Below are positions 1 to 64,000 of a stretch of DNA of 64,000 bases, piece after piece (positions within the stretch are counted from its first letter, which is position 1; every line of letters starts with the position of its first letter). This stretch comes from Asterochloris sp. CNOR1. Lineage: Eukaryota; Chlorophyta; Trebouxiophyceae; Trebouxiales; Trebouxiaceae. A model generated the notes under the pieces. That model ran no database searches. It worked only from the letters and a program-made list of their open reading frames with translations, and was not told the DNA's origin. The stretch lies in the NCBI GenBank assembly GCA_963969365.1, contig OZ017753.1, forward strand, positions 1,860,001-1,924,000, in the 5' to 3' direction. A program made the position numbers and the translations under genes.

Positions 1-3000
1 GCATGAGGATAATAACAGGCTTTTCGGAATCGTGCTGCCCTTGCTGGTCTTTCTCTTCTGCCATTATTGAGAGATCTGGTCTCGTCCTACCGAGAGGTGG
101 CTGTGACCCGTCACGATGGCTCTCATCAGAGGCAAAACACTCCTGAGGATGCACGCCACCCTGAGCAGGTAATCTGAGCACTCTAACTGTGCAGGTCAAG
201 CTTGGCTAAACTTGTGCACCTGAGCATGCAGGAGCTGCGCAGTGGGCCCCACGCAAAGCGGCAGGTCCTATAGCGGTGCCAGCTCCATTGAGGGTACCGG
301 CGCTGAGAAGCCAGTGAGCATTGGGATCTCTTTACCAAGGCTGCACACTTGGCTCGTGCAGTGAATCAGCCTGGCGCACTGGCACCGGCAGCCCTGCCGG
401 GATGCATTGCACACGTTCCGGCTGTCGCCTGTACAAATCTCTGCAGACCTGCGCCCTTGTTCTGCAGGCAATCAGTGCAGAGGAGATATTTGAAAGCCCT
501 GAGGGCCAGACTTTCTACCGCCATGTCACACTCCTGGCAAGCTTGCTGCCTCATCATTGCACCCTCGCATCAGCAGTGCTGACCCGTCCCTTGTCCAAGG
601 GGATCTGCAAACCTGGACGTGCAGCTTCTTCTCGCCCTGCTGTTCACATGTCAATCAGTGCAGCCATTATGTGACACCCAATCTGTGTCAAGCGCTCCCC
701 TGTCTGCAGGCAGCTGCTCAGGAAGCTCTTGCCCGGAAGGCTTGTTGGCCCATGACACACCCCAAGAAGTTTGAAGCATGCATCGGGGGCCAGGCTAAGA
801 TGAACCTCTATCAACACTACATCATGGAGGCCCAACACACCTCACTAAGGTCAGGCCTCAATATCTCTTAGAGGCAATCGTCACAGCAGATGCCCAGGGC
901 CTGCAGACCTGGCGCTCTCTCCTGGAATGCTTGCACCCAAATGTGTGAGCACGCTGGTGCAATCTGCACTGGAAAAGACTTGCAGCACTTTTTCCACCAC
1001 AAAGCACTCCTGTAGGAGAAGGTGTGCAGCACTCTGTCAGCCTGCATGCTCAGGAGGCACCCAACCTGCTGGCTTCTTAGAAGCTGACCCTGTCATTGGT
1101 GTGCTGTCCTCTTGCAGGGAGTCACTTCAGCTCTGCACACACCCGACTGTCTCAAGGCCAATCCTGAGGTCCACATGCTGCCCTCATGCAGGTTGTCAGT
1201 TGAGCTCTGCATGCACCCAGACTGCTATCATTCTGAGGGCCCATCTTGACATTCATGTTGCTGTCCTCTTGTAGGGGTTCAATTGAGCACGGCCACAGAG
1301 CCATCGAGCAAGCTCTGCAGGAGCTGCAACAGGAGCTGCGGCAGGTGGGATGTTTGGCTGCCATTTGCACTCGGACTCAGCCACTAAAATTCTGGTGCTG
1401 CGGCACGCAAGCTGCACTGAGGCAGCAGCAGCCCCCTGTTCAGCTGTGCTACCGCTTTCAAGCTCATGAGAGCATCTCCTGAGTCTGACATTCATATCGC
1501 AGCCAGCAGCGCCTGGACAAGCGCTGTAGGGCAGACCATATAGCAGGCTTGCCTCCTGCATCACACTTTTGGCCGCATATTGTAGCAGTCTCTGCATCTT
1601 TGAGGCTTTGGCTTGGCTACCTGCAAGCAGCAGGCAAGGTGCTCCCCCTGATGTGCTGCACCTTGTCTGCCGCAGGTGCTGAAAGGGCCCTCGTCTGGCA
1701 AGGATGACCTGTTAGCCCTGCAGAGCGAGCTGGTGGCGGCCGAGTACCAGCTGGCGCAGACCCAGGCAGCGCTGGCTGATGCATGCAGACGCCAGGCTGA
1801 CACTGAGCGCCAACAGGTGCGGGGCTAGGAAGATTGGTTGGCTGGCAGGGATGTGGAGTGGCTAGGCACCAGCATCTGAGCATGGAATTTGCCTCATGGC
1901 CATGCTGCCATGTTCCTATTCCTGTCACCTGTGCTGCTCTGACACTGTACAACTTGGGCCCCCGCCAGCCTGCATGAGAAGCAGGCTGCCACCCATCCAC
2001 GTTTGTGGGCAGCGCAGCACTGATGAAGTCAATGCATCCAGCTCTGGAGCCAGGCCTGATGCCCACAGCAGGCAGGCCTGCGAACAGCAAGCCATCAGGT
2101 GCCATGCTTCCCACAGTGCCTGGCTGCATACCCCTCCAACTCTGGTCTTGTTCTGTGCAGGACCTGCTGCTGGGCACCATGCAGGCCGAGCGCAGGCAGT
2201 TTAGCCAGCTCCTGGCCCAGTGGCAGGCTCCTCAGCAAGCCCCTCAGCAGGCCTCCCCAGTGCGGGACATGGTCACAGCAGCTGCTTGCGGCAGCTCAGA
2301 CCTGGTCAGGGCAGTGCAGGCCAAGCAGGCTCATGTTGACGCCTGGAGGCTGGCTCGCACCCCTGCCGTGTGGTGGGCAGAGTCAGGCACCACAGCACCA
2401 GACGGCAGCCAGAAGGTGTGCTGGCCCCTCTGTCACGGTTGCGCGTCCAATGTCAAAATCCAGGCCTGCCAGCAGTGAAGCTGGGTCTGGCAAGAACCCG
2501 AAGCGGGCCAGCAGCATTCCAGTTAATTCAACAGCAATCAGTCCCATGTTGCCAGATGACTGTGCTCCCGAGGTGGTGCATCTGGCAAGCCCAGCAGGGC
2601 AGAATCTCACAGCAGAGCGCTGTCCTGCAGGCCATCATCAACCCCCAGAACAACCGAATCCATTGGGTCTCACCCCGGGGACGGCATCGCTGGGTTGCCC
2701 CACAGGAGCACACTGGCATGCCCCAGGTGGAGCACAGGGCAGCTGACCTGCAGCAGCAGGTGGCCTCGCTGCAGCAGCAGCTGCAAGATGCGCGGGAGCT
2801 GCCCCGCAAGCTACGCAGAGATTTCCAGCAGGTGGGTCACACCGTGCAACCGCACCATGTGTGCGCATGTCGCCATGTTGGTGGTTCCTGCTTTGTGTGC
2901 CTCTGCACATCATACTGATCGCAAAGGGGCGTCCTGGCAGCTCACAGTGGAGTGGACACGGTGCTGGCAATGCAGAGTCAGCACTGTACCAGAGAGCACT

Positions 3001-6000
3001 GGAAGTTGTGCCCAGATGTGGGACCCCGTTTTTCCCCTTGCAGGTGCTGGCTGATGCGTGGCAGTGGCATGCAACTGAATTTGCCTTACACACCCCACTG
3101 CACACGCTGGAAGATGCAAGTTGTCGCTTGCAGTGACCCACATTGGACCCTGCCCTTTCCCCACTGCAGGTGATGGACAATGCACTGGAGGTTGAGCAGG
3201 TTGCCCAGCAGTGCCTGGCGGAAATGCCCTTGACCTGTGTCTGCCATTTGCTGACGAGTCTGCAAGCTGCGCAGGTCACATGACACCCCCGATCTCTCTT
3301 GGCTCAGCAACATTCAAGCCCTTATGGCTCATAGTCTGCAACTCCATTGCACGGTGTTGACCTGTGGACTTCCCCTGCTGTAGGTGCTGGATGATGCACT
3401 GGAGGCTGAGCAGGCTGAGCAGCAGCGCCTTGCAGAGGACCACAGGGAGACGCTGAGGGCGCTGCGCAGCCAGGCCGCCAGCACTGCAGAAGTGCTGATG
3501 AGCGCCTTGGACTCCGAGAGGCAGCAGGTCGCCACCCTGGAGGTCAGCCCCCCCCAGCATTGCAGTGGCAGGCATGCAGCAAGCTCAACTTTTACCCTGA
3601 CGTGGTGCTGCCTAGATCAGCTGCATGTGGGTGTTCTGCTGGGGACCACGGATGGCACTGCGAATGCAGGGCAGACTGCCGCAAGACATCCTTGTTTGTG
3701 GTCAGCCTGAGAAGGTCTGGTCGCTGGGTGTTGGATACCAACTGTATGCAGATGACTGAAGGGCTGTAGCAATTGCCAACCGGCGAGTCCGTCTTGCGCT
3801 GCAGGCAGAAATCGAGCGGGTCCTGGAGCAGATGGGGGAGGAGCAGAAAGTGGCCAACTGCAAGGTTCAGGCACTTAATGCCAGGCGTCAGGAGCTAGAA
3901 GACAAACACGCCCAGCTGGGGGCCAAGCTGCAGGCAGCTGAGGAGGTAAGGGGTCGCAATCTGTCATGTCAAGGAGCAGTCCGAGGATCTTAAAAAGGGG
4001 GCGCTCTGGGCAGCCTAGGGGTTAAGGATGGCAATGCAGCTGGTATGCTGAGGGGCAAGCCTTGCTGTGCATGGCCTGAGACTGTGTCATTGCAGCAAGC
4101 TTGGGAGGAAAGGGGTCCCATCTGGTATGCCTCCGCGGCACGCCATGCAGATGGGCTTGTATCATACGTGCAAAGGTAGCGTCTGAGTTTCTCACCTGAG
4201 AGCGCGAGGGGCGTTGAGACGCACAGGGGGAGTGGGGCACTGTCTGTGGACGGCATGGCTTCAGGGATGCAGCTGCAGGCCTGAAAGAGGTCAGAGGGCC
4301 CACATGGCATGTTGATCTGGGTGTGAGGAACAAGCAAGCAGCACAAGGAGAAGCTTGAGCGGTTTGCATGCCTGTGCTGCATGCTGTGATGGGCACGGCT
4401 GCTGCAAAGCCTCCACAAGATCCTGATGAGGTGCAGCGCATGGCATTCAGATGCTGTGGGCTGACATGGTCCTGCCGCAGCCTGCCAGCAGCACCCATAT
4501 CGCCCCAGACCAGGCCCCGCAGGCGGCCTAGTGGGCACCAGCAGCTGGTCACCGATTGGCTGATTGGCCAACTGCATTCACAGGTGCAGGCTGTAGCTTG
4601 AGCCGCCTGCAGGCCTGGGGTGAGGCAGGCAGTGTCTTGCACCTGAGAGCTTCGGCACAGTGTAACGCTTACAGGCCCTGATGACAAGGTCTCACACCTC
4701 TGCCCGTCTCTGCAGGAGCACCGGGACGTAGTCACCAAATACCAACTCAAATCCCTCAGCCTGGAGGCAGAGCGCAACTCAGCTGAACTGATACAGGGAC
4801 ACCTAATCAAAGCTCAGGTCAGGACACACCTGCCACGCTTCCCTGGCTTGTATGCAATGCAATGGTCCCTGGTGGCTGGGCTGGCTGGCAGACAGCAGGA
4901 AGACTTACTTTGGACTGCTCAGCAATTGAGCTCCTGCAGACGCCGCTACAATCTATTTGGAGTGCTATTGTGCGTGGTTGGCTGGCCAGGCAGATTGCAG
5001 TGAGAGGCTCATGATGTGCACTCACAGCTGTTGAGCAAGGCTCGTGTCAGAAATCCCTGCAGCTGTCCTTGTGGGTGGTTGACTGCCTCCAATTGGCTGG
5101 GCTTGTGGACGGCAGCAGGCCCGTGATGACTGCATCAAGGTGCCAAGCGAAGCATTGGTCTGGGCGGCTCAATTGTTGTCATCCCTTGAGCCTGGTCGGG
5201 AAACCCATCAGCCATCAAGATGATGGCTCTCTCTGTGTGACGTCAGTGCTTCCTCCTGTCCCGGCAGGACCGCGTGAGGGACCTTGAGCAGAAGCTGGGG
5301 CTGGGTGAGTGGTACCGCAAGAGGCTGGACAGCACCAGGGAGCAACTGAGGGTGGTTGATCTGCAGCTGGCGGCTGCTGTGGGCACCTCACAAGATGCCC
5401 TGCATGCTGCGATGGATGTGGCAGAGCTTGAGGGGGACGTCGCCAGGCACCCAGGTCAGCTATGTGATCACTCTGCTGTCAAGTTTGAGACGGCCAGATC
5501 TGTCAGGCCGGGCACAGGACTTGGGGCAAGAGACCGCTGGTGTGGGCAGAGCATATGATGGCCTGCATGCTGCCATTGTAGTCCTGAGCTTGAGGGGTCG
5601 CTGCAGAGCGCTCCTCAGGTGTGCACATGCTGCTGGCAACACTGCGTCCACCATGGGGCCTGACTTGACGGGCACCACTGAGGTCAGGGCAGGCTGTGCT
5701 GGATGCCAATGTCCTTGTCAGACCTCATCATGTGGAGCAGACTCTGTGATGCATGCAGAGAGCGATTGCAGGGCTGGGAGAGCGTTGTCTCTCTGCCGCG
5801 CCGCATGCAGGCTGACCTCTGACTGTGCCATCCAGAGCATGGCAGTAAAGCACAGAGCAGTGAAAATGCCTCCGCATGCAAGCCCAGAGATGATGTACGC
5901 AGGCCTGGCCATGCCAGTTGCATTGACTTCCTCCTGCTGGCTGGGTGCAGCAGCCCCTGTTTGGGGTAGCGGCGCCTGCCCTGCAAGCAAGTCGGAAGAC

Positions 6001-8158
6001 AGCGCCGAGGACAGTGGCACAGACATGTCGGACCTTTCCTCCGACTCTGAGGAGCTTTACAGCGAAGGCGACATCGGCATGGCTGAACTGAAGGAGTTGC
6101 AGGTTTGTTCAGAGGGGTGACCTGCTCACAAGTTATCAGGGTTGCAACAGGGCCTGGGTGGTTCTCAGCTGCAACAGGCATGCTGTGGAAGACAGCTATG
6201 TTGAGCTGGAGGCGCCTCAAGTGAACATGGAAGTCTCTGGCCTTCACGACGGGCTTGCTGCTGCATCGCACGCTGAGTTACCTGGCCACAGGCAAGGCAT
6301 GTACGTCCTGGCAGAGCTGCTGGTGAGGTGCCAGAGTGGCTGCAGACTGTGAGGTCTCCTTGAACAACCCTTTGTCCTTGCGGAGCAGATGGTTCAGGAG
6401 GCAGCCTGAGTGTGCCCAGACACTTGTGGATTCTGGATGCGAGTTCTTTCCTCATGTGCCCTCAACTTTGAGGCTACAGCTGGGTGTGGAGGTGGATGAG
6501 AGGCAGTGACAGTAGTGCAGCAGGGCCGCCAAGTACGCCGGCAAACCGTGGACATGAATGCCCTGCTGCAGGCCCTGAGTGGCCCACCCTCCCTCAGCAG
6601 GAGCAGCTGGGGGACCGCTGATATGCAGCAGCAATGCCAGGAGAGCACGCTTGCAAGCCCTTCCTCTGCAGGTTCCCTCCGGGTCATGCGGTGCAGCAGG
6701 CCAGTGGGCGCCTACCAACTCTGAGTGCAATCCCTCCCCATCATGCAGGACCAGCTGGATGTGGAGATGACTAAGAAGGAGAGGCTTGTGGACTTGCTGC
6801 GTGACGAGAGCACTGAGAAGCAGAAGTGGCAGAAGAAGCTGGAAGGCCTGCAGCAGGAGGTTGGGGACCAGCTGGCAGCACAGAAGGGCGCGTATGAGCA
6901 GAGGGTGGCACAGCTGCAGCAGTACCTGAAGGCTGTGCAGGAGCGCAAGGTCGAGCAGCTGGCAGCACAGAAGGACGCATATGAGCAGAGGATGGCACAG
7001 CTGCAGCATGAGATGCAGGCTCTGCAGGGGCGCAAGGTCGGGCATGGTGCAGTGGTAGAAGCTGACTGCTGCTGAAGTGATTGCTAGGGCATGCTCACCT
7101 GCAGCGGCAGGCTGGGTTGTGTCACCGGGTGCGGCCTGGTACAATGGTGATGCAAGATTGCAGTGGAGGTTGCTGGTGCACACGAGTCAGCTGCCAGCAG
7201 ACCTTTGTCAGGTCTGTCATTGCTAAAGGCAGCTGAGTAGAAATGTCCGGGCTGTTGCAGTTGTAGGTGAGGTCGGCTGCTGGCATGCACAGCGCTGAAG
7301 GGCCGCGCCACTTGAAACGCCGTGTGTGACTGCCGCTGCAGGCTCCGGAGGGCAGTGCCGCCCCTGACGACAGCCAGCAGCTGGCCTCCAGTCTGTACCA
7401 CCTGGGCAGGCTCATTGCTGACAGGGCCGTCTCCCCGCAGCAGCTGGCCGACATGTTCCGAGTCAGCCCCTCTGCTGAGGCAGGAGGCCAGGATGGCATG
7501 GCTGCTGACACTGGTGAGGCTGCAGGTGGCAGCCACTCCCCAGGTGGGTGCTCTGCATGACCGCACCGGCGCAATGCAGAATTGACCCGCAGCTGGTCTG
7601 GCTTGGGCAGACGTCTCTTTCCCATGGGCAGCAACGCTGCTGTCCTTGAGCTTTGAAGGCTGCCGCTCCGTTGTTGGCTTCAGAAAGCCCTTGCATGTAT
7701 GCATTCCTGACATGAAGCATCCAACCAGCCAGACAATGTCATGCTGTGCAGGCGTGTCTGGGCTGTCTGAGCAGCCCTGGCTGGGCTCAAAGCAGCGCAA
7801 GGTGCCCTCGCCCCCAGAGGTCACAGAGGCTGTCCGGAAGTGGACGCCTGGGAGCCCATCCTCAGGTGCAGTTGGCTGGATGGCCTTTCCGCCCTGCTCC
7901 TGTGCAGCTTCTAGGCAGCCACCTGACTCTGGTGCAATGCTACCACTGGCGCTTGCTCTGGACTGTCGAGTGCTTGAGCAGCCACCCCGTGAGGTGCACT
8001 GCCTGCACTGCTGCTTGCTTGGGTCCCTTACTGCACTGCACTGCATGTGCCCAGCCACCTGATGGAGCAACCCCATTCTTGCTTGAATGAACCCTGGCTG
8101 CACTGCCTGAGAAGAACAGCAGCCAACAGCAGCGCCCAGGGTGCCGAGAATCCTTCTG
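1..8158 (+). CDS. Coiled-coil protein, multi-exon, 5' end unresolved
   Basis: No enzyme domain is recognised. The spliced product is dominated by Gln/Glu/Ala/Leu-rich heptads typical of a long coiled coil, so a scaffold or cytoskeletal role is only inference. Well-supported exons, each flanked by AG and GT and open in one frame, lie at about 1275-1344, 1675-1817, 2161-2415, 2632-2831, 3384-3542, 3805-3945, 4714-4818, 5268-5455, 5986-6102, 6515-6640, 6748-7036, 7343-7540, 7750-7864 and 7909-7999; the last short exon ends at a TGA near 8158. An acidic stretch (residues such as SEDSAEDSGTDMSDLSSDSE) lies in the 5986 exon. The 6748 exon carries a perfectly in-frame 29-residue tandem repeat. Before 1275 possible exons exist (one ends at 172, another spans about 232-314), but neither a start codon nor a continuous frame could be fixed, so the gene may begin outside the window. 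Decayed exon copies sit in several introns. Confidence 0.6.
1107..1344 (+). repeat. Three-copy exon-start repeat in coiled-coil gene
   Basis: The real acceptor and exon start near 1275 is preceded by two similar segments starting near 1107 and 1179. Each has a pyrimidine run, a CAG and then a related exon-like stretch. Only the last is followed by a long open coiled-coil exon, so the two upstream ones look like decayed direct copies inside the intron. Spacing is roughly 70-85 bases. Confidence 0.55.
3041..3445 (+). repeat. Three-copy decayed exon duplication in coiled-coil gene
   Basis: The functional exon begins at 3384 with residues VLDDALEAEQAEQQ. A closely similar stretch at 3170 reads VMDNALEVEQVAQQ and then loses the frame. 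A more diverged one at 3044 reads VLADAW before decaying. All three follow a pyrimidine-rich tract ending in AG, so acceptor and exon start were copied together. The copies are direct and lie about 126 and 214 bases apart. Confidence 0.75.
6869..7042 (+). repeat. In-frame 87-bp tandem repeat inside an exon
   Basis: Two adjacent 87-base units encode QLAAQKGAYEQRVAQLQQ... and QLAAQKDAYEQRMAQLQH.... The second unit runs into the exon's own donor (CGCAAG followed by gtcggg). The first unit contains the matching CGCAAGGTCG inside coding sequence, so the exon holds a potential internal donor identical in layout to the real one. Confidence 0.85.
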
Positions 8159-8692
8159 AGCGGCAATTGCAGTCTGCAGACCGCCAACATATTGTCAGCT
8201 GCCTGCACAGGTAGCCAGGACCATTGATGCCACCAGCATTCATGAAGATGTTGGGCACATCCACAAGTTACTGTACTTGTGTCAAGACTGTGAAGTGATG
8301 GCAGCTTTGCAGCCCAATGTAGACTTGTGTCCTTCCCTGGCTGTTTGTGGTCCGCTCTGCCAACTCCCCTTGGCTGCTTGTTGTCCACTTTGCTAACTCC
8401 CAACATCTTGTAGATTGTTGTCTTGTGCCATTGTGTTGTTCGGTAAGCTCTGTAACAAACTCATGCTTGGACTTTGCTGAGGTAGCACATACATCATGCA
8501 TGACGAAAGACATGACATGAATGTATAGGGACTGCCATGGTGGTGCCGTTGAGTTTGTATCTGTGCAAGCAGCTCCAGAATTATGGAGATACTACTGCCC
8601 TCATGTGCTTGAGGCTCAGCTGATCAGAACAGCCACCAGCCAAACAATGCCTTGCATACTGGGAAACATGCATTGGGGTGGCGGCTGCGTGC
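8159..8692. other. Convergent intergenic region and 3' UTRs
   Basis: This lies between two converging genes. It holds a two-copy 33-base direct repeat at 8338-8402 (units starting tggctgtttgtgg and tggctgcttgttg) and a TGTAAC at 8451-8456. TGTAA is the usual green-algal polyadenylation signal, which fits the end of the plus-strand gene. Nothing else was recognised. Confidence 0.4.
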
Positions 8693-10416
8693 TCAGGCCG
8701 TCTGCTCCATTCTTGGCATAGCGTTCACCAGGGGAGCTGACTGTGACACCACAGCCTGACTGGATGCCAGGCTGGGTGCAGGGGCTGGTGCACTGGCAAA
8801 CAATGTGCTCAGCAGCTTGCTGGGTGGGGCTGGGGCGGCTGGCTTCTGCATGCAGGAAGTGGAACAGGTGGGGGCGGTCGTAGGTGCAGTACTCAGAAAC
8901 AAGGCCACTGCAGCACAAAGTATTGGCACAATGGCGCAGTGCATCTGCTGGTAAGCTGGTCACTGGCAGGACACTCTGCTGATCTGCTCACAGCAACACT
9001 TTCAGAGGGTCACTCAAGTACAGCTTCACAGCGAAAGAACATCAGGCAAAACTCACATAGGCGGGAGCTGTTGGCTCCTCAGCAGCATGCAACTCGTCAA
9101 AGGCATTGCTGGCTGCGGTCATGGCGACGGCCACAGTCTGAGCGTACAGAGCAGGAGCACTGGGAACTGCAGCCAGCGCTTGAATGCGGGCATTGACTGT
9201 ATTCTGGGAGACACCTGCTGCCTTAGCCTGCACAAAGTAAAGAAGACCTGTCAGGCAGGGGGGCCATGCTGATGTCTACAGTAGTGGCTGCAAAGCTTTC
9301 CCAGGTTTTGAGGGGCAAGCTAAAGCTGCCAGATCCAGAACCTGACAGTGCTGCCAAAACCAGCAAGCAGTGGTACACCCATCATCAAGTCACTTACAGC
9401 CGCCTCCTTGAGGTGGACTGGCTAAGGCAGGTCTTGATGTGGTTACAGCAACAATTTGTAATGTACCCTCCCTGATGACAGGGGTGGTGCCACACCATGT
9501 CAGATGCCAGCTCACATTTGAGAAGGCGTCTGTGAAGGCACCCTCCACGGCGCCAGTCTGGTAGCCTGTTGCATTCATTACACTGTTGGCGCAGACCATG
9601 GCTACATCCATGCCAGATGCGGCAAAGGAGTCCCCTGTCTGGGCGCCCAGCAGCCATTCCTTAAGCGCAAACACCACTGCTGTCTGCTGCACGCCGGTGT
9701 CCAGGTCTGCAGGCAGGACAGTAAGACGCTCAACTTTGGTTGCGGGCTGTATCCAACACTTCCACGGTAGGACTACAGCAGCGTGCTGTGCGCCAGTGAT
9801 CAAGTCTGCAGACAGATGAGGCCATATACAGCTGACGCAACTATCCATCACTTTGGTGACACACAGCTGTCAAGCTCTGCAGGATGGCAGCAGCGGACAC
9901 GCACCTGCAGCAGGCATGTGAGGCCACCCTCATCACCTGTAAAGGCGGTGCGGAACATGCCACCCAATTGGTCGGCATCTGCAGGGACTGCTGGGGCAAT
10001 GCCGCTGGCATTCACATAGGCGTATTGGGTCTGGCCCACAGCAATGCTGATGAGGGTGGCATTGGGCTGTACTTGGTAGAGTCCATTTCCTCCTGCAGGG
10101 GGCCAAGTCAAGCATCAGCAACAGCTGGCAACATGCAGCACCACTTCACAAAAATGTGCACATGGGATATGTCCTCCCAGCTGGAACCAGAATGCCACTG
10201 ATGATCACCTGGGTATAACTGGTCAAGGAGCTGTCTGGCACGTGCTCCATTCCCTGCGATCATGGCTGATGTGACAGCATCCATGCGAGTGATGTTGCCA
10301 TCCGTGCAGTTGAAGCTCTGCGAAGCTTGGACAGAGTAAAGGCCCTGTGCCTGGGCTGCAGAGGCAGACAGGAGGGCTGTGGCCAGCAGGGCAAAGGTGT
10401 AGTGTGCCATGGTCAT
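8693..10416 (-). CDS. Secreted glycoprotein-like protein of unknown function
   Basis: Five exons join in perfect phase: 10416-10209, 10092-9937, 9706-9516, 9227-9056 and 8947-8693, giving about 327 residues. The N-terminus is a clear signal peptide (hydrophobic run FALLATALLSASAAQAQ after MTMAHYT). Several N-glycosylation sequons follow (NCT, NAT, NAS, NAT). The middle is Ala-rich without a recognisable domain. The C-terminal fifth is rich in Ala-Pro and Ser, as in algal cell-wall or extracellular glycoproteins; a short hydrophobic run precedes it but is too weak to call a membrane anchor. An ATG six bases downstream of the chosen one would give the same mature protein. Export to the cell surface is inferred from the signal peptide; no function is proposed. 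The last exon is also open in a Cys-rich frame, but the splice phase supports the frame given. Confidence 0.6.
9658..9805 (-). repeat. Decayed copy of an exon start in secreted-protein gene
   Basis: The exon starting at 9706 on the minus strand (DLDTGVQQTAVVFAL) has an intronic counterpart starting at 9805 that reads DLITGAQHAAVVLP in the matching frame and then decays. Both follow CTGCAG. Direct copies about 99 bases apart. Confidence 0.7.
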
Positions 10417-10686
10417 GAGAAATGTGGTAGGAGCTCATGGCAGAGGCCATTTTGAATGGTGGATCCCCTACATCCATGCAGATCCTCTGTGTACCCAATG
10501 GACCAGGGTGGACAGCTTGTTCGTCAACTCCAAAGGTACAATAAATTGCAGCCCGGGGCCCCCCCGCGTTGCAAGGGTCCAAATCACATTGAAAGAGCAG
10601 GCCAGTGCTTGTATACCGTCCTTGTATATTACACTGACTCAACAGCAGTCGTGGTTGTATCCGTGCACAATCCTCCCTTCAACAGA

Positions 10687-10760
10687 TCTCCCGTAGCTCA
10701 GTTGGTTAGAGCGTTCGACTGTTAATCGAGAGGTCGACAGTTCGAAACTGTCCGGGAGAG
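10687..10760 (+). tRNA. trnN(GUU): tRNA-Asn (anticodon GTT)
   Basis: A 74-base cloverleaf can be folded by eye. The acceptor stem TCTCCCG pairs with CGGGAGA. The D arm contains AGTTGGTTA. The anticodon stem TTCGA/TCGAG encloses loop CTGTTAA with anticodon GTT, and the T arm is GACAG-TTCGAAA-CTGTC with a G discriminator. No intron is present. The internal A and B boxes (TAGCTCAGTTGG and GTTCGAAACTG) are intact, so RNA polymerase III transcription is expected. Confidence 0.95.
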
Positions 10761-10783
10761 GATACCTGAAGCTGCACTACAGC

Positions 10784-10787
10784 TTTT
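10784..10787 (+). terminator. Likely Pol III terminator (T4) of tRNA-Asn
   Basis: The first run of four T residues downstream of the tRNA, 24 bases after its 3' end, sits where an RNA polymerase III terminator is expected. Confidence 0.5.
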
Positions 10788-10797
10788 GCTTCTGGCA

Positions 10798-10928
10798 AAG
10801 GGAGAGGGAATAGGCTCTCAAAGAGTAGTAAGACAAACCATGATGGCTGAGCTTGTGTATCGGCATGGAGAGGGATAGGCTTTGTAACTAGTAAGAGTAG
10901 TCTTGATGGCTATATCATGTATACTGCC
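10798..10928 (+). repeat. Imperfect two-copy repeat downstream of tRNA-Asn
   Basis: Two related segments start near 10800 (ggagagggaataggct) and 10868 (ggagagggataggct). Each continues through a 'gtaaga...gatggct...tgtat' pattern, about 68 bases apart. They lie between the tRNA and the 3' end of the ChlH gene and have no coding potential. Confidence 0.6.
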
Positions 10929-10999
10929 ACACACGTATCAAAGTGGGAAGGAAGCGAGGGAAACGGAGCCATGGATCTGAAATGAGAAGACAAATGTTC

Positions 11000-13900
11000 T
11001 CAACTTGCGTTCAACCCCTCCATCTGCTCGTCCAGATCAGAGTAAAGCTGTTGTAACCTCTGCAGCTTGTCGTCATCAGGCTGCCACATGCCACGACCAG
11101 ATGCTTCCTGCAAGATTAATGGAGGCCTTTGCTCCAGTGCTATGAAGACCACTGGCTGTCAAAGGAGACATGGCTTACCAGGAATCGCTTGACCAAGTTT
11201 TGGAACGCTTGAGGATTGCTCCTGCAAACAGCGATAGAGCACTTTGCAAGCTGAGTTGCCACTGCTCGCCATGCGCAGCCTTTTTCCAACAGTCAACCGC
11301 CTGCACACTGCCCAACACCACATGAAGCTCTCTGTTCTCACTTGCGCAGCTTGTCAGCCATCTCCTGGTCCATGACATACTGGTCGGCTGCCTGATCATA
11401 GACCCACTTATCCTTAAAGTCCGTTGTGGCACCCCAGCCAATCATGGCTGTCATGCGTTGAGAAATCTCAAAAGCGCCGCCAGAGCCCTGGTCTGCAGAG
11501 GAGTGGGCAGAACGGTTGCCAGCCATGACACTGGTGCAACATAAGCGAGCAACCTAAGCTGCAATGGCGGCAAACCCGCCTTACCACAGGAGCAGCGCTT
11601 GAGACTGCACAGCTCCTTTTAAAGAAGCACCGTGTTGTCCTCTGCTTGAGCTGTATGTATTCCAGGTGCCACTTTGCAGGTGCTCGCTCAGCGACCTCAC
11701 CTGCCATTGCCTGAGCCCACTTTGGGTTCAGCAGCTTGCTGCGATATTCCAGGCGCAGGACCTCCTCAAGCTCCCGGGGCTTGGCGCTCTTGCTGAAGGT
11801 TTCCACAATGCTGCACCCCACTCGGCTGCCATCCCCACGAGCGCTTTCAGCCGCCTTCTTCAGCGCGCCTGCATTGCTGGCAGCAGCACTGCTGAGTTGC
11901 CGTCTGGGCGCGTCTCAGATCTGGCAGCCGGCATGTCCCAGAATACAGCCAGATTGAGGCAGGTCGTATCAAGCTGCATAGGCTTGAGTAAACTGAGCAG
12001 CAGGTGTGTGACATGGACTTGAGCAGATGCAACGGCAAACATCTGGCCCTTGCAGGATGTGGATGTCGCAGCTGGGTGCATTGGGCAGGGCCAGGCCACA
12101 ATTCCATCATGAATCCCATCGTCCAGATGCAGCTGCTGATGCCAGAAGCTTGGCATGTCATCTGCATTTTGCAGCAGGTCATGGCCATGGCTCACCCGTG
12201 TTGGCATAGTACTCCTGAATGTCAGTCAGACCATACTCTACTGAGTCAATCTCCTGCACCACCCTGTCAGTCGTCTTCAGCAGGGACTGCAGGACCTCTG
12301 GCCGAGGGGTGCCTCTTTCTGACCCCCTGCACAGAGCAGTTCTTGCTCTCGTTTACAGGAGCATGCTATCCCCAGCTTTGGATGCCTACTTGATGCAGAG
12401 GCCCACATGATGCCACCCAGCAAGCTGCATGGTCAGTGTGAGAGGAGTGAGGGTATGCAAAGCCCGACTTCACAAAACATATGGACTGTTGACCGCGGGC
12501 TGATGCCAGCTGCCGATTCCTGCCTGGGACATAGTCCGCAAGTTGATGCCATGTGGATTCCTGTTGCAACTTGTCATGCACACATGCAACCAGGGGAGGC
12601 ATGTCGTAAGGTGTGATTGTCTCCTCCTGTGCACAAGCCTGAACAGCAGCAAGCTAACAAGGTCAAGCCCAGCATACACGCACCTGCCATAGGAGAAGGC
12701 GTTGCGGGAGGCCCAGGTGTCCCCAAGCTCTGCACCATCCTCCCAGGTGCTGGCCCCCACGCGCTCGTTCACCATGCTGCCGTAATCACCAGCTGGATTG
12801 CTGAAGAGACGGGCGGAAGTCCTCTGCAGGCCGTCCTGCATCATGGTGCCGCTGTGCTTTCTGCACAAGGCAAGAGGGTATGTCAGTCAGGGGCCGCCAC
12901 TGTACCCACAGCAGCCATGCACTGCACCCTTCAGCAGTCTGCCTGCTTGCTTTGTTGTACAGCCATGATATCCCTCAACGGAAGCAGCAACATGACTTCA
13001 GTGCTTTTGCCACAACACAGGGGGCACCTCTGGAAGCTTGTCTGCTAATAGCGCACCAGACATTTCCTGGGCAGCCCAATCAGGCACAGTCCAGAGTATC
13101 GCCCTCGGCGCAGCATCTGAGTGGGTCACACCGCAGCTTCTGTGCGCAAGGCAATGCGTGCAACGCGGATACCTCTGCCTACCAGGCTGCCTCAGCAGCC
13201 TCACAGCAGCGTGTCAGAGCACAACAATGTGCAGTTTGCAGGTATAGGTCAGGCCGCTGTGAAAGCTGCCTACCTGATGAAATTTAGCTCTGGGGACTCA
13301 TCAGCCTCTGCAAGTCTTCTGAACAAGTCGTCCAACAGGTCCACCACATTCTGAAAAGAATCACGGAAGATGCCGCTCATGTTGCACAGGGTGTCAATGC
13401 GTGGTCGACCCAGCTCCTGCAGGGCACAGTCTCACGGGTGGGACAATGTTCAGGAGCAACAACATGGTGCCATACGCGGGTGAGTGCCCTCCAAGAGCAC
13501 AGGGTGGCAGTGCCAGGGTGTCCCAGCTCCTGCAAATCCACAACTGTCCAAGTCCTAAAGGATGCTGGCGCAGCATATACAAGCTGTGCAGGCACAGCAC
13601 CAGTACATTGACGAGCACAGCACGCACACCCTGGAAGGGACTGGGCTGGCATCCAGGACCCGCCTGAGGCAGCAAGCCCAGCATAAGGAATGGCCCAGCC
13701 TGCTATGCGCCTGTCCAACATCTTGCAGGTGGCTCACCTCCAGCGGCACCAGCTCAAATCGTGCAATGCGGCCAGTGCCCTCCCGGACTGGGCGGGCACC
13801 CACCAGATGCAGCACAATGGCAACAGACTCGCCCTTGGTCTTGATGGCGTCCAGGCCCCACAAGTTGACCTGCACAGACACAAGGAAGCCTAGTTGAAGC

Positions 13901-16900
13901 GGTCACTCCCATACCGAGCCACAAGAGGGAGTAGCTCTCTGACTTCTGATGCCAGCGTCCTCAGCAGCAAGGCCATAGGTTCCTCTTTTCCAAAGCTCTT
14001 TCAGGAAGGGAAGGGCAACATTAGCGCAGGCACAGTAAGGCATTGCGAGCATCCGCCAAAGCACACATCCTCAGTGAAGCGCTGGGCTCTGTCTGCTTTG
14101 ATTGCTGCATGTGCTGGCCAATGCCTCACACTGAGGCAGAAGTGCTGAACCTCAGGTCCACATGCTTGCGTGTGGGGCGCTCACCGCCACAGTCTCAGGC
14201 AGCTTTCCGTCATTGGCTGCCTGGTGTGCCTCAATGATGCCCTGCCCAACCGCTCGCCCCCTGTCCAGGGCGGCCTGGCTAGGCATGCGGTAAGGATCCA
14301 GGGCATGAATGTTGCGCCCTGCAGGGAGCACTGGGGATGGCACCCACATCCCCACCTGACTGCAGGCAACAGGCAAAAGGCACCATGCTGCAGATACTCA
14401 TCAGACGTGAGGCATGGGCATGGCGCACGCCAACCCGAGGGCCTGGCAGGCGTAGCACCCCTGGCTGCCCAGCATGCCAGCCAGCTTGAGTTGTACAGGC
14501 CCTTGCAGCAGTACCACAGTATTCACTGCTGTTGGTACTGGGTTGAAGTGCTCAGCAAATGCATGTGCAAACTGCAGTGCCAACAATGCAGAGAAGGCAG
14601 AAACTTGAGGTTGGTAGCACCAGGGACTCCCTTCCAGCCATGTGCACCTCTGCATGCTGTCAGGCAGCTCACCTGTTGGCAGCACACCAGCTCCATCCCT
14701 CAGCAAGTCGCCGCCAGCCTCAGGCTGTATGTATTCCCCATTCAAGGCCTGCAGCAAGGACTCAGGCCTCATCGACATGTCGCTGGCAGAGATGTGCATG
14801 GCCTGGCTAAGTGTGCCACACAGGTTGCTGGCTATTGAGTCCAGCATGGCATTGCGCCCAGGCATGTCACCCCACAAAGGCTGCTATGCTGTTGCATTGG
14901 TACGCCAAAGCGAAGACAGGCAGTGCTCACTCGCAGGATAGACTGCACTTCCTCCGTGTTCTGCTCCAGCAGCCCCTTGATCTCCAGTGCCTCTTTCAGC
15001 ATTGCTTCATCAACTGCCGGGATGCGTACTGAGTCGCTGTCAGTGCTGCTGGTCTGCCCATCGCGGCCACTGGTGGAGGGTTTACTCTGCAGGCACAGCA
15101 TGATGCTGAGCGACACAGAGGATGGCTCTGCACTTCTGGCGCCACCTTGCACCATGGATGTAGCCTGCAGATTGGTGGCACAGAAGGGGCTGAGCCACAG
15201 CAGTGCTAGGCAGTGCACACACTGAGGTCCTCATCTGATTTCCCTCACCAGCATGCCTCCAGACAGCACGTTGCAGGGCATGCCAAGGTCGTGGCTTGAA
15301 GAGGCCCAAGAACAGCTGATGCACAGGGCAGGCCCCACTGCAAGACTTGCCAGGGGCTGAACAGCAGCTGCCACAAGCGCACCTGTCGATACACCCTCTC
15401 CAGGCGGCTTCGCACGGCATCCAGGCCACCCCCGTTGCTTCGGGCAACTGCCTCCACCGCCTCAGCAGGCAGGGCCTCCCCAAAGTAGGCTCCCAGGTAC
15501 TGCTGCATCTGGTCAGGGCTGGGAGGCTTACCCAGCACGTGCAGGCCCTCTGAGAAGAGACGCTGCTCCAACACCTGCAATCAGCAGCAGCAGGCTGGAC
15601 ACAGGTCTTGTAAAATGAGCAGCAGCTTGCTCAGAGCAGCCTGTAACCTTTGGTGTGTAGCTTATTGTCAGCCCTCCACCGCGTCTATTTGAGAAGGGGA
15701 CACCACTCCTGGAGTTTCTGAGACTACCAGGGACATGCCGCATTTGACATCTGGCAGCCGCTCAGTCCCCGCACCTGGAGGTACAAGTAGACTCTGCCAA
15801 CCCACTCCATGAAGTCTGCATCAGGAATCTCTTCCGCTGCCTTGTTGCTCATCTCTGTGCCAGCCTCAGCAGGAATATGCTTAGCAGGCTGGAGTGGGCA
15901 CTCCTGCTCCAGCCCTGCTTGGGTCAGGCTTTGCACAATGGACCCCTTCAGCGAGGCATTGGCCACGGGATTCTCCCGATACTCGTCAACCAATGCTTTC
16001 AACTCAGACAGCTGCTTGTAAAGGCCAGCCCTGCAATTTTCTTGTACCTCAGACAGTATGCTTGTGCAGCCTGGCTGTATAGCAAAGCAGCACATTGGGC
16101 TCAGAGAGGTATTGATGTAAGGCAGCCCTGCCAGCAATGAGCTGGCCAGAGCTGTGTTGGCGGCATTGAGCGCATCACATTGCCCCAGCCAGCATTAGGC
16201 ACCAGGAAACCCACTGCCTCTGTAGCAAAGTCATCTGATACGAGCCCCTCCTTACATGCTGCAGCAAACAGGGCAAAGATGTAGTCTTGGCAGGCCTACC
16301 TGCCATACGGCGGCACGTTGTGGCTGACAATGGTGCCATAGCCTCTGCGCTTGGCGAGAATAGACTCAGACGGATTGTTGCAGGCATAGACGTACACATT
16401 GGGCAGGTCTCCCAAGAGGACGTCTGACCAGGACAGACCCGAGTTGCCTGCAGCAGTGAAGCTGCTGCATAGATGTGTTCTGCTTCCCCTGCCAGTCCAT
16501 ATCATGACTTGCTGCTTCCCATCAAGAAATGCACAAGGACTGCACAAATGAGGTCCTGAAGGCCCTCCCTGTGCCAAGGAAGACTGCGCTGTCACAAGGC
16601 ATGGCCCTGCAGCTGCCCTTAAAGGACCAGCTGCAGCCTGGGCAGCCCTCACAACAGCAGAAGCAGAGGCAATGTGTGACACCCAGTCAATCACGATTTG
16701 CCCACTTTCACAGGACTGCTGCCTGCAAACCCGTCGCAGCACCTTGACAATCTCCACTGACCCATTCTTAAGCGCATGCTACAATATGCAGCGCCACATC
16801 TGCCAAGCACTGCCCCTCAACATCCTCACTCACCCAGGGGAGCGCCAGGCAGCCACTCCACAGTGCCGTGCATGCCAAAGTGCAGCACGGCGTCGGCCTG

Positions 16901-19900
16901 GTATCCCTGCTGCAGCCACTTGTAGAAGGCTGCATACTGGGGGTGGGGTGTGAGGTCTCTCTCAAACAGCAGGCGCATAGGGTCACCCTCCACGCCCAGC
17001 GCTGGTTGGACGCCAATCCACACATTGCCCAGCTGCAAGCCGGTCACCATGCTGTTGCCTGCAGGCGCAGGGCAGCAGCTTACATTGGCTGGTGAGGTCA
17101 GCAGGCAGAAGGGTGCCAGTCAGCACTTGTGCAGGCAGACTCGTATGCACGAGCAGCAGGAGAGCATGTGCTGAGACTAGACACTGCAGGAAGGTCCCCT
17201 GCCAGCTGTGCTGCCTGCCAAACCCCTGGCAAACATCCCAAAGCCAAGCTGCCATAGCCAGGCAGAGGCATTCCCGCCAGTGGTGTGCAGGTGCGGACAG
17301 GCAGCAGCTGCAGCCTGAGGGAGTTGTACAGCCTCCCAGGCCATTTCTGCATTGCGCAGACAATATCTGCCCCCTGAGCAAGCAGCGGTGCTCTCTTCTT
17401 GGCTCCCAGCCTCATGCAGGAGCGCTTTTGCTTGGTGGACAGGCAGGACATCGGCAGCAGTCAGTCAGTCACCTGCAGCAGACGTAGAGATACCCCTGTA
17501 GGAGCCCAGCTGGCCCCACTGCCTCTCCATGTTGGCCACCAGGACATCATGTTCCGGCAGGAAGGGGATTGGCCCCCACTCAGTGGGTCCCCAGCTGTCA
17601 GGGTAGGTCAGCATGCCCTTGAGCTCTGCAGGAGTGACCTCAGCCGCAGTGGCTACAGCTCCAAAGGCCTCTGCATCACCAGCACCCCTGCATCAAACCA
17701 CATGTCACTTCTGCAGGCGGAGCCTCCATTGCTGCTGCTGCCGCATTTGTGCGTCCCTGTAGCCCTGGCACTCGGCAGATGTTTTGTTAACGGTAAATTG
17801 ACTGTACAGGGCGAACTAAGCGCGGAGTATTGCTGCTGTGTATTGGTTGAAAGGGGCAGTCTCAGCATGACATGCGAAGCAGAGGAGAGCCTCTCTCCAC
17901 TGGGATATCATAAGGAAGACTGCTAACGTAAAGCAGTCAAGCTGGCAGCCTCAATAAGAACTGGCGCACCTCTTCTCAATGCCCTGCTTTCCCTCGTAGA
18001 TGGCTCGCTGCTCTTCTTGCATCTTCAGAGCTGCCACAATGGCCTCTCCATCGATATCCCCACCTGTGCCCACAGCTTGCCCAACATTGTACCCAGCATC
18101 CTTCAGACTGCAGGCAGCACAGTCTGAATGGCATCAAACTCAGACGAGATACACAGAGGCAATTGGCAGTCATGCATTGCCACAGAGCCTGGACTAAGTT
18201 TCTTTGTTAAGGACTTGGTAAGCAGAGCACACTATGTGTGCTGCTCTGTTGCCTCTGGAGGAGCTATGTTCAAATTGTGGCACAGCAAAAACCAGGCTAT
18301 CTCACCTCTGCAGAAGGTGAGCAAGGGACTGTGGCACATTCAGGAGTGCAGCTGTTCCAGTGGCCCCCACGCCTGGAGGAAAGCCGTACAGCAGGATGGC
18401 AATCTTGCGTTCCTGCAAGGGCATAAGGATTGAAAGTACAAGCGGCAGCTGCGGCGCGGACATCACAGCACACCATCGGGGTGCTAGGCTGGGTGCTCAT
18501 CAGCAGCCAGCCGAGCATGCATGGTGCCTCTGCAACCTGCAGATGTGCTCAAGTCTGCTGCAGGTGTACTTGATGCACTGCCTCAAGCACCGACTGGGGA
18601 CAGCTGTGCACCCCACACAGGCACGACAGATGCCCCAGTCCCGCCCCTGGGCTGGAGTCTGCCGCAGGTGCATGCACTTTCAGAAGGACTGCTCATTGCA
18701 CAAACTCATCGACTTCATGAAATGTGACGCTCACCTGGGCAGGGGTCTGCCGCAGGTGCACCCACTTCTTGATGCGCTGGCTCAGGCGCTTGACGCGTTC
18801 GGCGACCAAAAAGATGTTGTTGCCCACCAGCCCTCCCAGGGGCACAGTGTCAATGGCGCCATCCAGCTCTGGCAGGGAGTACAGCACCACGCTCTGCAGG
18901 CCTGCAATGCCGTCTCGGGTCCAGCTGGCCATATCCTGCAGGCCAGAAAAGCTTTCATCGAGACTTTTGGGTGGCAGATGCAGCTTTACCACTGCAGCTC
19001 TGCTGGTGCAGCTCTGCAGACAGGGAAGAGGCCTGTTGGGCGTCTTCCAGCAGCACATGTCAGCAGGTGTACTGGCCTGCAATGGCTGTTCAGGATCCAG
19101 ATAGCAACCTGCAGGCAGGACAATCTAAAAGCAGGCACATGTTCAGGCCTGCAATGCTATCGCGGTCCAGCTTGCCACATTCTGCAGGCAAGGAACATCA
19201 TTGAGAGGCCTGAGGCAGCACATGCTAATGGCGCACCACAAGCAGAGTGACCGTGCAGGTGGATCTTGCATGCAACATGGGTGAAGCTGGAAGCACAGGC
19301 ATGAGAGGATCAGCCTGCAGCCTGGGCTGAGGTCGCTGGGACCCAGGCCAGCAGGTGACTTCAGGTGGCCTGTCAGCTCAGCAAGTGCAGTCACCAGCCT
19401 CACCTGGAGAAGCAGCGGGGCTGCAACGATGTAGGGGAAGTTTTTGGCGCCCAGGATGCCCTTAGCAACATCAGCCTGGCGCCCCCCTTCCATGGTGCCT
19501 GCAGTTACACAAAAGATGCTGTGGCACCCAGCAGCATTGAGCAGCACCTGCCACCCTTGAAACCCACCTGTGTTGAGATCCCTGCTCCAGGGCAGCCATA
19601 GCTTGCCACAGCAGCGCGTCAGGCACACCATCAGAGCCTCGGACTGTATGGCTGCATTTATTTCTTGAAGGCCGCCAACTAAAGGGAATCTGTGCCTCTG
19701 ACCACAGCAATCATGCTTAGGCACCTCTTTCACAGTGTGACCATGCTCTTACCTGCAGGACCGCCCACCAGGGGGAAGCCTATTGTGCTAACTACAGCAT
19801 CGACCATCAAGGCATCCCTGTTAAGGCTGGGGTTGGCCTGGCGGCCCTGCTGAGGCTGCTGCTGCTCATCACGGCTGGTCAGCAGATCGCGCACCTGCAG

Positions 19901-22249
19901 AGGCAGAGCTCCAGGGCTGTTTCAAGACAAGAGGCAACACACAATTTGTGACTGGCAGGCTGTCTGGCCTCCCAAGAATGCTCTTGCAAAACTCAAAGCA
20001 GAGGGCTGCTCTGTATGAGCTCTGCGGGTCAGCCATGGCAGGCAGTCCAGGCACAGCCTCAAGAGGCCTACAAGCTGTCCGCAGCTGCGTGCTTGCCTCA
20101 GTGTGAGCCTCAAATGCCATTGCTAGAGTGACTATTTGGGTCAGAAACACCAGGAGCTCAAAGGTTGCTCTTGGCGACACCTGACCACCAGCTGGCTGTG
20201 TGCTCACCACAGTGTGAGCCTCAATGCCGTTGATGAAAATGGGCACAGGCCTGACGCCCTCCATCTCCATGCACCTAATCAGCTGCACAATGTAGGGCTG
20301 CTTGGTGATGACGTGCTTGCGGTACAACAGCACCGCCACAGTGGGCATGCTAGCATCGCCTTTCAAGGGCCCATGCTGGGTATACCACTTCATGTAGTCT
20401 GCCGGCGAGGTGAAGTAGCCACTGTAGTCAGGGTGTAGGCATCCTGCAACGCCCATGAACGGAACTGCTGCTTGTAGTCAGCAGGCCAGGGATGGAGCAC
20501 CCTTCACAGTCAGCGTGCAGGCAATCTGCAGCTCTAAGTCAAAGACACCAACACAGCTGCCAGCAATGTGCTTGAGCAGGCACTACAAGATCGCAGCGCA
20601 GCTCTGCAAGGCAGACAACTGGGGGTCCTGCAGCACACACACGTGGAATGCTGTACATGCTGACCTAAGGGAGGCGTCTCCAGCAGCTTAGCCACTGGGA
20701 CCCCCGTTGGCTGGAGGTATTGGTCCACCAAAAAAGTGAACATGGATGTCACATTTTGCAGGCCACCTGCAGCCACAAAACTGCATTCAGGAGCAAGCAT
20801 TTGAGGGCCATGCGCACTCTGCAAGCCACCTGCAAACCCTAGTGCTTCACTGAAAGCCAGCAGTTGAGAGTAAGCTTGACAAGCAGGGCTTGAACAGCAA
20901 TTTGACGCTGCAGCAACCTGCACTGGGGGCTGAGCAACATACGTGGACTCTGCTTCGCCTCCAGAAACTATTAAGAAACTTTGCAGGAGGAAAGGGAATG
21001 TTGAGCAGGCACCCACCCTGGTTCCAGTAGGAGTAGATGGTGAGCCAGTTGCGCAGGTCCCTGGCTTTCTTGCCTGCATGACGGCGAGACCAGGCTGAGG
21101 CATAGGCAGCATAGCTGGGCTGACAAACAACTTCAGAAGGGCAGGATGCCTGAGCATGGCTGCACAGGCATTTTCATGTGTGGGATCAGCATGGTGTCAA
21201 GCTGTCAGGCAAAGTTCTGCTCGTGAACCGCACAACACTGGCATGCCAGGCAGCACCTGTGCCATCATGGCTGCCTCCCACCTGGCAAGAACCTGAGCAG
21301 CTGCGGCCCTATCTTGAGGAAGGACAGGTACCCTACCATGCGATCCTCCTCACGCTGGCTGCCAAACATGCTGAGCAGCTTTTTAACGGCTGGCGGCGGG
21401 CCAGAGCCTTTACCTGAGGGTTTCATCTGCATGGCACATGTTATTTCAAACATACTGGACAACAGCCATGCAAGGTCTCTTGAAGTGCCTGCCTGGCAAG
21501 CGTACACTTTGGAGGGCCAGGGCCAGCAGCCACTTGCATGGTGGCCGACGCGCTGGCAGAACCATATGAGGAGGACAAGCTCTGCAGAGGCAAGCAAGTG
21601 TATCAAGGCCTTTTGCTGCCCCAGCTGCTGACTGACCTGGAAGGTGCCAATTTCTGTACAGCTCATCAGCTCCAGTGCAGACTCAAAGACCAGCCTGACA
21701 GGAATCTTACTGACTCTGGCACGCAGCCATTCCACCTGCCATGCACGGCAACCATGTAATGAGCCAGGGTAGCTTCAAAGGGCATTGCCTGGGGGGGTGG
21801 GGTACCGTGGGGAGGGGGCGCAGGCTTGTCCCACAGCTCACAACTTGCAGTCTTACCTGATCGTAGTCAAATAGCAGGGAGCCAAAGAACACATCAGCCC
21901 CATCCAGTGCTGCCTCAATTTGTGCCCTGTTGGGGTCTAGGTCTCTGTCGCTGAAGACCAACAACTGAACATTGGGAATTTTCTGCCTGAGCTCATGAGC
22001 TACCTGCACAGCATCAAGCCCCTGTGAGTGACACCTCTACGCAATGTGTGAGGTGGCTTGCAGCGCTTAGCAGGGGAAACAAAGCGAGAGCATGGCTGGC
22101 ATCACCTGCCGGTACAGGCCTGAGTTGAAGCTCTCAAAGCCTGTGATCAGGCAGATCTTGGCGATGCCCTGGCCGGCAGTGGGCATGACAGCGTCAGCAG
22201 CGCCCCCCATGTCCGTGCCTGCAGCAGGAGACCTGCAAAGTGACAACAT
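11000..22249 (-). CDS. CHLH: Magnesium chelatase subunit H
   Basis: ChlH binds protoporphyrin IX and is the catalytic subunit of Mg-chelatase, with ChlI and ChlD, in the plastid; this is the committed step to chlorophyll. Twenty-eight exons splice in phase to about 1,340 residues, normal for the family: 22249-22106, 22003-21857, 21735-21637, 21426-21282, 21073-21017, 20766-20665, 20443-20209, 19894-19753, 19498-19404, 18935-18736, 18412-18306, 18107-17970, 17687-17494, 17058-16834, 16447-16310, 16030-15775, 15574-15383, 15086-14931, 14748-14683, 14318-14185, 13869-13738, 13416-13274, 12860-12684, 12326-12196, 11868-11701, 11492-11342, 11221-11179, 11107-11000. Landmarks include ADVFFGSLLFDYDQ, LHFGMHGTVEWLPG, NLWGLDAIKTKGESVAIVLH and the C-terminal MWQPDDDKLQ. 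The ATG at 22249 leaves only about 30 residues before the conserved start. The sequence just before the next codons ends in TTTGCAG, so the transit peptide may be on an unseen upstream exon. The family call is certain; the first exon is not. Confidence 0.96.
13478..13527 (-). repeat. Decayed copy of ChlH exon start (ELGRPRIDTLC)
   Basis: The real exon at 13416 begins ELGRPRIDTLCNMSG. About 110 bases upstream in the intron, after another CAG, the minus strand reads ELGHPGTATLCSW and then diverges. It is a direct copy of acceptor plus exon start. Confidence 0.65.
18898..19188 (-). repeat. Three-copy ChlH exon-start repeat
   Basis: The exon start at 18935 (DMASWTRDGIAGLQ) has two intronic relatives ending near 19115 and 19186 on the plus-strand numbering. 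The nearer to the upstream exon reads NVASWTAIALQA in the matching frame, again right after CTGCAG. The middle copy is more diverged. Confidence 0.7.
19665..19803 (-). repeat. Decayed copy of ChlH exon end (GFPLVGG)
   Basis: The exon ending at 19753 finishes with ...STIGFPLVGGPA. Inside the following intron, at about 19716-19671, the minus strand carries a diverged copy reading RFPLVGGLQ. This is the 3'-end type of duplication (exon end plus donor), about 88 bases away. Confidence 0.65.
20096..20246 (-). repeat. Decayed copy of ChlH exon end (GIEAHTV)
   Basis: The exon ending at 20209 closes with NGIEAHTV. A copy reading MAFEAHTEAS lies about 113 bases downstream in the intron (20133-20096), keeping the same local context. 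Confidence 0.65.
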
Positions 22250-22433
22250 GGTGTCAACTCCAGCCAGCCTCAGAGACTGCTGATCTGGAGGCGCACCAAT
22301 CGCTTGATATCAATCAGTCTGTGAAACAGAAAGACCACAAGTCAGCCACTAGAGCCCGTGGCCAGATGTTAATGTAACATAGCAAGCTCCCCCCTCTGTC
22401 ACAGATGCCACCACCTGTATAGCAGACTGACAT

Positions 22434-23713
22434 TTAATGACATAAGTGCCTCCTGTCCTGCCAGAAAGGGCAGCTCCTGCTCGGTGCAGTACATCGTCTG
22501 GGTGCAGTGTGCTTGTTTGCAATGCCAGGCTGCCGCCTGTGTCCTACAGACTTCTTCAAACTAGCAGAGCATGCTGTGTCCACACCTTCTGGGTGCAGCC
22601 TGTCCTCCCTGTAAGAGCGGTCCAGGGCGGCCTCCAAGTCCTCTGTTTCTCGCTGCAGGCGCTGGCGCTGCAGCTTCGCCTCCTGGATGCGCTGCTGTGC
22701 CTGCTTCCACCCGGCAGGGTCTGTGCGCTCCCGAGCCCACAGCACTGCCTGCATGACCTGAAGGCAGCCAGACATGGAGCTGCAGCCTTACGCATTGTTT
22801 AGGCAGGACAAACTAGTGCTCTCCCGTCACCCTGTGGGGATTTGGATTGCACCTCCCGGTCACCATGGGCGGCACATCTAAGTAATGTCACGGCCATGCT
22901 GCCTACTCATCAGCACCCCAGTGCAGCAGCAAATCTGTCTGGATCAGGATGTGGACAGTGCCAATGTGCTGTGGTCACACTAACAACCGTGTGAGATCTG
23001 CTTGCCTTGGGTTGGGTGCGTCCCAGCTGGCCAAAGGCTGCCTCAGACAGGTTGTGCAGCTGCAGCAGGTCAAAGCCTTTGAGCTCTTCCTTCCCCTTCA
23101 AGTGCATGTCAATGCCTTGGAAAGCATCCTGGTACAGAGCATCGATCCTTTTTTGGAGCAGCTGCACCTGCATTGCAGATTTGGTGCAAGTCAGTCATAC
23201 TGTTATGTCAGCATCAGTGTTTGCACAGCTTACTCACCTGGTGCTTCAAGCTTTCCAGCTGGCTTTGGATGTCACTAGCCTGCCCAGAAAGCTCATCCTC
23301 TTCTGTTCCCTGCTCTGCCTCCTCAAATCCCTGCTCCTCAAGCTCCTTCACAAAGTGCTCCGTCTGAGATTGCAGCTGTGCATGCCTGGCCGTGTACCTG
23401 GCAATGCACCGGGCTGCTGTGGTGCTGTCGTTAATTTTGAGGGCACAGCCAGATCGAGCTGGGCACTCCAAGAGCTTTCCATGTGGCCCTTGCCAGATTG
23501 ACTTTGTGCAGGGCCTCAGGCAGATTGAGGCACCCTGCATCACAGTTGCGTAGAAACAACGGGCCACGCAAGCTTGCTACGACTTCTTGCCACTGTTCTG
23601 TCGGGACATTTTTGGCGAATGGAGGCTTAGGCAGGCCACGCTACAGATGCCAGTCAAAGCTGCAATCAGGTCTTTGAATAGGGTTGGTTCCACTCCTTGG
23701 GTGAGATTGCCAT
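22434..23713 (-). CDS. Coiled-coil protein of unknown function
   Basis: The best exon set is about 23640-23546, 23460-23239, 23172-23007 and 22755-22434, ending at a stop at 22434. The second exon encodes an acidic coiled coil (QLQSQTEHFVKELEEQGFEE, then SDIQSQLESLKHQ). The third reads LLQKRIDALYQDAFQGIDMH, and the fourth is a strongly basic/acidic helix (KQAQQRIQEAKLQRQRLQRE). A phase-1 intron from about 23545 to 23461 reconciles the first two frames. The start is unresolved: ATG at 23713 (MAISPK) is the only close candidate but does not splice cleanly into the 23640 frame. Augmin-type or centrosomal coiled-coil proteins look superficially similar, but no family can be claimed. It lies 185 bases upstream of ChlH on the same strand and is head-to-head with the USP39 gene. 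Confidence 0.5.
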
Positions 23714-23728
23714 GTGCCAGTTTGCCTG

Positions 23729-26700
23729 ATGGCAAGCACAAAGCGTCCTAGAGCTGCCAGTGATGATGAGGGGGACGGGTCTGCTTCTAAAAAGAGCAGA
23801 CCGTCAGGTGCAATCATGAGCGAGCTGCATGCCAGCAGCCCTGTCCTTGAGGCTCAAAATGGCGATCATGATGAAGAGGAGAGGTGGCAGCCCCCCACGC
23901 AGGGCAGGCATGTCAGAAAAGGCACAGAGTGTCCCTACTTGGACACCATTTCTCGTCAGGTGAAGCATCCCTGCCGCCCTGGCATGGAAAAGCTTGCTGT
24001 GTATACTTAGCACACTCAACTGGTGCTTGCTGCCCTGCAGAACCTGGACTTTGACTTCGAGAAGTGCTGCTCAGTGTCCTTGAGCCCAGTCAATGTGTAT
24101 GCCTGTCTGGTCTGTGGCAAGTACTTCCAGGTAAGCACTGCTCATGCCTTTACTCGCCATCAGTGGAGCACACCTGTTTCCTGTGACGCAGAGCATTGCC
24201 ACAATGCAGGGGCGGGGCCCAAAAACGCATGCCTACACTCACTCACTGGAGCACAACCACCATATGTTTATGAAACTGGCAAATGGCAAGGTGCGTGACG
24301 GCTGGCCGCCCAGCCCGTTGGCTGGCCCCTCTGGCAGATGGCCTGTTTGGTCTCCACCTGGCTGCTCTCAGGTCGACCGGTTGCTCCCCAGCTGACTGGG
24401 TGGTTGCGGGTGCAGGTGTATTGCCTGCCAGACATGTATGAGGTGGAGGACCGTTCCCTTGATGTCATTCGCCATGTGCTGAACCCCCTTTTCAAGCCAG
24501 AAGAGGTGCCGGCCATGGCTGCATCACACAGGCTCTGACCCTCCCAGAGCATTCAATGTCCTCCTGCCCATCATACTATATGTCCTCTAGCCTTGCAGAC
24601 TGCCATGTTGATCAGCAGCAGCAGCAGCTACCTACCACTGCTGCCATGCGCAGCTTTCACCTCATGAAGTCTTTACCCCCCTCTTCTTTCTACAGATTGC
24701 CAAGCTGGACAGCGACGTGACATGGGCGAGGGCACTGGATGGGAGCGATTACATGCCAGGCCTTGTGGGTTTCAAGACAGAAACCTTGCTGGCAATTTGC
24801 ATCTGCTGCCTTGATCAGACCCAGCAACATTTGGAAGCTGGAAGGGAACCTTGAGCAATGTACATGATTTCTGACAGCCAAGCCTGCCACCGCAGCTTTA
24901 AGGCTGCACTTGAAGCTGGGCAGCAAATGCTGGTGAACAGGGCTGGCCTCAAGGCCCATGTCCTCAGCAGGCCTGAGCAGTTGCATGGCACCCATGTTTG
25001 ACAAATCTTCCGCACCTTAGACAGGAGGTGTGCCCTGCAGGTGGGCCTAAACAACATGAAGAACAATGATTATGCCAACACTGTGGTCCAGATCTTGGCC
25101 AGGGTCACTCCCATCCGCGACTTCTTTCTGATGCCCAGCAATTATGCAGACTGCCGCTCTCTGCTGGTGCAGCACTTTGGCGAGCTGTTGCGCAAAGTGT
25201 GGAACCCCCGGAACTTCAAGGGCCAGGTGAGGGCCATCAATGCCAGAAGACCCAGAGTCCAGATGTCCGGCATCTGGCTGCTGCTGCGCAAGGTGTGGGC
25301 CCCCTGAAACTGATGGGGCCCTAAGCAGGCTGATGGAGTGCTATCCTTGCCTGCCGATAATACGCCATAGGTGTACCAGGCCAATGCGTCTGCTGCCTAC
25401 CAGGCTGCTGTTGGGCCAACAGTGTAACGGTGGTCCGTTTGCAAAAGCTGTCAGCTTGTTGAACCTTTCTGATGGCCTGCATGCATTGCCAGACCACAAC
25501 TCACCCGGCTGCAGGTTGGGACAACAGGTACAATTGCTTGGTTGCCACCAGGCCGCCTCATGTCACCTGCCCAGCTGCTGCGCACCAGCCCCTATTGCAT
25601 CCAGGCAGGCGGGATCCACTGTGTCTGCCTGCTGCAGGTCAGCCCTCACGAGTTCATGCAGGCGGTAATGGCTGCCAGCAACAAGCGCTTCACCATCGAG
25701 AAGCAGAGCGATGCCCTAGAGTTCTGGTCCTGGTTCATCAACCAGCTGCATATCGAACTCACCGGGGGCAAGCGCAAGAGGCCGAGCATCATCTCAAGGT
25801 GTTTCCAGGTGATTTCAATGCCTTGTCCAAACGTGTGGTGGCCTGTCATCACACGGCTGCCAGCCGATTTTCCGGGTGCAAGCAAAGATGGCCCTGCTGT
25901 ATCTCAAAGTGGTTCCTGGTAATGCCCCAGGGCCTGGTGCCTCTGCAGATGACGGAAGGCGACTGCATGCCTGCATGCCAGGGCGCTGCTGGCTTCCGCA
26001 CCTTCTCAAGCTTGCCAGGCAGTTAAGTGACTCAGCAGCATGCTTTTGCCCGCAGGGCGAGCTGGAGATCACGACAGAGGCTGGCACTGGCAAGGCTGCG
26101 GAGAAGAAGGGTGTGAATGGCAAGCTGGAGGATGCAGTGGACAGGGTGCCCTTCCTCTTCCTGGGGCTGGACCTGCCTGCAGCGCCCCTGTACAAGGATG
26201 TGATGGAGCAGAACATCATTCCCCAGGTGGGCTCAGGCGCACCCTGTACGGGCGCTCGTTGGTGCAGGATGGCTGCAGATTGCCTGCAGTGCAGGTTTGA
26301 GGTGTTCAGCTGATGCTTAGTGAGCTGCAAACATGTTGGCTCTTGTCTGACCTGCTTTCCAGCAGGTACCAGCTGCAGGATGCTTGCAGATGGCCAGCAG
26401 GCCTGCCCGGGTGTCAACTGCTGCAGACGACAGCGATTTCTGTGTGTTTGCACATACCCTGCTGCACTTACCTTGACTTGACTTCACTTCAGGTCTGTCT
26501 GCATCCACATGCCCAGCTGCATCCTGCACTGCAGGTGCCCATCTTTGATCTGTTGCACAAGTTCAATGGTCAACAGACCACTGACGACATCAAGGCAGGA
26601 AGGCGGCGCTTCCGCGTCACCAAGCTGCCCGAGTTCCTGGTGCTGCACATCAAGCGCTTCACCAAAAATCGCTTCTACCTGGAGAAGAACCCCACCATCG

Positions 26701-27203
26701 TCAACTTCCCTGTGAAGAACCTGGAGCTGGCCGACGTTATTCCTGTGCCCACAGGTGTGAGCATTGTGGCCGATCTGCAGTACATGTGCTGTAGCTGCAG
26801 GCAGCTTGCTCAACCCCGCTAAGTTGAAGTCTTGCATGAGTGTTGCTGGGCCAGCACCACACCAGAGGTGCAATCTAGGGGTGACTGCTCATACCTACAG
26901 CCTCAGCCAGGTCTCCACAAATTCTGAGCAGCCACTTCCCTGTTCTCAGCAAGCTAGCTGCACGCCAAAAGGTTGGGTGGCTGCCTTGCAGGTAAAGCTG
27001 GCAAGCTGCCATCCAAGTATGACCTTGTGGGCAATATGGTGCACGATGGCGAGCCTGGCAAGGGCAGCTATCGCCTTCATGTGCACAGAAAAAGTGAGGA
27101 TGCTTGGTATGAGGCCCAGGACCTCAGGGTCGTTGACATTCTGCCGCAGATGGTGGCTCTTTCAGAGACATACATGCAAGTGTACGAAATGCAACAGAAG
27201 TGA
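23729..27203 (+). CDS. USP39: USP39/Sad1, U4/U6.U5 tri-snRNP-associated protein
   Basis: This family (human USP39, yeast Sad1) is needed for assembly of the spliceosomal tri-snRNP in the nucleus and is a catalytically dead ubiquitin-protease fold. Ten exons splice in phase to about 507 residues: 23729-23959, 24041-24130, 24210-24290, 24416-24505, 24696-24764, 25041-25226, 25637-25808, 26056-26226, 26534-26754, 26992-27203. Order: a basic N-terminus with KRPR and KKSRP; a UBP-type zinc finger (CPYL, ACLVCGKYF, HAYTHSLEHNHHMF); then the USP fold. The cysteine box reads VGLNNMKNNDYANTV, with Asp where active enzymes have Cys. The histidine box reads GSYRLHVHRKSEDAWYE, with Ser in place of the catalytic His position. 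The C-terminus DILPQMVALSETYMQV is a family hallmark. The ATG at 23729 is the first in frame. Confidence 0.95.
25183..25305 (+). repeat. Decayed copy of USP39 exon end (LLRKVW)
   Basis: The exon ending at 25226 contains ELLRKVWNPRNFKGQ. Ninety-three bases downstream, in the intron at 25276-25305, the same frame reads LLLRKVWAP and then stops. Confidence 0.7.
25765..25918 (+). repeat. Decayed copy of USP39 exon end with its donor
   Basis: The exon end at 25765-25808 (gggcaagcgcaagaggcc ... atctcaaggtgtttccag, then gtgatt) recurs 109 bases later at 25873-25918 as a diverged copy (gggtgcaagcaaagatggcc ... atctcaaagtggttcctg, then gtaatg). Even the position of a possible GT donor is kept. Confidence 0.75.
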
Positions 27204-27282
27204 GCAAGAATGAATTACGTCTGACCCATTGTTGGGCTTAGATTGAATGCTTTACTCTGTTGCCCAATTGCATGCTGCAACA

Positions 27283-28248
27283 TCAAGTAATCTGACTGGC
27301 AGCAGCTGCTGTTGCTTGCTTGTACATGTTCAGTTCTGCCCGAGTGCTGGCTATCTCTGCTCGAAGCTCGTCCACTGTCTCCTGCACAAGAGGAATATAC
27401 ACCTTACACGGCTGCTTGCCAGAGCAAGCCAGAGCTGTTCTGCAATCACCTGAAGGTCTAATGGGGCGGCCAATGACATGGGTGGTGTGGCAGGCCTGGT
27501 GCCTGGGATACGGTAATCTGCAGTGCAGCGTGTCATGAGCAGTTCAATCATATGCATGCTGAGCACTGGCAGCACCTGACCATTGTACACCCCTGGGCCT
27601 CACTTGTTGTGGTCATGGCGGCTGTATAAGGCGGCCCCTGCCTGGACGCTGCCATGGGACTGCTGCTGGGGCGGGCCCCAGTAGTTTGCAGTGCAGCATT
27701 TGCGCGCTCCTTGATCTCATCTTCAAACTCTCTGCACAGCACATTGACATGTGAGAGCTGGCTTCAGTTGCAGACGGGCTTGGCTGGGACTGTCTGTCCT
27801 CACCTGAAGTGCTGCCGCCTCTCAGCATCGGCTCGACTGATGGTGCTTAGTGCTTCTCCCAATGCTGCTCCCAGCCGGTCATTCAGGGTCTCTGCTTGGC
27901 AGTATGAATTGCTTTCATTTGCTGGAGGGCTGTGCAAGCTCAAGTTGCAGGTGTCCAATCTCCAACTTGCCTGCAAAGGCGCGGCCCAGGAAAAATGCAT
28001 CCAAGATAGACCTGGAGCCTGCAGATTGGGTGCAGAGTCAGCAGCATTGCACCTTGACAGGACTGCAGTTCAGACCAAATATCAGCCTGCCCACTGTTAG
28101 TATTGGGATTATAAGACGCAGAACATAGCAGCCTGCGCTGTTTGCCACAGTGCCTGTCACTGTGACGCCAACATTGCTGCGGTCTGCCCGACAGAAGGGC
28201 TCGGCCTTGCACCCGTGACTGAGTACCATGCATTTGATGGTGCATCAT
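27283..28248 (-). CDS. Plastid-targeted protein, DUF6825-like
   Basis: Six exons splice in phase to about 208 residues: 28248-28053, 28018-27971, 27891-27804, 27731-27604, 27517-27450, 27381-27283. The first 45 residues are Arg/Ser/Gln-rich with no acidic residue before RRLLCSA, a typical chloroplast transit peptide with cleavage near Cys-Ser. The core reads SILDAFFLGRAFAETLNDRL, then GAALGEALSTISRADAERRQ, then a helical REFEDEIKERA. This resembles a plant and algal plastid family with the pattern GRAxAExLNxRxGxxxGExL; DUF6825 is recalled from memory and not checked. A Pro-rich linker and a C-terminal coiled coil (TVDELRAEIASTRAELNMY) follow. The intron after 27971 has a GC donor (TTTGCAG, then gcaagt). 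Function unknown. Confidence 0.75.
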
Positions 28249-28260
28249 GGAGTGGCAGAC

Positions 28261-28864
28261 ATGAAGTGGCCCCAGAAGGGAAACGCTGTCCTCAGCCCAA
28301 ATCGATCCGTGGCTCAGCAGGCCAGCCTATGTCAAGGTTTCCTGAACGATGGTCAGCAACGTGTGAAGTGCGAGGCGTCAGCAGCGCTCAGGGGCAAGTT
28401 GCAGGCTCAGATGCTGCCATGGGCAGCTCCTGGACCAGCTTCTCCAGTTTAGAAGGCAATGCCCTGGCATGTACCTCTGCTCACTGGTGATGACACTGCT
28501 GTGCTGCAGCAGGTGCTGACAACTGCAGTGGAGGCAGGCTGCACAGGAGCTGGCAGCCCTGTCGCTGCCAGCATTGCCACAGCTGGCATCCCAGTGGCAA
28601 GCCCCAGCCTGCTGCAGAACTGCACAGCAGCTGCTGGCCCTGCGCAGTAATGCCGGTCGACTGCAGCCATCAGGCATGCTGCTGCCAGCTTGGGGAAGGG
28701 CAGGCACGGAAGTGGTGGTGACAGGGTGCATGGAGACAGCTCTGCTGCAGCATCGGATGCAGCAGTCAGCTAGGCGCCAGGGATGCAGGGATGAGGGGGG
28801 TGCTGGGCTAGAGCAGGCAGTGCTACACCAGCTCATGCACCAGCAATGTGCCTGGAGCCAATAA
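28261..28864 (+). CDS. Unknown protein, short multi-exon gene
   Basis: The start is placed at ATG 28261 (MKWPQKGNAVLSPN), only 12 bases from the opposing start of the plastid-protein gene. Exon 1 runs to about 28358. A middle exon near 28454-28470 is uncertain. The last exon, from about 28520 or 28535, is open to TAA at 28862-28864 with residues such as QELAALSLPALPQLASQW and TEVVVTGCMETALLQHRMQQ. The product is rich in Gln, Ala and Leu with no recognisable domain. Intron borders between 28358 and 28535 have several possible solutions, so the exact protein is not fixed. In-frame ATGs at 28228 and 28237 would make the two divergent coding regions overlap. Confidence 0.4.
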
Positions 28865-28900
28865 ATGGCTTGTCCACCGCCAACAGTCCTCTCACTATTG

Positions 28901-28993
28901 GTGAGACCCCCAGCTGCTGCCTTTGGGGCTGGCAAAGGCTATGCCTCCCCTTCAGTGAGACCCCCAGCTGCCGCCTTTGGGGCTGGCAAAGGC
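28901..28993 (+). repeat. Two-copy 54-bp-period repeat
   Basis: A segment beginning gtgagacccccagctg is repeated with two or three substitutions 54 bases later (units start at 28901 and 28955). Each unit is about 39 bases long. It lies just after the stop of the upstream plus-strand gene and has the same style as the exon-edge duplications, but here it is in noncoding sequence. Confidence 0.8.
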
Positions 28994-29075
28994 ATCTGCC
29001 CCCCCTTCTGCCAGTCACCAGCTGTGCTTTGAAGCTTTGCAACTGGAGCAGTCTGCCAGGCAGCCACGCGAAAGC

Positions 29076-29514
29076 CTAAAGCCAGCTGGGGGCTGCCTGG
29101 CAAGAGTCATCTGCCTGCAGGCGCTGCAGCTCTGTTGCTGGAGGTGCGTGCCCTCCAGCATCTCTGCAAAGATTGCGCAGCCTACCGAGAGCTGCCATCT
29201 GCTCGGCCCGTTGTGCTGCCATATGCAGATGCCATTGATTGCCCAAGCGGCAACAACCATGCATTTGCAGCATTTGCCCTCCAACGACAGGGCACCAGAC
29301 TTGTTCATCAGCCACAGCCAGCCAGACAGCCATTGGCCGCCTGCGCAGCAACACGGCGGACGCTTGTCATGCGTGCCACGACACGATTGCAGACACATTG
29401 ACCCCATCCTGGCCCACAAACTGCCTGGAGCCTTGTGAACATTGGCCCCACAATGGAGATCTCCTCTTGAGGTTTCCCAGCTATCTTGCCCAGGAGCTGC
29501 TGCATTCTTGACAT
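29076..29514 (-). CDS. Possible small gene, weakly supported
   Basis: On the minus strand, ATG 29514 opens MSRMQQLLGKIAGKPQEEIS, which reads like a genuine amphipathic N-terminus. Near 29250-29076 another frame encodes AAQRAEQMAALGRLRNLCRD and ends in a stop. No GT-AG pair joining them in phase could be established, and the intervening sequence is open in more than one frame. It may be a small two-exon gene (a short mitochondrial or coiled-coil protein would fit) or chance. No family is recognised. Confidence 0.25.
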
Positions 29515-29647
29515 GGCCTGCAGTTTGCTGAGCACACCACAGCCAGCAGGCCACCTCTCTGTTGAGAGTGTTGTGTTTCGTGCACTACAAAAGAGAGCAT
29601 AGTCTGAGTAAAGTCTCGATTACTGTTGTTGACTGCCAACAACTACA

Positions 29648-30874
29648 TCACTTCAAACCCTCTCCCGTGCTGCCAAGGCCTTTGGCAGACAGCTGGACCT
29701 CCTCACAGCAGGCTCTCCAGAGCTGCTGAGCTTGTCCAGGGTTGCTCGCTGCAGAAGATGGCTGAACAGGCTTGCAATCATGCAGGTAGAGGCTGCCTTG
29801 TGGAATGTCAGCAGCTGTGGCAGCATACAAGGGTGTCTCAGCTCCCTGCAGGCATCAGCAACGACCCCTTGCAGCCAGCTTTGAGAAGCAGCTGGCCTGC
29901 AAGCCGAGCTGTGGGCCTACCTGTGCAGGTGTCTTGGCAATGCACCGCATAACTGGCTGGACCAGGCCCTTCAAGGGCCCAGCAGCCGAATCAAAGATGG
30001 CTGTGCCCACCAACCCTGGGCTGACGGCGTAAGCCTGTATCCTAGACCCTGCCTGCCTCAGGCGCCGCTGCAGCTCAGCTGTGAGTATGATGTTGCAGAG
30101 CTTGCTCCTGCTGTACTGCCAAAACCTGCATTCAGATGCTGTGAGCTGACAGGCACGACTGTCTGAATCGTTTGAGTTCCATCAAGCATTATCGTCATTG
30201 GCAGGGCAGCCCACCAGTGCCAGGGGTGGTGACTGAGCTGGCCTGTGCGCTCATCAAATTTTAGGCACCGTGTGTGCTTGTGAGCCCTGCTGGCCAGATT
30301 CACAATGCGCCCGTCTGGAGCCATCGTGGGGAGGAGGAGCTGCTGCAGGAGGAATGGCCCATACACATTGGGCCTCAGATGTCGGTCTGGACACCTTGCT
30401 GTCCCTTTGACTCCCATCACGCCTGCTCTATGGGCAGAGGCATGCACTCTGTAAGCCAGAGGTTAGGGCATTGGTGCAGCAGCCAGGGAGGAGCCTTTGT
30501 CCATCACTCACCAGCATTGTTGATTAAGACTGACAGGGGGCGCTTCTGCTCTGCCAGTCTGCTGGACAGCCGTCTGCTGAATGATCTGATGGAAACATAG
30601 TCCTCCAAATCCAGTTGCTCACAGGCAAGTGAGCCACCTGTTACATTTGCATGGCCTGCCTGCTGTAGGTCAGCTCTGCAGTGCTCGCACTTTTCCATGT
30701 TTCTGCAGGCCATGACCACATCCATGCCTTGGGCATACAGCCCTGCAGCAAGCTCTCTGCCTGTATGTAGGCATGCAGGAGTGTCAGGGGCAGTGGCTGA
30801 TGTGCAGACATGCCAGCCTGGGACTCACCAATGCCACTGTTCGCTCCAGTCACCACTGCACACTGGCCTGGCAT
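29648..30874 (-). CDS. Short-chain dehydrogenase/reductase, retinol-dehydrogenase-like
   Basis: This is a classical SDR with an NAD(P)-binding Rossmann fold. Exons run at about 30874-30826, 30762-30510, 30437-30200, 30124-29931 and 29849-29648. The coenzyme motif TGANSGIG is split by the first intron, which is in phase (GI, then GRELAAGLYAQGMDVVMACRN). LINNAG, the NVYGPFLL segment (conserved Asn), Ser in IVNLASRAH and the catalytic Tyr-Lys in WQYSRSKLCN follow in order. The C-terminus SPGLVGTAIF ... PLYAATAADIPQGSLYLHDC ... KPSS-like PVQPSSAAS ... LWRACCEEV matches the retinol-dehydrogenase/WWOX-like subgroup rather than fatty-acid synthesis reductases. The substrate cannot be read from sequence. 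No clear transit peptide is seen. The CG-rich border of exon 3 to exon 4 is approximate. Confidence 0.88.
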
Positions 30875-31213
30875 TGCCACACGCGGCTATACTGGGAATT
30901 ATCTTTTCTTTCTTGGGAACTTGGGGGGATTTTGACATGCGCAACTTGCACCTGCTGCAGCGCTGAAGGTGGGATGGCCTGTGACCCATAACATGTTTCG
31001 AGGCCTTGCGGGCATCGATCGTTGCTTGCTGCGGCTCACAGAGTGTTGATCGTCAAGGCAAGGTGAGACAGCAGCAGAAGGGCGGACACCCGAGGTGCTG
31101 ACGCTGGTCTAGAGATGCGTGCTTCCTCCTCTTTTGTCTACAAAACTCAGGGGGCTCCTCCTGGCTAATGCAGGCAGCTTGCTCTTCTGAGAAAGGGCTT
31201 TGAGGCACTGATC
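30875..31213. promoter_or_regulatory. Divergent intergenic region
   Basis: About 340 bases separate the start codons of the minus-strand dehydrogenase and the plus-strand tail-anchored coiled-coil gene. No TATA-like box, repeat or open exon was recognised. A shared promoter is inferred only from the arrangement. Confidence 0.3.
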
Positions 31214-34200
31214 ATGACAGATCTTACCACAGAGATCGCAGCTCCCCCACAGCCTGGCACCAGGCTGCCTCAGGCTCTCAGCGAGAACAGGAATGCAGAG
31301 AATGCACCATTACCTGAGCAGCTGAAGGTAGGCCTCCCAAGCTCTGCATTCACTCATATTTGAAAAGCACCAGCCATTTTGGTGAGCGCGTCATACGAGC
31401 ATTGCTCTTACCCCTTGGGGATGGTTGCAGAAAGTGTGGTGTCCGCGTTGCTGAGTGGCTGCACCGCATATTGTGATGCTGTACAGCAGGCAGCCAGCTG
31501 ATAGGCATGTTGGTGCCAAGCTGTGTATTCTGTTTTGCTCTGCTGACCAGTTGCTGTGACACAGGCTTGCAACAAGTATTACGGCCATGACTGTGAGGCC
31601 TGCAGTGCATCTGCAACCCGTAAAAACGGCACTGCAAGCAACTTCAAGGCCAGGCTATGCATTGTGCCGCTCTGTGTGACATGAGTGCATCCGTAGACTG
31701 TGCCCCTGCGCTGCAGGCAGCTTGGAACAGGGTGATCACCTCCAGTTTGCAGTCCTTGGCAGTGCAGGCTGCCAGGAACAAGGTGGCCAGTGCAGCCTGT
31801 ACCGCTGCGTTGCAGGCAGCCAGGAACAAGATTGCCAGGCTGGAAGACATGGACCACCAGCTGCGGGGTGAGCTACAGAGGGTAGTGGGGCAGCGTGATG
31901 ACTGGTCAGCTCGCAGCTCGCGCCTAGAAAAGGAGGTGGGTGTGACATTGCAAACCAGCAATTACTTCTGTGTCATCCTGTCATGGGCCTGTGCTGCCTC
32001 TGACTGAGATAAAGAGTGGTGTCTCCAGTCGGGTTTTCTGCTGACACCTGGTGATCATCAGCAGTGCTGATTGCATTGCGGCTGTGAAGTTCTGCATCAA
32101 CACCTTCACAGGTTTGTTGACTGCCGAGTTTGCTGACCTGCCCGCCAGAGTCTTGGCTGGGCCCTAGATAAGGGGATGATGTTGCTACAGAAGTTCTGTC
32201 GGCTCCATTTGCCAAGGTGCTGAGGTACACATTTGAAGGTTTGATTTTCCGGGTTTGCTGACCTGCCTGCCAGAGTCCTGGCTGGGCCCTGGATAATGGA
32301 GAATGTTGCTGTTCTGCCAGCTCCAGTTGCCAAGGATGTGAGGTCCCCAGCTCACCTCACCTACCTGGAGCTCCCCTCAGCTCAATCGGCTGCTGCAAGG
32401 TACTGCAGTGCCTGCCTAGTGTTGCCATTGCCTGCGCAGGTGGACAACCTCCATGCACAGCTGACGCTTCTGGAGGCCGAGACTCACCTGCCTTCCTCCC
32501 CCATGGCTAGCCCACGCAGCTCAGAATGTGGTGCTGTCGTGCACCGCATGAGTGTGGAGCGGCGCAACATGCAGGGGGAGCTGCTCAGGCTGCAGCGCAG
32601 GGTAAGCTGTGCAGTATCTGCAGAAGAATTGAGCCTTCGGTAGACTAGCAGCTGGCTCTACTGCCTGTAATGTATGCCTGTCTCTCCTGTGGTGACAGCC
32701 TTTGCACTTGCCGGGGGCATCAGCCGCCAGGAGTGAGGATGGCACACGCTTTACACATCAACATGTGGACTCCAATGAAGCCATGCATGCATTCCCAGTC
32801 AGCCTGTCATGCAGATTCGACTTATAAGATTCATCAACGGACGCATGAATCATTGTACTGAATGCTGTTTATAAGGGCATGCATCCTGTCGGATTCACCA
32901 TATTCGTGTCCATATTGACAGGACGAGGTCCAGACAGGGCTGCTGGAGGAGCTGCGGGCTCAGCTGCTGGCAGCCACCGGGGACAAAGCTGGCAGTCAAG
33001 CAGTTCTCCAGCCAGCCGAGCCCTCAGCAGAGGTCTCCCGCCTGCAGAGGCAGGAGGCTGCTCTCAGGGCGGAGCTGTCCAAAGCAGAGTATGCCAGCGC
33101 CAGGCAGGCTGCCCAGCTGCTGGAGCTGCAGGGCACTGCTGAGCAGCATGCGAAGACTGCTGCTGAGCTGGCCCAGGCCCAAGGGGCTCTCAAGGCGCAG
33201 CTAAGCAAGCAGGTCAGCCCCTCATTGACATCCCTTATGCTAGCTGTGCTTGGAGCCCTCGTTGGGGTACTGCAGCTGAGCTAGTCCAGGGCCAGTGGGC
33301 TCTTAAGGCTCAGCAGAGTAATAAGGTAAACCATGCACTGTCACGGTTCGCTAGCTGTGCTGCAGTGCGCCCCTCAAGACATGTCACATGTTCAGCTTGC
33401 GGTGGCAGTCTGGCTTGTAGGCCAATCAGTGTCCTCCTTTGCGCGAGCAAGCTCAAGCACAGCGGCCTCTGTGCCATGCAGGATGCGGCAGCTAGTGCAG
33501 CAGCTGCCAGGATAGCTGAGCTGCAAGCACAGTTGAATGAGGAGCAGGCAGGGGCAGCTGAGCAGCGTGCCATCCTGCAGCAGCTGCGATGGCATCTGCG
33601 GGGGTCTGCAGGCACAGGCATGCAGGAGGGTGCCGATCAGCAGACCCTGGCCGCTGAGGTTGTAGCCCTTGTCCGCCAGCAGCAGGAGGAGTCACAGCAA
33701 CAGCTTGCTGAACAAGGCGCTGCTGCTGCTGAGCAGGCCGCTCAGTTTGAGACTGCCCTCAAGCAGCAGCAGCAGGCAGCAGCTTCTGCATCTGCTGCCA
33801 AGCTTGAGGGACAGGCTGACCAGCTGAAGGCCCTTCTCAAGCAGCAGGAGCGGCAGAATGAGCAGGCAATTGCTAAGCTGGAGGCGCAGCTCGAGAAGGA
33901 GAAAGCCGAGCATCAGGCAGCTGCTGATGCCCTGGCCCAGTTGGATGCGCAGCTCAGCGACCGGGCTAGTGAGCAGCAGGCAGCGGCTGCCTCTGCTGCT
34001 GAGCTGGATCCGCATCTGGAGAAAGAGGCTGAGCGTCAGGCAGCTGCTGACTTTGCTGCCATGCATGAGGCACGGCATGAACAGCAGGAGTCAAAGCACC
34101 AGGCAGCAGCTGCTGTCCTGGAGGCCCACTGGAAGAACAAGGAGTGTGTGCAGCAGCAGGCCGCTGCTGCGTCTGTCCACCTGAAGCAGGTGCAAGCAGA

Positions 34201-37200
34201 CCTGCAAGCCAGCAGGGTGCAGGTGGCTGACCTTGAGTCACATGTCAGCAGCCAGGCCATTGAGCAGCAGCAGGCAGCTGCTGCTTCTGCCCAACTGAAG
34301 CAGCTGAAAGCAGATCTGCAGGCCAGCTCCGCCCAGAATGCCAACCTCCGGGCGCAGCTTGAGAAGCAGGGAAAGGCTGCTACCCAACAGGCTGGCCAGC
34401 AACCCAGGTCTGTGGAGGAACCAGATGCTACTGCAGCAGCAGAGGGGTCCAGTCAGGCCACCCCTGGTGCTGGAGCTGACCAGGCCGCTTCAGGGCAGGT
34501 CCTGCACCCCACGCAGGGCTGCACACAGACTGGCAGCATAAAGCAGGCTGCTGCTGGCAGCAGCAGCAGCCCTCTGATGCCTGCCGGATCCCCGAGCTCA
34601 GTTGCCGAGCAGGCTGGTGCACAGTCTGTGGTGGCAGCTCTGAAGGAGAGCTTGTCGCACTACAAGGCTGCAGCGCAGATGGCGCATGAGAGGGTGAGCT
34701 GGACAACCACATGTGTGCACCGTGCCTCATTGGGCACCCTGGTCAAGGTGCTGACGTTGCCTTGGCCAGAGTGGGTGCCAGCCTGCTTGCTGGGCAGGCT
34801 GTGACCTCTAAATCGCCCTCTGGCCAAATGTGGTTGGGTCACCCAGCAGCAGTGCTGGGCAATCTGTGATGTGTTTGTGCACGCTGCTGCAGGTGCTGGA
34901 GCTGGAGGGGCAGCGTGCGGCAGCAGACAAGCAGTGGCAGGAGAGGCTGGCCAGCGAGCAGGCGAGCTCGCAGCAGCACCACCTCAGGGCTGGCAGGATG
35001 GAGGTGGGACTGCCAACCATGCTGACCAAGCACATGCCACACGCAGCTGCTGTTGGCCAAGATTCCATGCAAACCACCTCCCGCCATCATCAGGCACCAC
35101 CGCAGTAGGCTGTGCCCAGCAGGCATCTGGTGCGCGGGGACAGCCAAGGCCTGCCGGCAGCAGTTTGCGCCTGCCAGTGCCTGGTCGGCAAAGGGAGCAG
35201 GCTGTTCAATGCAGCTGGTGTGTGGGGACAGCTACCGCCCGCACTGACATACTCATGCGCCTAAGTAGTCTGCCACGCACTTCAGGCTGGTCACCTGCCA
35301 GTGGGGTGCCTTCTCCTCCCGGCTGTGTAAGTGACCCTCCGTGACCAGTAATGCATTTAATTGAGCATGGTGTCCAAAATGCTGCTCGTCTGCGCAGGCA
35401 GATCTGCATCGAGCCAGGCAGCGGCTGCACCAGGTAGAGCAGAGGTGGAGCGCAGGCGGCAGCTCGCCAGGAGCCATTACGGCAGCCTCGACACCCATGT
35501 CTGGAGCCAGCTGCCCAGTGCCAACGCCTCTGGCCAGCCCAGCCGCTGCTACGGCGGAGAAGCCATCCAGTGAGCTGGGTGACTGCACATTCCTGTGTTG
35601 CCTTCTGGCCTTTGCACAGCAATTCCATGTCAGCCTGCCACCTGGACAGCAGCTGCCCTCTGCACAGAAGTGCTGTGCAGCACTTCCAGAGTGGGCTGGT
35701 CTGCTTTGAGCACACTGTCATGGTCATGTTGACTGTTGCACGCTGTAAACATCCCTCACATCACTCTGGTGTGCATGGACTGCCTTGCGCACATTTTCAG
35801 GTTGTTTTTGGCATTCACAGCACTACCAGTCATCTTGTCGGAGCTATAGGGAAGCCTGGTGTACCCACTGACAGATGCAGGTTAAGTCAGCTGCCTGAGT
35901 GGCAATCGACGGCATGTCTGGGCAGTGTAGCAGTGTGAGCCTTTGCTGTTCAGCGATTGGTGACAAGTGGACGCCTCTCAGAATGGTTGCCACCTTCTGC
36001 ATCGAGGATTGGGTTTCTCAGCCTGCTGCTGTCTGCCGTTAAGGCGAAGCGCTATGTTTGTGCAGGTGGCACCCATGGGACTCCTATCCCAGAGGGGGAT
36101 CCAGCCTCAGCCTCATGTGTGGGGTTGCCTGGCCTGCGGCAGTCAAGCTCTGAGGGAGCAGGGGACTACCAGCTCCATCGCCAGGTGAACGCTGAGACGA
36201 AGGCACGCAAGTGAGTCCTCTCAAAAGGCCCTTTGCCTGCAACAATTCAAATACAATTTGCATCGGCGTTGCGGGCTACTGAGTGAGGAGCCTACCTGAT
36301 CCTGCTTCAGGCCTGCTGCCAGCTTCCCCAACCTTGAGTGTAGATCATGTTTCAAGAACTGCTGGCACATGCATATCTCATGGAGGTGCTGACAGGCACA
36401 AAGCCCCTGCCACTTGCCAATACTATGCTGCGGCCGGCTAAGTCTAGACTTGCAGCAGAGGTCCGCTGAACACACCCCTTTGCACCCTGCAGGCGGGCAG
36501 AGAGCTGCTCTGCAGCGCATGCAGCCTCCTCAGCGAAGCTGCATCTGGAGTGCATCGCTCTGACACGCAGCAACAAGCAGCTGAATGTCGACAATCAGGT
36601 GAGTCATAGCTTGGAGACAGCCACATAGAGGTGCCAGTCTTGCAAATGCCCCTGCTCAGCACACATCAATGGGCATGTGCCAAGCCCAATACTGCACAGA
36701 CGTCCTGGATGTCTCCTTCTGCCCCCTGCAGCTGTTGTGGATCAGCCACACGCTTAACCCAGCTGCCGGCAGGGGATGCCAGCTGAATTGGCTGTCAGTA
36801 TCAGGTTGGCTGTGGACTGCAGCCCAATCTGCCTGGGTTGTTGTCTGCAGAGGCTAGAGCTACAGCTTCTGGCTGCCAAGCGTACACTTGCAGCGGCAAC
36901 AGAGCAGCATGAAGTGGCACAGGTGGGCTCAGTTGCTGGCAATGTTGCAGACTTGAGATACAGTGGCACTAATGTTTTGACAAGCATGATCTTGATGTGT
37001 AGCTGCTCACTCAGCTGCAGCTGCCCAGTCCAATGTAGCACGCACCCATGGCCAAGTTCCTTCGTACACTTTAGTGATACACTGCTGGTCCCTCAGCGCA
37101 AGAGACATGATGCAGCACATGTCCCACACGACCGACAAGAATGTCATGCATTAGCCTAAAGTTCAGCAGGAGGGCTGAGACGACTGCCCACAAGACAGGT

Positions 37201-40025
37201 TGACAATGAGTCATATGGACTGCTGTGCACCCTACAGGTTGGGGACACTGCAAGCCGCCAGCTCCTTGACCTGCCTCAGATAGGAGGCTCAGCCAGGAAG
37301 GAGCCAAGGGGCAGCATGCAGCAGCGCTCAGGCAGCGCCACATCGTCACCGCACACATGCCCCCCTCATGCTCGCTCCCGCTCAGACGGCGACAGCCTGC
37401 ACAGCCTGCAGCTGGTCACGCCGTCTTCCAGTGACAGGGAGCGGCCAACCACGCCCAGCAGTAGCGCCAGCTCTGAGCAGGCCAGGCTGCATGGCAGCAA
37501 CGCGGGCAGCCATCAAGGGACAGCCCGGGTGTTGTGCCTCACTCCAGGTATGAAAGGGCTGTCAGGGCATGAGTTGAGCCTAGCCTGCCCTGAGCATGCC
37601 AGGCTGCATGGCAGCAGCCCTGGTAGCGCTCAGGGCAGCGACCCTGGCAACGCTAAGGGCTACCGCCCAGCTGCTGCGCCCCACTTGAGGTGAGGGAGCA
37701 AGTGGCAGCAGCAAATGGACATAAGAGCCCTCAGAATTGCTTTGGTGAAGGGAGGCTTCAGATAACGTATGCATTGGGACAGCCAGCTTTGAGCATGCCA
37801 GGTGTGCAGCTGCGCTTGGGGATCCGCTAGGTGCTGCCGCAGACTCCAGGTAAGGTCTGGTAGTGCATCAATCAATATGCAACAAGGCAGCAGTACCGGC
37901 AGCGCTCAAGGATGGCCTGGGTTCTGTACCTTGCTCCCAAAGGAGGGAGCTGGAGCACTGCCTGACAGCCAGTGTGGCAGCTGCGTGTGAACTGTACCTG
38001 CTTGTATGATGTACCTGTTTGTATGAAGGGTGCTGGGGGACCATTTGACACAGAAGGTGGCAACAGCGCCTGGCATGCCTGCAGACGCTCCAGGTGAGGG
38101 GTACTGAACCAGTGAGTCTGGCGTGCTCCAGGTGCAGGGTGATTGAGCTCTGGTCTGTGGATGCATGCCATGGCAGGCCTGAAGCTGCACTGCCTGCTGC
38201 TGATTGATCGATGAACGGTGCCTGTCGGTCATGCCAAAGCGCAAGCATGCTGCATGTATGGCTTCACCCACTTACACACCTTTCGCGTTGCAACTGTGTT
38301 CAGTCAGCACCATGAGAGGGAGGTTGTTAAGCCATGTGTGTCATTACCTCACATGTGCAGCTCTCTCATATGCAAGCCTCTTCCCCTGAAGATGAGACAG
38401 CAATGTCAGGGGCAGCAGCATCTGCATCCCAGGTTGATGCTGCCCAACTGCACACATGAATACTCATCAATCTGAGTATTGCAGCCACCACCCCTCCTCA
38501 CATACACAGCCACTGCCTATGTCAAGCAGAGGCTGGAGGAGGCACTAGCCTCAATGAACTGTGGCAGCTGGCTACCATCATTGTTCAGATCTTATATATG
38601 TGACTTATCCCCACAGGGACACCCTCTGCCTCCGCTGATGGAGCCGCACTACCAGTTGGAGGCAGCAGCACTGTTTCTAGTGTACTGATTGCTTTGTTTG
38701 CGTGGTCCTCAATCCTGCCTTGCACAGAGAGCCATTGCCCTGCAGATGGGGCAGCAGGGCCAGCCAAAGGCAGCCGCAATGAAGCTACTCAGGACCCTGA
38801 TGCTGGTGCCACCTCCCCACACACCAGCACAGCGAGTGCAGGCAGCATTCAGGGCAAAGGCGCTGCTGCACAGGGCAAAGATGGTCTGCCAAACGAGTTG
38901 AATATGCTGCAGTCACATTTGGCTGAGGTGCAAGGGGAGCTATGCACCTGCCGACAGGTCAGTGTAGCTGCTGTTTCACTCCGCCTGGTGGTTTGCTCGA
39001 GACCAGGAGCTGTACTGAAGGGCAAAACAAGCAGTGGGCCAGCCAGTCCTCATGCCTTGAGGTTCCACTGCCTCCCAATCTCCTGCAGGCAACAGACTCA
39101 GATGGGGCCCTAACAGGTGGTCGAGTCCTGCATGCTGAGCACCTGTGTGATGCCGGCCTGCCTTTCATACGGCTCACAAGCTGCTTTTCAGGCCAAGACT
39201 GTGCGCCTGTCCTTGCAGGAGCTGCACAGTCAGGGAGAGGCGGCTCAGGAACAGTGGCGGCGCCTCGAGCAACGGGTGAGCCTTCTCAACTCTCTGTGTC
39301 TGTGCTGATTGGTTCTGACTGACTTGCACGGGGCCTGCATGCAATGGGGCTCCTGCTTGCAAAGAGTAGGTGCCCTTCATGTAGGCACAAGGGCTCTGAT
39401 GAAGCCAGACTCCGCTGCATCTGCATGCATGTGCGGCCGTCACGACTCACCAGATGCTGGATGAAAGCCTGTACTCTCCTGCAGAGCTCAAAGCTGGAGG
39501 TCAAGCTAAGCAAGGCCCGGCAGCAGGCAGAGGCCAGAGCAGCTGAGGTTTCTGCAACCCAGATGGTCTCTGCGGGGTTGCAAAGCAAGCTGGAGGAGAT
39601 CGAGAAGAGCCAGCAGGCAGGCTTGCTCCACCCAGCAGCCTTGCTAGGGCAGCTGTTTAATGTGCACCTCCAGTCACGCCACGGCCCTACAGCCGAGCTG
39701 TGCCATGCTTGCAGTGCATCATGAGCATTGGCTGCCAAGCAGCACTTACGGAGCCCTGCTGTGCTCTTCAGGTTGCTTAATCGCCTGTGTGCAGGGCGCG
39801 GAGAAGCAGGTCACTAAGCTGAGGGTGCAGGTGGGTCAGATGACAGCTGAGCTGCAGGCTGCTGAGAGCCAGCTGCAGGCCTCCCATCAACAGCTGGCCA
39901 GCCTGCGACGCTTAAGATTCAGCCAACAGGGACAGCGCTCGTCATCTCATGTCTACAGTCAATTTCTCATCTCTGTACTGCTGGGCATAGCTGCAATCCT
40001 TGTTGTCAACTACCTGCATGCCTGA
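31214..40025 (+). CDS. Long tail-anchored coiled-coil protein (golgin-like layout)
   Basis: Exons were followed from ATG 31214 (MTDLTTEIAAPPQPGTRLPQ) to TGA 40025: 31214-31327, 31819-31935, 32440-32602, 32923-33210, 33481-34693, 34894-35002, 35399-35571, 36067-36210, 36493-36598, 36852-36924, 37239-37545, 38361-38431, 38617-38940, 39192-39277, 39486-39618, 39798-40025. The 1.2-kb exon at 33481 encodes about 400 residues of Gln/Ala/Glu heptads with repeated QQQAAAASA blocks. A Ser/Pro-rich low-complexity region follows (37.2-38.9 kb), then further coiled coil. The very C-terminus has a single hydrophobic helix, QFLISVLLGIAAILVVNYLHA, directly before the stop, the layout of tail-anchored golgins and some nuclear-envelope linkers. 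Membrane tethering is inferred from this layout; no specific family is claimed. Exons between 38.3 and 39.0 kb are the least certain. Confidence 0.75.
31714..31850 (+). repeat. Three tandem copies of an exon start, about 51-bp spacing
   Basis: The exon starting at 31819 (AARNKIARLED) is preceded by two copies at about 31716 (AAWNRVITSS) and 31768 (AARNKVASAA). Each follows a GCAG acceptor. All three can be read in one frame, so alternative acceptor choice could add or drop units. Confidence 0.8.
32128..32345 (+). repeat. Intronic tandem duplication, about 124 bp
   Basis: Two long segments beginning gtttgctgacctgcc, at 32128 and about 32252, match over roughly 95 bases (ccagagtc.tggctgggccct, ttctg.c.gctcca.ttgcc). 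They lie wholly within an intron of the tail-anchored coiled-coil gene, with no coding potential. Confidence 0.8.
33160..33328 (+). repeat. Decayed copy of exon end in tail-anchored coiled-coil gene
   Basis: The exon ending at 33210 closes with ELAQAQGALKAQLSKQ before gtcagc. In the next intron at 33277-33328, about 118 bases away, a copy reads ELVQGQWALKAQQSNK before gtaaac. Sequence and donor layout are both preserved. Confidence 0.8.
37478..38095 (+). repeat. Multi-copy decayed exon end in Ser-rich region
   Basis: The segment SEQARLHGSNAGSHQGT at the end of the 37239 exon recurs downstream as PEHARLHGSSPGSAQGS (about 37586), and more diverged versions end at about 37852 and 38094. Each finishes in a CCAG or TGAG followed by a GT donor. 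At least three relatives of one exon end follow each other. Confidence 0.65.
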
Positions 40026-40456
40026 GTCCAGCCTGTCCGTGACTCTGGAAACGTATTATCTTGGAATGTCCAGACATTTAGAGCAGTCTGCCCTTGTGTG
40101 CCCACCAGGAGCTCACTAGTTCCCCTCGCATGAGCGCAAATCATGTGTCTTGGCAGCCTGCTGCAGTGGCGCAGCAACAGCAGGAAAAAATATAGTGTGA
40201 GCCCCAGACAAGTTCTGCATGCATGTGATCTAGATTAACTTCAGACCAGGCCAGCCTGAGCATAGGACACAGCATTTATCTTGCATGCTGCAAGTGCCCA
40301 ATGCACAACTGCATGGCCACTATGCGCCAACTTTAGAAGCTTGTAGAGTGTTATTCAGAATGAAATGTGACCTGTTCACTGATGCACATAGCATACAGGA
40401 CTTCCTATTGCTAAGGTCTGACAAAGAATGTCAGCAGATGTTCGAAAGCAAGTGAT
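40026..40456. other. Convergent intergenic region
   Basis: This lies between two tail-to-tail genes and should hold both 3' UTRs. It contains a short A-run (aaaaaatata near 40186), but no TGTAA was seen on either strand and no other element was recognised. Confidence 0.3.
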
Positions 40457-43400
40457 TCAGTTCACTCTTAATCTGTCAAACTGGGACTGCGCAGCATCTG
40501 CTCCTTTCTGTGCAGCTTCCTGCGCCTGCTTGGGCCCAGCATTATTTGCTTGGTCCTTCCCAAAGCAGGAAGTCAGGCTGCGCGAGTGCTTTTCTTCCAG
40601 TAACACCTTGCTCAATTCGTCCCAGGAGACCATGCCGTGCACCTTGTTATCTCGCGTGCGCACATTAACAGTCTTTTCGTCCTCCTCCTTTTTCCCAACC
40701 ACCTGCACAGCCAGGCATGGAACTGAGAAAGAGAGACAGGCAGCCTCAGACGTGCTACTGCACAAGGTGTGCTGAACCTGTTACTCCAGCTGGTTTGGGT
40801 CCCTGGCTGCACCCAGCAGCTCCGGGGCATGCCAGTGCGGTCTCTCAGACCGCTGTAGGTGGCCTGGCCAGTGACAGCCACATGTCAGCAGCCAGCTCGC
40901 TGGCTGCATGCCAGCTTGGTGGCATCACTGATGACAGTTGGCACGCTGCATGCTCTACACCTGGGCCAAGCTGACTGACCAGGCAGGCTCCATTAGGCTT
41001 AGTTTGCACCAGACCCACCCTGAATACAATGCAAGCAACACAACAGACTGTCCAGCTCATCGCAGCTTTCACAATCCTGCCACCGCCAAAGTTGCTGAAT
41101 CACACTGCACATATGAGCCAACCAACATCCCTTATGAGAAGAGCAACATCCCTCACAACACACGAACTCAAAACACTGCTGCAGCTCTCCTAGACTTGAT
41201 AGGCTCCATACTACACAACACAAACCCAGCTCTAAACCAGCTTGCAGCAGCGGTTGAGCTCCCCGCAGCCTTCACGACACCTACACCACACTGCACGCGC
41301 GCTGCAGGCTTACCAGGATGTAGTTGTACTGCGCGAGCTGAGCTTCCCGGACCTTCTTCTCCATCTTCCTGTCTGACACGTCCACATCCACATACAGCCG
41401 CTTCTGCCGCAGGTATGCCTTCACTTTTTCAGCATAGGAGCTGAAGGTGCCTGTGACAGGTACAATCATGACCTGCAGCAGTCACAGCAGCAGGTGGCTC
41501 AACAGAGGACAGCTGCTTTGCGGGCAGACGATGGCACAGCTTCATGCAGTGGCAGAATGAGACTGACAGGAGGGTCCAGCAGGGTTGCCCACCAGAGCCT
41601 GCTGTGCAACGCACAGCTTGGTGGTACAGCAAGCAGGTCCAGCAACTCAAAGCATCACAGACTTCTGTAGAGGCAGCATCAGCTGGCTGCCCCGGCTGGC
41701 TGGCTGCTCCAGCTGGCTGGCTGCTCCATGCCCAGGTGTCATTGCCAGAGCTCAGAGCTGCTTGATGCAGGGAAAGGGAGTCAGCTGCTGGGTAATCTGA
41801 GGCCACTACAGGGCTTCAGACCGGGCACAAAGGAAACACGTCTAAAGGGCACGAGCTGGTGCTGGCACCACAGCTTGCTTTGCAGGGAGTAGCGTGCAGC
41901 TGGCTGCGGTCCTGGGAGATAGGCTGCAGTATCCAGCTGGCTGCCCACATCCTCAGAGGCGATGCCAGGTATGGAGGACTGCACCTGGCGGGGGTTGAGC
42001 CAGAAGGGCCACTTTGCGGCGAAGTGCTCCGTCAGGATGGCGAACATGCGCTCCACAGAGCCCAGGATGGCTCTATGGATCATGACAGGTTTTTCATACT
42101 TCTGCGCCTCCGTCTGATAGGACAGATCAAACCTGCGCGGGCAAGGGTATTGATTGGGTATGGCGGCATCAAGTACGTTCGATGCAGTGATGCAGTCAGG
42201 TGGCACAGGCCAGAACTGCAAAGGCAGGTTGAGGGAGGGAAAGCGCACTCAGGACACACCTGCGTGATTGTTCAGAGATGTGCCACCTGCGCAGGAGGGT
42301 GTGCAGGCAGCAAAAGGGCATCAGACACACCTGGCTAGGCATGGCAGTGCGGCACTCAGCACTCCCTCCTCAGAGGTGAGCATGCTGATGACGTCCAGCA
42401 GGCATGCACACCGGCCTCACCTGATGGGTAGCTGGAAGTCAAGCTGAATGGTGGCACACTGGAATTTGCGCCGGAGGGCATCAAAGACGGTGATGTCAAT
42501 CTTGGGGCCGTAAAAGGCACCATCCGCAGGGTTCAGCTGCAGGTCACAGGTGTCATGTTGCTGTTGGCCCCGCACATGGTTGAGCTGTGGGCAAGGCTAG
42601 GACCGGCAGGTTCCGGCAGAGCGGCTCACACCCTCTGACCACGTTCTAAAGGCCCTCAAACTTCTGTCCACTTCAGACAACCACCGCATTCCCCGTCCTT
42701 CACCAATGTGAACCAAAGCTCTGGGCTGCAGCTTCAACCCCAATGCCACAGCAGGCTGGCCGCCCCCACAGAACCTGCACACATGTCAAGCAGAGCACAT
42801 TGCAAAGCCTTCTGACCGTACTGAACCCTCCAATCACTGATCCTAGGGAAAGCCATTCTGGAATGCCAGCGGTGATATTGGAGCCCCTTGCACAGCCTTG
42901 TCAATTTCCGAGGCCACAGGCCCCGGCGAGCCCCCTGGCCACAGCCCCTGGCTGAGGCATCTGGCGAGGGCGCTCCTCAGCGCCCCTGCAGCCTTCCCCT
43001 CCAGCCTCACCTGCACCTCCAGTCCTGTCTTGTCCAGGCGCTCTAAGAACACCCCTCCAGATCTGACGTAGTCCCCACTGACAGTCGGGAGTCCGTAAAC
43101 TCCCACTGCAACCCTGTCTTGTCCAATTTGTGGACTTCATTTCTTGGTTCCATGGCCTCTGTGAGGACCCAAACAGGTCCCCAGCTGACTGCAACAAGGT
43201 GCCCACCTCCCACTCCAGCCCAGTCTCGTCCATGGCCTCGGTGAGCGCCCCCTCAGCCGAGTCCCACAGCGCCTCATCCCCCAGGCGCTTCTCCGGCCGC
43301 GTGGACAGCGCCATCTTGTAGGACAGCCCAAAGGTGGTGTACACCTCGTCCAGCATGCGCAGGCACGTCTTCAGCTCTGCCTTGATCTGGTCAGGCCTGC

Positions 43401-46400
43401 AGACGCGCAGAAAGCACCGGCTCACACATCTGCCCTGCAGCAGGCAGGTCTCAAGCTCTCCCTTGGATCTGGTCACACCTGGAACACCACTGCAGGAGTG
43501 GGCAGGTGTTCAGCTCCGCCTTGATCTGGTCAGGCGCAGAGTGCAAAGCGCACTGGACCTGGGATGGTCTGGCTGTATTTCTGTGTCTTGCTGCAACTGG
43601 AGGCAGGGCTCCCCATTGAGTGGTCCCCATTGAGTGGGTCAGGCAAGCACGCAGTCCACTGACAAGCTGCTCATGCCTGCCTTTGTCCCAGGTCTCATAC
43701 AAGAACAGCCCAGGAGTGCACAGGAAGTAAGTCTGCCCCTACAGAAACTCCGAAAGGTGTTGGCACGTACAGCAGACGGCCTGTGTTAGGCGGACACCCC
43801 TGAAACACCCTCTTCCCCACATGCCAGCGATGTGGGCGATGTTGTATTGGAATGGGCAAGCGCATGGCATGACGTCATGATTGCTATGGGAAGGCAGCTC
43901 AGGTTGCATACAGCCTCTGACAAGACTTGTACACAGTAACACAGCCTCCGGCAAACCTGTTGGCACTCCTTCCAAGGTGGGATGTCACCTTGCTGGGGAG
44001 CAGCACATGCAAGCCCTGTGCAGCTTCGAAATGGCAAGACACAGCAAAGCTTGCCCTGGCCCCAGCCCACCTGCAGAAAACGTGGGCATCGTCCTGCTGG
44101 AAGCGGCGCACACGCGTCAGCCCCTGCAGGGCCCCGCTGTACTCATTGCGGTGCAGGACGCCAAAATCCGCAAAGCGCAAAGGGAGCTCTCGGTAGCTGC
44201 GTGCGCGATTGGCAAACATGAGGCAGTGCCCTGCAGCGGTGCATGCAAACAGTTGGCGCTGAGCAGGCTCCGCGCTCAGCTGTTGAGCATGAGGCAGGGC
44301 CCTACAGGAAGTGGAAAAGGGGTGGCAGAGTGCTGCACAAAACATTTCATGGAGGGAGCAGATTGGTGGTGGCAGCTGCAGCAAAGCAACGTCCCGTTGA
44401 GCTGAAGGATGTGCAGAACTCTCAGCTGGACCGCCACTTTTTGCGCGTCCTGTTACTAGATATGCAGCAGCGGCTTGGTATCATGCACCACAGTGCTCAA
44501 CCACATGCTCAGCAGGCATAAGTGTTCTTGTGCAGTGCAGTCTCAGACCAAAGCATTGGCCAGATGCTCCTCAATCCTGCCCGGCCGGTGCATGGCACCT
44601 CACTCCACCAGAGCACCTTAACAGCCCAGCTTACAGGCGGCTTGCGCACCTGAGCAGCTTGCAGGCCATACAGGCAGTTCGAGAGCTTGCTCTCCCCACC
44701 CCCAGGTGAGGCTCACCTGGACAGTTCATGGGCTTCAGGCCAAACTCCTGCTTCTCCACATCAATGCAGAACATGTTCTCCTTGTAGTGGGCTGCGTGGC
44801 CGGAGGTCTTCCAGAGGTCAAAGTTGTACATGTTGGGGCTGACCACCTCCTCATACTCATACTCCCAGTACTTCTCGCGGATGTACTGCAAGCACACAGA
44901 TGGCGGATAATGGCCAACAGCTGTGGACTGTTGCTGCAGGGTGCAGATGTGGAGGTGACGGGCAGGCGGGGCGGGCACCCAGGGGGCCTTGCCAGGGGCA
45001 GCCCCTGTCTCTGCAGCGGACTGTGTGGGGCTCCCTGCCGATGGGTTGAGCAGGCACCGCAGAGCCTGCACAGATGGCCCCAGGCAGCATAGGGGGTGCA
45101 GTGCATTGATGAAGGCCTGCACACAGCACTAAGCTGAATGCCAGCTGCCAGCAAAAGCGTGCTGCACTCCACAGACAGCGCAGCCAAGGCCCACCCGCCC
45201 AACCCTTGCGCCCAATACCTGAGGTCCCCTCCCCTCCCGGCCCAGGGCGCCCACATCCACTGGGGAATAGCCAGCAACGCAGGACCTGGTGGCAGCCTGA
45301 GGCAGCACCTGCAATCCCACCTCCTTCCGGCCCCACAAGACCAATGCACATATGCCCACACCAGGCATTCATGTCCATGAGCTGGTGGTGCAGGTGCTGT
45401 GGGTCTCCCAGGACCAGCCAGCCTCAGGTCGCCCTGGACAGAGCCCTACCGCTCCTGTCCCTGCTGTGCGGCAGTCAAACCCATGACCAGATGCTTGTGG
45501 CCGGCCTCAAGTCCCTGACTGCTGCCCTGAAGCCACCCTGGCTGCATTCAGCCTGGTAGGACCCACAGACCAGTCTGCATGTCCACCACTCACGTCCATG
45601 AGCTGGTTGTAGATGCGGGCGCCGTGGGGCATGAAGAAGCAGCTCCCAGGGGACAGCGGGTGCATCATGAACAGGTCATGCTGCGTGCCCAGGAGGCGAT
45701 GGTCACGCTTCTTTGCCTCCTCCATCCGTGTCTGGTACTCCTTCAGGGCCTTCTTGTCGGGGAAGGTGATGCCGTACACACGCTGCAAGGCATGAGGGCA
45801 TGAGAGGTTGCCTCTGAGCAAAGCTGCAGTCTCAGAGTCCTTCGGTGCCTCCTTGTTCAGGACAGAGATGCCGTGCACATGCTGCGGAGCAGGGCAGAGA
45901 AGCATGCCTCAGAAGCCGGCCAGGATGTTCTGGGACACAGGTGGCGCGTCCAGTACCTGCAGGCAGGTGCAGGAGGCGGGACTGGTCTGGGTGACATGGC
46001 AATGCAGGGGTCAGGAAGATGATACTCAGCGCAGCAGCTGTTCTTGCCAGCTGTGGTCCGACAATTGCAGAGCTGACATGCAGGCCATGTCAGCTTTGTT
46101 TAAGAGAAAGGTAGTGCCATACATGCTGGAGGGCGGGACCAGATCATTCTCTGCAGCTTTCTCTAAGAGTGCTTGAGAAGGCAGGTGCAGTCTGCCTTGC
46201 ATCATGGGACACCAAGGGGAGCCAGGAACGCCACATGTCGCAGCCTGCTCAGCAGGCATGTGCACCCTCCACCTGTGGAAGAGGGACCCACTGCAGGCGG
46301 GTCATACTCTCTGCAAGCTGTGCCATTGCATGTGAGGTCACCAGCAGTGCAGCAAGGCCAAAAGCACTGCCACGTGCCGTGGTGACATTCAAGTGTCTCA

Positions 46401-49287
46401 CCTGAAGGGGGTCCTTCTTGGCATCTGCTCGCCAGAAAGCTCGCGACAGGTTGCTGACAGCCTGGGCCTTGAGGAAACCCGTGGAGGGCAGGTGGGGCCC
46501 AGTGCACAGGTCCACCATGGGCCCACACCTGCACCAGGGTACACCACCTTGATGCTTGTGAGCATGGAAGGGTGGTGCGCATGCAGCAGCAAGTGCAAGC
46601 AGCACCATGCTGGTTGCTGCAGGTACGAGTGTGCCTGACCATCGCTGAGGGGGCAGCAGTGATTGCCCATGCGCACCGGTTCAGGATGTGACAACAAGGC
46701 TGGGGCAGCTTGACGAGAATCTCCAGATTGAAGCTCAACATGGCACTCAGCTTCACACAGATGCAGCATGTGTGCACCCCTGTTCCCTCCCATCTGCCCT
46801 GCGTCCCCACCCCCAAAACTGCACATGGAACAAACATTGCCCCCATCTAAAAGATCTGACTGTCCTCCTGTACAGCGTAAGGACTGCATCTTGGGACAGC
46901 TCACTGATGCCTCTACCCTGGAGCTCAGTAGACTCCACATGGCACACAGGTGTCCACCTTCAAGCTCAGACAGCCAACATGGTTTCCGCTACACACACTA
47001 GGCTCAGCGTCGTGAGCTTCCCTGCTGACCTTCCCTTCTGCCCTGGGCATGCACAGAGTAACAGAGTATGAGCTGTACACCTGTAGAGCGAGATGACTGC
47101 ATCTTGGGGCAGCCCACTGATGATCTCCACCTTGAAACGGTTCTCCTGAAACATGGCCAGCGCCTCGTCGCGGGTAACCACCACGCGCTGAAATCTGGCA
47201 TTCAGCTTCACCAGCTGCAGGCAGATACACGTGGCATTCCATGACCAACACAGGCACGAGGAGGGGCTTGTGCTTGACCGGCTGCAGGCAAGGAGTGGAG
47301 ATCATGCTTGGCCAGCTGCATGCAGAGTGCAAAACAGGTGCAAGGGTCGCAACTGATTCATTGACATGAGCTGTGCTGACTGCAAGGCCCGTGCTGGTCA
47401 AAAACCTGGCCAAGCTGCCGGCAGAAGGCTCAAGAGCCTGATGCGCTTCAGGGCAAGCTAGATCGCCAAAGCAAGCTGCTGCCAATGCAAGCAGACAGCA
47501 CCACACCCACAGCAAGCAAGTCTCTGTGGCTGCCTGTGCCTGCAGACCACTTTGTGGCTGCCAGAGTGCTGCCGGGCTGTGCTGACATGCAGGACGCCAG
47601 AAGGTCAGAGCCCCTGGCTGTGCCCTGCCAGCTTGACTGCCCTGAGCTGACCTCCTGGATACGCTTCTCTATGGTGGGCTTGTCAGCCTCCCCCAGAGTG
47701 CGCCCGTCGTCCAGGAAGCAGTCGTAGTAGAAGCCCTCCTCAATGGCGGGGCCGATGGTCAGGTCCACGCCAAACTGGGACTCCAGCGCCTCTCCAAGGA
47801 TGTGGGAGCTGCTGTGCCAGAAGGTCTGCAGACACGGAGTCACGACACATGAAGGGAGAGGGGCTGAACAGGTTTGTTCAAGCCCAGCTCTCACAGGACA
47901 GCAGCGGCATGGGAGCTCTGCACACAGTCTGCTGCAGCACAGGAATTGAACTGCTATTGAATGCGTGCAATTCAGAGGATCAGAGAGAGAAGGAGCATCA
48001 TGCAGCAAATGAGTGCTGGCCAGCTCCTGGCTGGAGTCCCAGAGCTGCGGTAATCTTGCTTCCTGTGTGTGCAGGGCACCGAACAGTGCTGCCCCAGGCT
48101 TTCACGGGGGCTCACATCCTTGCCCTCTGCGTCCTCAAAGGTGCAGAGACGCAGGCAGCAGTCCTCCACCAGGGGCCTCTGGATGTCCCACGTCTTGCTG
48201 TCCGCGTCTGTTGCCTCTGTGGGCGCCACCTTAGCCACAAGAACCTTGCAAAGCAACGCAAGAAACAGTTGAGTCGGATGCCCACTGCAAGGTCGTGCGC
48301 CATACCAGCCCATGATAAGCGTCTCTGCACTGGAGGCTGGCAGTTCAAGGGCTGGGTAACAGCCATAACCAAGCCTTGAGGTGCACACGAGATACTGAGG
48401 TCAATGGCAGCTGCACAGCGGTATGAGAGCTGCAGACAATGACCTTACAATGAAGGTGTCGCAGTGACAGAGGCAGGGACCACAGCCCAAGGGCGCATGG
48501 CCAGAGCAACATACGCAAGCTGGACCCAGAGAACATGCCTGTGGTGTCTGCGTGCATGTATTCTGAGCGGCAGTTCATTCCTGTGTCTTTAACAGACAGC
48601 GCACCTTCTTGCCGAGGCTGGTGCTGATGGCATTGGCGATGTCCAGAGGGGTGGTCACACCAGCCACGCCCTCCCTCACACCACCATCAGGCAGAGTGAC
48701 CTGCAGGGGCAGCACGGCTAAGGATGTGCTCCCAGAGTGGGTGGTGAAGCTGTCTGAGTCCTCCTCTGCATTTGCGCCAGCAAGCAGTCGAAGGGCAGCC
48801 AGGGGCTGATTGGCGCAGGCTGATGTGATGCACCCTCCATGCAGTGGCCTCACTGGCTGTAAGCAGCAAAGCAAAGGCTAAGCTCCTGGTCGTCAGGCGG
48901 CAGTGAAGGCCACTGCAGGGGGGCCAGCACCTGGATCTGCTTGTTGTCTGCCTTTGCCTTTTCAATCTTCTCCTGCTCGCGCTGGTAGTACCGCTCAAAG
49001 ATCTCAACACGCTTCTCGTAGTACGGCTGCTTGGCCACAGCGTAGTCCTTGTGCGGCTTAGCATCGGCTGCTGCAAAATGGACGCGGAAACACCTCAAGT
49101 GACATGTGTGTGACCTGGGCTGCTTTGTCTAAGCCAGCCCAGACTGCCCCACAGACATGATACAGAGACCTCAGTCTCACCTGCAGATGCCTTGGCTGAC
49201 TTTTGCTGCTGAGGGGCTTGTTGGGCTGATCCGTTTGCTGCAGGAGCTGAGCCAGGGGGCGGGCCTCCACAGCAGTCGCTCCCCATA
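40457..49287 (-). CDS. TARS: Threonyl-tRNA synthetase, cytosolic type
   Basis: The enzyme charges tRNA-Thr with threonine. Main exons (minus strand): 49287-49181, 49070-48931, 48700-48605, 48250-48110, 47828-47655, 47215-47085, 46530-46403, 45782-45590, 44890-44718, 44235-44070, 43391-43195, 42535-42421, 42140-41980, 41475-41310, 40705-40457, about 760 residues. The N-terminus starts [12 protein letters not shown] with no transit peptide. A TGS domain (VTLPDGG), the editing domain ([23 protein letters not shown]), then the catalytic core follow. The zinc ligands Cys in LKPMNCPG, His in [11 protein letters not shown] and His in [10 protein letters not shown] are all present. Motif 2 [12 protein letters not shown] and motif 3 ILGSVERM are intact. 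The anticodon-binding domain ends [18 protein letters not shown], followed by a short low-complexity tail. Residue order closely tracks human TARS1. Exon borders between the listed blocks are approximate by a few bases. Confidence 0.96.
43010..43240 (-). repeat. Three copies of a ThrRS exon end (DETGLEWE)
   Basis: The true exon end near 43195 reads [10 protein letters not shown] before gtgggc. In the following intron, copies read [11 protein letters not shown] (about 43130-43095) and [10 protein letters not shown] before gtgagg (about 43050-43010). All are direct and roughly 80-110 bases apart. Confidence 0.75.
43364..43531 (-). repeat. Three copies of a ThrRS exon start ([10 protein letters not shown])
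   Basis: The exon start at 43391 ([14 protein letters not shown]) is preceded in the intron by copies at about 43474-43447 (DQIQGRA in one frame, SKGELETCL in another) and 43530-43505 ([12 protein letters not shown]). The last is nearly unchanged over ten residues. Spacing is about 57-83 bases. Confidence 0.8.
45733..46128 (-). repeat. Three copies of a ThrRS exon start ([11 protein letters not shown])
   Basis: The functional exon starts at 45782 with [19 protein letters not shown] copy starting at 45881 reads [19 protein letters not shown] second starting at 46125 reads [14 protein letters not shown]. Both lie in the preceding intron, 99 and about 343 bases from the true acceptor. Confidence 0.8.
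46866..47130 (-). repeat. Decayed copy of ThrRS exon end ([14 protein letters not shown])
   Basis: The exon end near 47085 encodes [14 protein letters not shown]. The downstream intron, about 220 bases on, carries [15 protein letters not shown] at 46905-46866. It has retained an open frame, so it is young or under some constraint. Confidence 0.75.
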
Positions 49288-49428
49288 ATGGCAGCTGGTG
49301 ATGAGTAACCTTCTGGGGAGAGAGTCTTTCCTAGGTCAACGATGCATGCTATCACAGCCGTGTCCCGGCAGCTCCCTCTCAGGGCTATCTCCTCTTAGCA
49401 TCAGTCTGGGTCAAGACTGAAAGATAGC
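49288..49428. promoter_or_regulatory. Bidirectional intergenic region, ThrRS and sulfiredoxin
   Basis: Only 141 bases separate the two divergent start codons. Both 5' UTRs and any promoter must fit here or extend into the genes. No element was recognised. Confidence 0.35.
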
Positions 49429-49958
49429 ATGTCAAATGGTGACGACTTGCATGCCAGCAATTTTGTCAGCAGCGATGCGGAGGTACCCCAGATTCCCATG
49501 TCCATCATCCACAGGCCACTTGCAAGCGTGCTGGATCAAGATAAGGTCAGTCTGGCATAGCATTGTCATGTTAGCTTGCTTGTCAACCCTGCAATGTGTG
49601 CAGGTAAGCCACTTCAAGGACCTGTTGCAGAAGGGCAAAGACCTCACACCCGTTGAGATCCTCTGGGTGGAGCAGCCCCAGGGACAGTACTACTTTGCTT
49701 TTGGTGGGTTTCTCAAGATGATTTCCGCCAAGTCTACTCGCTGGCATGCCAATCTCTGCCATGACTCATGCAGGTGGCTGCCATCGCTGGGCAGCGCACA
49801 AGGACCTGCAGTCTGCAATTATCCCTGCCAAGTTGATCCGTACCACACACAGCACATTGCTGGCCTTGTGGGAAGGAACCCTTTTCGTGACAGTAAGGAG
49901 AACACATGAGTGCCGACACATGAGTGCGGAAGCAGGCGGACATCAACACACAGCCTGA
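49429..49958 (+). CDS. SRX: Sulfiredoxin
   Basis: Sulfiredoxin reduces over-oxidised (sulfinic) 2-Cys peroxiredoxins using ATP and thiols. Exon 1, 49429-49545, encodes a 16-residue-plus leader and QIPMSIIHRPLASVLDQDK. Exon 2, 49604-49703, encodes HFKDLLQKGKDLTPVEILW and EQPQGQYYFAFG. Exon 3, from 49774, encodes GCHRWAAHKDLQSAIIPAKL. The FGGCHR motif holds the catalytic Cys and the phosphate-binding His-Arg, and IPMS/RPL/SVLD match human SRXN1 in order. The phase across the second intron reconstructs FGGCH exactly. The 3' end is unresolved: the frame stays open to a stop at 49958, but the family's usual YLG-type C-terminus was not found, and a good donor (gtaagg) at about 49892 could lead to a further exon. 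No plastid transit peptide is evident. Confidence 0.8.
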
Positions 49959-50218
49959 GAGACATTCTGCATGAGCCAGCTCTTGAGGGCTGCGCATGCA
50001 GCTCACCAGTCCCAGAGATGCTGCAGAGGTGTGGAGCAAGGGGACAGTGGTACACAACAGATCTGTCTTTGAGGCGCTGCAGATGACAGACAACCAGCTT
50101 GTGTGGGGGACTCGGATGAAGGGCAACCTTCACCTGTGCAGCTCCAGCAGTCACAAATGCCAGGCCTATCTGTGCTGTGATGGGCTTGATGAAGAAGAAT
50201 GCATGCAGCTCTCAAAAT

Positions 50219-51364
50219 TCAGTCGCTGTCAAAATACTTGGCTTCAGCGTCCTGGGCCTGAACTTCAAGGTCATCAAGCATCTCATCCTTATCAATGGCA
50301 GCGTAATCCACACCCTCATCCTCCCCAGCGAGGAATTTCTGTTGCATCACATGACTGAACTCATGAGCATTCTGGGCACGCTCCTGTTCCGAAAGAGTGG
50401 CTGGGTTATGTGCCGCAGGCGGCGCCTCATCCTCGGTCACTTTTGCCTCCTGCTGGTGAACTGACCCAACAGGGCCTGACTGCACCATGAACTCTGCCTC
50501 TGCATCAGAAGAATCTTCCTCGTCCTCAACCTGTTCAAGTCTTTCCTTCTGCTCCTGCAGCTTCCTTTGCACCTGCTGCTCCTCAAAGTTTTGCATTATG
50601 CTGTCTGAGAGCTTCATGGTGCCCATCGCGGGCTCCCTGGGTGTTGCCTGGTACTGCCCTATGAGTTGCTGGTGCAGTAGGGGGTGTCGCTTCCGCATGG
50701 CTGCCTCTGAGAAGTACTGGCCTGCAAGGCAAGCCACATAGTGATGTCATGTGCAAGACACTCAAAGGCCGCTGAAGGGTCTTTTAGCAGCAGGAGGACC
50801 AGCCAGGCCTGTAAAGTGCTGGTCAGCACATGGTGGCTGACCCTCTAGCAGCAGGGTGTGGCATTTTAGCAGGGCGTACACGACAGGCTGGGTTCTTGCT
50901 TACTTTCAGGTCAAGCTCACACCTTCTTCCAGCAGTTTATTTCGCTTGGCCAGCCTGCGGTTCTTGCTGGTTGGGGACAGCACGCCAGGGTGAGCAGCGC
51001 TGGCAGCCTCATCCTCTGCTTGTTTGAGCCAGAAGTTGACTTCGTAATCGTCTCTCAGTGCACCAAAGCTGCTCAGCTCTCCTGAAGTGAGGTGCTGGCG
51101 GTGCCTTTCCAGGAACACACCTGCAGACCAGCATTGCAGTGTTGATGACCACAATGCAGCATTGATGACAATGTGCGGCATGGAAGTGATAGAGCTAACA
51201 GCACCTGGGTCCCTGGCCAGCAGACTCTGCAGATACTGTTTCCTCTTTTGCTGATCAGCAGACTCTGGTGTCCGGGTCAGGCTTGCAGGAAGAGTCACCC
51301 CTTCGAGTTTTGAGAGCCTGTCGCTCAGACAGTCTATCTCCTGCTGAGGGAGTGAAGGTGGCAT
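50219..51364 (-). CDS. CCDC97: CCDC97-like protein (DUF2052)
   Basis: Three exons in phase: 51364-51205, 51120-50923 and 50721-50219, about 286 residues. Family members are small nuclear proteins, and the human one is associated with the U2 snRNP/SF3B particle; the molecular role is poorly known. Hallmarks are KNRRLAKRNKLLEEGQYFSE, EAAMRKRHPLLHQQLIGQY and, after a coiled coil (NFEEQQVQRKLQEQKERLEQ), a long acidic tail with FLAGEDEGVDYAAIDKDEML and LDDLEVQAQDAEAKYFDSD. The start MPPSLPQQEIDCLSDRLSKL is the likely one; an in-frame upstream ATG at 51439 would add a hydrophobic stretch that looks like 5' UTR. It is tail-to-tail with the sulfiredoxin gene. Confidence 0.85.
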
Positions 51365-51767
51365 GGCAAAATGATTTGCATAGAGATTGACGATAGCACT
51401 GATTATGTCACTGGCTAAAAAGATAATCAATGTCATCATCTAATCCATACACAGCAGCAAATCATTGCTGAAATATGCTGCAGAAGCCTGTGTAGGGTCA
51501 AGGATGCATATGTGATCTCACCCAAAAAACCTTCATACTTGGTTTGGCTGACTTGTGTGGCAGGCTGAAGTTGCTAAGGTCCAAAGCTGCTCTCACTTCA
51601 AGCAGCTACCGCCAGACCGATAGACGAATTCATGCAGTTGCATGACCATCAGAGGCAAACATCAAGCAGGAAGTTCCTGAAGTGATAGACAGGGAATTGA
51701 GCAGGGGAGGTCTCTTGCAGTCACTGCTGATGGCTTATTCTAATGTAAACATAGTCTTCTCTACCAA
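51365..51767 (-). promoter_or_regulatory. Intergenic region upstream of CCDC97-like gene
   Basis: Four hundred AT-richer bases lie between the ArsS stop and the CCDC97 start, both on the minus strand. The region must hold the 3' UTR of one gene and the promoter of the other. No TATA-like or repeat element was recognised. Confidence 0.25.
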
Positions 51768-54700
51768 TCAGGAGGTGGCGCCTTGACAGCTGGACCCTGC
51801 ACCTGCTGTGCACCCGAAGCAGTGGTTGTCTACTGCAATGTTGGCCCCCGTGAGCTCGCTGAGGTGCTCAATATGGAAGACCGAAAGCCGCTCCTGCTCT
51901 GCGTGCCCCTTGATTCTGTACAGCAGGGTAGATTCTTGCTGTCTTCAGTTGTGGAGGTAGCCATTGCAGCTGTTTGGCCTGCGCTGTGCAGATGAGGCCA
52001 GTTCCGAGCAACTCTGGCAGGCCCACAAGTTGGCAAGAGAAAAATTGACACTTACTTCATGCCCATATCCAGCTGCTGGTTGAAGTCGCAGTCGAACAGG
52101 AGCCCATCCCAACCCACGTTGACAGTGTCTCTGCACATCACACCGTCCGCAGCAGCGACATTGAAGCTCTCCACCAGCAGCTGCAGGCGCCGCAGATCAA
52201 GCTGATTTAAACTTCCAGGTGCGCAGCAGCATGGTGTCCTTTGCCTGGTGTAGCAACCACTTCTGCCTGCCCCCATGACACCAATTCACTGAGCTCAAAC
52301 AAAGTGTTAGCTTCTTGGCACGTCATTGTATTGGCATGCAGCAGGAGGTAGCCAATCTTCTATCATACCCAAATGCAGACAGGGCCAGGGCTTGCACTAC
52401 ATGGTCAGCAGCGTTGTGCACAACACAGCATGCACACCAAGGTTTGCAGCATTGCAGCACTTAGGCACTAGCCACAACAACATGTGGACCCTTGATGACC
52501 TGCATGTACTCCTCCAGCTTGCCGCGGCGCTGCAGATAGTCAACATAGCGCTTGATGGGCATGTTGTTCAGACAGAAGAGATTGTTGAAGGTGATGCCAT
52601 AGGCCTCCTTGAGCTCCTGCTTGTAAGCAGCCTGCAGGCATGCGGTTCAGCAGCTCAGGGCAACCATGACAGCCTCGACTTGCAGGCCATGGTGTGCACT
52701 TGCTGCCAAAGGTAGGCTTACTGCTATTTGAAATCTCTCGCATTAGGAGTAGGGCTTCCCCAGGCTGCGGCCCACAGTGCTGTATGCACCTCCGGCTTCA
52801 CATGCAGTGCTATGTCAGCCACCTGGTTCCAAGAGTGACATCCAGAGCAATTGCAAAGAAATTTCTGCATCAGTGTCAAGCATGCTCTGCTGAAGCAACA
52901 GCAAGTTGCCAGCCAGACACCTTTGGCTTTGATGGTAGAGTCTCCTTCTCTTGACACGACCAGCTTGACAGCACCCCCCAGCTGCAGTGCACTGCAGCTC
53001 AGCCCACCTCAAGAGTGTTCTGCTGGGGCGCCAGGAAGATCCCATTGGGGTTGTACACCAGATCAAGGTGCAGCCCAGTGCCTGGCTGCCCATACCCTGC
53101 CTCGTTCAGCATCTGAAGGCCTCGAATGCTCCGTTGGAACACGCCGCTGCCACGCTGCTGGTCCACATTCTGCTCGCTGTAGCAGGGTAGGGAGGCCACG
53201 ATCCTGACCTGTAGGCGCAACAAATCAGATTCTCCTTCAGAAGCTGTCTTGCATTGCTGGCAAGCTGTCTGTTTGTTGCCAGCAGGACAGGGTCTACACA
53301 GCAAGGGCAGGCCCAACAGCTTCAGACTCCCGCAGTCAGGCATGGGCTGCAGATGGCCACGTTCTGCTCACGGTGGCAAAGCAGCAAGGTCTTGATCCTG
53401 ACCTGCATAAAGACCAACAGAAGCCCCTTGCTGACATGGTATCTTGACCAGCAGGGGTGCGGAGGCCAGTGCTGTGTGTGTGCAGCAGACAGGACCAGTG
53501 GACCTGGCATGCACCCCGAGGTGTAGGGAGACATGCTTGTCCCTTGCTGCACATTTCACCAGCAACTTCGGCCCCAACTTGCACCATGAGCTAGTTCGGC
53601 AGCACCACTGGCAAGCAGGCTGCAGCCTTGCCTGCCCGCTGTCCTGCAGCCAGGGAGAAAGCAGTGCAGGGGGCAGCCCGTGCTTGCAGGACGTGCCCAC
53701 TTCCCGGCTGCATACACGCGGCAGCCGGGGACAGGAGGGGCTCATAGCAAACACCCTTACCTGGTGCTGGGCAAGGAAGCTGACCAGATCCTCCTGCCCG
53801 GGCTCAAGCAGGACTGTCAGGTTGCAGCGGTCAATGACCTCCAAGCCCAGCCTGCGGGCCTCCTGCACCAGGTACCTGCAGCAGCAGGCAGGGAAATTCA
53901 TGCAATACCCTGCCCTGCCTCACTGCTTGAGGTGACAGTGTCAATAGTGCTCAGCACCAGCCAGGCAACGGAGCCTCCAACCCCAGGCCGGGAGCCAGGG
54001 CCTCCCGTGGCCTGTGTGGGGAAGACATGCAGCAGCAAGCCGACTTCATGGACTCAGCAGCAGGCTACGGGGTCGTCCAAACGCCGCCATGCAGTCAATC
54101 TGCCCCAAGCCTGCTGCACCAGGTATCTGCAGCAGCAGCCAGACTGCTTCCAGTTGACTGAGCCATGAATATGCGTGCGGCGGTGGTCATGAGAAGCAAG
54201 TCCCAGCTTGCCTCTCTCCCTGAGCCGCTTCACGAAGGTCAAGCAAACAGGCTAGCAACATGCAGGTCACGGTCCACCAGGCAAGGCGGTCAGGGTGCTG
54301 CCTTGCAGCAGCACCTCATCAACTGATCAGCAGCTCCACATCCACTTCCAGGGCTCTTGCAGTCTGACTCATGAAGTGCGATTCCAATTTCAGCCATGTC
54401 TAGCTGCAAGTGCCACTCGACTCCCAAGCCTCTCCCCGTCTCACTTACTTTATCTAAGGCACGCTCCATAGATGGCCAATGGCCAAGCCCTCACAGTGTC
54501 TAGGCTGGCAGCCATCAGTTCCCAAGCCCCCATGTTATTGCAGTGCACAGCAATATGGTGCACCTGAACTGGGAGTTCATCTCGGGGGCGCCCCCAGTGA
54601 TGTCCACCGTCCTCACAGTCTCCGGGCTGGCAGCCATCAGGCGCACACACTGCTCTGCTGTTGCTCTGTCCATCATCTCGGTCCTTCTGGGGGAGCTTTC

Positions 54701-55917
54701 CACATGGCAGTGGGAGCACGCCTGGTTGCAGTAGAGCCCTATGTTCAGCTGGAACACTGTTGCGGGCTCCCTCCTCATAGCCTTGCCACCATGCTCCTGC
54801 AGTTACGCAACGGCACGCTCAGCAACAAAGGGCATGCATGTGGAACAAGCCCTCATGACCTCTGCCCTGCAGCCATCAGCCAGAGCAATCCTGTTGCAGT
54901 GCTGAGCTGAAGCGAGAGGGAGGTATCAGCTTTCTTCATTGCTGTGTGCTGTGCGTGGGTTCAGCAGCGCCAGCAGCTGGCCTGCTTTCTGCTGGAGGGT
55001 CAAGCGAGCAGCTGCCGCCAGAGACACACGGAAAGGGTTGTTGCCTGTGCAACCTGCAGGTGCAGGACCCCCAAGCACTCTCAGCAGAGGATCTTGCTGC
55101 ATCTTGCAGAATTTGCTGTATGAGCTTCCCGTCTTGAGCCTGGGTGCTGGGCCGCTGGGCAGCAGCCCACTGTTGAACCATGCTATCTGCTGAGCTTGGC
55201 GCAGATGATGGGCATTTCCGTCCAAAGCCCCTGGCAAAGCTTACACTGCTCCATCAGTTCCCTAGCGGGGCGATCTCGCCTTGGCAGCAGCCTCATTGAA
55301 AGCTGGTGCTTTGCCACTATTCCTTCTCACCTTGAGCTTCGTGCCAAAGCCGGGCACCCCCATTTTGTCTAGAGAGCGCTGCCTCTGCCGCCGCTCCTCG
55401 CGTGTTATGGCACCTTGCCCCAGGCGTGCCAGGCGCTCTGCGGTCTGCTGGAACTCTGCGTCCTGCTGCATGTCCTCCAGAGTCTCAGGGATGAGGGAGG
55501 TGCGGCCGCTGGTGCTGGCTGTGACGCTGCCATCCCTGCACCACCGAGGCCGCAGTCAGGTGATACACTGTTGCAGCTCTGACGCTGCTGGCTGCCATCC
55601 CTGCCTTCCGTGTGTTGACGGGTGACTGTCATGCAGCCCTGATGTGTGCTCTGCAGTGCAAATAGTGGATTGGAAGCTGCTGCACAGGACTGGGTTCACT
55701 GGCAAGCTGGGTGACTGGCTCCTGCACCTATCAGCAGCCTGGCAATCATAAGTAAGCATTGGAAATCTTTGCCCCCGGCTTGCACCGCTCTTCATATCTA
55801 GGACACTCACCTGGTGGGCACTGCTGCAGACTGCACACCCCTTGCATCCCTTTGGGTACGCCCAGGTCCACTAGGTAGGCTTCTGACTTGCCAGAGTCCG
55901 TGCAGGGTGCCCTGCAT
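51768..55917 (-). CDS. arsS: ArsS-type radical SAM enzyme (arsenosugar biosynthesis)
   Basis: Eight exons splice in phase: 55917-55811, 55535-55331, 54796-54564, 53875-53761, 53208-53008, 52631-52500, 52181-52056, 51915-51768, about 422 residues. The radical SAM cluster motif CNQACSHC sits in QLNIGLYCNQACSHCHVESS. Family hallmarks follow in order: RTEMMDRATAEQ, VDITGGAPEMN, RYLVQEARRLGLEVIDRCNL, VASLPCYSEQNVDQQRGSGV, LDLVYNPNG, LNNMPIKRYVDYL, ADGVMCRDTVNVGWDGLLFD, CDFNQQLDMGM, and the C-terminal NHCFGCTAGAGSSCQG with extra cysteines. Bacterial ArsS acts after ArsM methyltransferase to make the arsenosugar precursor; applying that here is inference. About 100 residues precede the domain; the first 35 are Arg/Ser-rich without acidic residues apart from one Asp and could be an organelle-targeting peptide. 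The following part is a charged helical segment (EERRQRQRSLDKMGVPGFG). Confidence 0.92.
53160..53410 (-). repeat. Decayed copy of ArsS exon start (VRIVASLPCY)
   Basis: The exon starting at 53208 reads VRIVASLPCYSEQNVDQ. About 196 bases upstream in the intron a copy reads VRIKTLLLCHREQNVAI (53405-53358), also after a CAG. Confidence 0.75.
53830..54130 (-). repeat. Decayed copy of ArsS exon start (RYLVQEARRL)
   Basis: The exon start at 53875 reads YLVQEARRLGLEVIDRC. A copy starting at 54125, 250 bases upstream in the intron, reads RYLVQQAWGRLTAWRR, preceded by the same CTGCTGCAG acceptor. Confidence 0.75.
54470..54660 (-). repeat. Decayed copy of ArsS exon segment (RLMAASPETVR)
   Basis: The exon ending at 54564 encodes RLMAASPETVRTVDI. 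The following intron repeats LMAASLDTVRAWPL at about 54530-54472. The direct copies are about 108 bases apart. Confidence 0.75.
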
Positions 55918-56093
55918 CTCCCTGGGAGTACTGGTGCTGTTGTTTGCTTGCTGCCGACGAAGTATGCAACAAGAGGAAGCTAAAGCAAGTCGAAAGAAGC
56001 TTGGCAGCTCCAGTTCAGACTAAAATGTCAAATTGTCAATCTGTCAATCTGTGACAGCTGCAGGTTGACGGCAGCAGCGGCAAGCAGGCCTAG
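55918..56093. promoter_or_regulatory. Bidirectional intergenic region, ArsS and TMEM19-like
   Basis: One hundred and seventy-six bases separate the divergent start codons. A short direct repeat (gtcaatctgtcaatctgt at 56035-56052) is present. No known promoter element is evident. Confidence 0.3.
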
Positions 56094-57391
56094 ATGCTGT
56101 ACACCCTCTTCTCACTCCTGCTCTCTGCTGGGCTGGCAGCTCACGGTCTCAGGAAGCGATCTCTGGCACCTGCAGGTAGCACAGGAGCAATGCAGGCAGC
56201 ATGGTGCATTTGCCCAGCCATCGTGGCTGCACTTGGCTATGGAAAGGGGTCCCTGTCTGGCGCAGGTGATTCTGCAACAGCATGACATGGTTGCATCATC
56301 CATCTTCAGCCACTGCAAACCCTGCAGGTGCCGCAGCAGCCTTCTGTGTGGGATGTGTCCATATGCTGGCAGGACCAAGCTTTGGCCTCACCCTCATAGC
56401 GTTTTACTACAGCAGCTCCAAGCTGACCAAGTTCAAGGCACACATCAAGCAGCAGCTGGAGAAGGACTTCAAGGATGGGGGCCAGAGATCTCCTGCTCAG
56501 GCACGCTTGGCCCCGCAGCTTGTGCCACTTCTGGACCAGGTTGACTGGGCAATCATGTGCCAAAAGCCTTCTCCTGTGGTGCAGACTAACATCTCAATGC
56601 ACTGGTTGACAGCATTCTTCGACTTGAAGATGTCGCTTGAAGAATGCACTGCCTCACGTCATTGCATCCCTGATGCAGGTCCTGGCCAACAGCCTTGGCA
56701 GCGCTGTCTTTGCGGCTCTTGCAGCTGCAGCTGCCTCCAAGCTGATCCCTCAGATCATTCCCCAGCCTGCGCTGCTTACAGGCTTCCTGGTAGGGGCATC
56801 CAGAGAGACCTCCCCTGCCCATCCTGCAGCCGATTGCCTGCTCTATTGCCTGTACCGTGTCCGGTCTGTCGTCTCCTCTCCAGGGTGATGGGTGTCTGTG
56901 TGCAGGCATACCTGGCATGCTGCTGTGCTGACACCTGGGCCAGCGAGCTGGGCATTCTGTCCAGGGCCAACCCCAGGCTGGTGACCAGCTTCAGGCAGGT
57001 GCCCAAGGGCACCAACGGGGGAGTCAGCCTGCTGGGCACAGCAGCTGGAGCTGGCGGCGGCCTGTTTGTGGGCGCAGTCTTCTATGGTTGCTCTGTCCTG
57101 CTGTCCAGTGAGGCGGAGCTCAGGCTGCCAAAGGCACGGCAGAACTTCACCATAGCGCTGGCAGCTGGCGTCGCCGGCAACCTGATTGACTCACTGTTTG
57201 GCGCAACTCTTCAGTACTCTGGACTTGACGAGAGGCTGCAAAAGGTGGTGGCCAGGCCAGGCCCAGGGGTGAAGCACATCTCTGGCCTCGACGTGCTTTC
57301 AAATACAGGCATTAATTTCTTGTCGGCAACATTGACAGCTTGCATTGCTGCCACTGGCATTGCTCTTCACGTACTGCTGCAAACTCTATGA
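56094..57391 (+). CDS. TMEM19/DUF92 family integral membrane protein
   Basis: Exons at 56094-56175, 56328-about 56490, 56679-56789 and 56906-57391 are supported; the join between the second and third is unresolved. The N-terminus MLYTLFSLLLSAGLAAHGLR is a membrane helix. Helices follow in FCVGCVHMLAGPSFGLTLIA, SAVFAALAAAAASKLIP and several in the last exon. The family signature is clear: DTWASELGILSRANPRLVTS, VPKGTNGGVSLLGTAAG, NLIDSLFGATLQYSGLDE and LDVLSNTGINFLSA. DUF92 includes animal TMEM19 and plant VTE6 (phytyl-phosphate kinase, tocopherol and phylloquinone synthesis). The motif spacing and lack of a transit peptide fit the TMEM19 branch better, but prenyl-phosphate kinase activity cannot be excluded. 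Confidence 0.85.
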
Positions 57392-57459
57392 GCTGGCCTG
57401 CTTGTGGGCAAGTACATTGCCAAGGCGTGGATGCTGTTGGCAGAGGAGGACAGAATTAG

Positions 57460-60400
57460 TCAGAGGCGCTTCAGGGCCTCAAGGCGGGCAGTCAGGTCTG
57501 CTACAGCATCGCTCTCTTTGGGAGAGTCCTGGGCACCTGTGGGAGGTGCAGGCAGGCCTGCAACTCATGCAAGACTGTCAACATCTGCGCCAGCAAGCAT
57601 CTGCAGAATAGAGAACGAAGCTGGCTGGACCGACCTGCATCATCCGTGGTTCTTGCACCTGCCACACCATCACCACCAATTGTCCCTGGGTTCACTGGCC
57701 GCAGGGGCTGTGGCCCACCGTTTCCTGCAAAGAGACCGGACAAGTTCGAGCTGTGGAGTGTCTTTCTGGTAACAATGCTGAAGTGATTTCCTGCACCTGA
57801 GCATCAGCACAGCCTGGTGTACTTCATTCCAAGAAGCGCAGGTGTCACCTCTGCAGACTGGACTGTAGCTGCCCCTTGCATCAACCAAGGTGCTGCGCGT
57901 CTAGTCTACTCTTCTCACCTCCAGTTGTAGGCGGTGCCACAGGGGCTGATGGGGGGCCTGGCTGGGCATGGGGCTTGGAGGGTGGCCCTGGAGCAGCGTC
58001 ATACTCCCTCTGCACCTCACTCATGGACCGTGCTGGCGGCCGCCTGTCAGCTGCAGCAGAGACAGACACACTTAGACACAGTTCAATGCAAAGCCCCGCT
58101 CATAGTTGCATGCTGGGGCCTGCCTCACAGCTGCAGCGAGGTAAAGATGCTCTGCCAGCCCAGCACGTGCAGCCAACTCAATGTGCTCAACCATTCAGCG
58201 CACGAGCCAGCCTGATTGGGATGGTGTCCAAAGCCTCCAGGCTGAAACAACTGACATCACCAAATGCGAGCACAAAATGCTGCCTGACAGGCAAGCTTAC
58301 AGCTGCAGGCCCTGCAGACGCGCCTGACGGCAAGGCAGCCTGACATGCAGATACAAGTCAGGCACACACGCACCTGGCGCTGGGGACTGCTCCCTGGTAG
58401 TTGCAGCGCCCTGATTTGCCCTGCCCTGGCCTGCTGCCACCGTACGGGACCCCTCAGGACCTGCACAAACAGGTGCAAAAGCCCTGACCTCCAGCAGCTG
58501 CATCAGGGCTTCTGCCATAAGCAGTCTGCATGGCCTACAGCCCTGCGTTCACGCTCAGCTGCCAGAGATTTCCTCAGACTGCACTTGTGCCTGGCAGGAA
58601 GCACTGAAGTGTTGGCACGTAATTGAACGCCTTGCGGCTGATTGCATTGCACTGCACTTGCCTGACGCCCATCTCTGTGCAGCCTCAGCTGCCTCCCTTG
58701 CCTGCTCAGAGTAGCTCCTGGCTGCTGCCGCCGCGGCTGAGGCATCAGCGTAGGTTTGCTGCCGCTGCAAAGGCAAGGGCAGGCCATCAGGATGATTAAA
58801 AGTCAAGAGCAGCAATGATCCCTGCAGTCCCTGCTCTGCGGATCATGGTTGGCGATGCTGTGAGGGCTCACAGGTCGCAGGGAGCGCACCTGATTCCGAG
58901 GAGATGTCTTTGTAGAGCCTGTCAGCGAAGCCCTGTTACCTGGCAGATTGGGATCACTGTCAGGGGGCCCTGCAGCCAAAAGCAAGCAGAAGTCACATGC
59001 CTCCATCCCTTTGCTTGCCCTCATGTGCTGAAATGAGTGCTAGATGTGTGCCCCGATGTAGCTTGGCAGCTGTCAGGGCACTCAATGTAATAGAGCTGCG
59101 GTGTACAGAGCGTTTCACTGCGGCTCCGTCACATATCACAGACTTTGGCATTGGTCGGAACTGGATTGCAGTACAGTGCAGCAATGAAACATGCCTTAGA
59201 CTGCTGAGACTATACATTGCTGGAACCTAACGCATGGCTGCACCTGATCTGAGGTTCTTGTGGAAGTCCAGATCGCCACTGGGAGCAGGGGCCGGGACAC
59301 CCCCACGAGGCTTTGCTCCGCTGGGCTGCGGCTGCTGGGGGCCTGGGGCTGGTGCCGGGGCAGGGATCTCGGCCCCAGCCTGCCACTGTCCCCTGCCACC
59401 TGCTGTGATTCCAGGAGGGGGCCCTACAGGCCAACGACACAGCTGCCTTGGGCGATGTGGCATTGTGTTAAGGGACCACGAGGGCTGGAAGGCTGTGGCT
59501 ACAGGCTTCTTCCAAGTGGACTCTGGGCGAGCTTGTGGGTCACACAGGTGGCAAAGGCAAGCCAGCCGCAGCAGAGAGAACGCGTCTTGGCAAGGCATCT
59601 GGATAAGTAATGATTGCCAACGGGTGACAATGCATGTGGCTAGCCAGCATGCTGCTGGGAACCACTGGCAGCCAACAAGCTACCAAAATTCCTCTCGACA
59701 GTGCGGCGTTACCAGCAAGGGTTTCATGTGCCCTGAGGCGACTGCCACCTGGACAGAGTGCAGCCCACCTTGAGGCGCCGTCAGGAAGGGTGCATTGTCT
59801 GGCACCGCAGGCTGCTGGGGCAGGTAAGGGTTGGGTCCCCGGGGGACAGGCATGCCCCGGCCGCCCCCGCCGGGAGGGCCCCCCGGGAAGGGCGACGGCG
59901 GCCCGCGGGGTGGTTCTGCAGGCAGGGTGCACACCGAAGTTGAGGCAGGCTGCAGAGGCCAGCCTGCCTACAGAGCTTTGGAGAGTAAGTGCCACTGCGG
60001 GGCAGGGCTGCCGGCAGATGCATGGGGGCTCAGCCTAGACTGCAGAGGCCAGTCCGGCTTCCATGCAGGGCGCGCCAGCAGCATCTTCTAGATCAATGGT
60101 ACATCGCTGCTGCCTGAGAAGGTCAGCTGACGGTGCTGCATCTCAGAGGTGAGTGGGGTGGAGGCCATGTAGCAGGCCCCAACATGAGGTTGCAGATCAT
60201 CCTCATTGCTTGCTGCTTGCCTCTGACGCAGGCCCACCTGCAGGCAGCATCTCCTGCTCTGCCTTTTCAATGTCCCAGTCCACATCATGCTCCTCTGCAA
60301 TGTCCTTCAGCGTCTCGAATTTCTCCCGCGCCGATGGCGTGTCCACAGTCAGGCACCTGCAGGGCAGCAGACACATGGCTGGAGAGGCCTGTAGGCTGAA

Positions 60401-61910
60401 AGCAATCTGCAAAGCTACAGCTGTGATGACATGTTCCTTTAAAGTCATTGCCGGGTCCCCACAAGTCAGCGTTGACCAGCAGCAAGCCGCTGTTGCTTGG
60501 TGCCGGCATCATCAACAGGATGGGTGGCAGAGCCACTTCATGGCACCCGAGCCACCTCATGGCACCCGTGCCACCTGAGGGCAAGGCACGCTGAATGCCA
60601 GGGCCAGCAGCTGGCAATGTTTACTTCTTTACAGGTCAGCGGTCACAGCGGTGAGGGCAACCCACACTGAACCCCAGTTGCCAGGGGCTGTGTACATGCA
60701 CAGCCCGCACACCTCTCAAGGTTGACATTCAGCCCCTGAGCAATGCAGGTGGTTCCCAGGCTGCAGGAGAATCAGTCGTCTGGACGCCCACCTCCCCAAA
60801 TCAGCGTGGAAGCCCTGGGCCAGCAGGTCGTGTTCAAGCTGCAGGAGAAGCACTTGGTCTGTAGGCCCACCTCCGCAGGTCAGCATTGACCCCCTGGGCC
60901 ACGCAGGTGGTGTCAGAGGTTGACTCCATGATGAATTCACGTCCATACTTAGCTCCCAGAAGGCGAGTGATCTTGGCCAGCTCCTCAAAATCTTGCACGC
61001 GGTGGGCAGCATACACCAGGCTGCTCATGGCCTCGCACATGTCTGAAGGCTTCTCGGAGGTCTGCTCCACCAGAGGCGCCCGCACCTGCAGTTGGATTTT
61101 GCCATGAGTGCTGCAGGTGACCTGGAAGGCACCAGGGAACAGTCCAGGCGCTCTGCACCATCACAGATGCGAGTCAGGGGCTGAGCATATGTATTGCAGG
61201 GCAGGATCTTGCAGAGGGAAGTAACATGCGGGGAACAATGGTGCTGACTGCGTTCTCTTGCTAAAGAGAGTTTGGGCAAGTGGATGGCACTACCAAACTG
61301 TCTGACAGGCAGCTGGATATTGAACACCAATGGGGCACCTGGCTGGCATGGGCAGGCCACAAAAAGTGCAGGGTGGCTGCATGGCTTTGCAGGTGGACAG
61401 GCCAGGAGGATGGCGGCACTCCAGAAGGTGCTCTCTGGCTTGGTTACATTGCATCTGAACTGTTGCTTGGCAGGTGGGTCTCTGCTCACTGCCAGCAGCT
61501 CTAGGAAGAGCTCGATGATGTCATAGGCGTGCAGCATCTTGTTGATGAGCAGCACTGACTCCACCCTGATGCGCGCATTGCCCTGCTTGTTGTTTCGCAG
61601 GAGCTCTGCCACCTCACGGCGTATGTTTCTCAGCTGCAGGAGGCAATGATTATGTTAGAGCACATCAGGTGTATGACGAGCAGGCTTGCAGGTAATGCAG
61701 ATCTCACACTTCCTGAGTATGGCATGCAGCATACCTCTAGCTGCTTCTTGTTGCGCATCAGCTTGATGCGCTGGGCTCCCATCTTGCATTGGGTCTTGCT
61801 GCAGCACACAGGACATCACCTGTCAGCTGTGGCAGGTGTCAATCTGGATTGAACGGCACGCCTGATCCATGGGGGTCTTACCATTTGCTGGCATTGAATC
61901 GGTTGAACAT
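57460..61910 (-). CDS. IST1: IST1-like ESCRT-III regulatory protein
   Basis: IST1 helps recycle ESCRT-III polymers with the ATPase VPS4 at endosomes and in cell division. Exons: 61910-61882, 61798-61735, 61633-61490, 61085-60871, 60356-60238, 59915-59749, 59385-59244, 58970-58940, 58764-about 58665, 58460-58374, 58050-57919, about 57724-57620 and 57536-57460. The IST1 domain is complete: MFNRFNASKCKTQCKMGAQR, IKLMRNKKQLE, LRNIRREVAELLRNNKQGNA, RIRVESVLLINK, DIIELFLELLAVRAPLVEQ, then KYGREFIME and TLKDIAEEHDVDWD. A Pro/Gly/Ala-rich linker and an Ala-rich helix follow. The protein ends DLTARLEALKRL directly before the stop, an excellent MIM1 motif (LxxRLxxLK) for binding the VPS4 MIT domain. 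The linker exons 8 to 12 are less certain than the rest. It is tail-to-tail with the TMEM19-like gene, 68 bases apart. Confidence 0.92.
60711..60912 (-). repeat. Three copies of an IST1 exon end (VAQGVNADLRRW)
   Basis: The exon ending at 60871 encodes TTCVAQGVNADLRR before gtgggc. In the following intron the minus strand reads HDLLAQGFHADLGRW (about 60840-60787) and, more diverged, TTCIAQGLNVNLE (about 60765-60712). The copies are spaced about 75-85 bases. Confidence 0.8.
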
Positions 61911-62087
61911 AAATGCAGATGTCTGCTGCAGCAGCAGAGCTGAACAGGGCACAGTGTCACCACAGTACCGAAGTTGGCGGAAGTTGCTGGGGTTGGGGGA
62001 TATAGATATTGCTCTTCCACAGTGCCATCCTCTCATGGCAACATTGACTTCCTGCTCAGGCCTCTGCTGGCTGCACCAAGCAGCGTT
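61911..62087. promoter_or_regulatory. Bidirectional intergenic region, IST1 and Tudor-like gene
   Basis: The divergent start codons are 177 bases apart. No recognisable promoter element was found. Confidence 0.3.
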
Positions 62088-64000
62088 ATGAAAAGATCTC
62101 GCTCCCTGTCATCCCTGCCTGAAAGTTTTGGCTACAAGCGTCGCAAGCCATCTGCAGCAAGCAGCCGATTTGCACCTGTGTCTGGACCCTCTCGCAAGAG
62201 AGCCAGTCAATACGCTGCTCCTGCCATTGCTGGGGGTGACGCAAATGCATCTCAGACATCAGACCACAGCAGGAAGTCTGGCCGCCTCTCAGATCGCCCC
62301 TACCTCAACTGGAAGGAGGTCTTTGTACAAGATCACCAGCAGCAACAGCAGCAGCGGGAGGCTGCTGCAGGCCAAGGCACCGCGCCAAATGCAGGCGTTG
62401 CTCTCCCTGCTGCTGGCAACAATCAGAAGGCACAGACCAGTCGCCCTCCACTCAACAAAATAGATGCCAGACAGCTCGTTCCCGAAGCTGGCAGGGCCCT
62501 GGCTTCAGAGCTGGACGCTGCCCACGACCACTTTCAAGGGAACCTACAGGATAGGCTCGCTTTCAGGACGTGAGACCTGTGCAGCGCCAAGCTGTTGCCT
62601 GCCACTAGACAGCCGTGAGAAATGCATGACAGCCTTTTAGAGGGCAGCACCATGGCGTGCACCAGGGCAACCTGACCCACAAACCTAAGTTGGGACCCAG
62701 CCTGAAATGGTCTGCCTGCTGGACACTTGCAGAGCTGTACACTTGCCACCCTGAGTAATCCTGGCACGGATGCAGCCAGGACCTGCTGCTGCACATTGGC
62801 CTGACAGTTGCTGCTGCTACAAGCTACAGGCCAGGCCAGAGCACTGCAGTCACGATGCCCTCACAGTGCACAGTCCATTGCTGTGATGGTACAGGTTTGA
62901 TGCGGCCAAGCGCATGCGGCCGGCAGACCTGCTGCACAGGCAGATCAGGGTGTACTGGGATGGGGATGATGGCTGGTACCTGGGCAGCGTGCACTCCTAC
63001 TCGCCCCTGACAGGCACCTACCATGTGAGGCGGAATTGAGAGATATTCGCTGCATAAAAACCTGCTTCCTCATGTTGACAAGTACGGCTGTCTGCTGCTG
63101 AGGGCAATGTTTGACATTATGTGGGCAGTGTGCACTACAGCCGCCCCTGACATTTCCTGAGCCTTTCTGGTTGGAGGCTTCTGCCGTCTTGGTATATGCT
63201 TGGCCCAGGCGCACAGCCACTGTGTGTGAGTGGCTCACTGCATCAGCTGGGCCTGGAAACGGGTTTGGCTGCTTCGATTCTGTTTGGGGGGCTGGTGGGT
63301 GGGGCAGAAGCTCTCATGTGCACGCATTGGTCACTCCTGCTGTGCTGCATGGCCTGCTCAGAAAGTTGTCACCCTGCAATTGCAGGTGAAGTATGCTGAC
63401 GGCACAGACGACCCAGAGATGTACCTGGCAGCTGAGCGCCTGCGCCTGCTGATGCACGCTGGGGAGTCCTTTGTGGGCCCCAGCAGCAGAGACCTGCTGG
63501 CAGTGGCCGACCAGTTACGGGCTGGTGCTGCCTCCAGGGCAGCCGCTGCTGCAGAGCTGAAGGACAGGGAGGAGCAGCAAGGTGGGAACGCAGCAGAGTG
63601 AAGCATGCCTGTGCGCAGAGCTTTGTCAACCAGACTGTGCATCCATACCGAGGCCCCGGCAAAGCAGCGGCCATGTATGGAGTTGGGGTTTCAGCAGAGG
63701 GTAGCACATGTGCTGCCCAGCAGATCAGGGTGGGACTGCTGAGTTCACTGGCTCGGCAGGGCCAAGAGATTGGGCTGGCTCCTCAGCAGTAAGGCACCTG
63801 CAGGTGGCAGCGATGCACAGCTCTCAAATCTATAAATTTCTGTGCTGACCGTCCACTGGTACAGCTTGACCATTCAGCACACCCAGTTTGGTGTCAAGGG
63901 CCATCAGCACTTGCACGGGTGGCTTTACAGTGACGCAACTTGCTCAGCCTGTGCATGCACATGCCTTCTTTAAGGTTGAACACTTCCCATCTTGCAGATG
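62088..64000 (+). CDS. Tudor-like-domain nuclear protein, cut by right edge
   Basis: Exon 1, 62088-62569, begins MKRSRSLSSLPESFGYKRRK and is basic, Ser-rich and low complexity, with KRRKP and SRKRAS as likely nuclear-localisation signals and a Gln run. Exon 2, 62895-63024, encodes DLLHRQIRVYWDGDDGWYLG and SVHSYSPLTGTYH. Exon 3, 63386-63581, encodes VKYADGTDDPEMYLAAERLR followed by an Ala-rich helix. The pattern (R/K)xxVYW-D-WYxGxVxxYxxxTGxxxVxYxDGxxxxxxL is the Tudor-like module found in chromatin proteins such as plant trithorax-type ATX, MSH6 and PDS5 relatives. The phases of both introns fit. The remainder, which would identify the protein, lies beyond 64000; a possible further exon is at about 63616-63792. 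Confidence 0.7.
62975..63165 (+). repeat. Decayed copy of Tudor-like exon end
   Basis: The exon end GGTACCTGGGCAGCGTGCAC...CGCCCCTGACAGG (62975-63024) recurs at about 63117-63165 as a diverged copy (ATGTGGGCAGTGTGCACTAC...CGCCCCTGACATT). The copies are about 142 bases apart, the second within the intron. Confidence 0.75.

Follow-up and report, generated by a model that had tools for sequence, protein, structure and literature searches.

Decayed copies of exon edges in introns of Asterochloris sp. CNOR1 and their probable origin in old small tandem duplications

Results

The window, which is the whole stretch of 64,000 nucleotides analysed here (contig OZ017753.1 of assembly GCA_963969365.1, positions 1,860,001 to 1,924,000), comes from the 56-Mb genome of the trebouxiophyte alga Asterochloris sp. 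CNOR1. It holds seven predicted gene models, in which neighbouring genes are merged, and includes genes for Mg-chelatase ChlH, a ubiquitin hydrolase with zf-UBP and UCH domains, ThrRS and a radical SAM/DUF3641 protein, whose introns carry copies of the adjoining exon edges (Table 1, listed at a score threshold of 18 except for two weaker copies). A plasmid search of the window gave a short match only, at 44072-44196. A close relative has proteins that are 91-92% identical.

Table 1. Exon-edge copies and tandem duplications in the window
Feature	Position	Strand	Source	Spacing	Identity	Remarks
ChlH exon 18735-18935, end copy	18646..18679	-	18734-18767	88 nt downstream	30/34	predicted tandem side lacks residual similarity (score 6.9, random 6.5)
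ChlH exon 18735-18935, end, second copy	18553..18588	-	18745-18787	196 nt away	32/37	
ChlH exon 18735-18935, start, weaker copy	19074..19126	-	18899-18953	174 nt upstream		score 16.6 (<18)
ChlH exon 18735-18935, start copy	19144..19195	-	18897-18949	246 nt upstream	46/54	keeps acceptor CTGCAG
ChlH exon 20208-20443, start copy	20468..20530	-	20388-20448	81 nt upstream	37/46	
ChlH exon 20208-20443, end copy	20084..20113	-	20195-20224	111 nt downstream	26/30	
Exon 13274-13416, start copy	13497..13534	-	13384-13421	113 nt upstream	31/38	
Ubiquitin hydrolase exon 25041-25226, end copy	25280..25320	+	25184-25224	96 nt downstream	31/41	
Ubiquitin hydrolase exon 25638-25808, end copy	25872..25923	+	25762-25813	110 nt downstream	37/52	
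ThrRS exon 43207-43396, start copy	43440..43481	-	43359-43399	81 nt upstream	36/42	
ThrRS exon 43207-43396, start, second copy	43492..43535	-	43353-43396	139 nt upstream	37/44	
ThrRS exon 43207-43396, end, weaker copy	43100..43125	-	43207-43232	107 nt downstream	22/26	score 17.2
ThrRS exon 47081-47214, end copy	46860..46909	-	47073-47122	213 nt downstream	42/50	donor GT now GA; residual similarity on predicted tandem side (score 26.6 vs random mean 10.7)
Radical SAM/DUF3641 exon 53008-53208, start copy	53357..53405	-	53163-53211	194 nt upstream	37/49	
Radical SAM/DUF3641 exon 53761-53875, start copy	54109..54142	-	53858-53891	251 nt upstream	31/34	
Exon 62914-63024, end copy	63122..63152	+	62981-63012	141 nt downstream	25/26	in two blocks
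Noncoding tandem duplication in predicted intron	32124..32349	.		~122 nt	77/90	
Young noncoding tandem duplication	28901..29008	.			49/51	unit 54 nt
In-frame coding tandem duplication	6866..7044	+			80/92	unit 87 nt; contrasting coding kind

We analysed the window together with 25 stretches of 10 kb sampled from its genome, which is over 150 times larger than the sequence so covered. Their 581 introns (127 in the window, 454 in the sampled stretches) come from ab initio prediction with a gene finder for which this genome served as training data, and the splice motifs in the gene models are clean after training with corrected priors. When 60 nt of each exon edge were aligned to the adjoining intron (score at least 14), a match to the upstream intron was obtained for 29 of 488 exon starts (shuffled pairs 0.32%; three matches in reverse complement) and one to the downstream intron for 35 of 479 exon ends (0.35%; three in reverse complement). 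Exon middles matched in only 1 of 166 and 4 of 151 cases (shuffled 0.37% and 0.45%), and far exon edges in 0 of 327 and 1 of 304. The first-pass annotation had described decayed same-direction copies of the neighbouring exon edge in introns of the window; this pattern is borne out genome-wide, in excess over shuffled exon-intron pairs and over exon interiors, with 62 of the 581 introns (about one in ten) carrying such a copy. Those in the window, 20 of 127, are spread over six of the seven models; the sampled stretches have 42 of 454. Copy-bearing introns are longer (median 321 versus 252 nt), although long introns also have more room for copies. Among the papers listed by a literature search that covered a minority of subscription journals, no obvious description of the phenomenon was found, judging by titles and abstract openings; the seven passages that a term search drew from the Coccomyxa genome paper, a candidate for prior description, do not describe it either.

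The copies follow the direction of the junction, as had also been noticed in the window. Of the 20 exon bases nearest an acceptor, 7.5% have an upstream partner and 1.9% a downstream one, and of the 20 nearest a donor, 7.4% have a downstream partner and 1.4% an upstream one, the average over all bases being 3.2% each way. Still, the direction is contrary to expectation in 19 of 105 matches that span a junction, and in 17 of the 86 in the expected direction the spacing exceeds the length of the intron, so that the partner lies outside it. The statement that most copies sit on junctions was too strong, since 82 of 198 local pairs cross one; the remainder comprises 25 pairs between exon interior and noncoding sequence, 54 wholly noncoding and 37 exon-exon pairs. 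When the annotation is randomly rotated, chance by itself yields as many as 62.6 (sd 6.5) junction-crossing pairs, with 31.5, 77.9 and 26.1, respectively, in the other classes.

A scan independent of gene models (score at least 16) found direct local copies 50-300 nt apart at 540 per Mb and inverted ones at 4 per Mb, in agreement with the earlier remark that copies keep the orientation of their source. Direct pairs are a local phenomenon, with 198 at 20-350 nt, 24 at 350-680 nt and 5, 8, 5 and 1 in bands at 1, 2, 3 and 5 kb; spacing is 45-220 nt in 159 of the 198. The copies continue across the junction into the intron, with a match rate of 0.61-0.68 at positions -1 to -6. From the exon to position -20, identity runs 0.77/0.67/0.61/0.37/0.37 as observed and 0.77/0.67/0.60/0.46/0.39 as simulated for junction-spanning tandem duplications (middle identity class, indel setting 0.15). 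The two courses are much alike, with similarity past the junction dropping somewhat faster than in the simulation; in the highest identity class it lies under the simulated value at every position. On the side predicted for a tandem unit, residual similarity in 58 pairs is above random (p=0.0096) and on the wrong side it is not (p=0.52), but the direct comparison of the two sides (33 versus 22 of 58) is not significant (p=0.071). Among pairs with at least 90% identity, the ratio of span to spacing is at least 0.98 in 8 of 12 noncoding pairs and at most 0.27 in 8 of 11 exon-noncoding pairs (simulated median 1.0), and simulated decay accounts only in part for these short spans. For nine young near-exact units, in which homology at the break was examined, span minus spacing is within 1 nt in four, +4 to +10 in three, and -5 and -21 in the other two.

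The exon-edge copies in introns look noncoding, as their mismatch rates are nearly flat over the three codon positions (0.192/0.195/0.240) and their spacings modulo 3 fall into classes 0, 1 and 2 in 25, 17 and 29 of 71 pairs. The spacing of exon-exon pairs is a multiple of three in 29 of 39. Repeat-induced mutation was considered as a cause of fast divergence, and its spectrum is not seen. Exon-intron pairs differ by 263 transitions and 219 transversions at codon positions 1 and 2.

In simulations of randomly placed tandem duplications, a pair can be recognised for about twice as long when one partner is constrained exon sequence as when both lie in introns. A constant duplication rate was rejected, for it yields too many young pairs (chi2 47.7) and 1.22 exon-involving pairs per noncoding pair, compared with 1.98 observed; a first version of the simulation had given 1287:1066, and two further settings give 1.13 and 1.09. 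If the rate rises in proportion to age, the ratio becomes 2.00 (chi2 14.7 over 14 bins), with the identity histograms fitted and this declining shape picked after the constant-rate misfit had been seen; two alternative shapes that also fit well (chi2 12.2 and 13.9) reach only 1.69 and 1.57. We show that a model with a declining rate is sufficient for the observed excess, so that targeting of junctions is not required.

Discussion

Here, we argue that the edge copies probably go back to numerous small tandem duplications, old and randomly placed, whose traces were shaped by splice choice and unequal decay. Duplications would arise at random positions, presumably from lesions mended by fill-in and end joining, and would have been more frequent formerly. 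Where a unit spans an acceptor, the mRNA is unchanged only if the downstream acceptor is used, and the exon start copied upstream would then stay in the intron; a unit spanning a donor would give the mirror image. The intron would thereby lengthen by one unit with the protein unchanged, and the unused copy would then decay neutrally. Because their exon partner is constrained, exon-intron pairs would remain visible longer than intron-intron pairs, and the survivors would look bound to junctions. The first-pass annotation had taken the junction preference to speak against a general duplication bias. That argument does not hold, because such a bias, combined with selection for unchanged mRNA and unequal decay, can reproduce the preference, albeit only with a declining rate.

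We consider it unlikely that a process aimed at junctions or coupled to splicing, through R-loops or lariat/cDNA intermediates, copies exon edges into introns. Such a process would fit the roughly 1.6-fold excess of exon-involving pairs over the constant-rate null, the faster loss of similarity past the junction, the many high-identity exon matches that are short relative to their spacing, and the presence of two or more copies at some junctions (86 matches over 73 junctions). However, the copies include intron sequence, unlike cDNA, and wholly noncoding duplications are common. Moreover, an older age spectrum can account for the excess, which lies mainly below 85% identity (80 exon-noncoding versus 34 noncoding pairs; above, 27 versus 20).

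That the copies are kept as decoy or alternative splice sites, as had been suggested, is improbable. The AG is still present in 15 of 23 anchored acceptor copies, and an initial count of 84 of 90 seemed to indicate conservation; we rejected that count as an ascertainment artefact, inflated by the requirement that the match extend over the site and by the abundance of CTGCAG in the genome. When copies are anchored on exon sequence alone, which could be done for 23 of 29 acceptor and 28 of 35 donor copies, AG matches at 35 of 46 bases against 187 of 230 (81%) in exon columns, and GT at 34 of 56 against 212 of 280 (76%), which argues against retention.

Slightly less probable still is that the copies are unannotated alternative exons, coding repeats or the product of wrong gene models. 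The ab initio models do merge genes, and the predicted ThrRS stretches 44886-45116 and 45195-45308 are doubtful. Against this, the codon-position pattern is nearly flat, spacing shows no preference modulo 3, and the contrast of direct with inverted copies needs no gene models. The junctions also sit in conserved genes: those of ChlH (18735, 18935, 20208 and 20443) lie inside alignments to solved ChlH structures, and those of ThrRS at 43396 (acceptor) and 47081 inside alignments to solved homologues.

That introns were born when exon segments containing AGGT were duplicated in tandem (the Rogers model) is hardly credible here, for although introns contain exon sequence and donor or acceptor motifs are sometimes copied, the copies include intron flank and their spacing differs from the intron length by 5 nt or less in none of the 86 expected-direction junction-spanning matches. 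Of the earlier proposal of intron gain and growth by tandem duplication, the source and the growth are supported, by direct copies with flank included, and the gain is not.

If old tandem duplications are indeed the source, the copies describe, with numbers, a route of intron growth in which junction-crossing duplications are concealed from the protein by splice choice. We tentatively raise the possibility that a past mutator phase has left a record in the genome that can be dated. Small tandem duplications would then have been several times commoner than now and would have lengthened a large fraction of introns before slowing, and exon edges, fixed by selection, would date each event and polarise every later intron mutation. 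The sequence from which each exon-intron pair started is nearly known, and the copies thus allow neutral intron mutation to be measured, with its direction, within a single genome. We would like to point out that a seeming preference for splice junctions can stem largely from selection and unequal decay.

Internal gene duplication, reportedly treated by Gao and Lynch in 2009 (as cited in PMC4974935), resembles the present case in that segments within genes are duplicated locally, but the units here are short, mostly decayed and in many cases outside coding sequence. Small tandem duplications by fill-in and end joining are also said to be the subject of work by Vaughn and Bennetzen from 2014. 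According to Schimmel et al. 2021 (PMC8355091), staggered breaks give rise to such duplications through fill-in and end joining; like those described there, the copies in Asterochloris are direct, tens of bases long and, in most young noncoding pairs, adjacent, whereas here they are mostly old and spaced by up to about 300 nt. In a potato RdRp case, from a paper that also mentions an 83-bp tandem duplication within an intron (PMC4974935), a tandem duplication touches splice signals and splice choice decides the outcome, as we propose here; unlike in that case, existing introns are lengthened in Asterochloris, with no sign of new ones.

Gene models of the window

The window belongs to a genome of 56.4 Mb in 21 contigs and encodes, among others, the Mg-chelatase ChlH, a threonyl-tRNA synthetase (ThrRS), a ubiquitin hydrolase with zf-UBP/UCH, a radical SAM/DUF3641 protein, an Ist1 protein and a PF01940 protein. 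For the last of these, relatives named among the matches listed come from Trebouxia (51%) and Elliptochloris (48%), and also from animals and Volvox; the source is presumably a green alga, probably trebouxiophyte. Genes were predicted with a two-strand generalised hidden Markov gene finder trained on this same genome, in whose models neighbouring genes are sometimes merged. It gave 618 introns across all sequence analysed (median 256 nt; donor AG/GTGAGC, acceptor CTGCAG/G), and we used the 581 that lie inside the window and 25 sampled stretches. CTGCAG occurs at 2.6-3.0 per kb whether in exons, introns or intergenic DNA, and CAG/CTG-rich hexamers are also very frequent in all three over the whole sample.

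Features of the window (window positions)
Feature	Position	Observation
tRNA gene	10687-10760	one, + strand
ChlH exon 18735-18935	18553-19195	two start copies upstream (one weak), two end copies downstream
ChlH pair 18646/18734	18646-18679	copy of the end of exon 18735-18935; no residual tandem-side similarity
ChlH junctions	18735, 18935, 20208, 20443	prediction aligned through them to solved homologues
Coiled-coil repeats	33477-34370	in-frame; a coding type of local duplication, unlike the intron copies
ThrRS junctions	43396, 47081	prediction aligned through them to solved homologues
ThrRS, 125-bp stretch	44072-44196	72-75% identity to Shinella, Methylobacterium and Sinorhizobium replicons, as would be expected of a conserved coding region
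ThrRS, doubtful predicted stretches	44886-45116, 45195-45308	homologous sequence resumes at 44885
ThrRS pair 46860/47073	46860-46909	copy of the end of exon 47081-47214; among the clearest cases of residual tandem-side similarity

Exon edges are copied into adjoining introns

The first-pass annotation held that introns carry decayed direct copies of the neighbouring exon edge. Comparing exon edges with the adjacent intron (intron ends trimmed), we found matches for 29 of 488 exon starts (5.9%) and 35 of 479 exon ends (7.3%), against 0.32% and 0.35% for length-matched other introns; reverse-complement matches numbered three for starts and three for ends. Junctions are enriched over exon interiors, since exon middles matched in 1/166 and 4/151 cases, the latter (2.6%) being somewhat above the shuffled 0.45%, and far exon edges in 0/327 and 1/304. 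The proposed polarity, with exon starts copied upstream and exon ends downstream, is confirmed by the coverage plots, in which the opposite direction lies below average; among 105 junction-spanning matches, 86 (45 acceptor, 41 donor; 73 junctions) run in the expected direction and 19 in the opposite one. Copies were found in 62 of 581 introns, and because these make up 20/127 in the window and 42/454 outside it, the window is somewhat rich in them. The several copies around one ChlH exon suggest repeated duplication at a single exon.

Mismatches between exon and noncoding columns are spread over the codon positions (238/1239, 244/1253 and 301/1254 for positions 1, 2 and 3), and the spacing of exon-noncoding pairs falls into all three classes modulo 3 (25 in class 0, 17 in class 1 and 29 in class 2); the copies in introns are thus, in all likelihood, dead and not alternative exons. 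By contrast, 29 of the 39 exon-exon pairs keep the reading frame. With the exon base as ancestor, the substitutions comprise 263 transitions and 219 transversions, and no signature of repeat-induced mutation was found in them.

Local direct duplication and a probable tandem origin

Local direct duplication is a property of the genome and not peculiar to the window, since the excess of direct matches is found across the sampled stretches. In 25 stretches of 10 kb spread over the contigs, scanned independently of gene models, ungapped matches 50-300 nt apart (score at least 16) numbered 540 per Mb in direct and 4 per Mb in inverted orientation, with 0-13 matches per stretch. Their density per 100 diagonals falls from 354 per Mb at 50-100 nt to 66 at 250-300 nt, 25 at 300-400 nt and 2-5 at 2-6 kb. 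Chained pairs (score at least 18, 314 kb) likewise number 198 at spacings of 20-350, of which 49 are in the window, against 24 at 350-680 and 5, 8, 5 and 1 in bands of equal width at 1, 2, 3 and 5 kb.

Most copies are probably junction-spanning tandem duplications. Among wholly noncoding pairs of at least 90% identity, the aligned span comes to 0.98 of the spacing or more in 8 of 12 cases, as expected of tandem units; 8 of 11 exon-noncoding pairs of that identity span at most 0.27, where the simulated median is 1.0. If the copies arose in tandem, residual similarity should lie on a single side; in 58 pairs the predicted side exceeded random (p=0.0096) and the wrong side did not (p=0.52); compared directly, the two sides gave p=0.071. 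In the middle identity class, the drop in identity over the junction follows simulated tandem duplications to -6 and is steeper beyond, and in the highest class observed identity lies below simulation throughout. The simulation misses part of the decay, perhaps larger indels and nested duplications.

Junction excess, intron growth and alternative explanations

Duplication targeted to junctions is one candidate cause of their excess, for which randomly rotated annotations gave 62.6 (sd 6.5) junction-crossing pairs against an observed 82; wholly noncoding pairs came to 77.9 (sd 7.7) under the same rotation, against 54. We simulated random units forward in time, keeping mRNA-preserving events alone, with unused copies decaying neutrally and exons constrained. 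At a constant rate, the ratio of exon-involving to noncoding pairs was 1.22 (observed 107:54, or 1.98) and young pairs were overproduced, observed local pairs of at least 95% identity being only 8/198. Among rates declining to the present, tried post hoc, the one proportional to age gave a ratio of 2.00 and lowered chi2 from 47.7 to 14.7 (14 bins); other shapes gave chi2 of 12.2, 13.9, 20.8 and 29.8 with ratios of 1.69, 1.57, 1.47 and 1.32, and steeper ones fitted more poorly (34.2, 63.3). Since older pairs are visible only with one exon partner, an older age spectrum would explain the junction excess mostly or wholly, and the modelling suggests an earlier phase of more frequent duplication.

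That introns grow by such duplication predicts longer copy-bearing introns, and the median at junctions with copies is indeed 321 against 252; longer introns, however, also give copies more room.

Retention of copies as decoy or alternative splice sites finds no support. When copies were anchored by exon sequence alone (23 acceptor, 28 donor), AG matched in 35/46 columns against 187/230 exon columns (p=0.35), and GT in 34/56 against 212/280 (p=0.012, lower); the full dinucleotide was retained in 15/23 and 12/28. An apparent AG retention of 84/90 was an artefact of a measure that demanded a match crossing the site, to which the abundance of CTGCAG probably contributed.

In the open-licence literature searched by title and abstract listings, we found no genome with copies left at about a tenth of introns. 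Were the introns themselves duplicates, spacing should equal intron length, and this held within 5 nt for none of the 86 expected-direction matches; in 17 the spacing exceeds the intron, so that the partner lies beyond it. These introns thus differ from those expected under intron gain by tandem duplication, a route described in PMC4974935.
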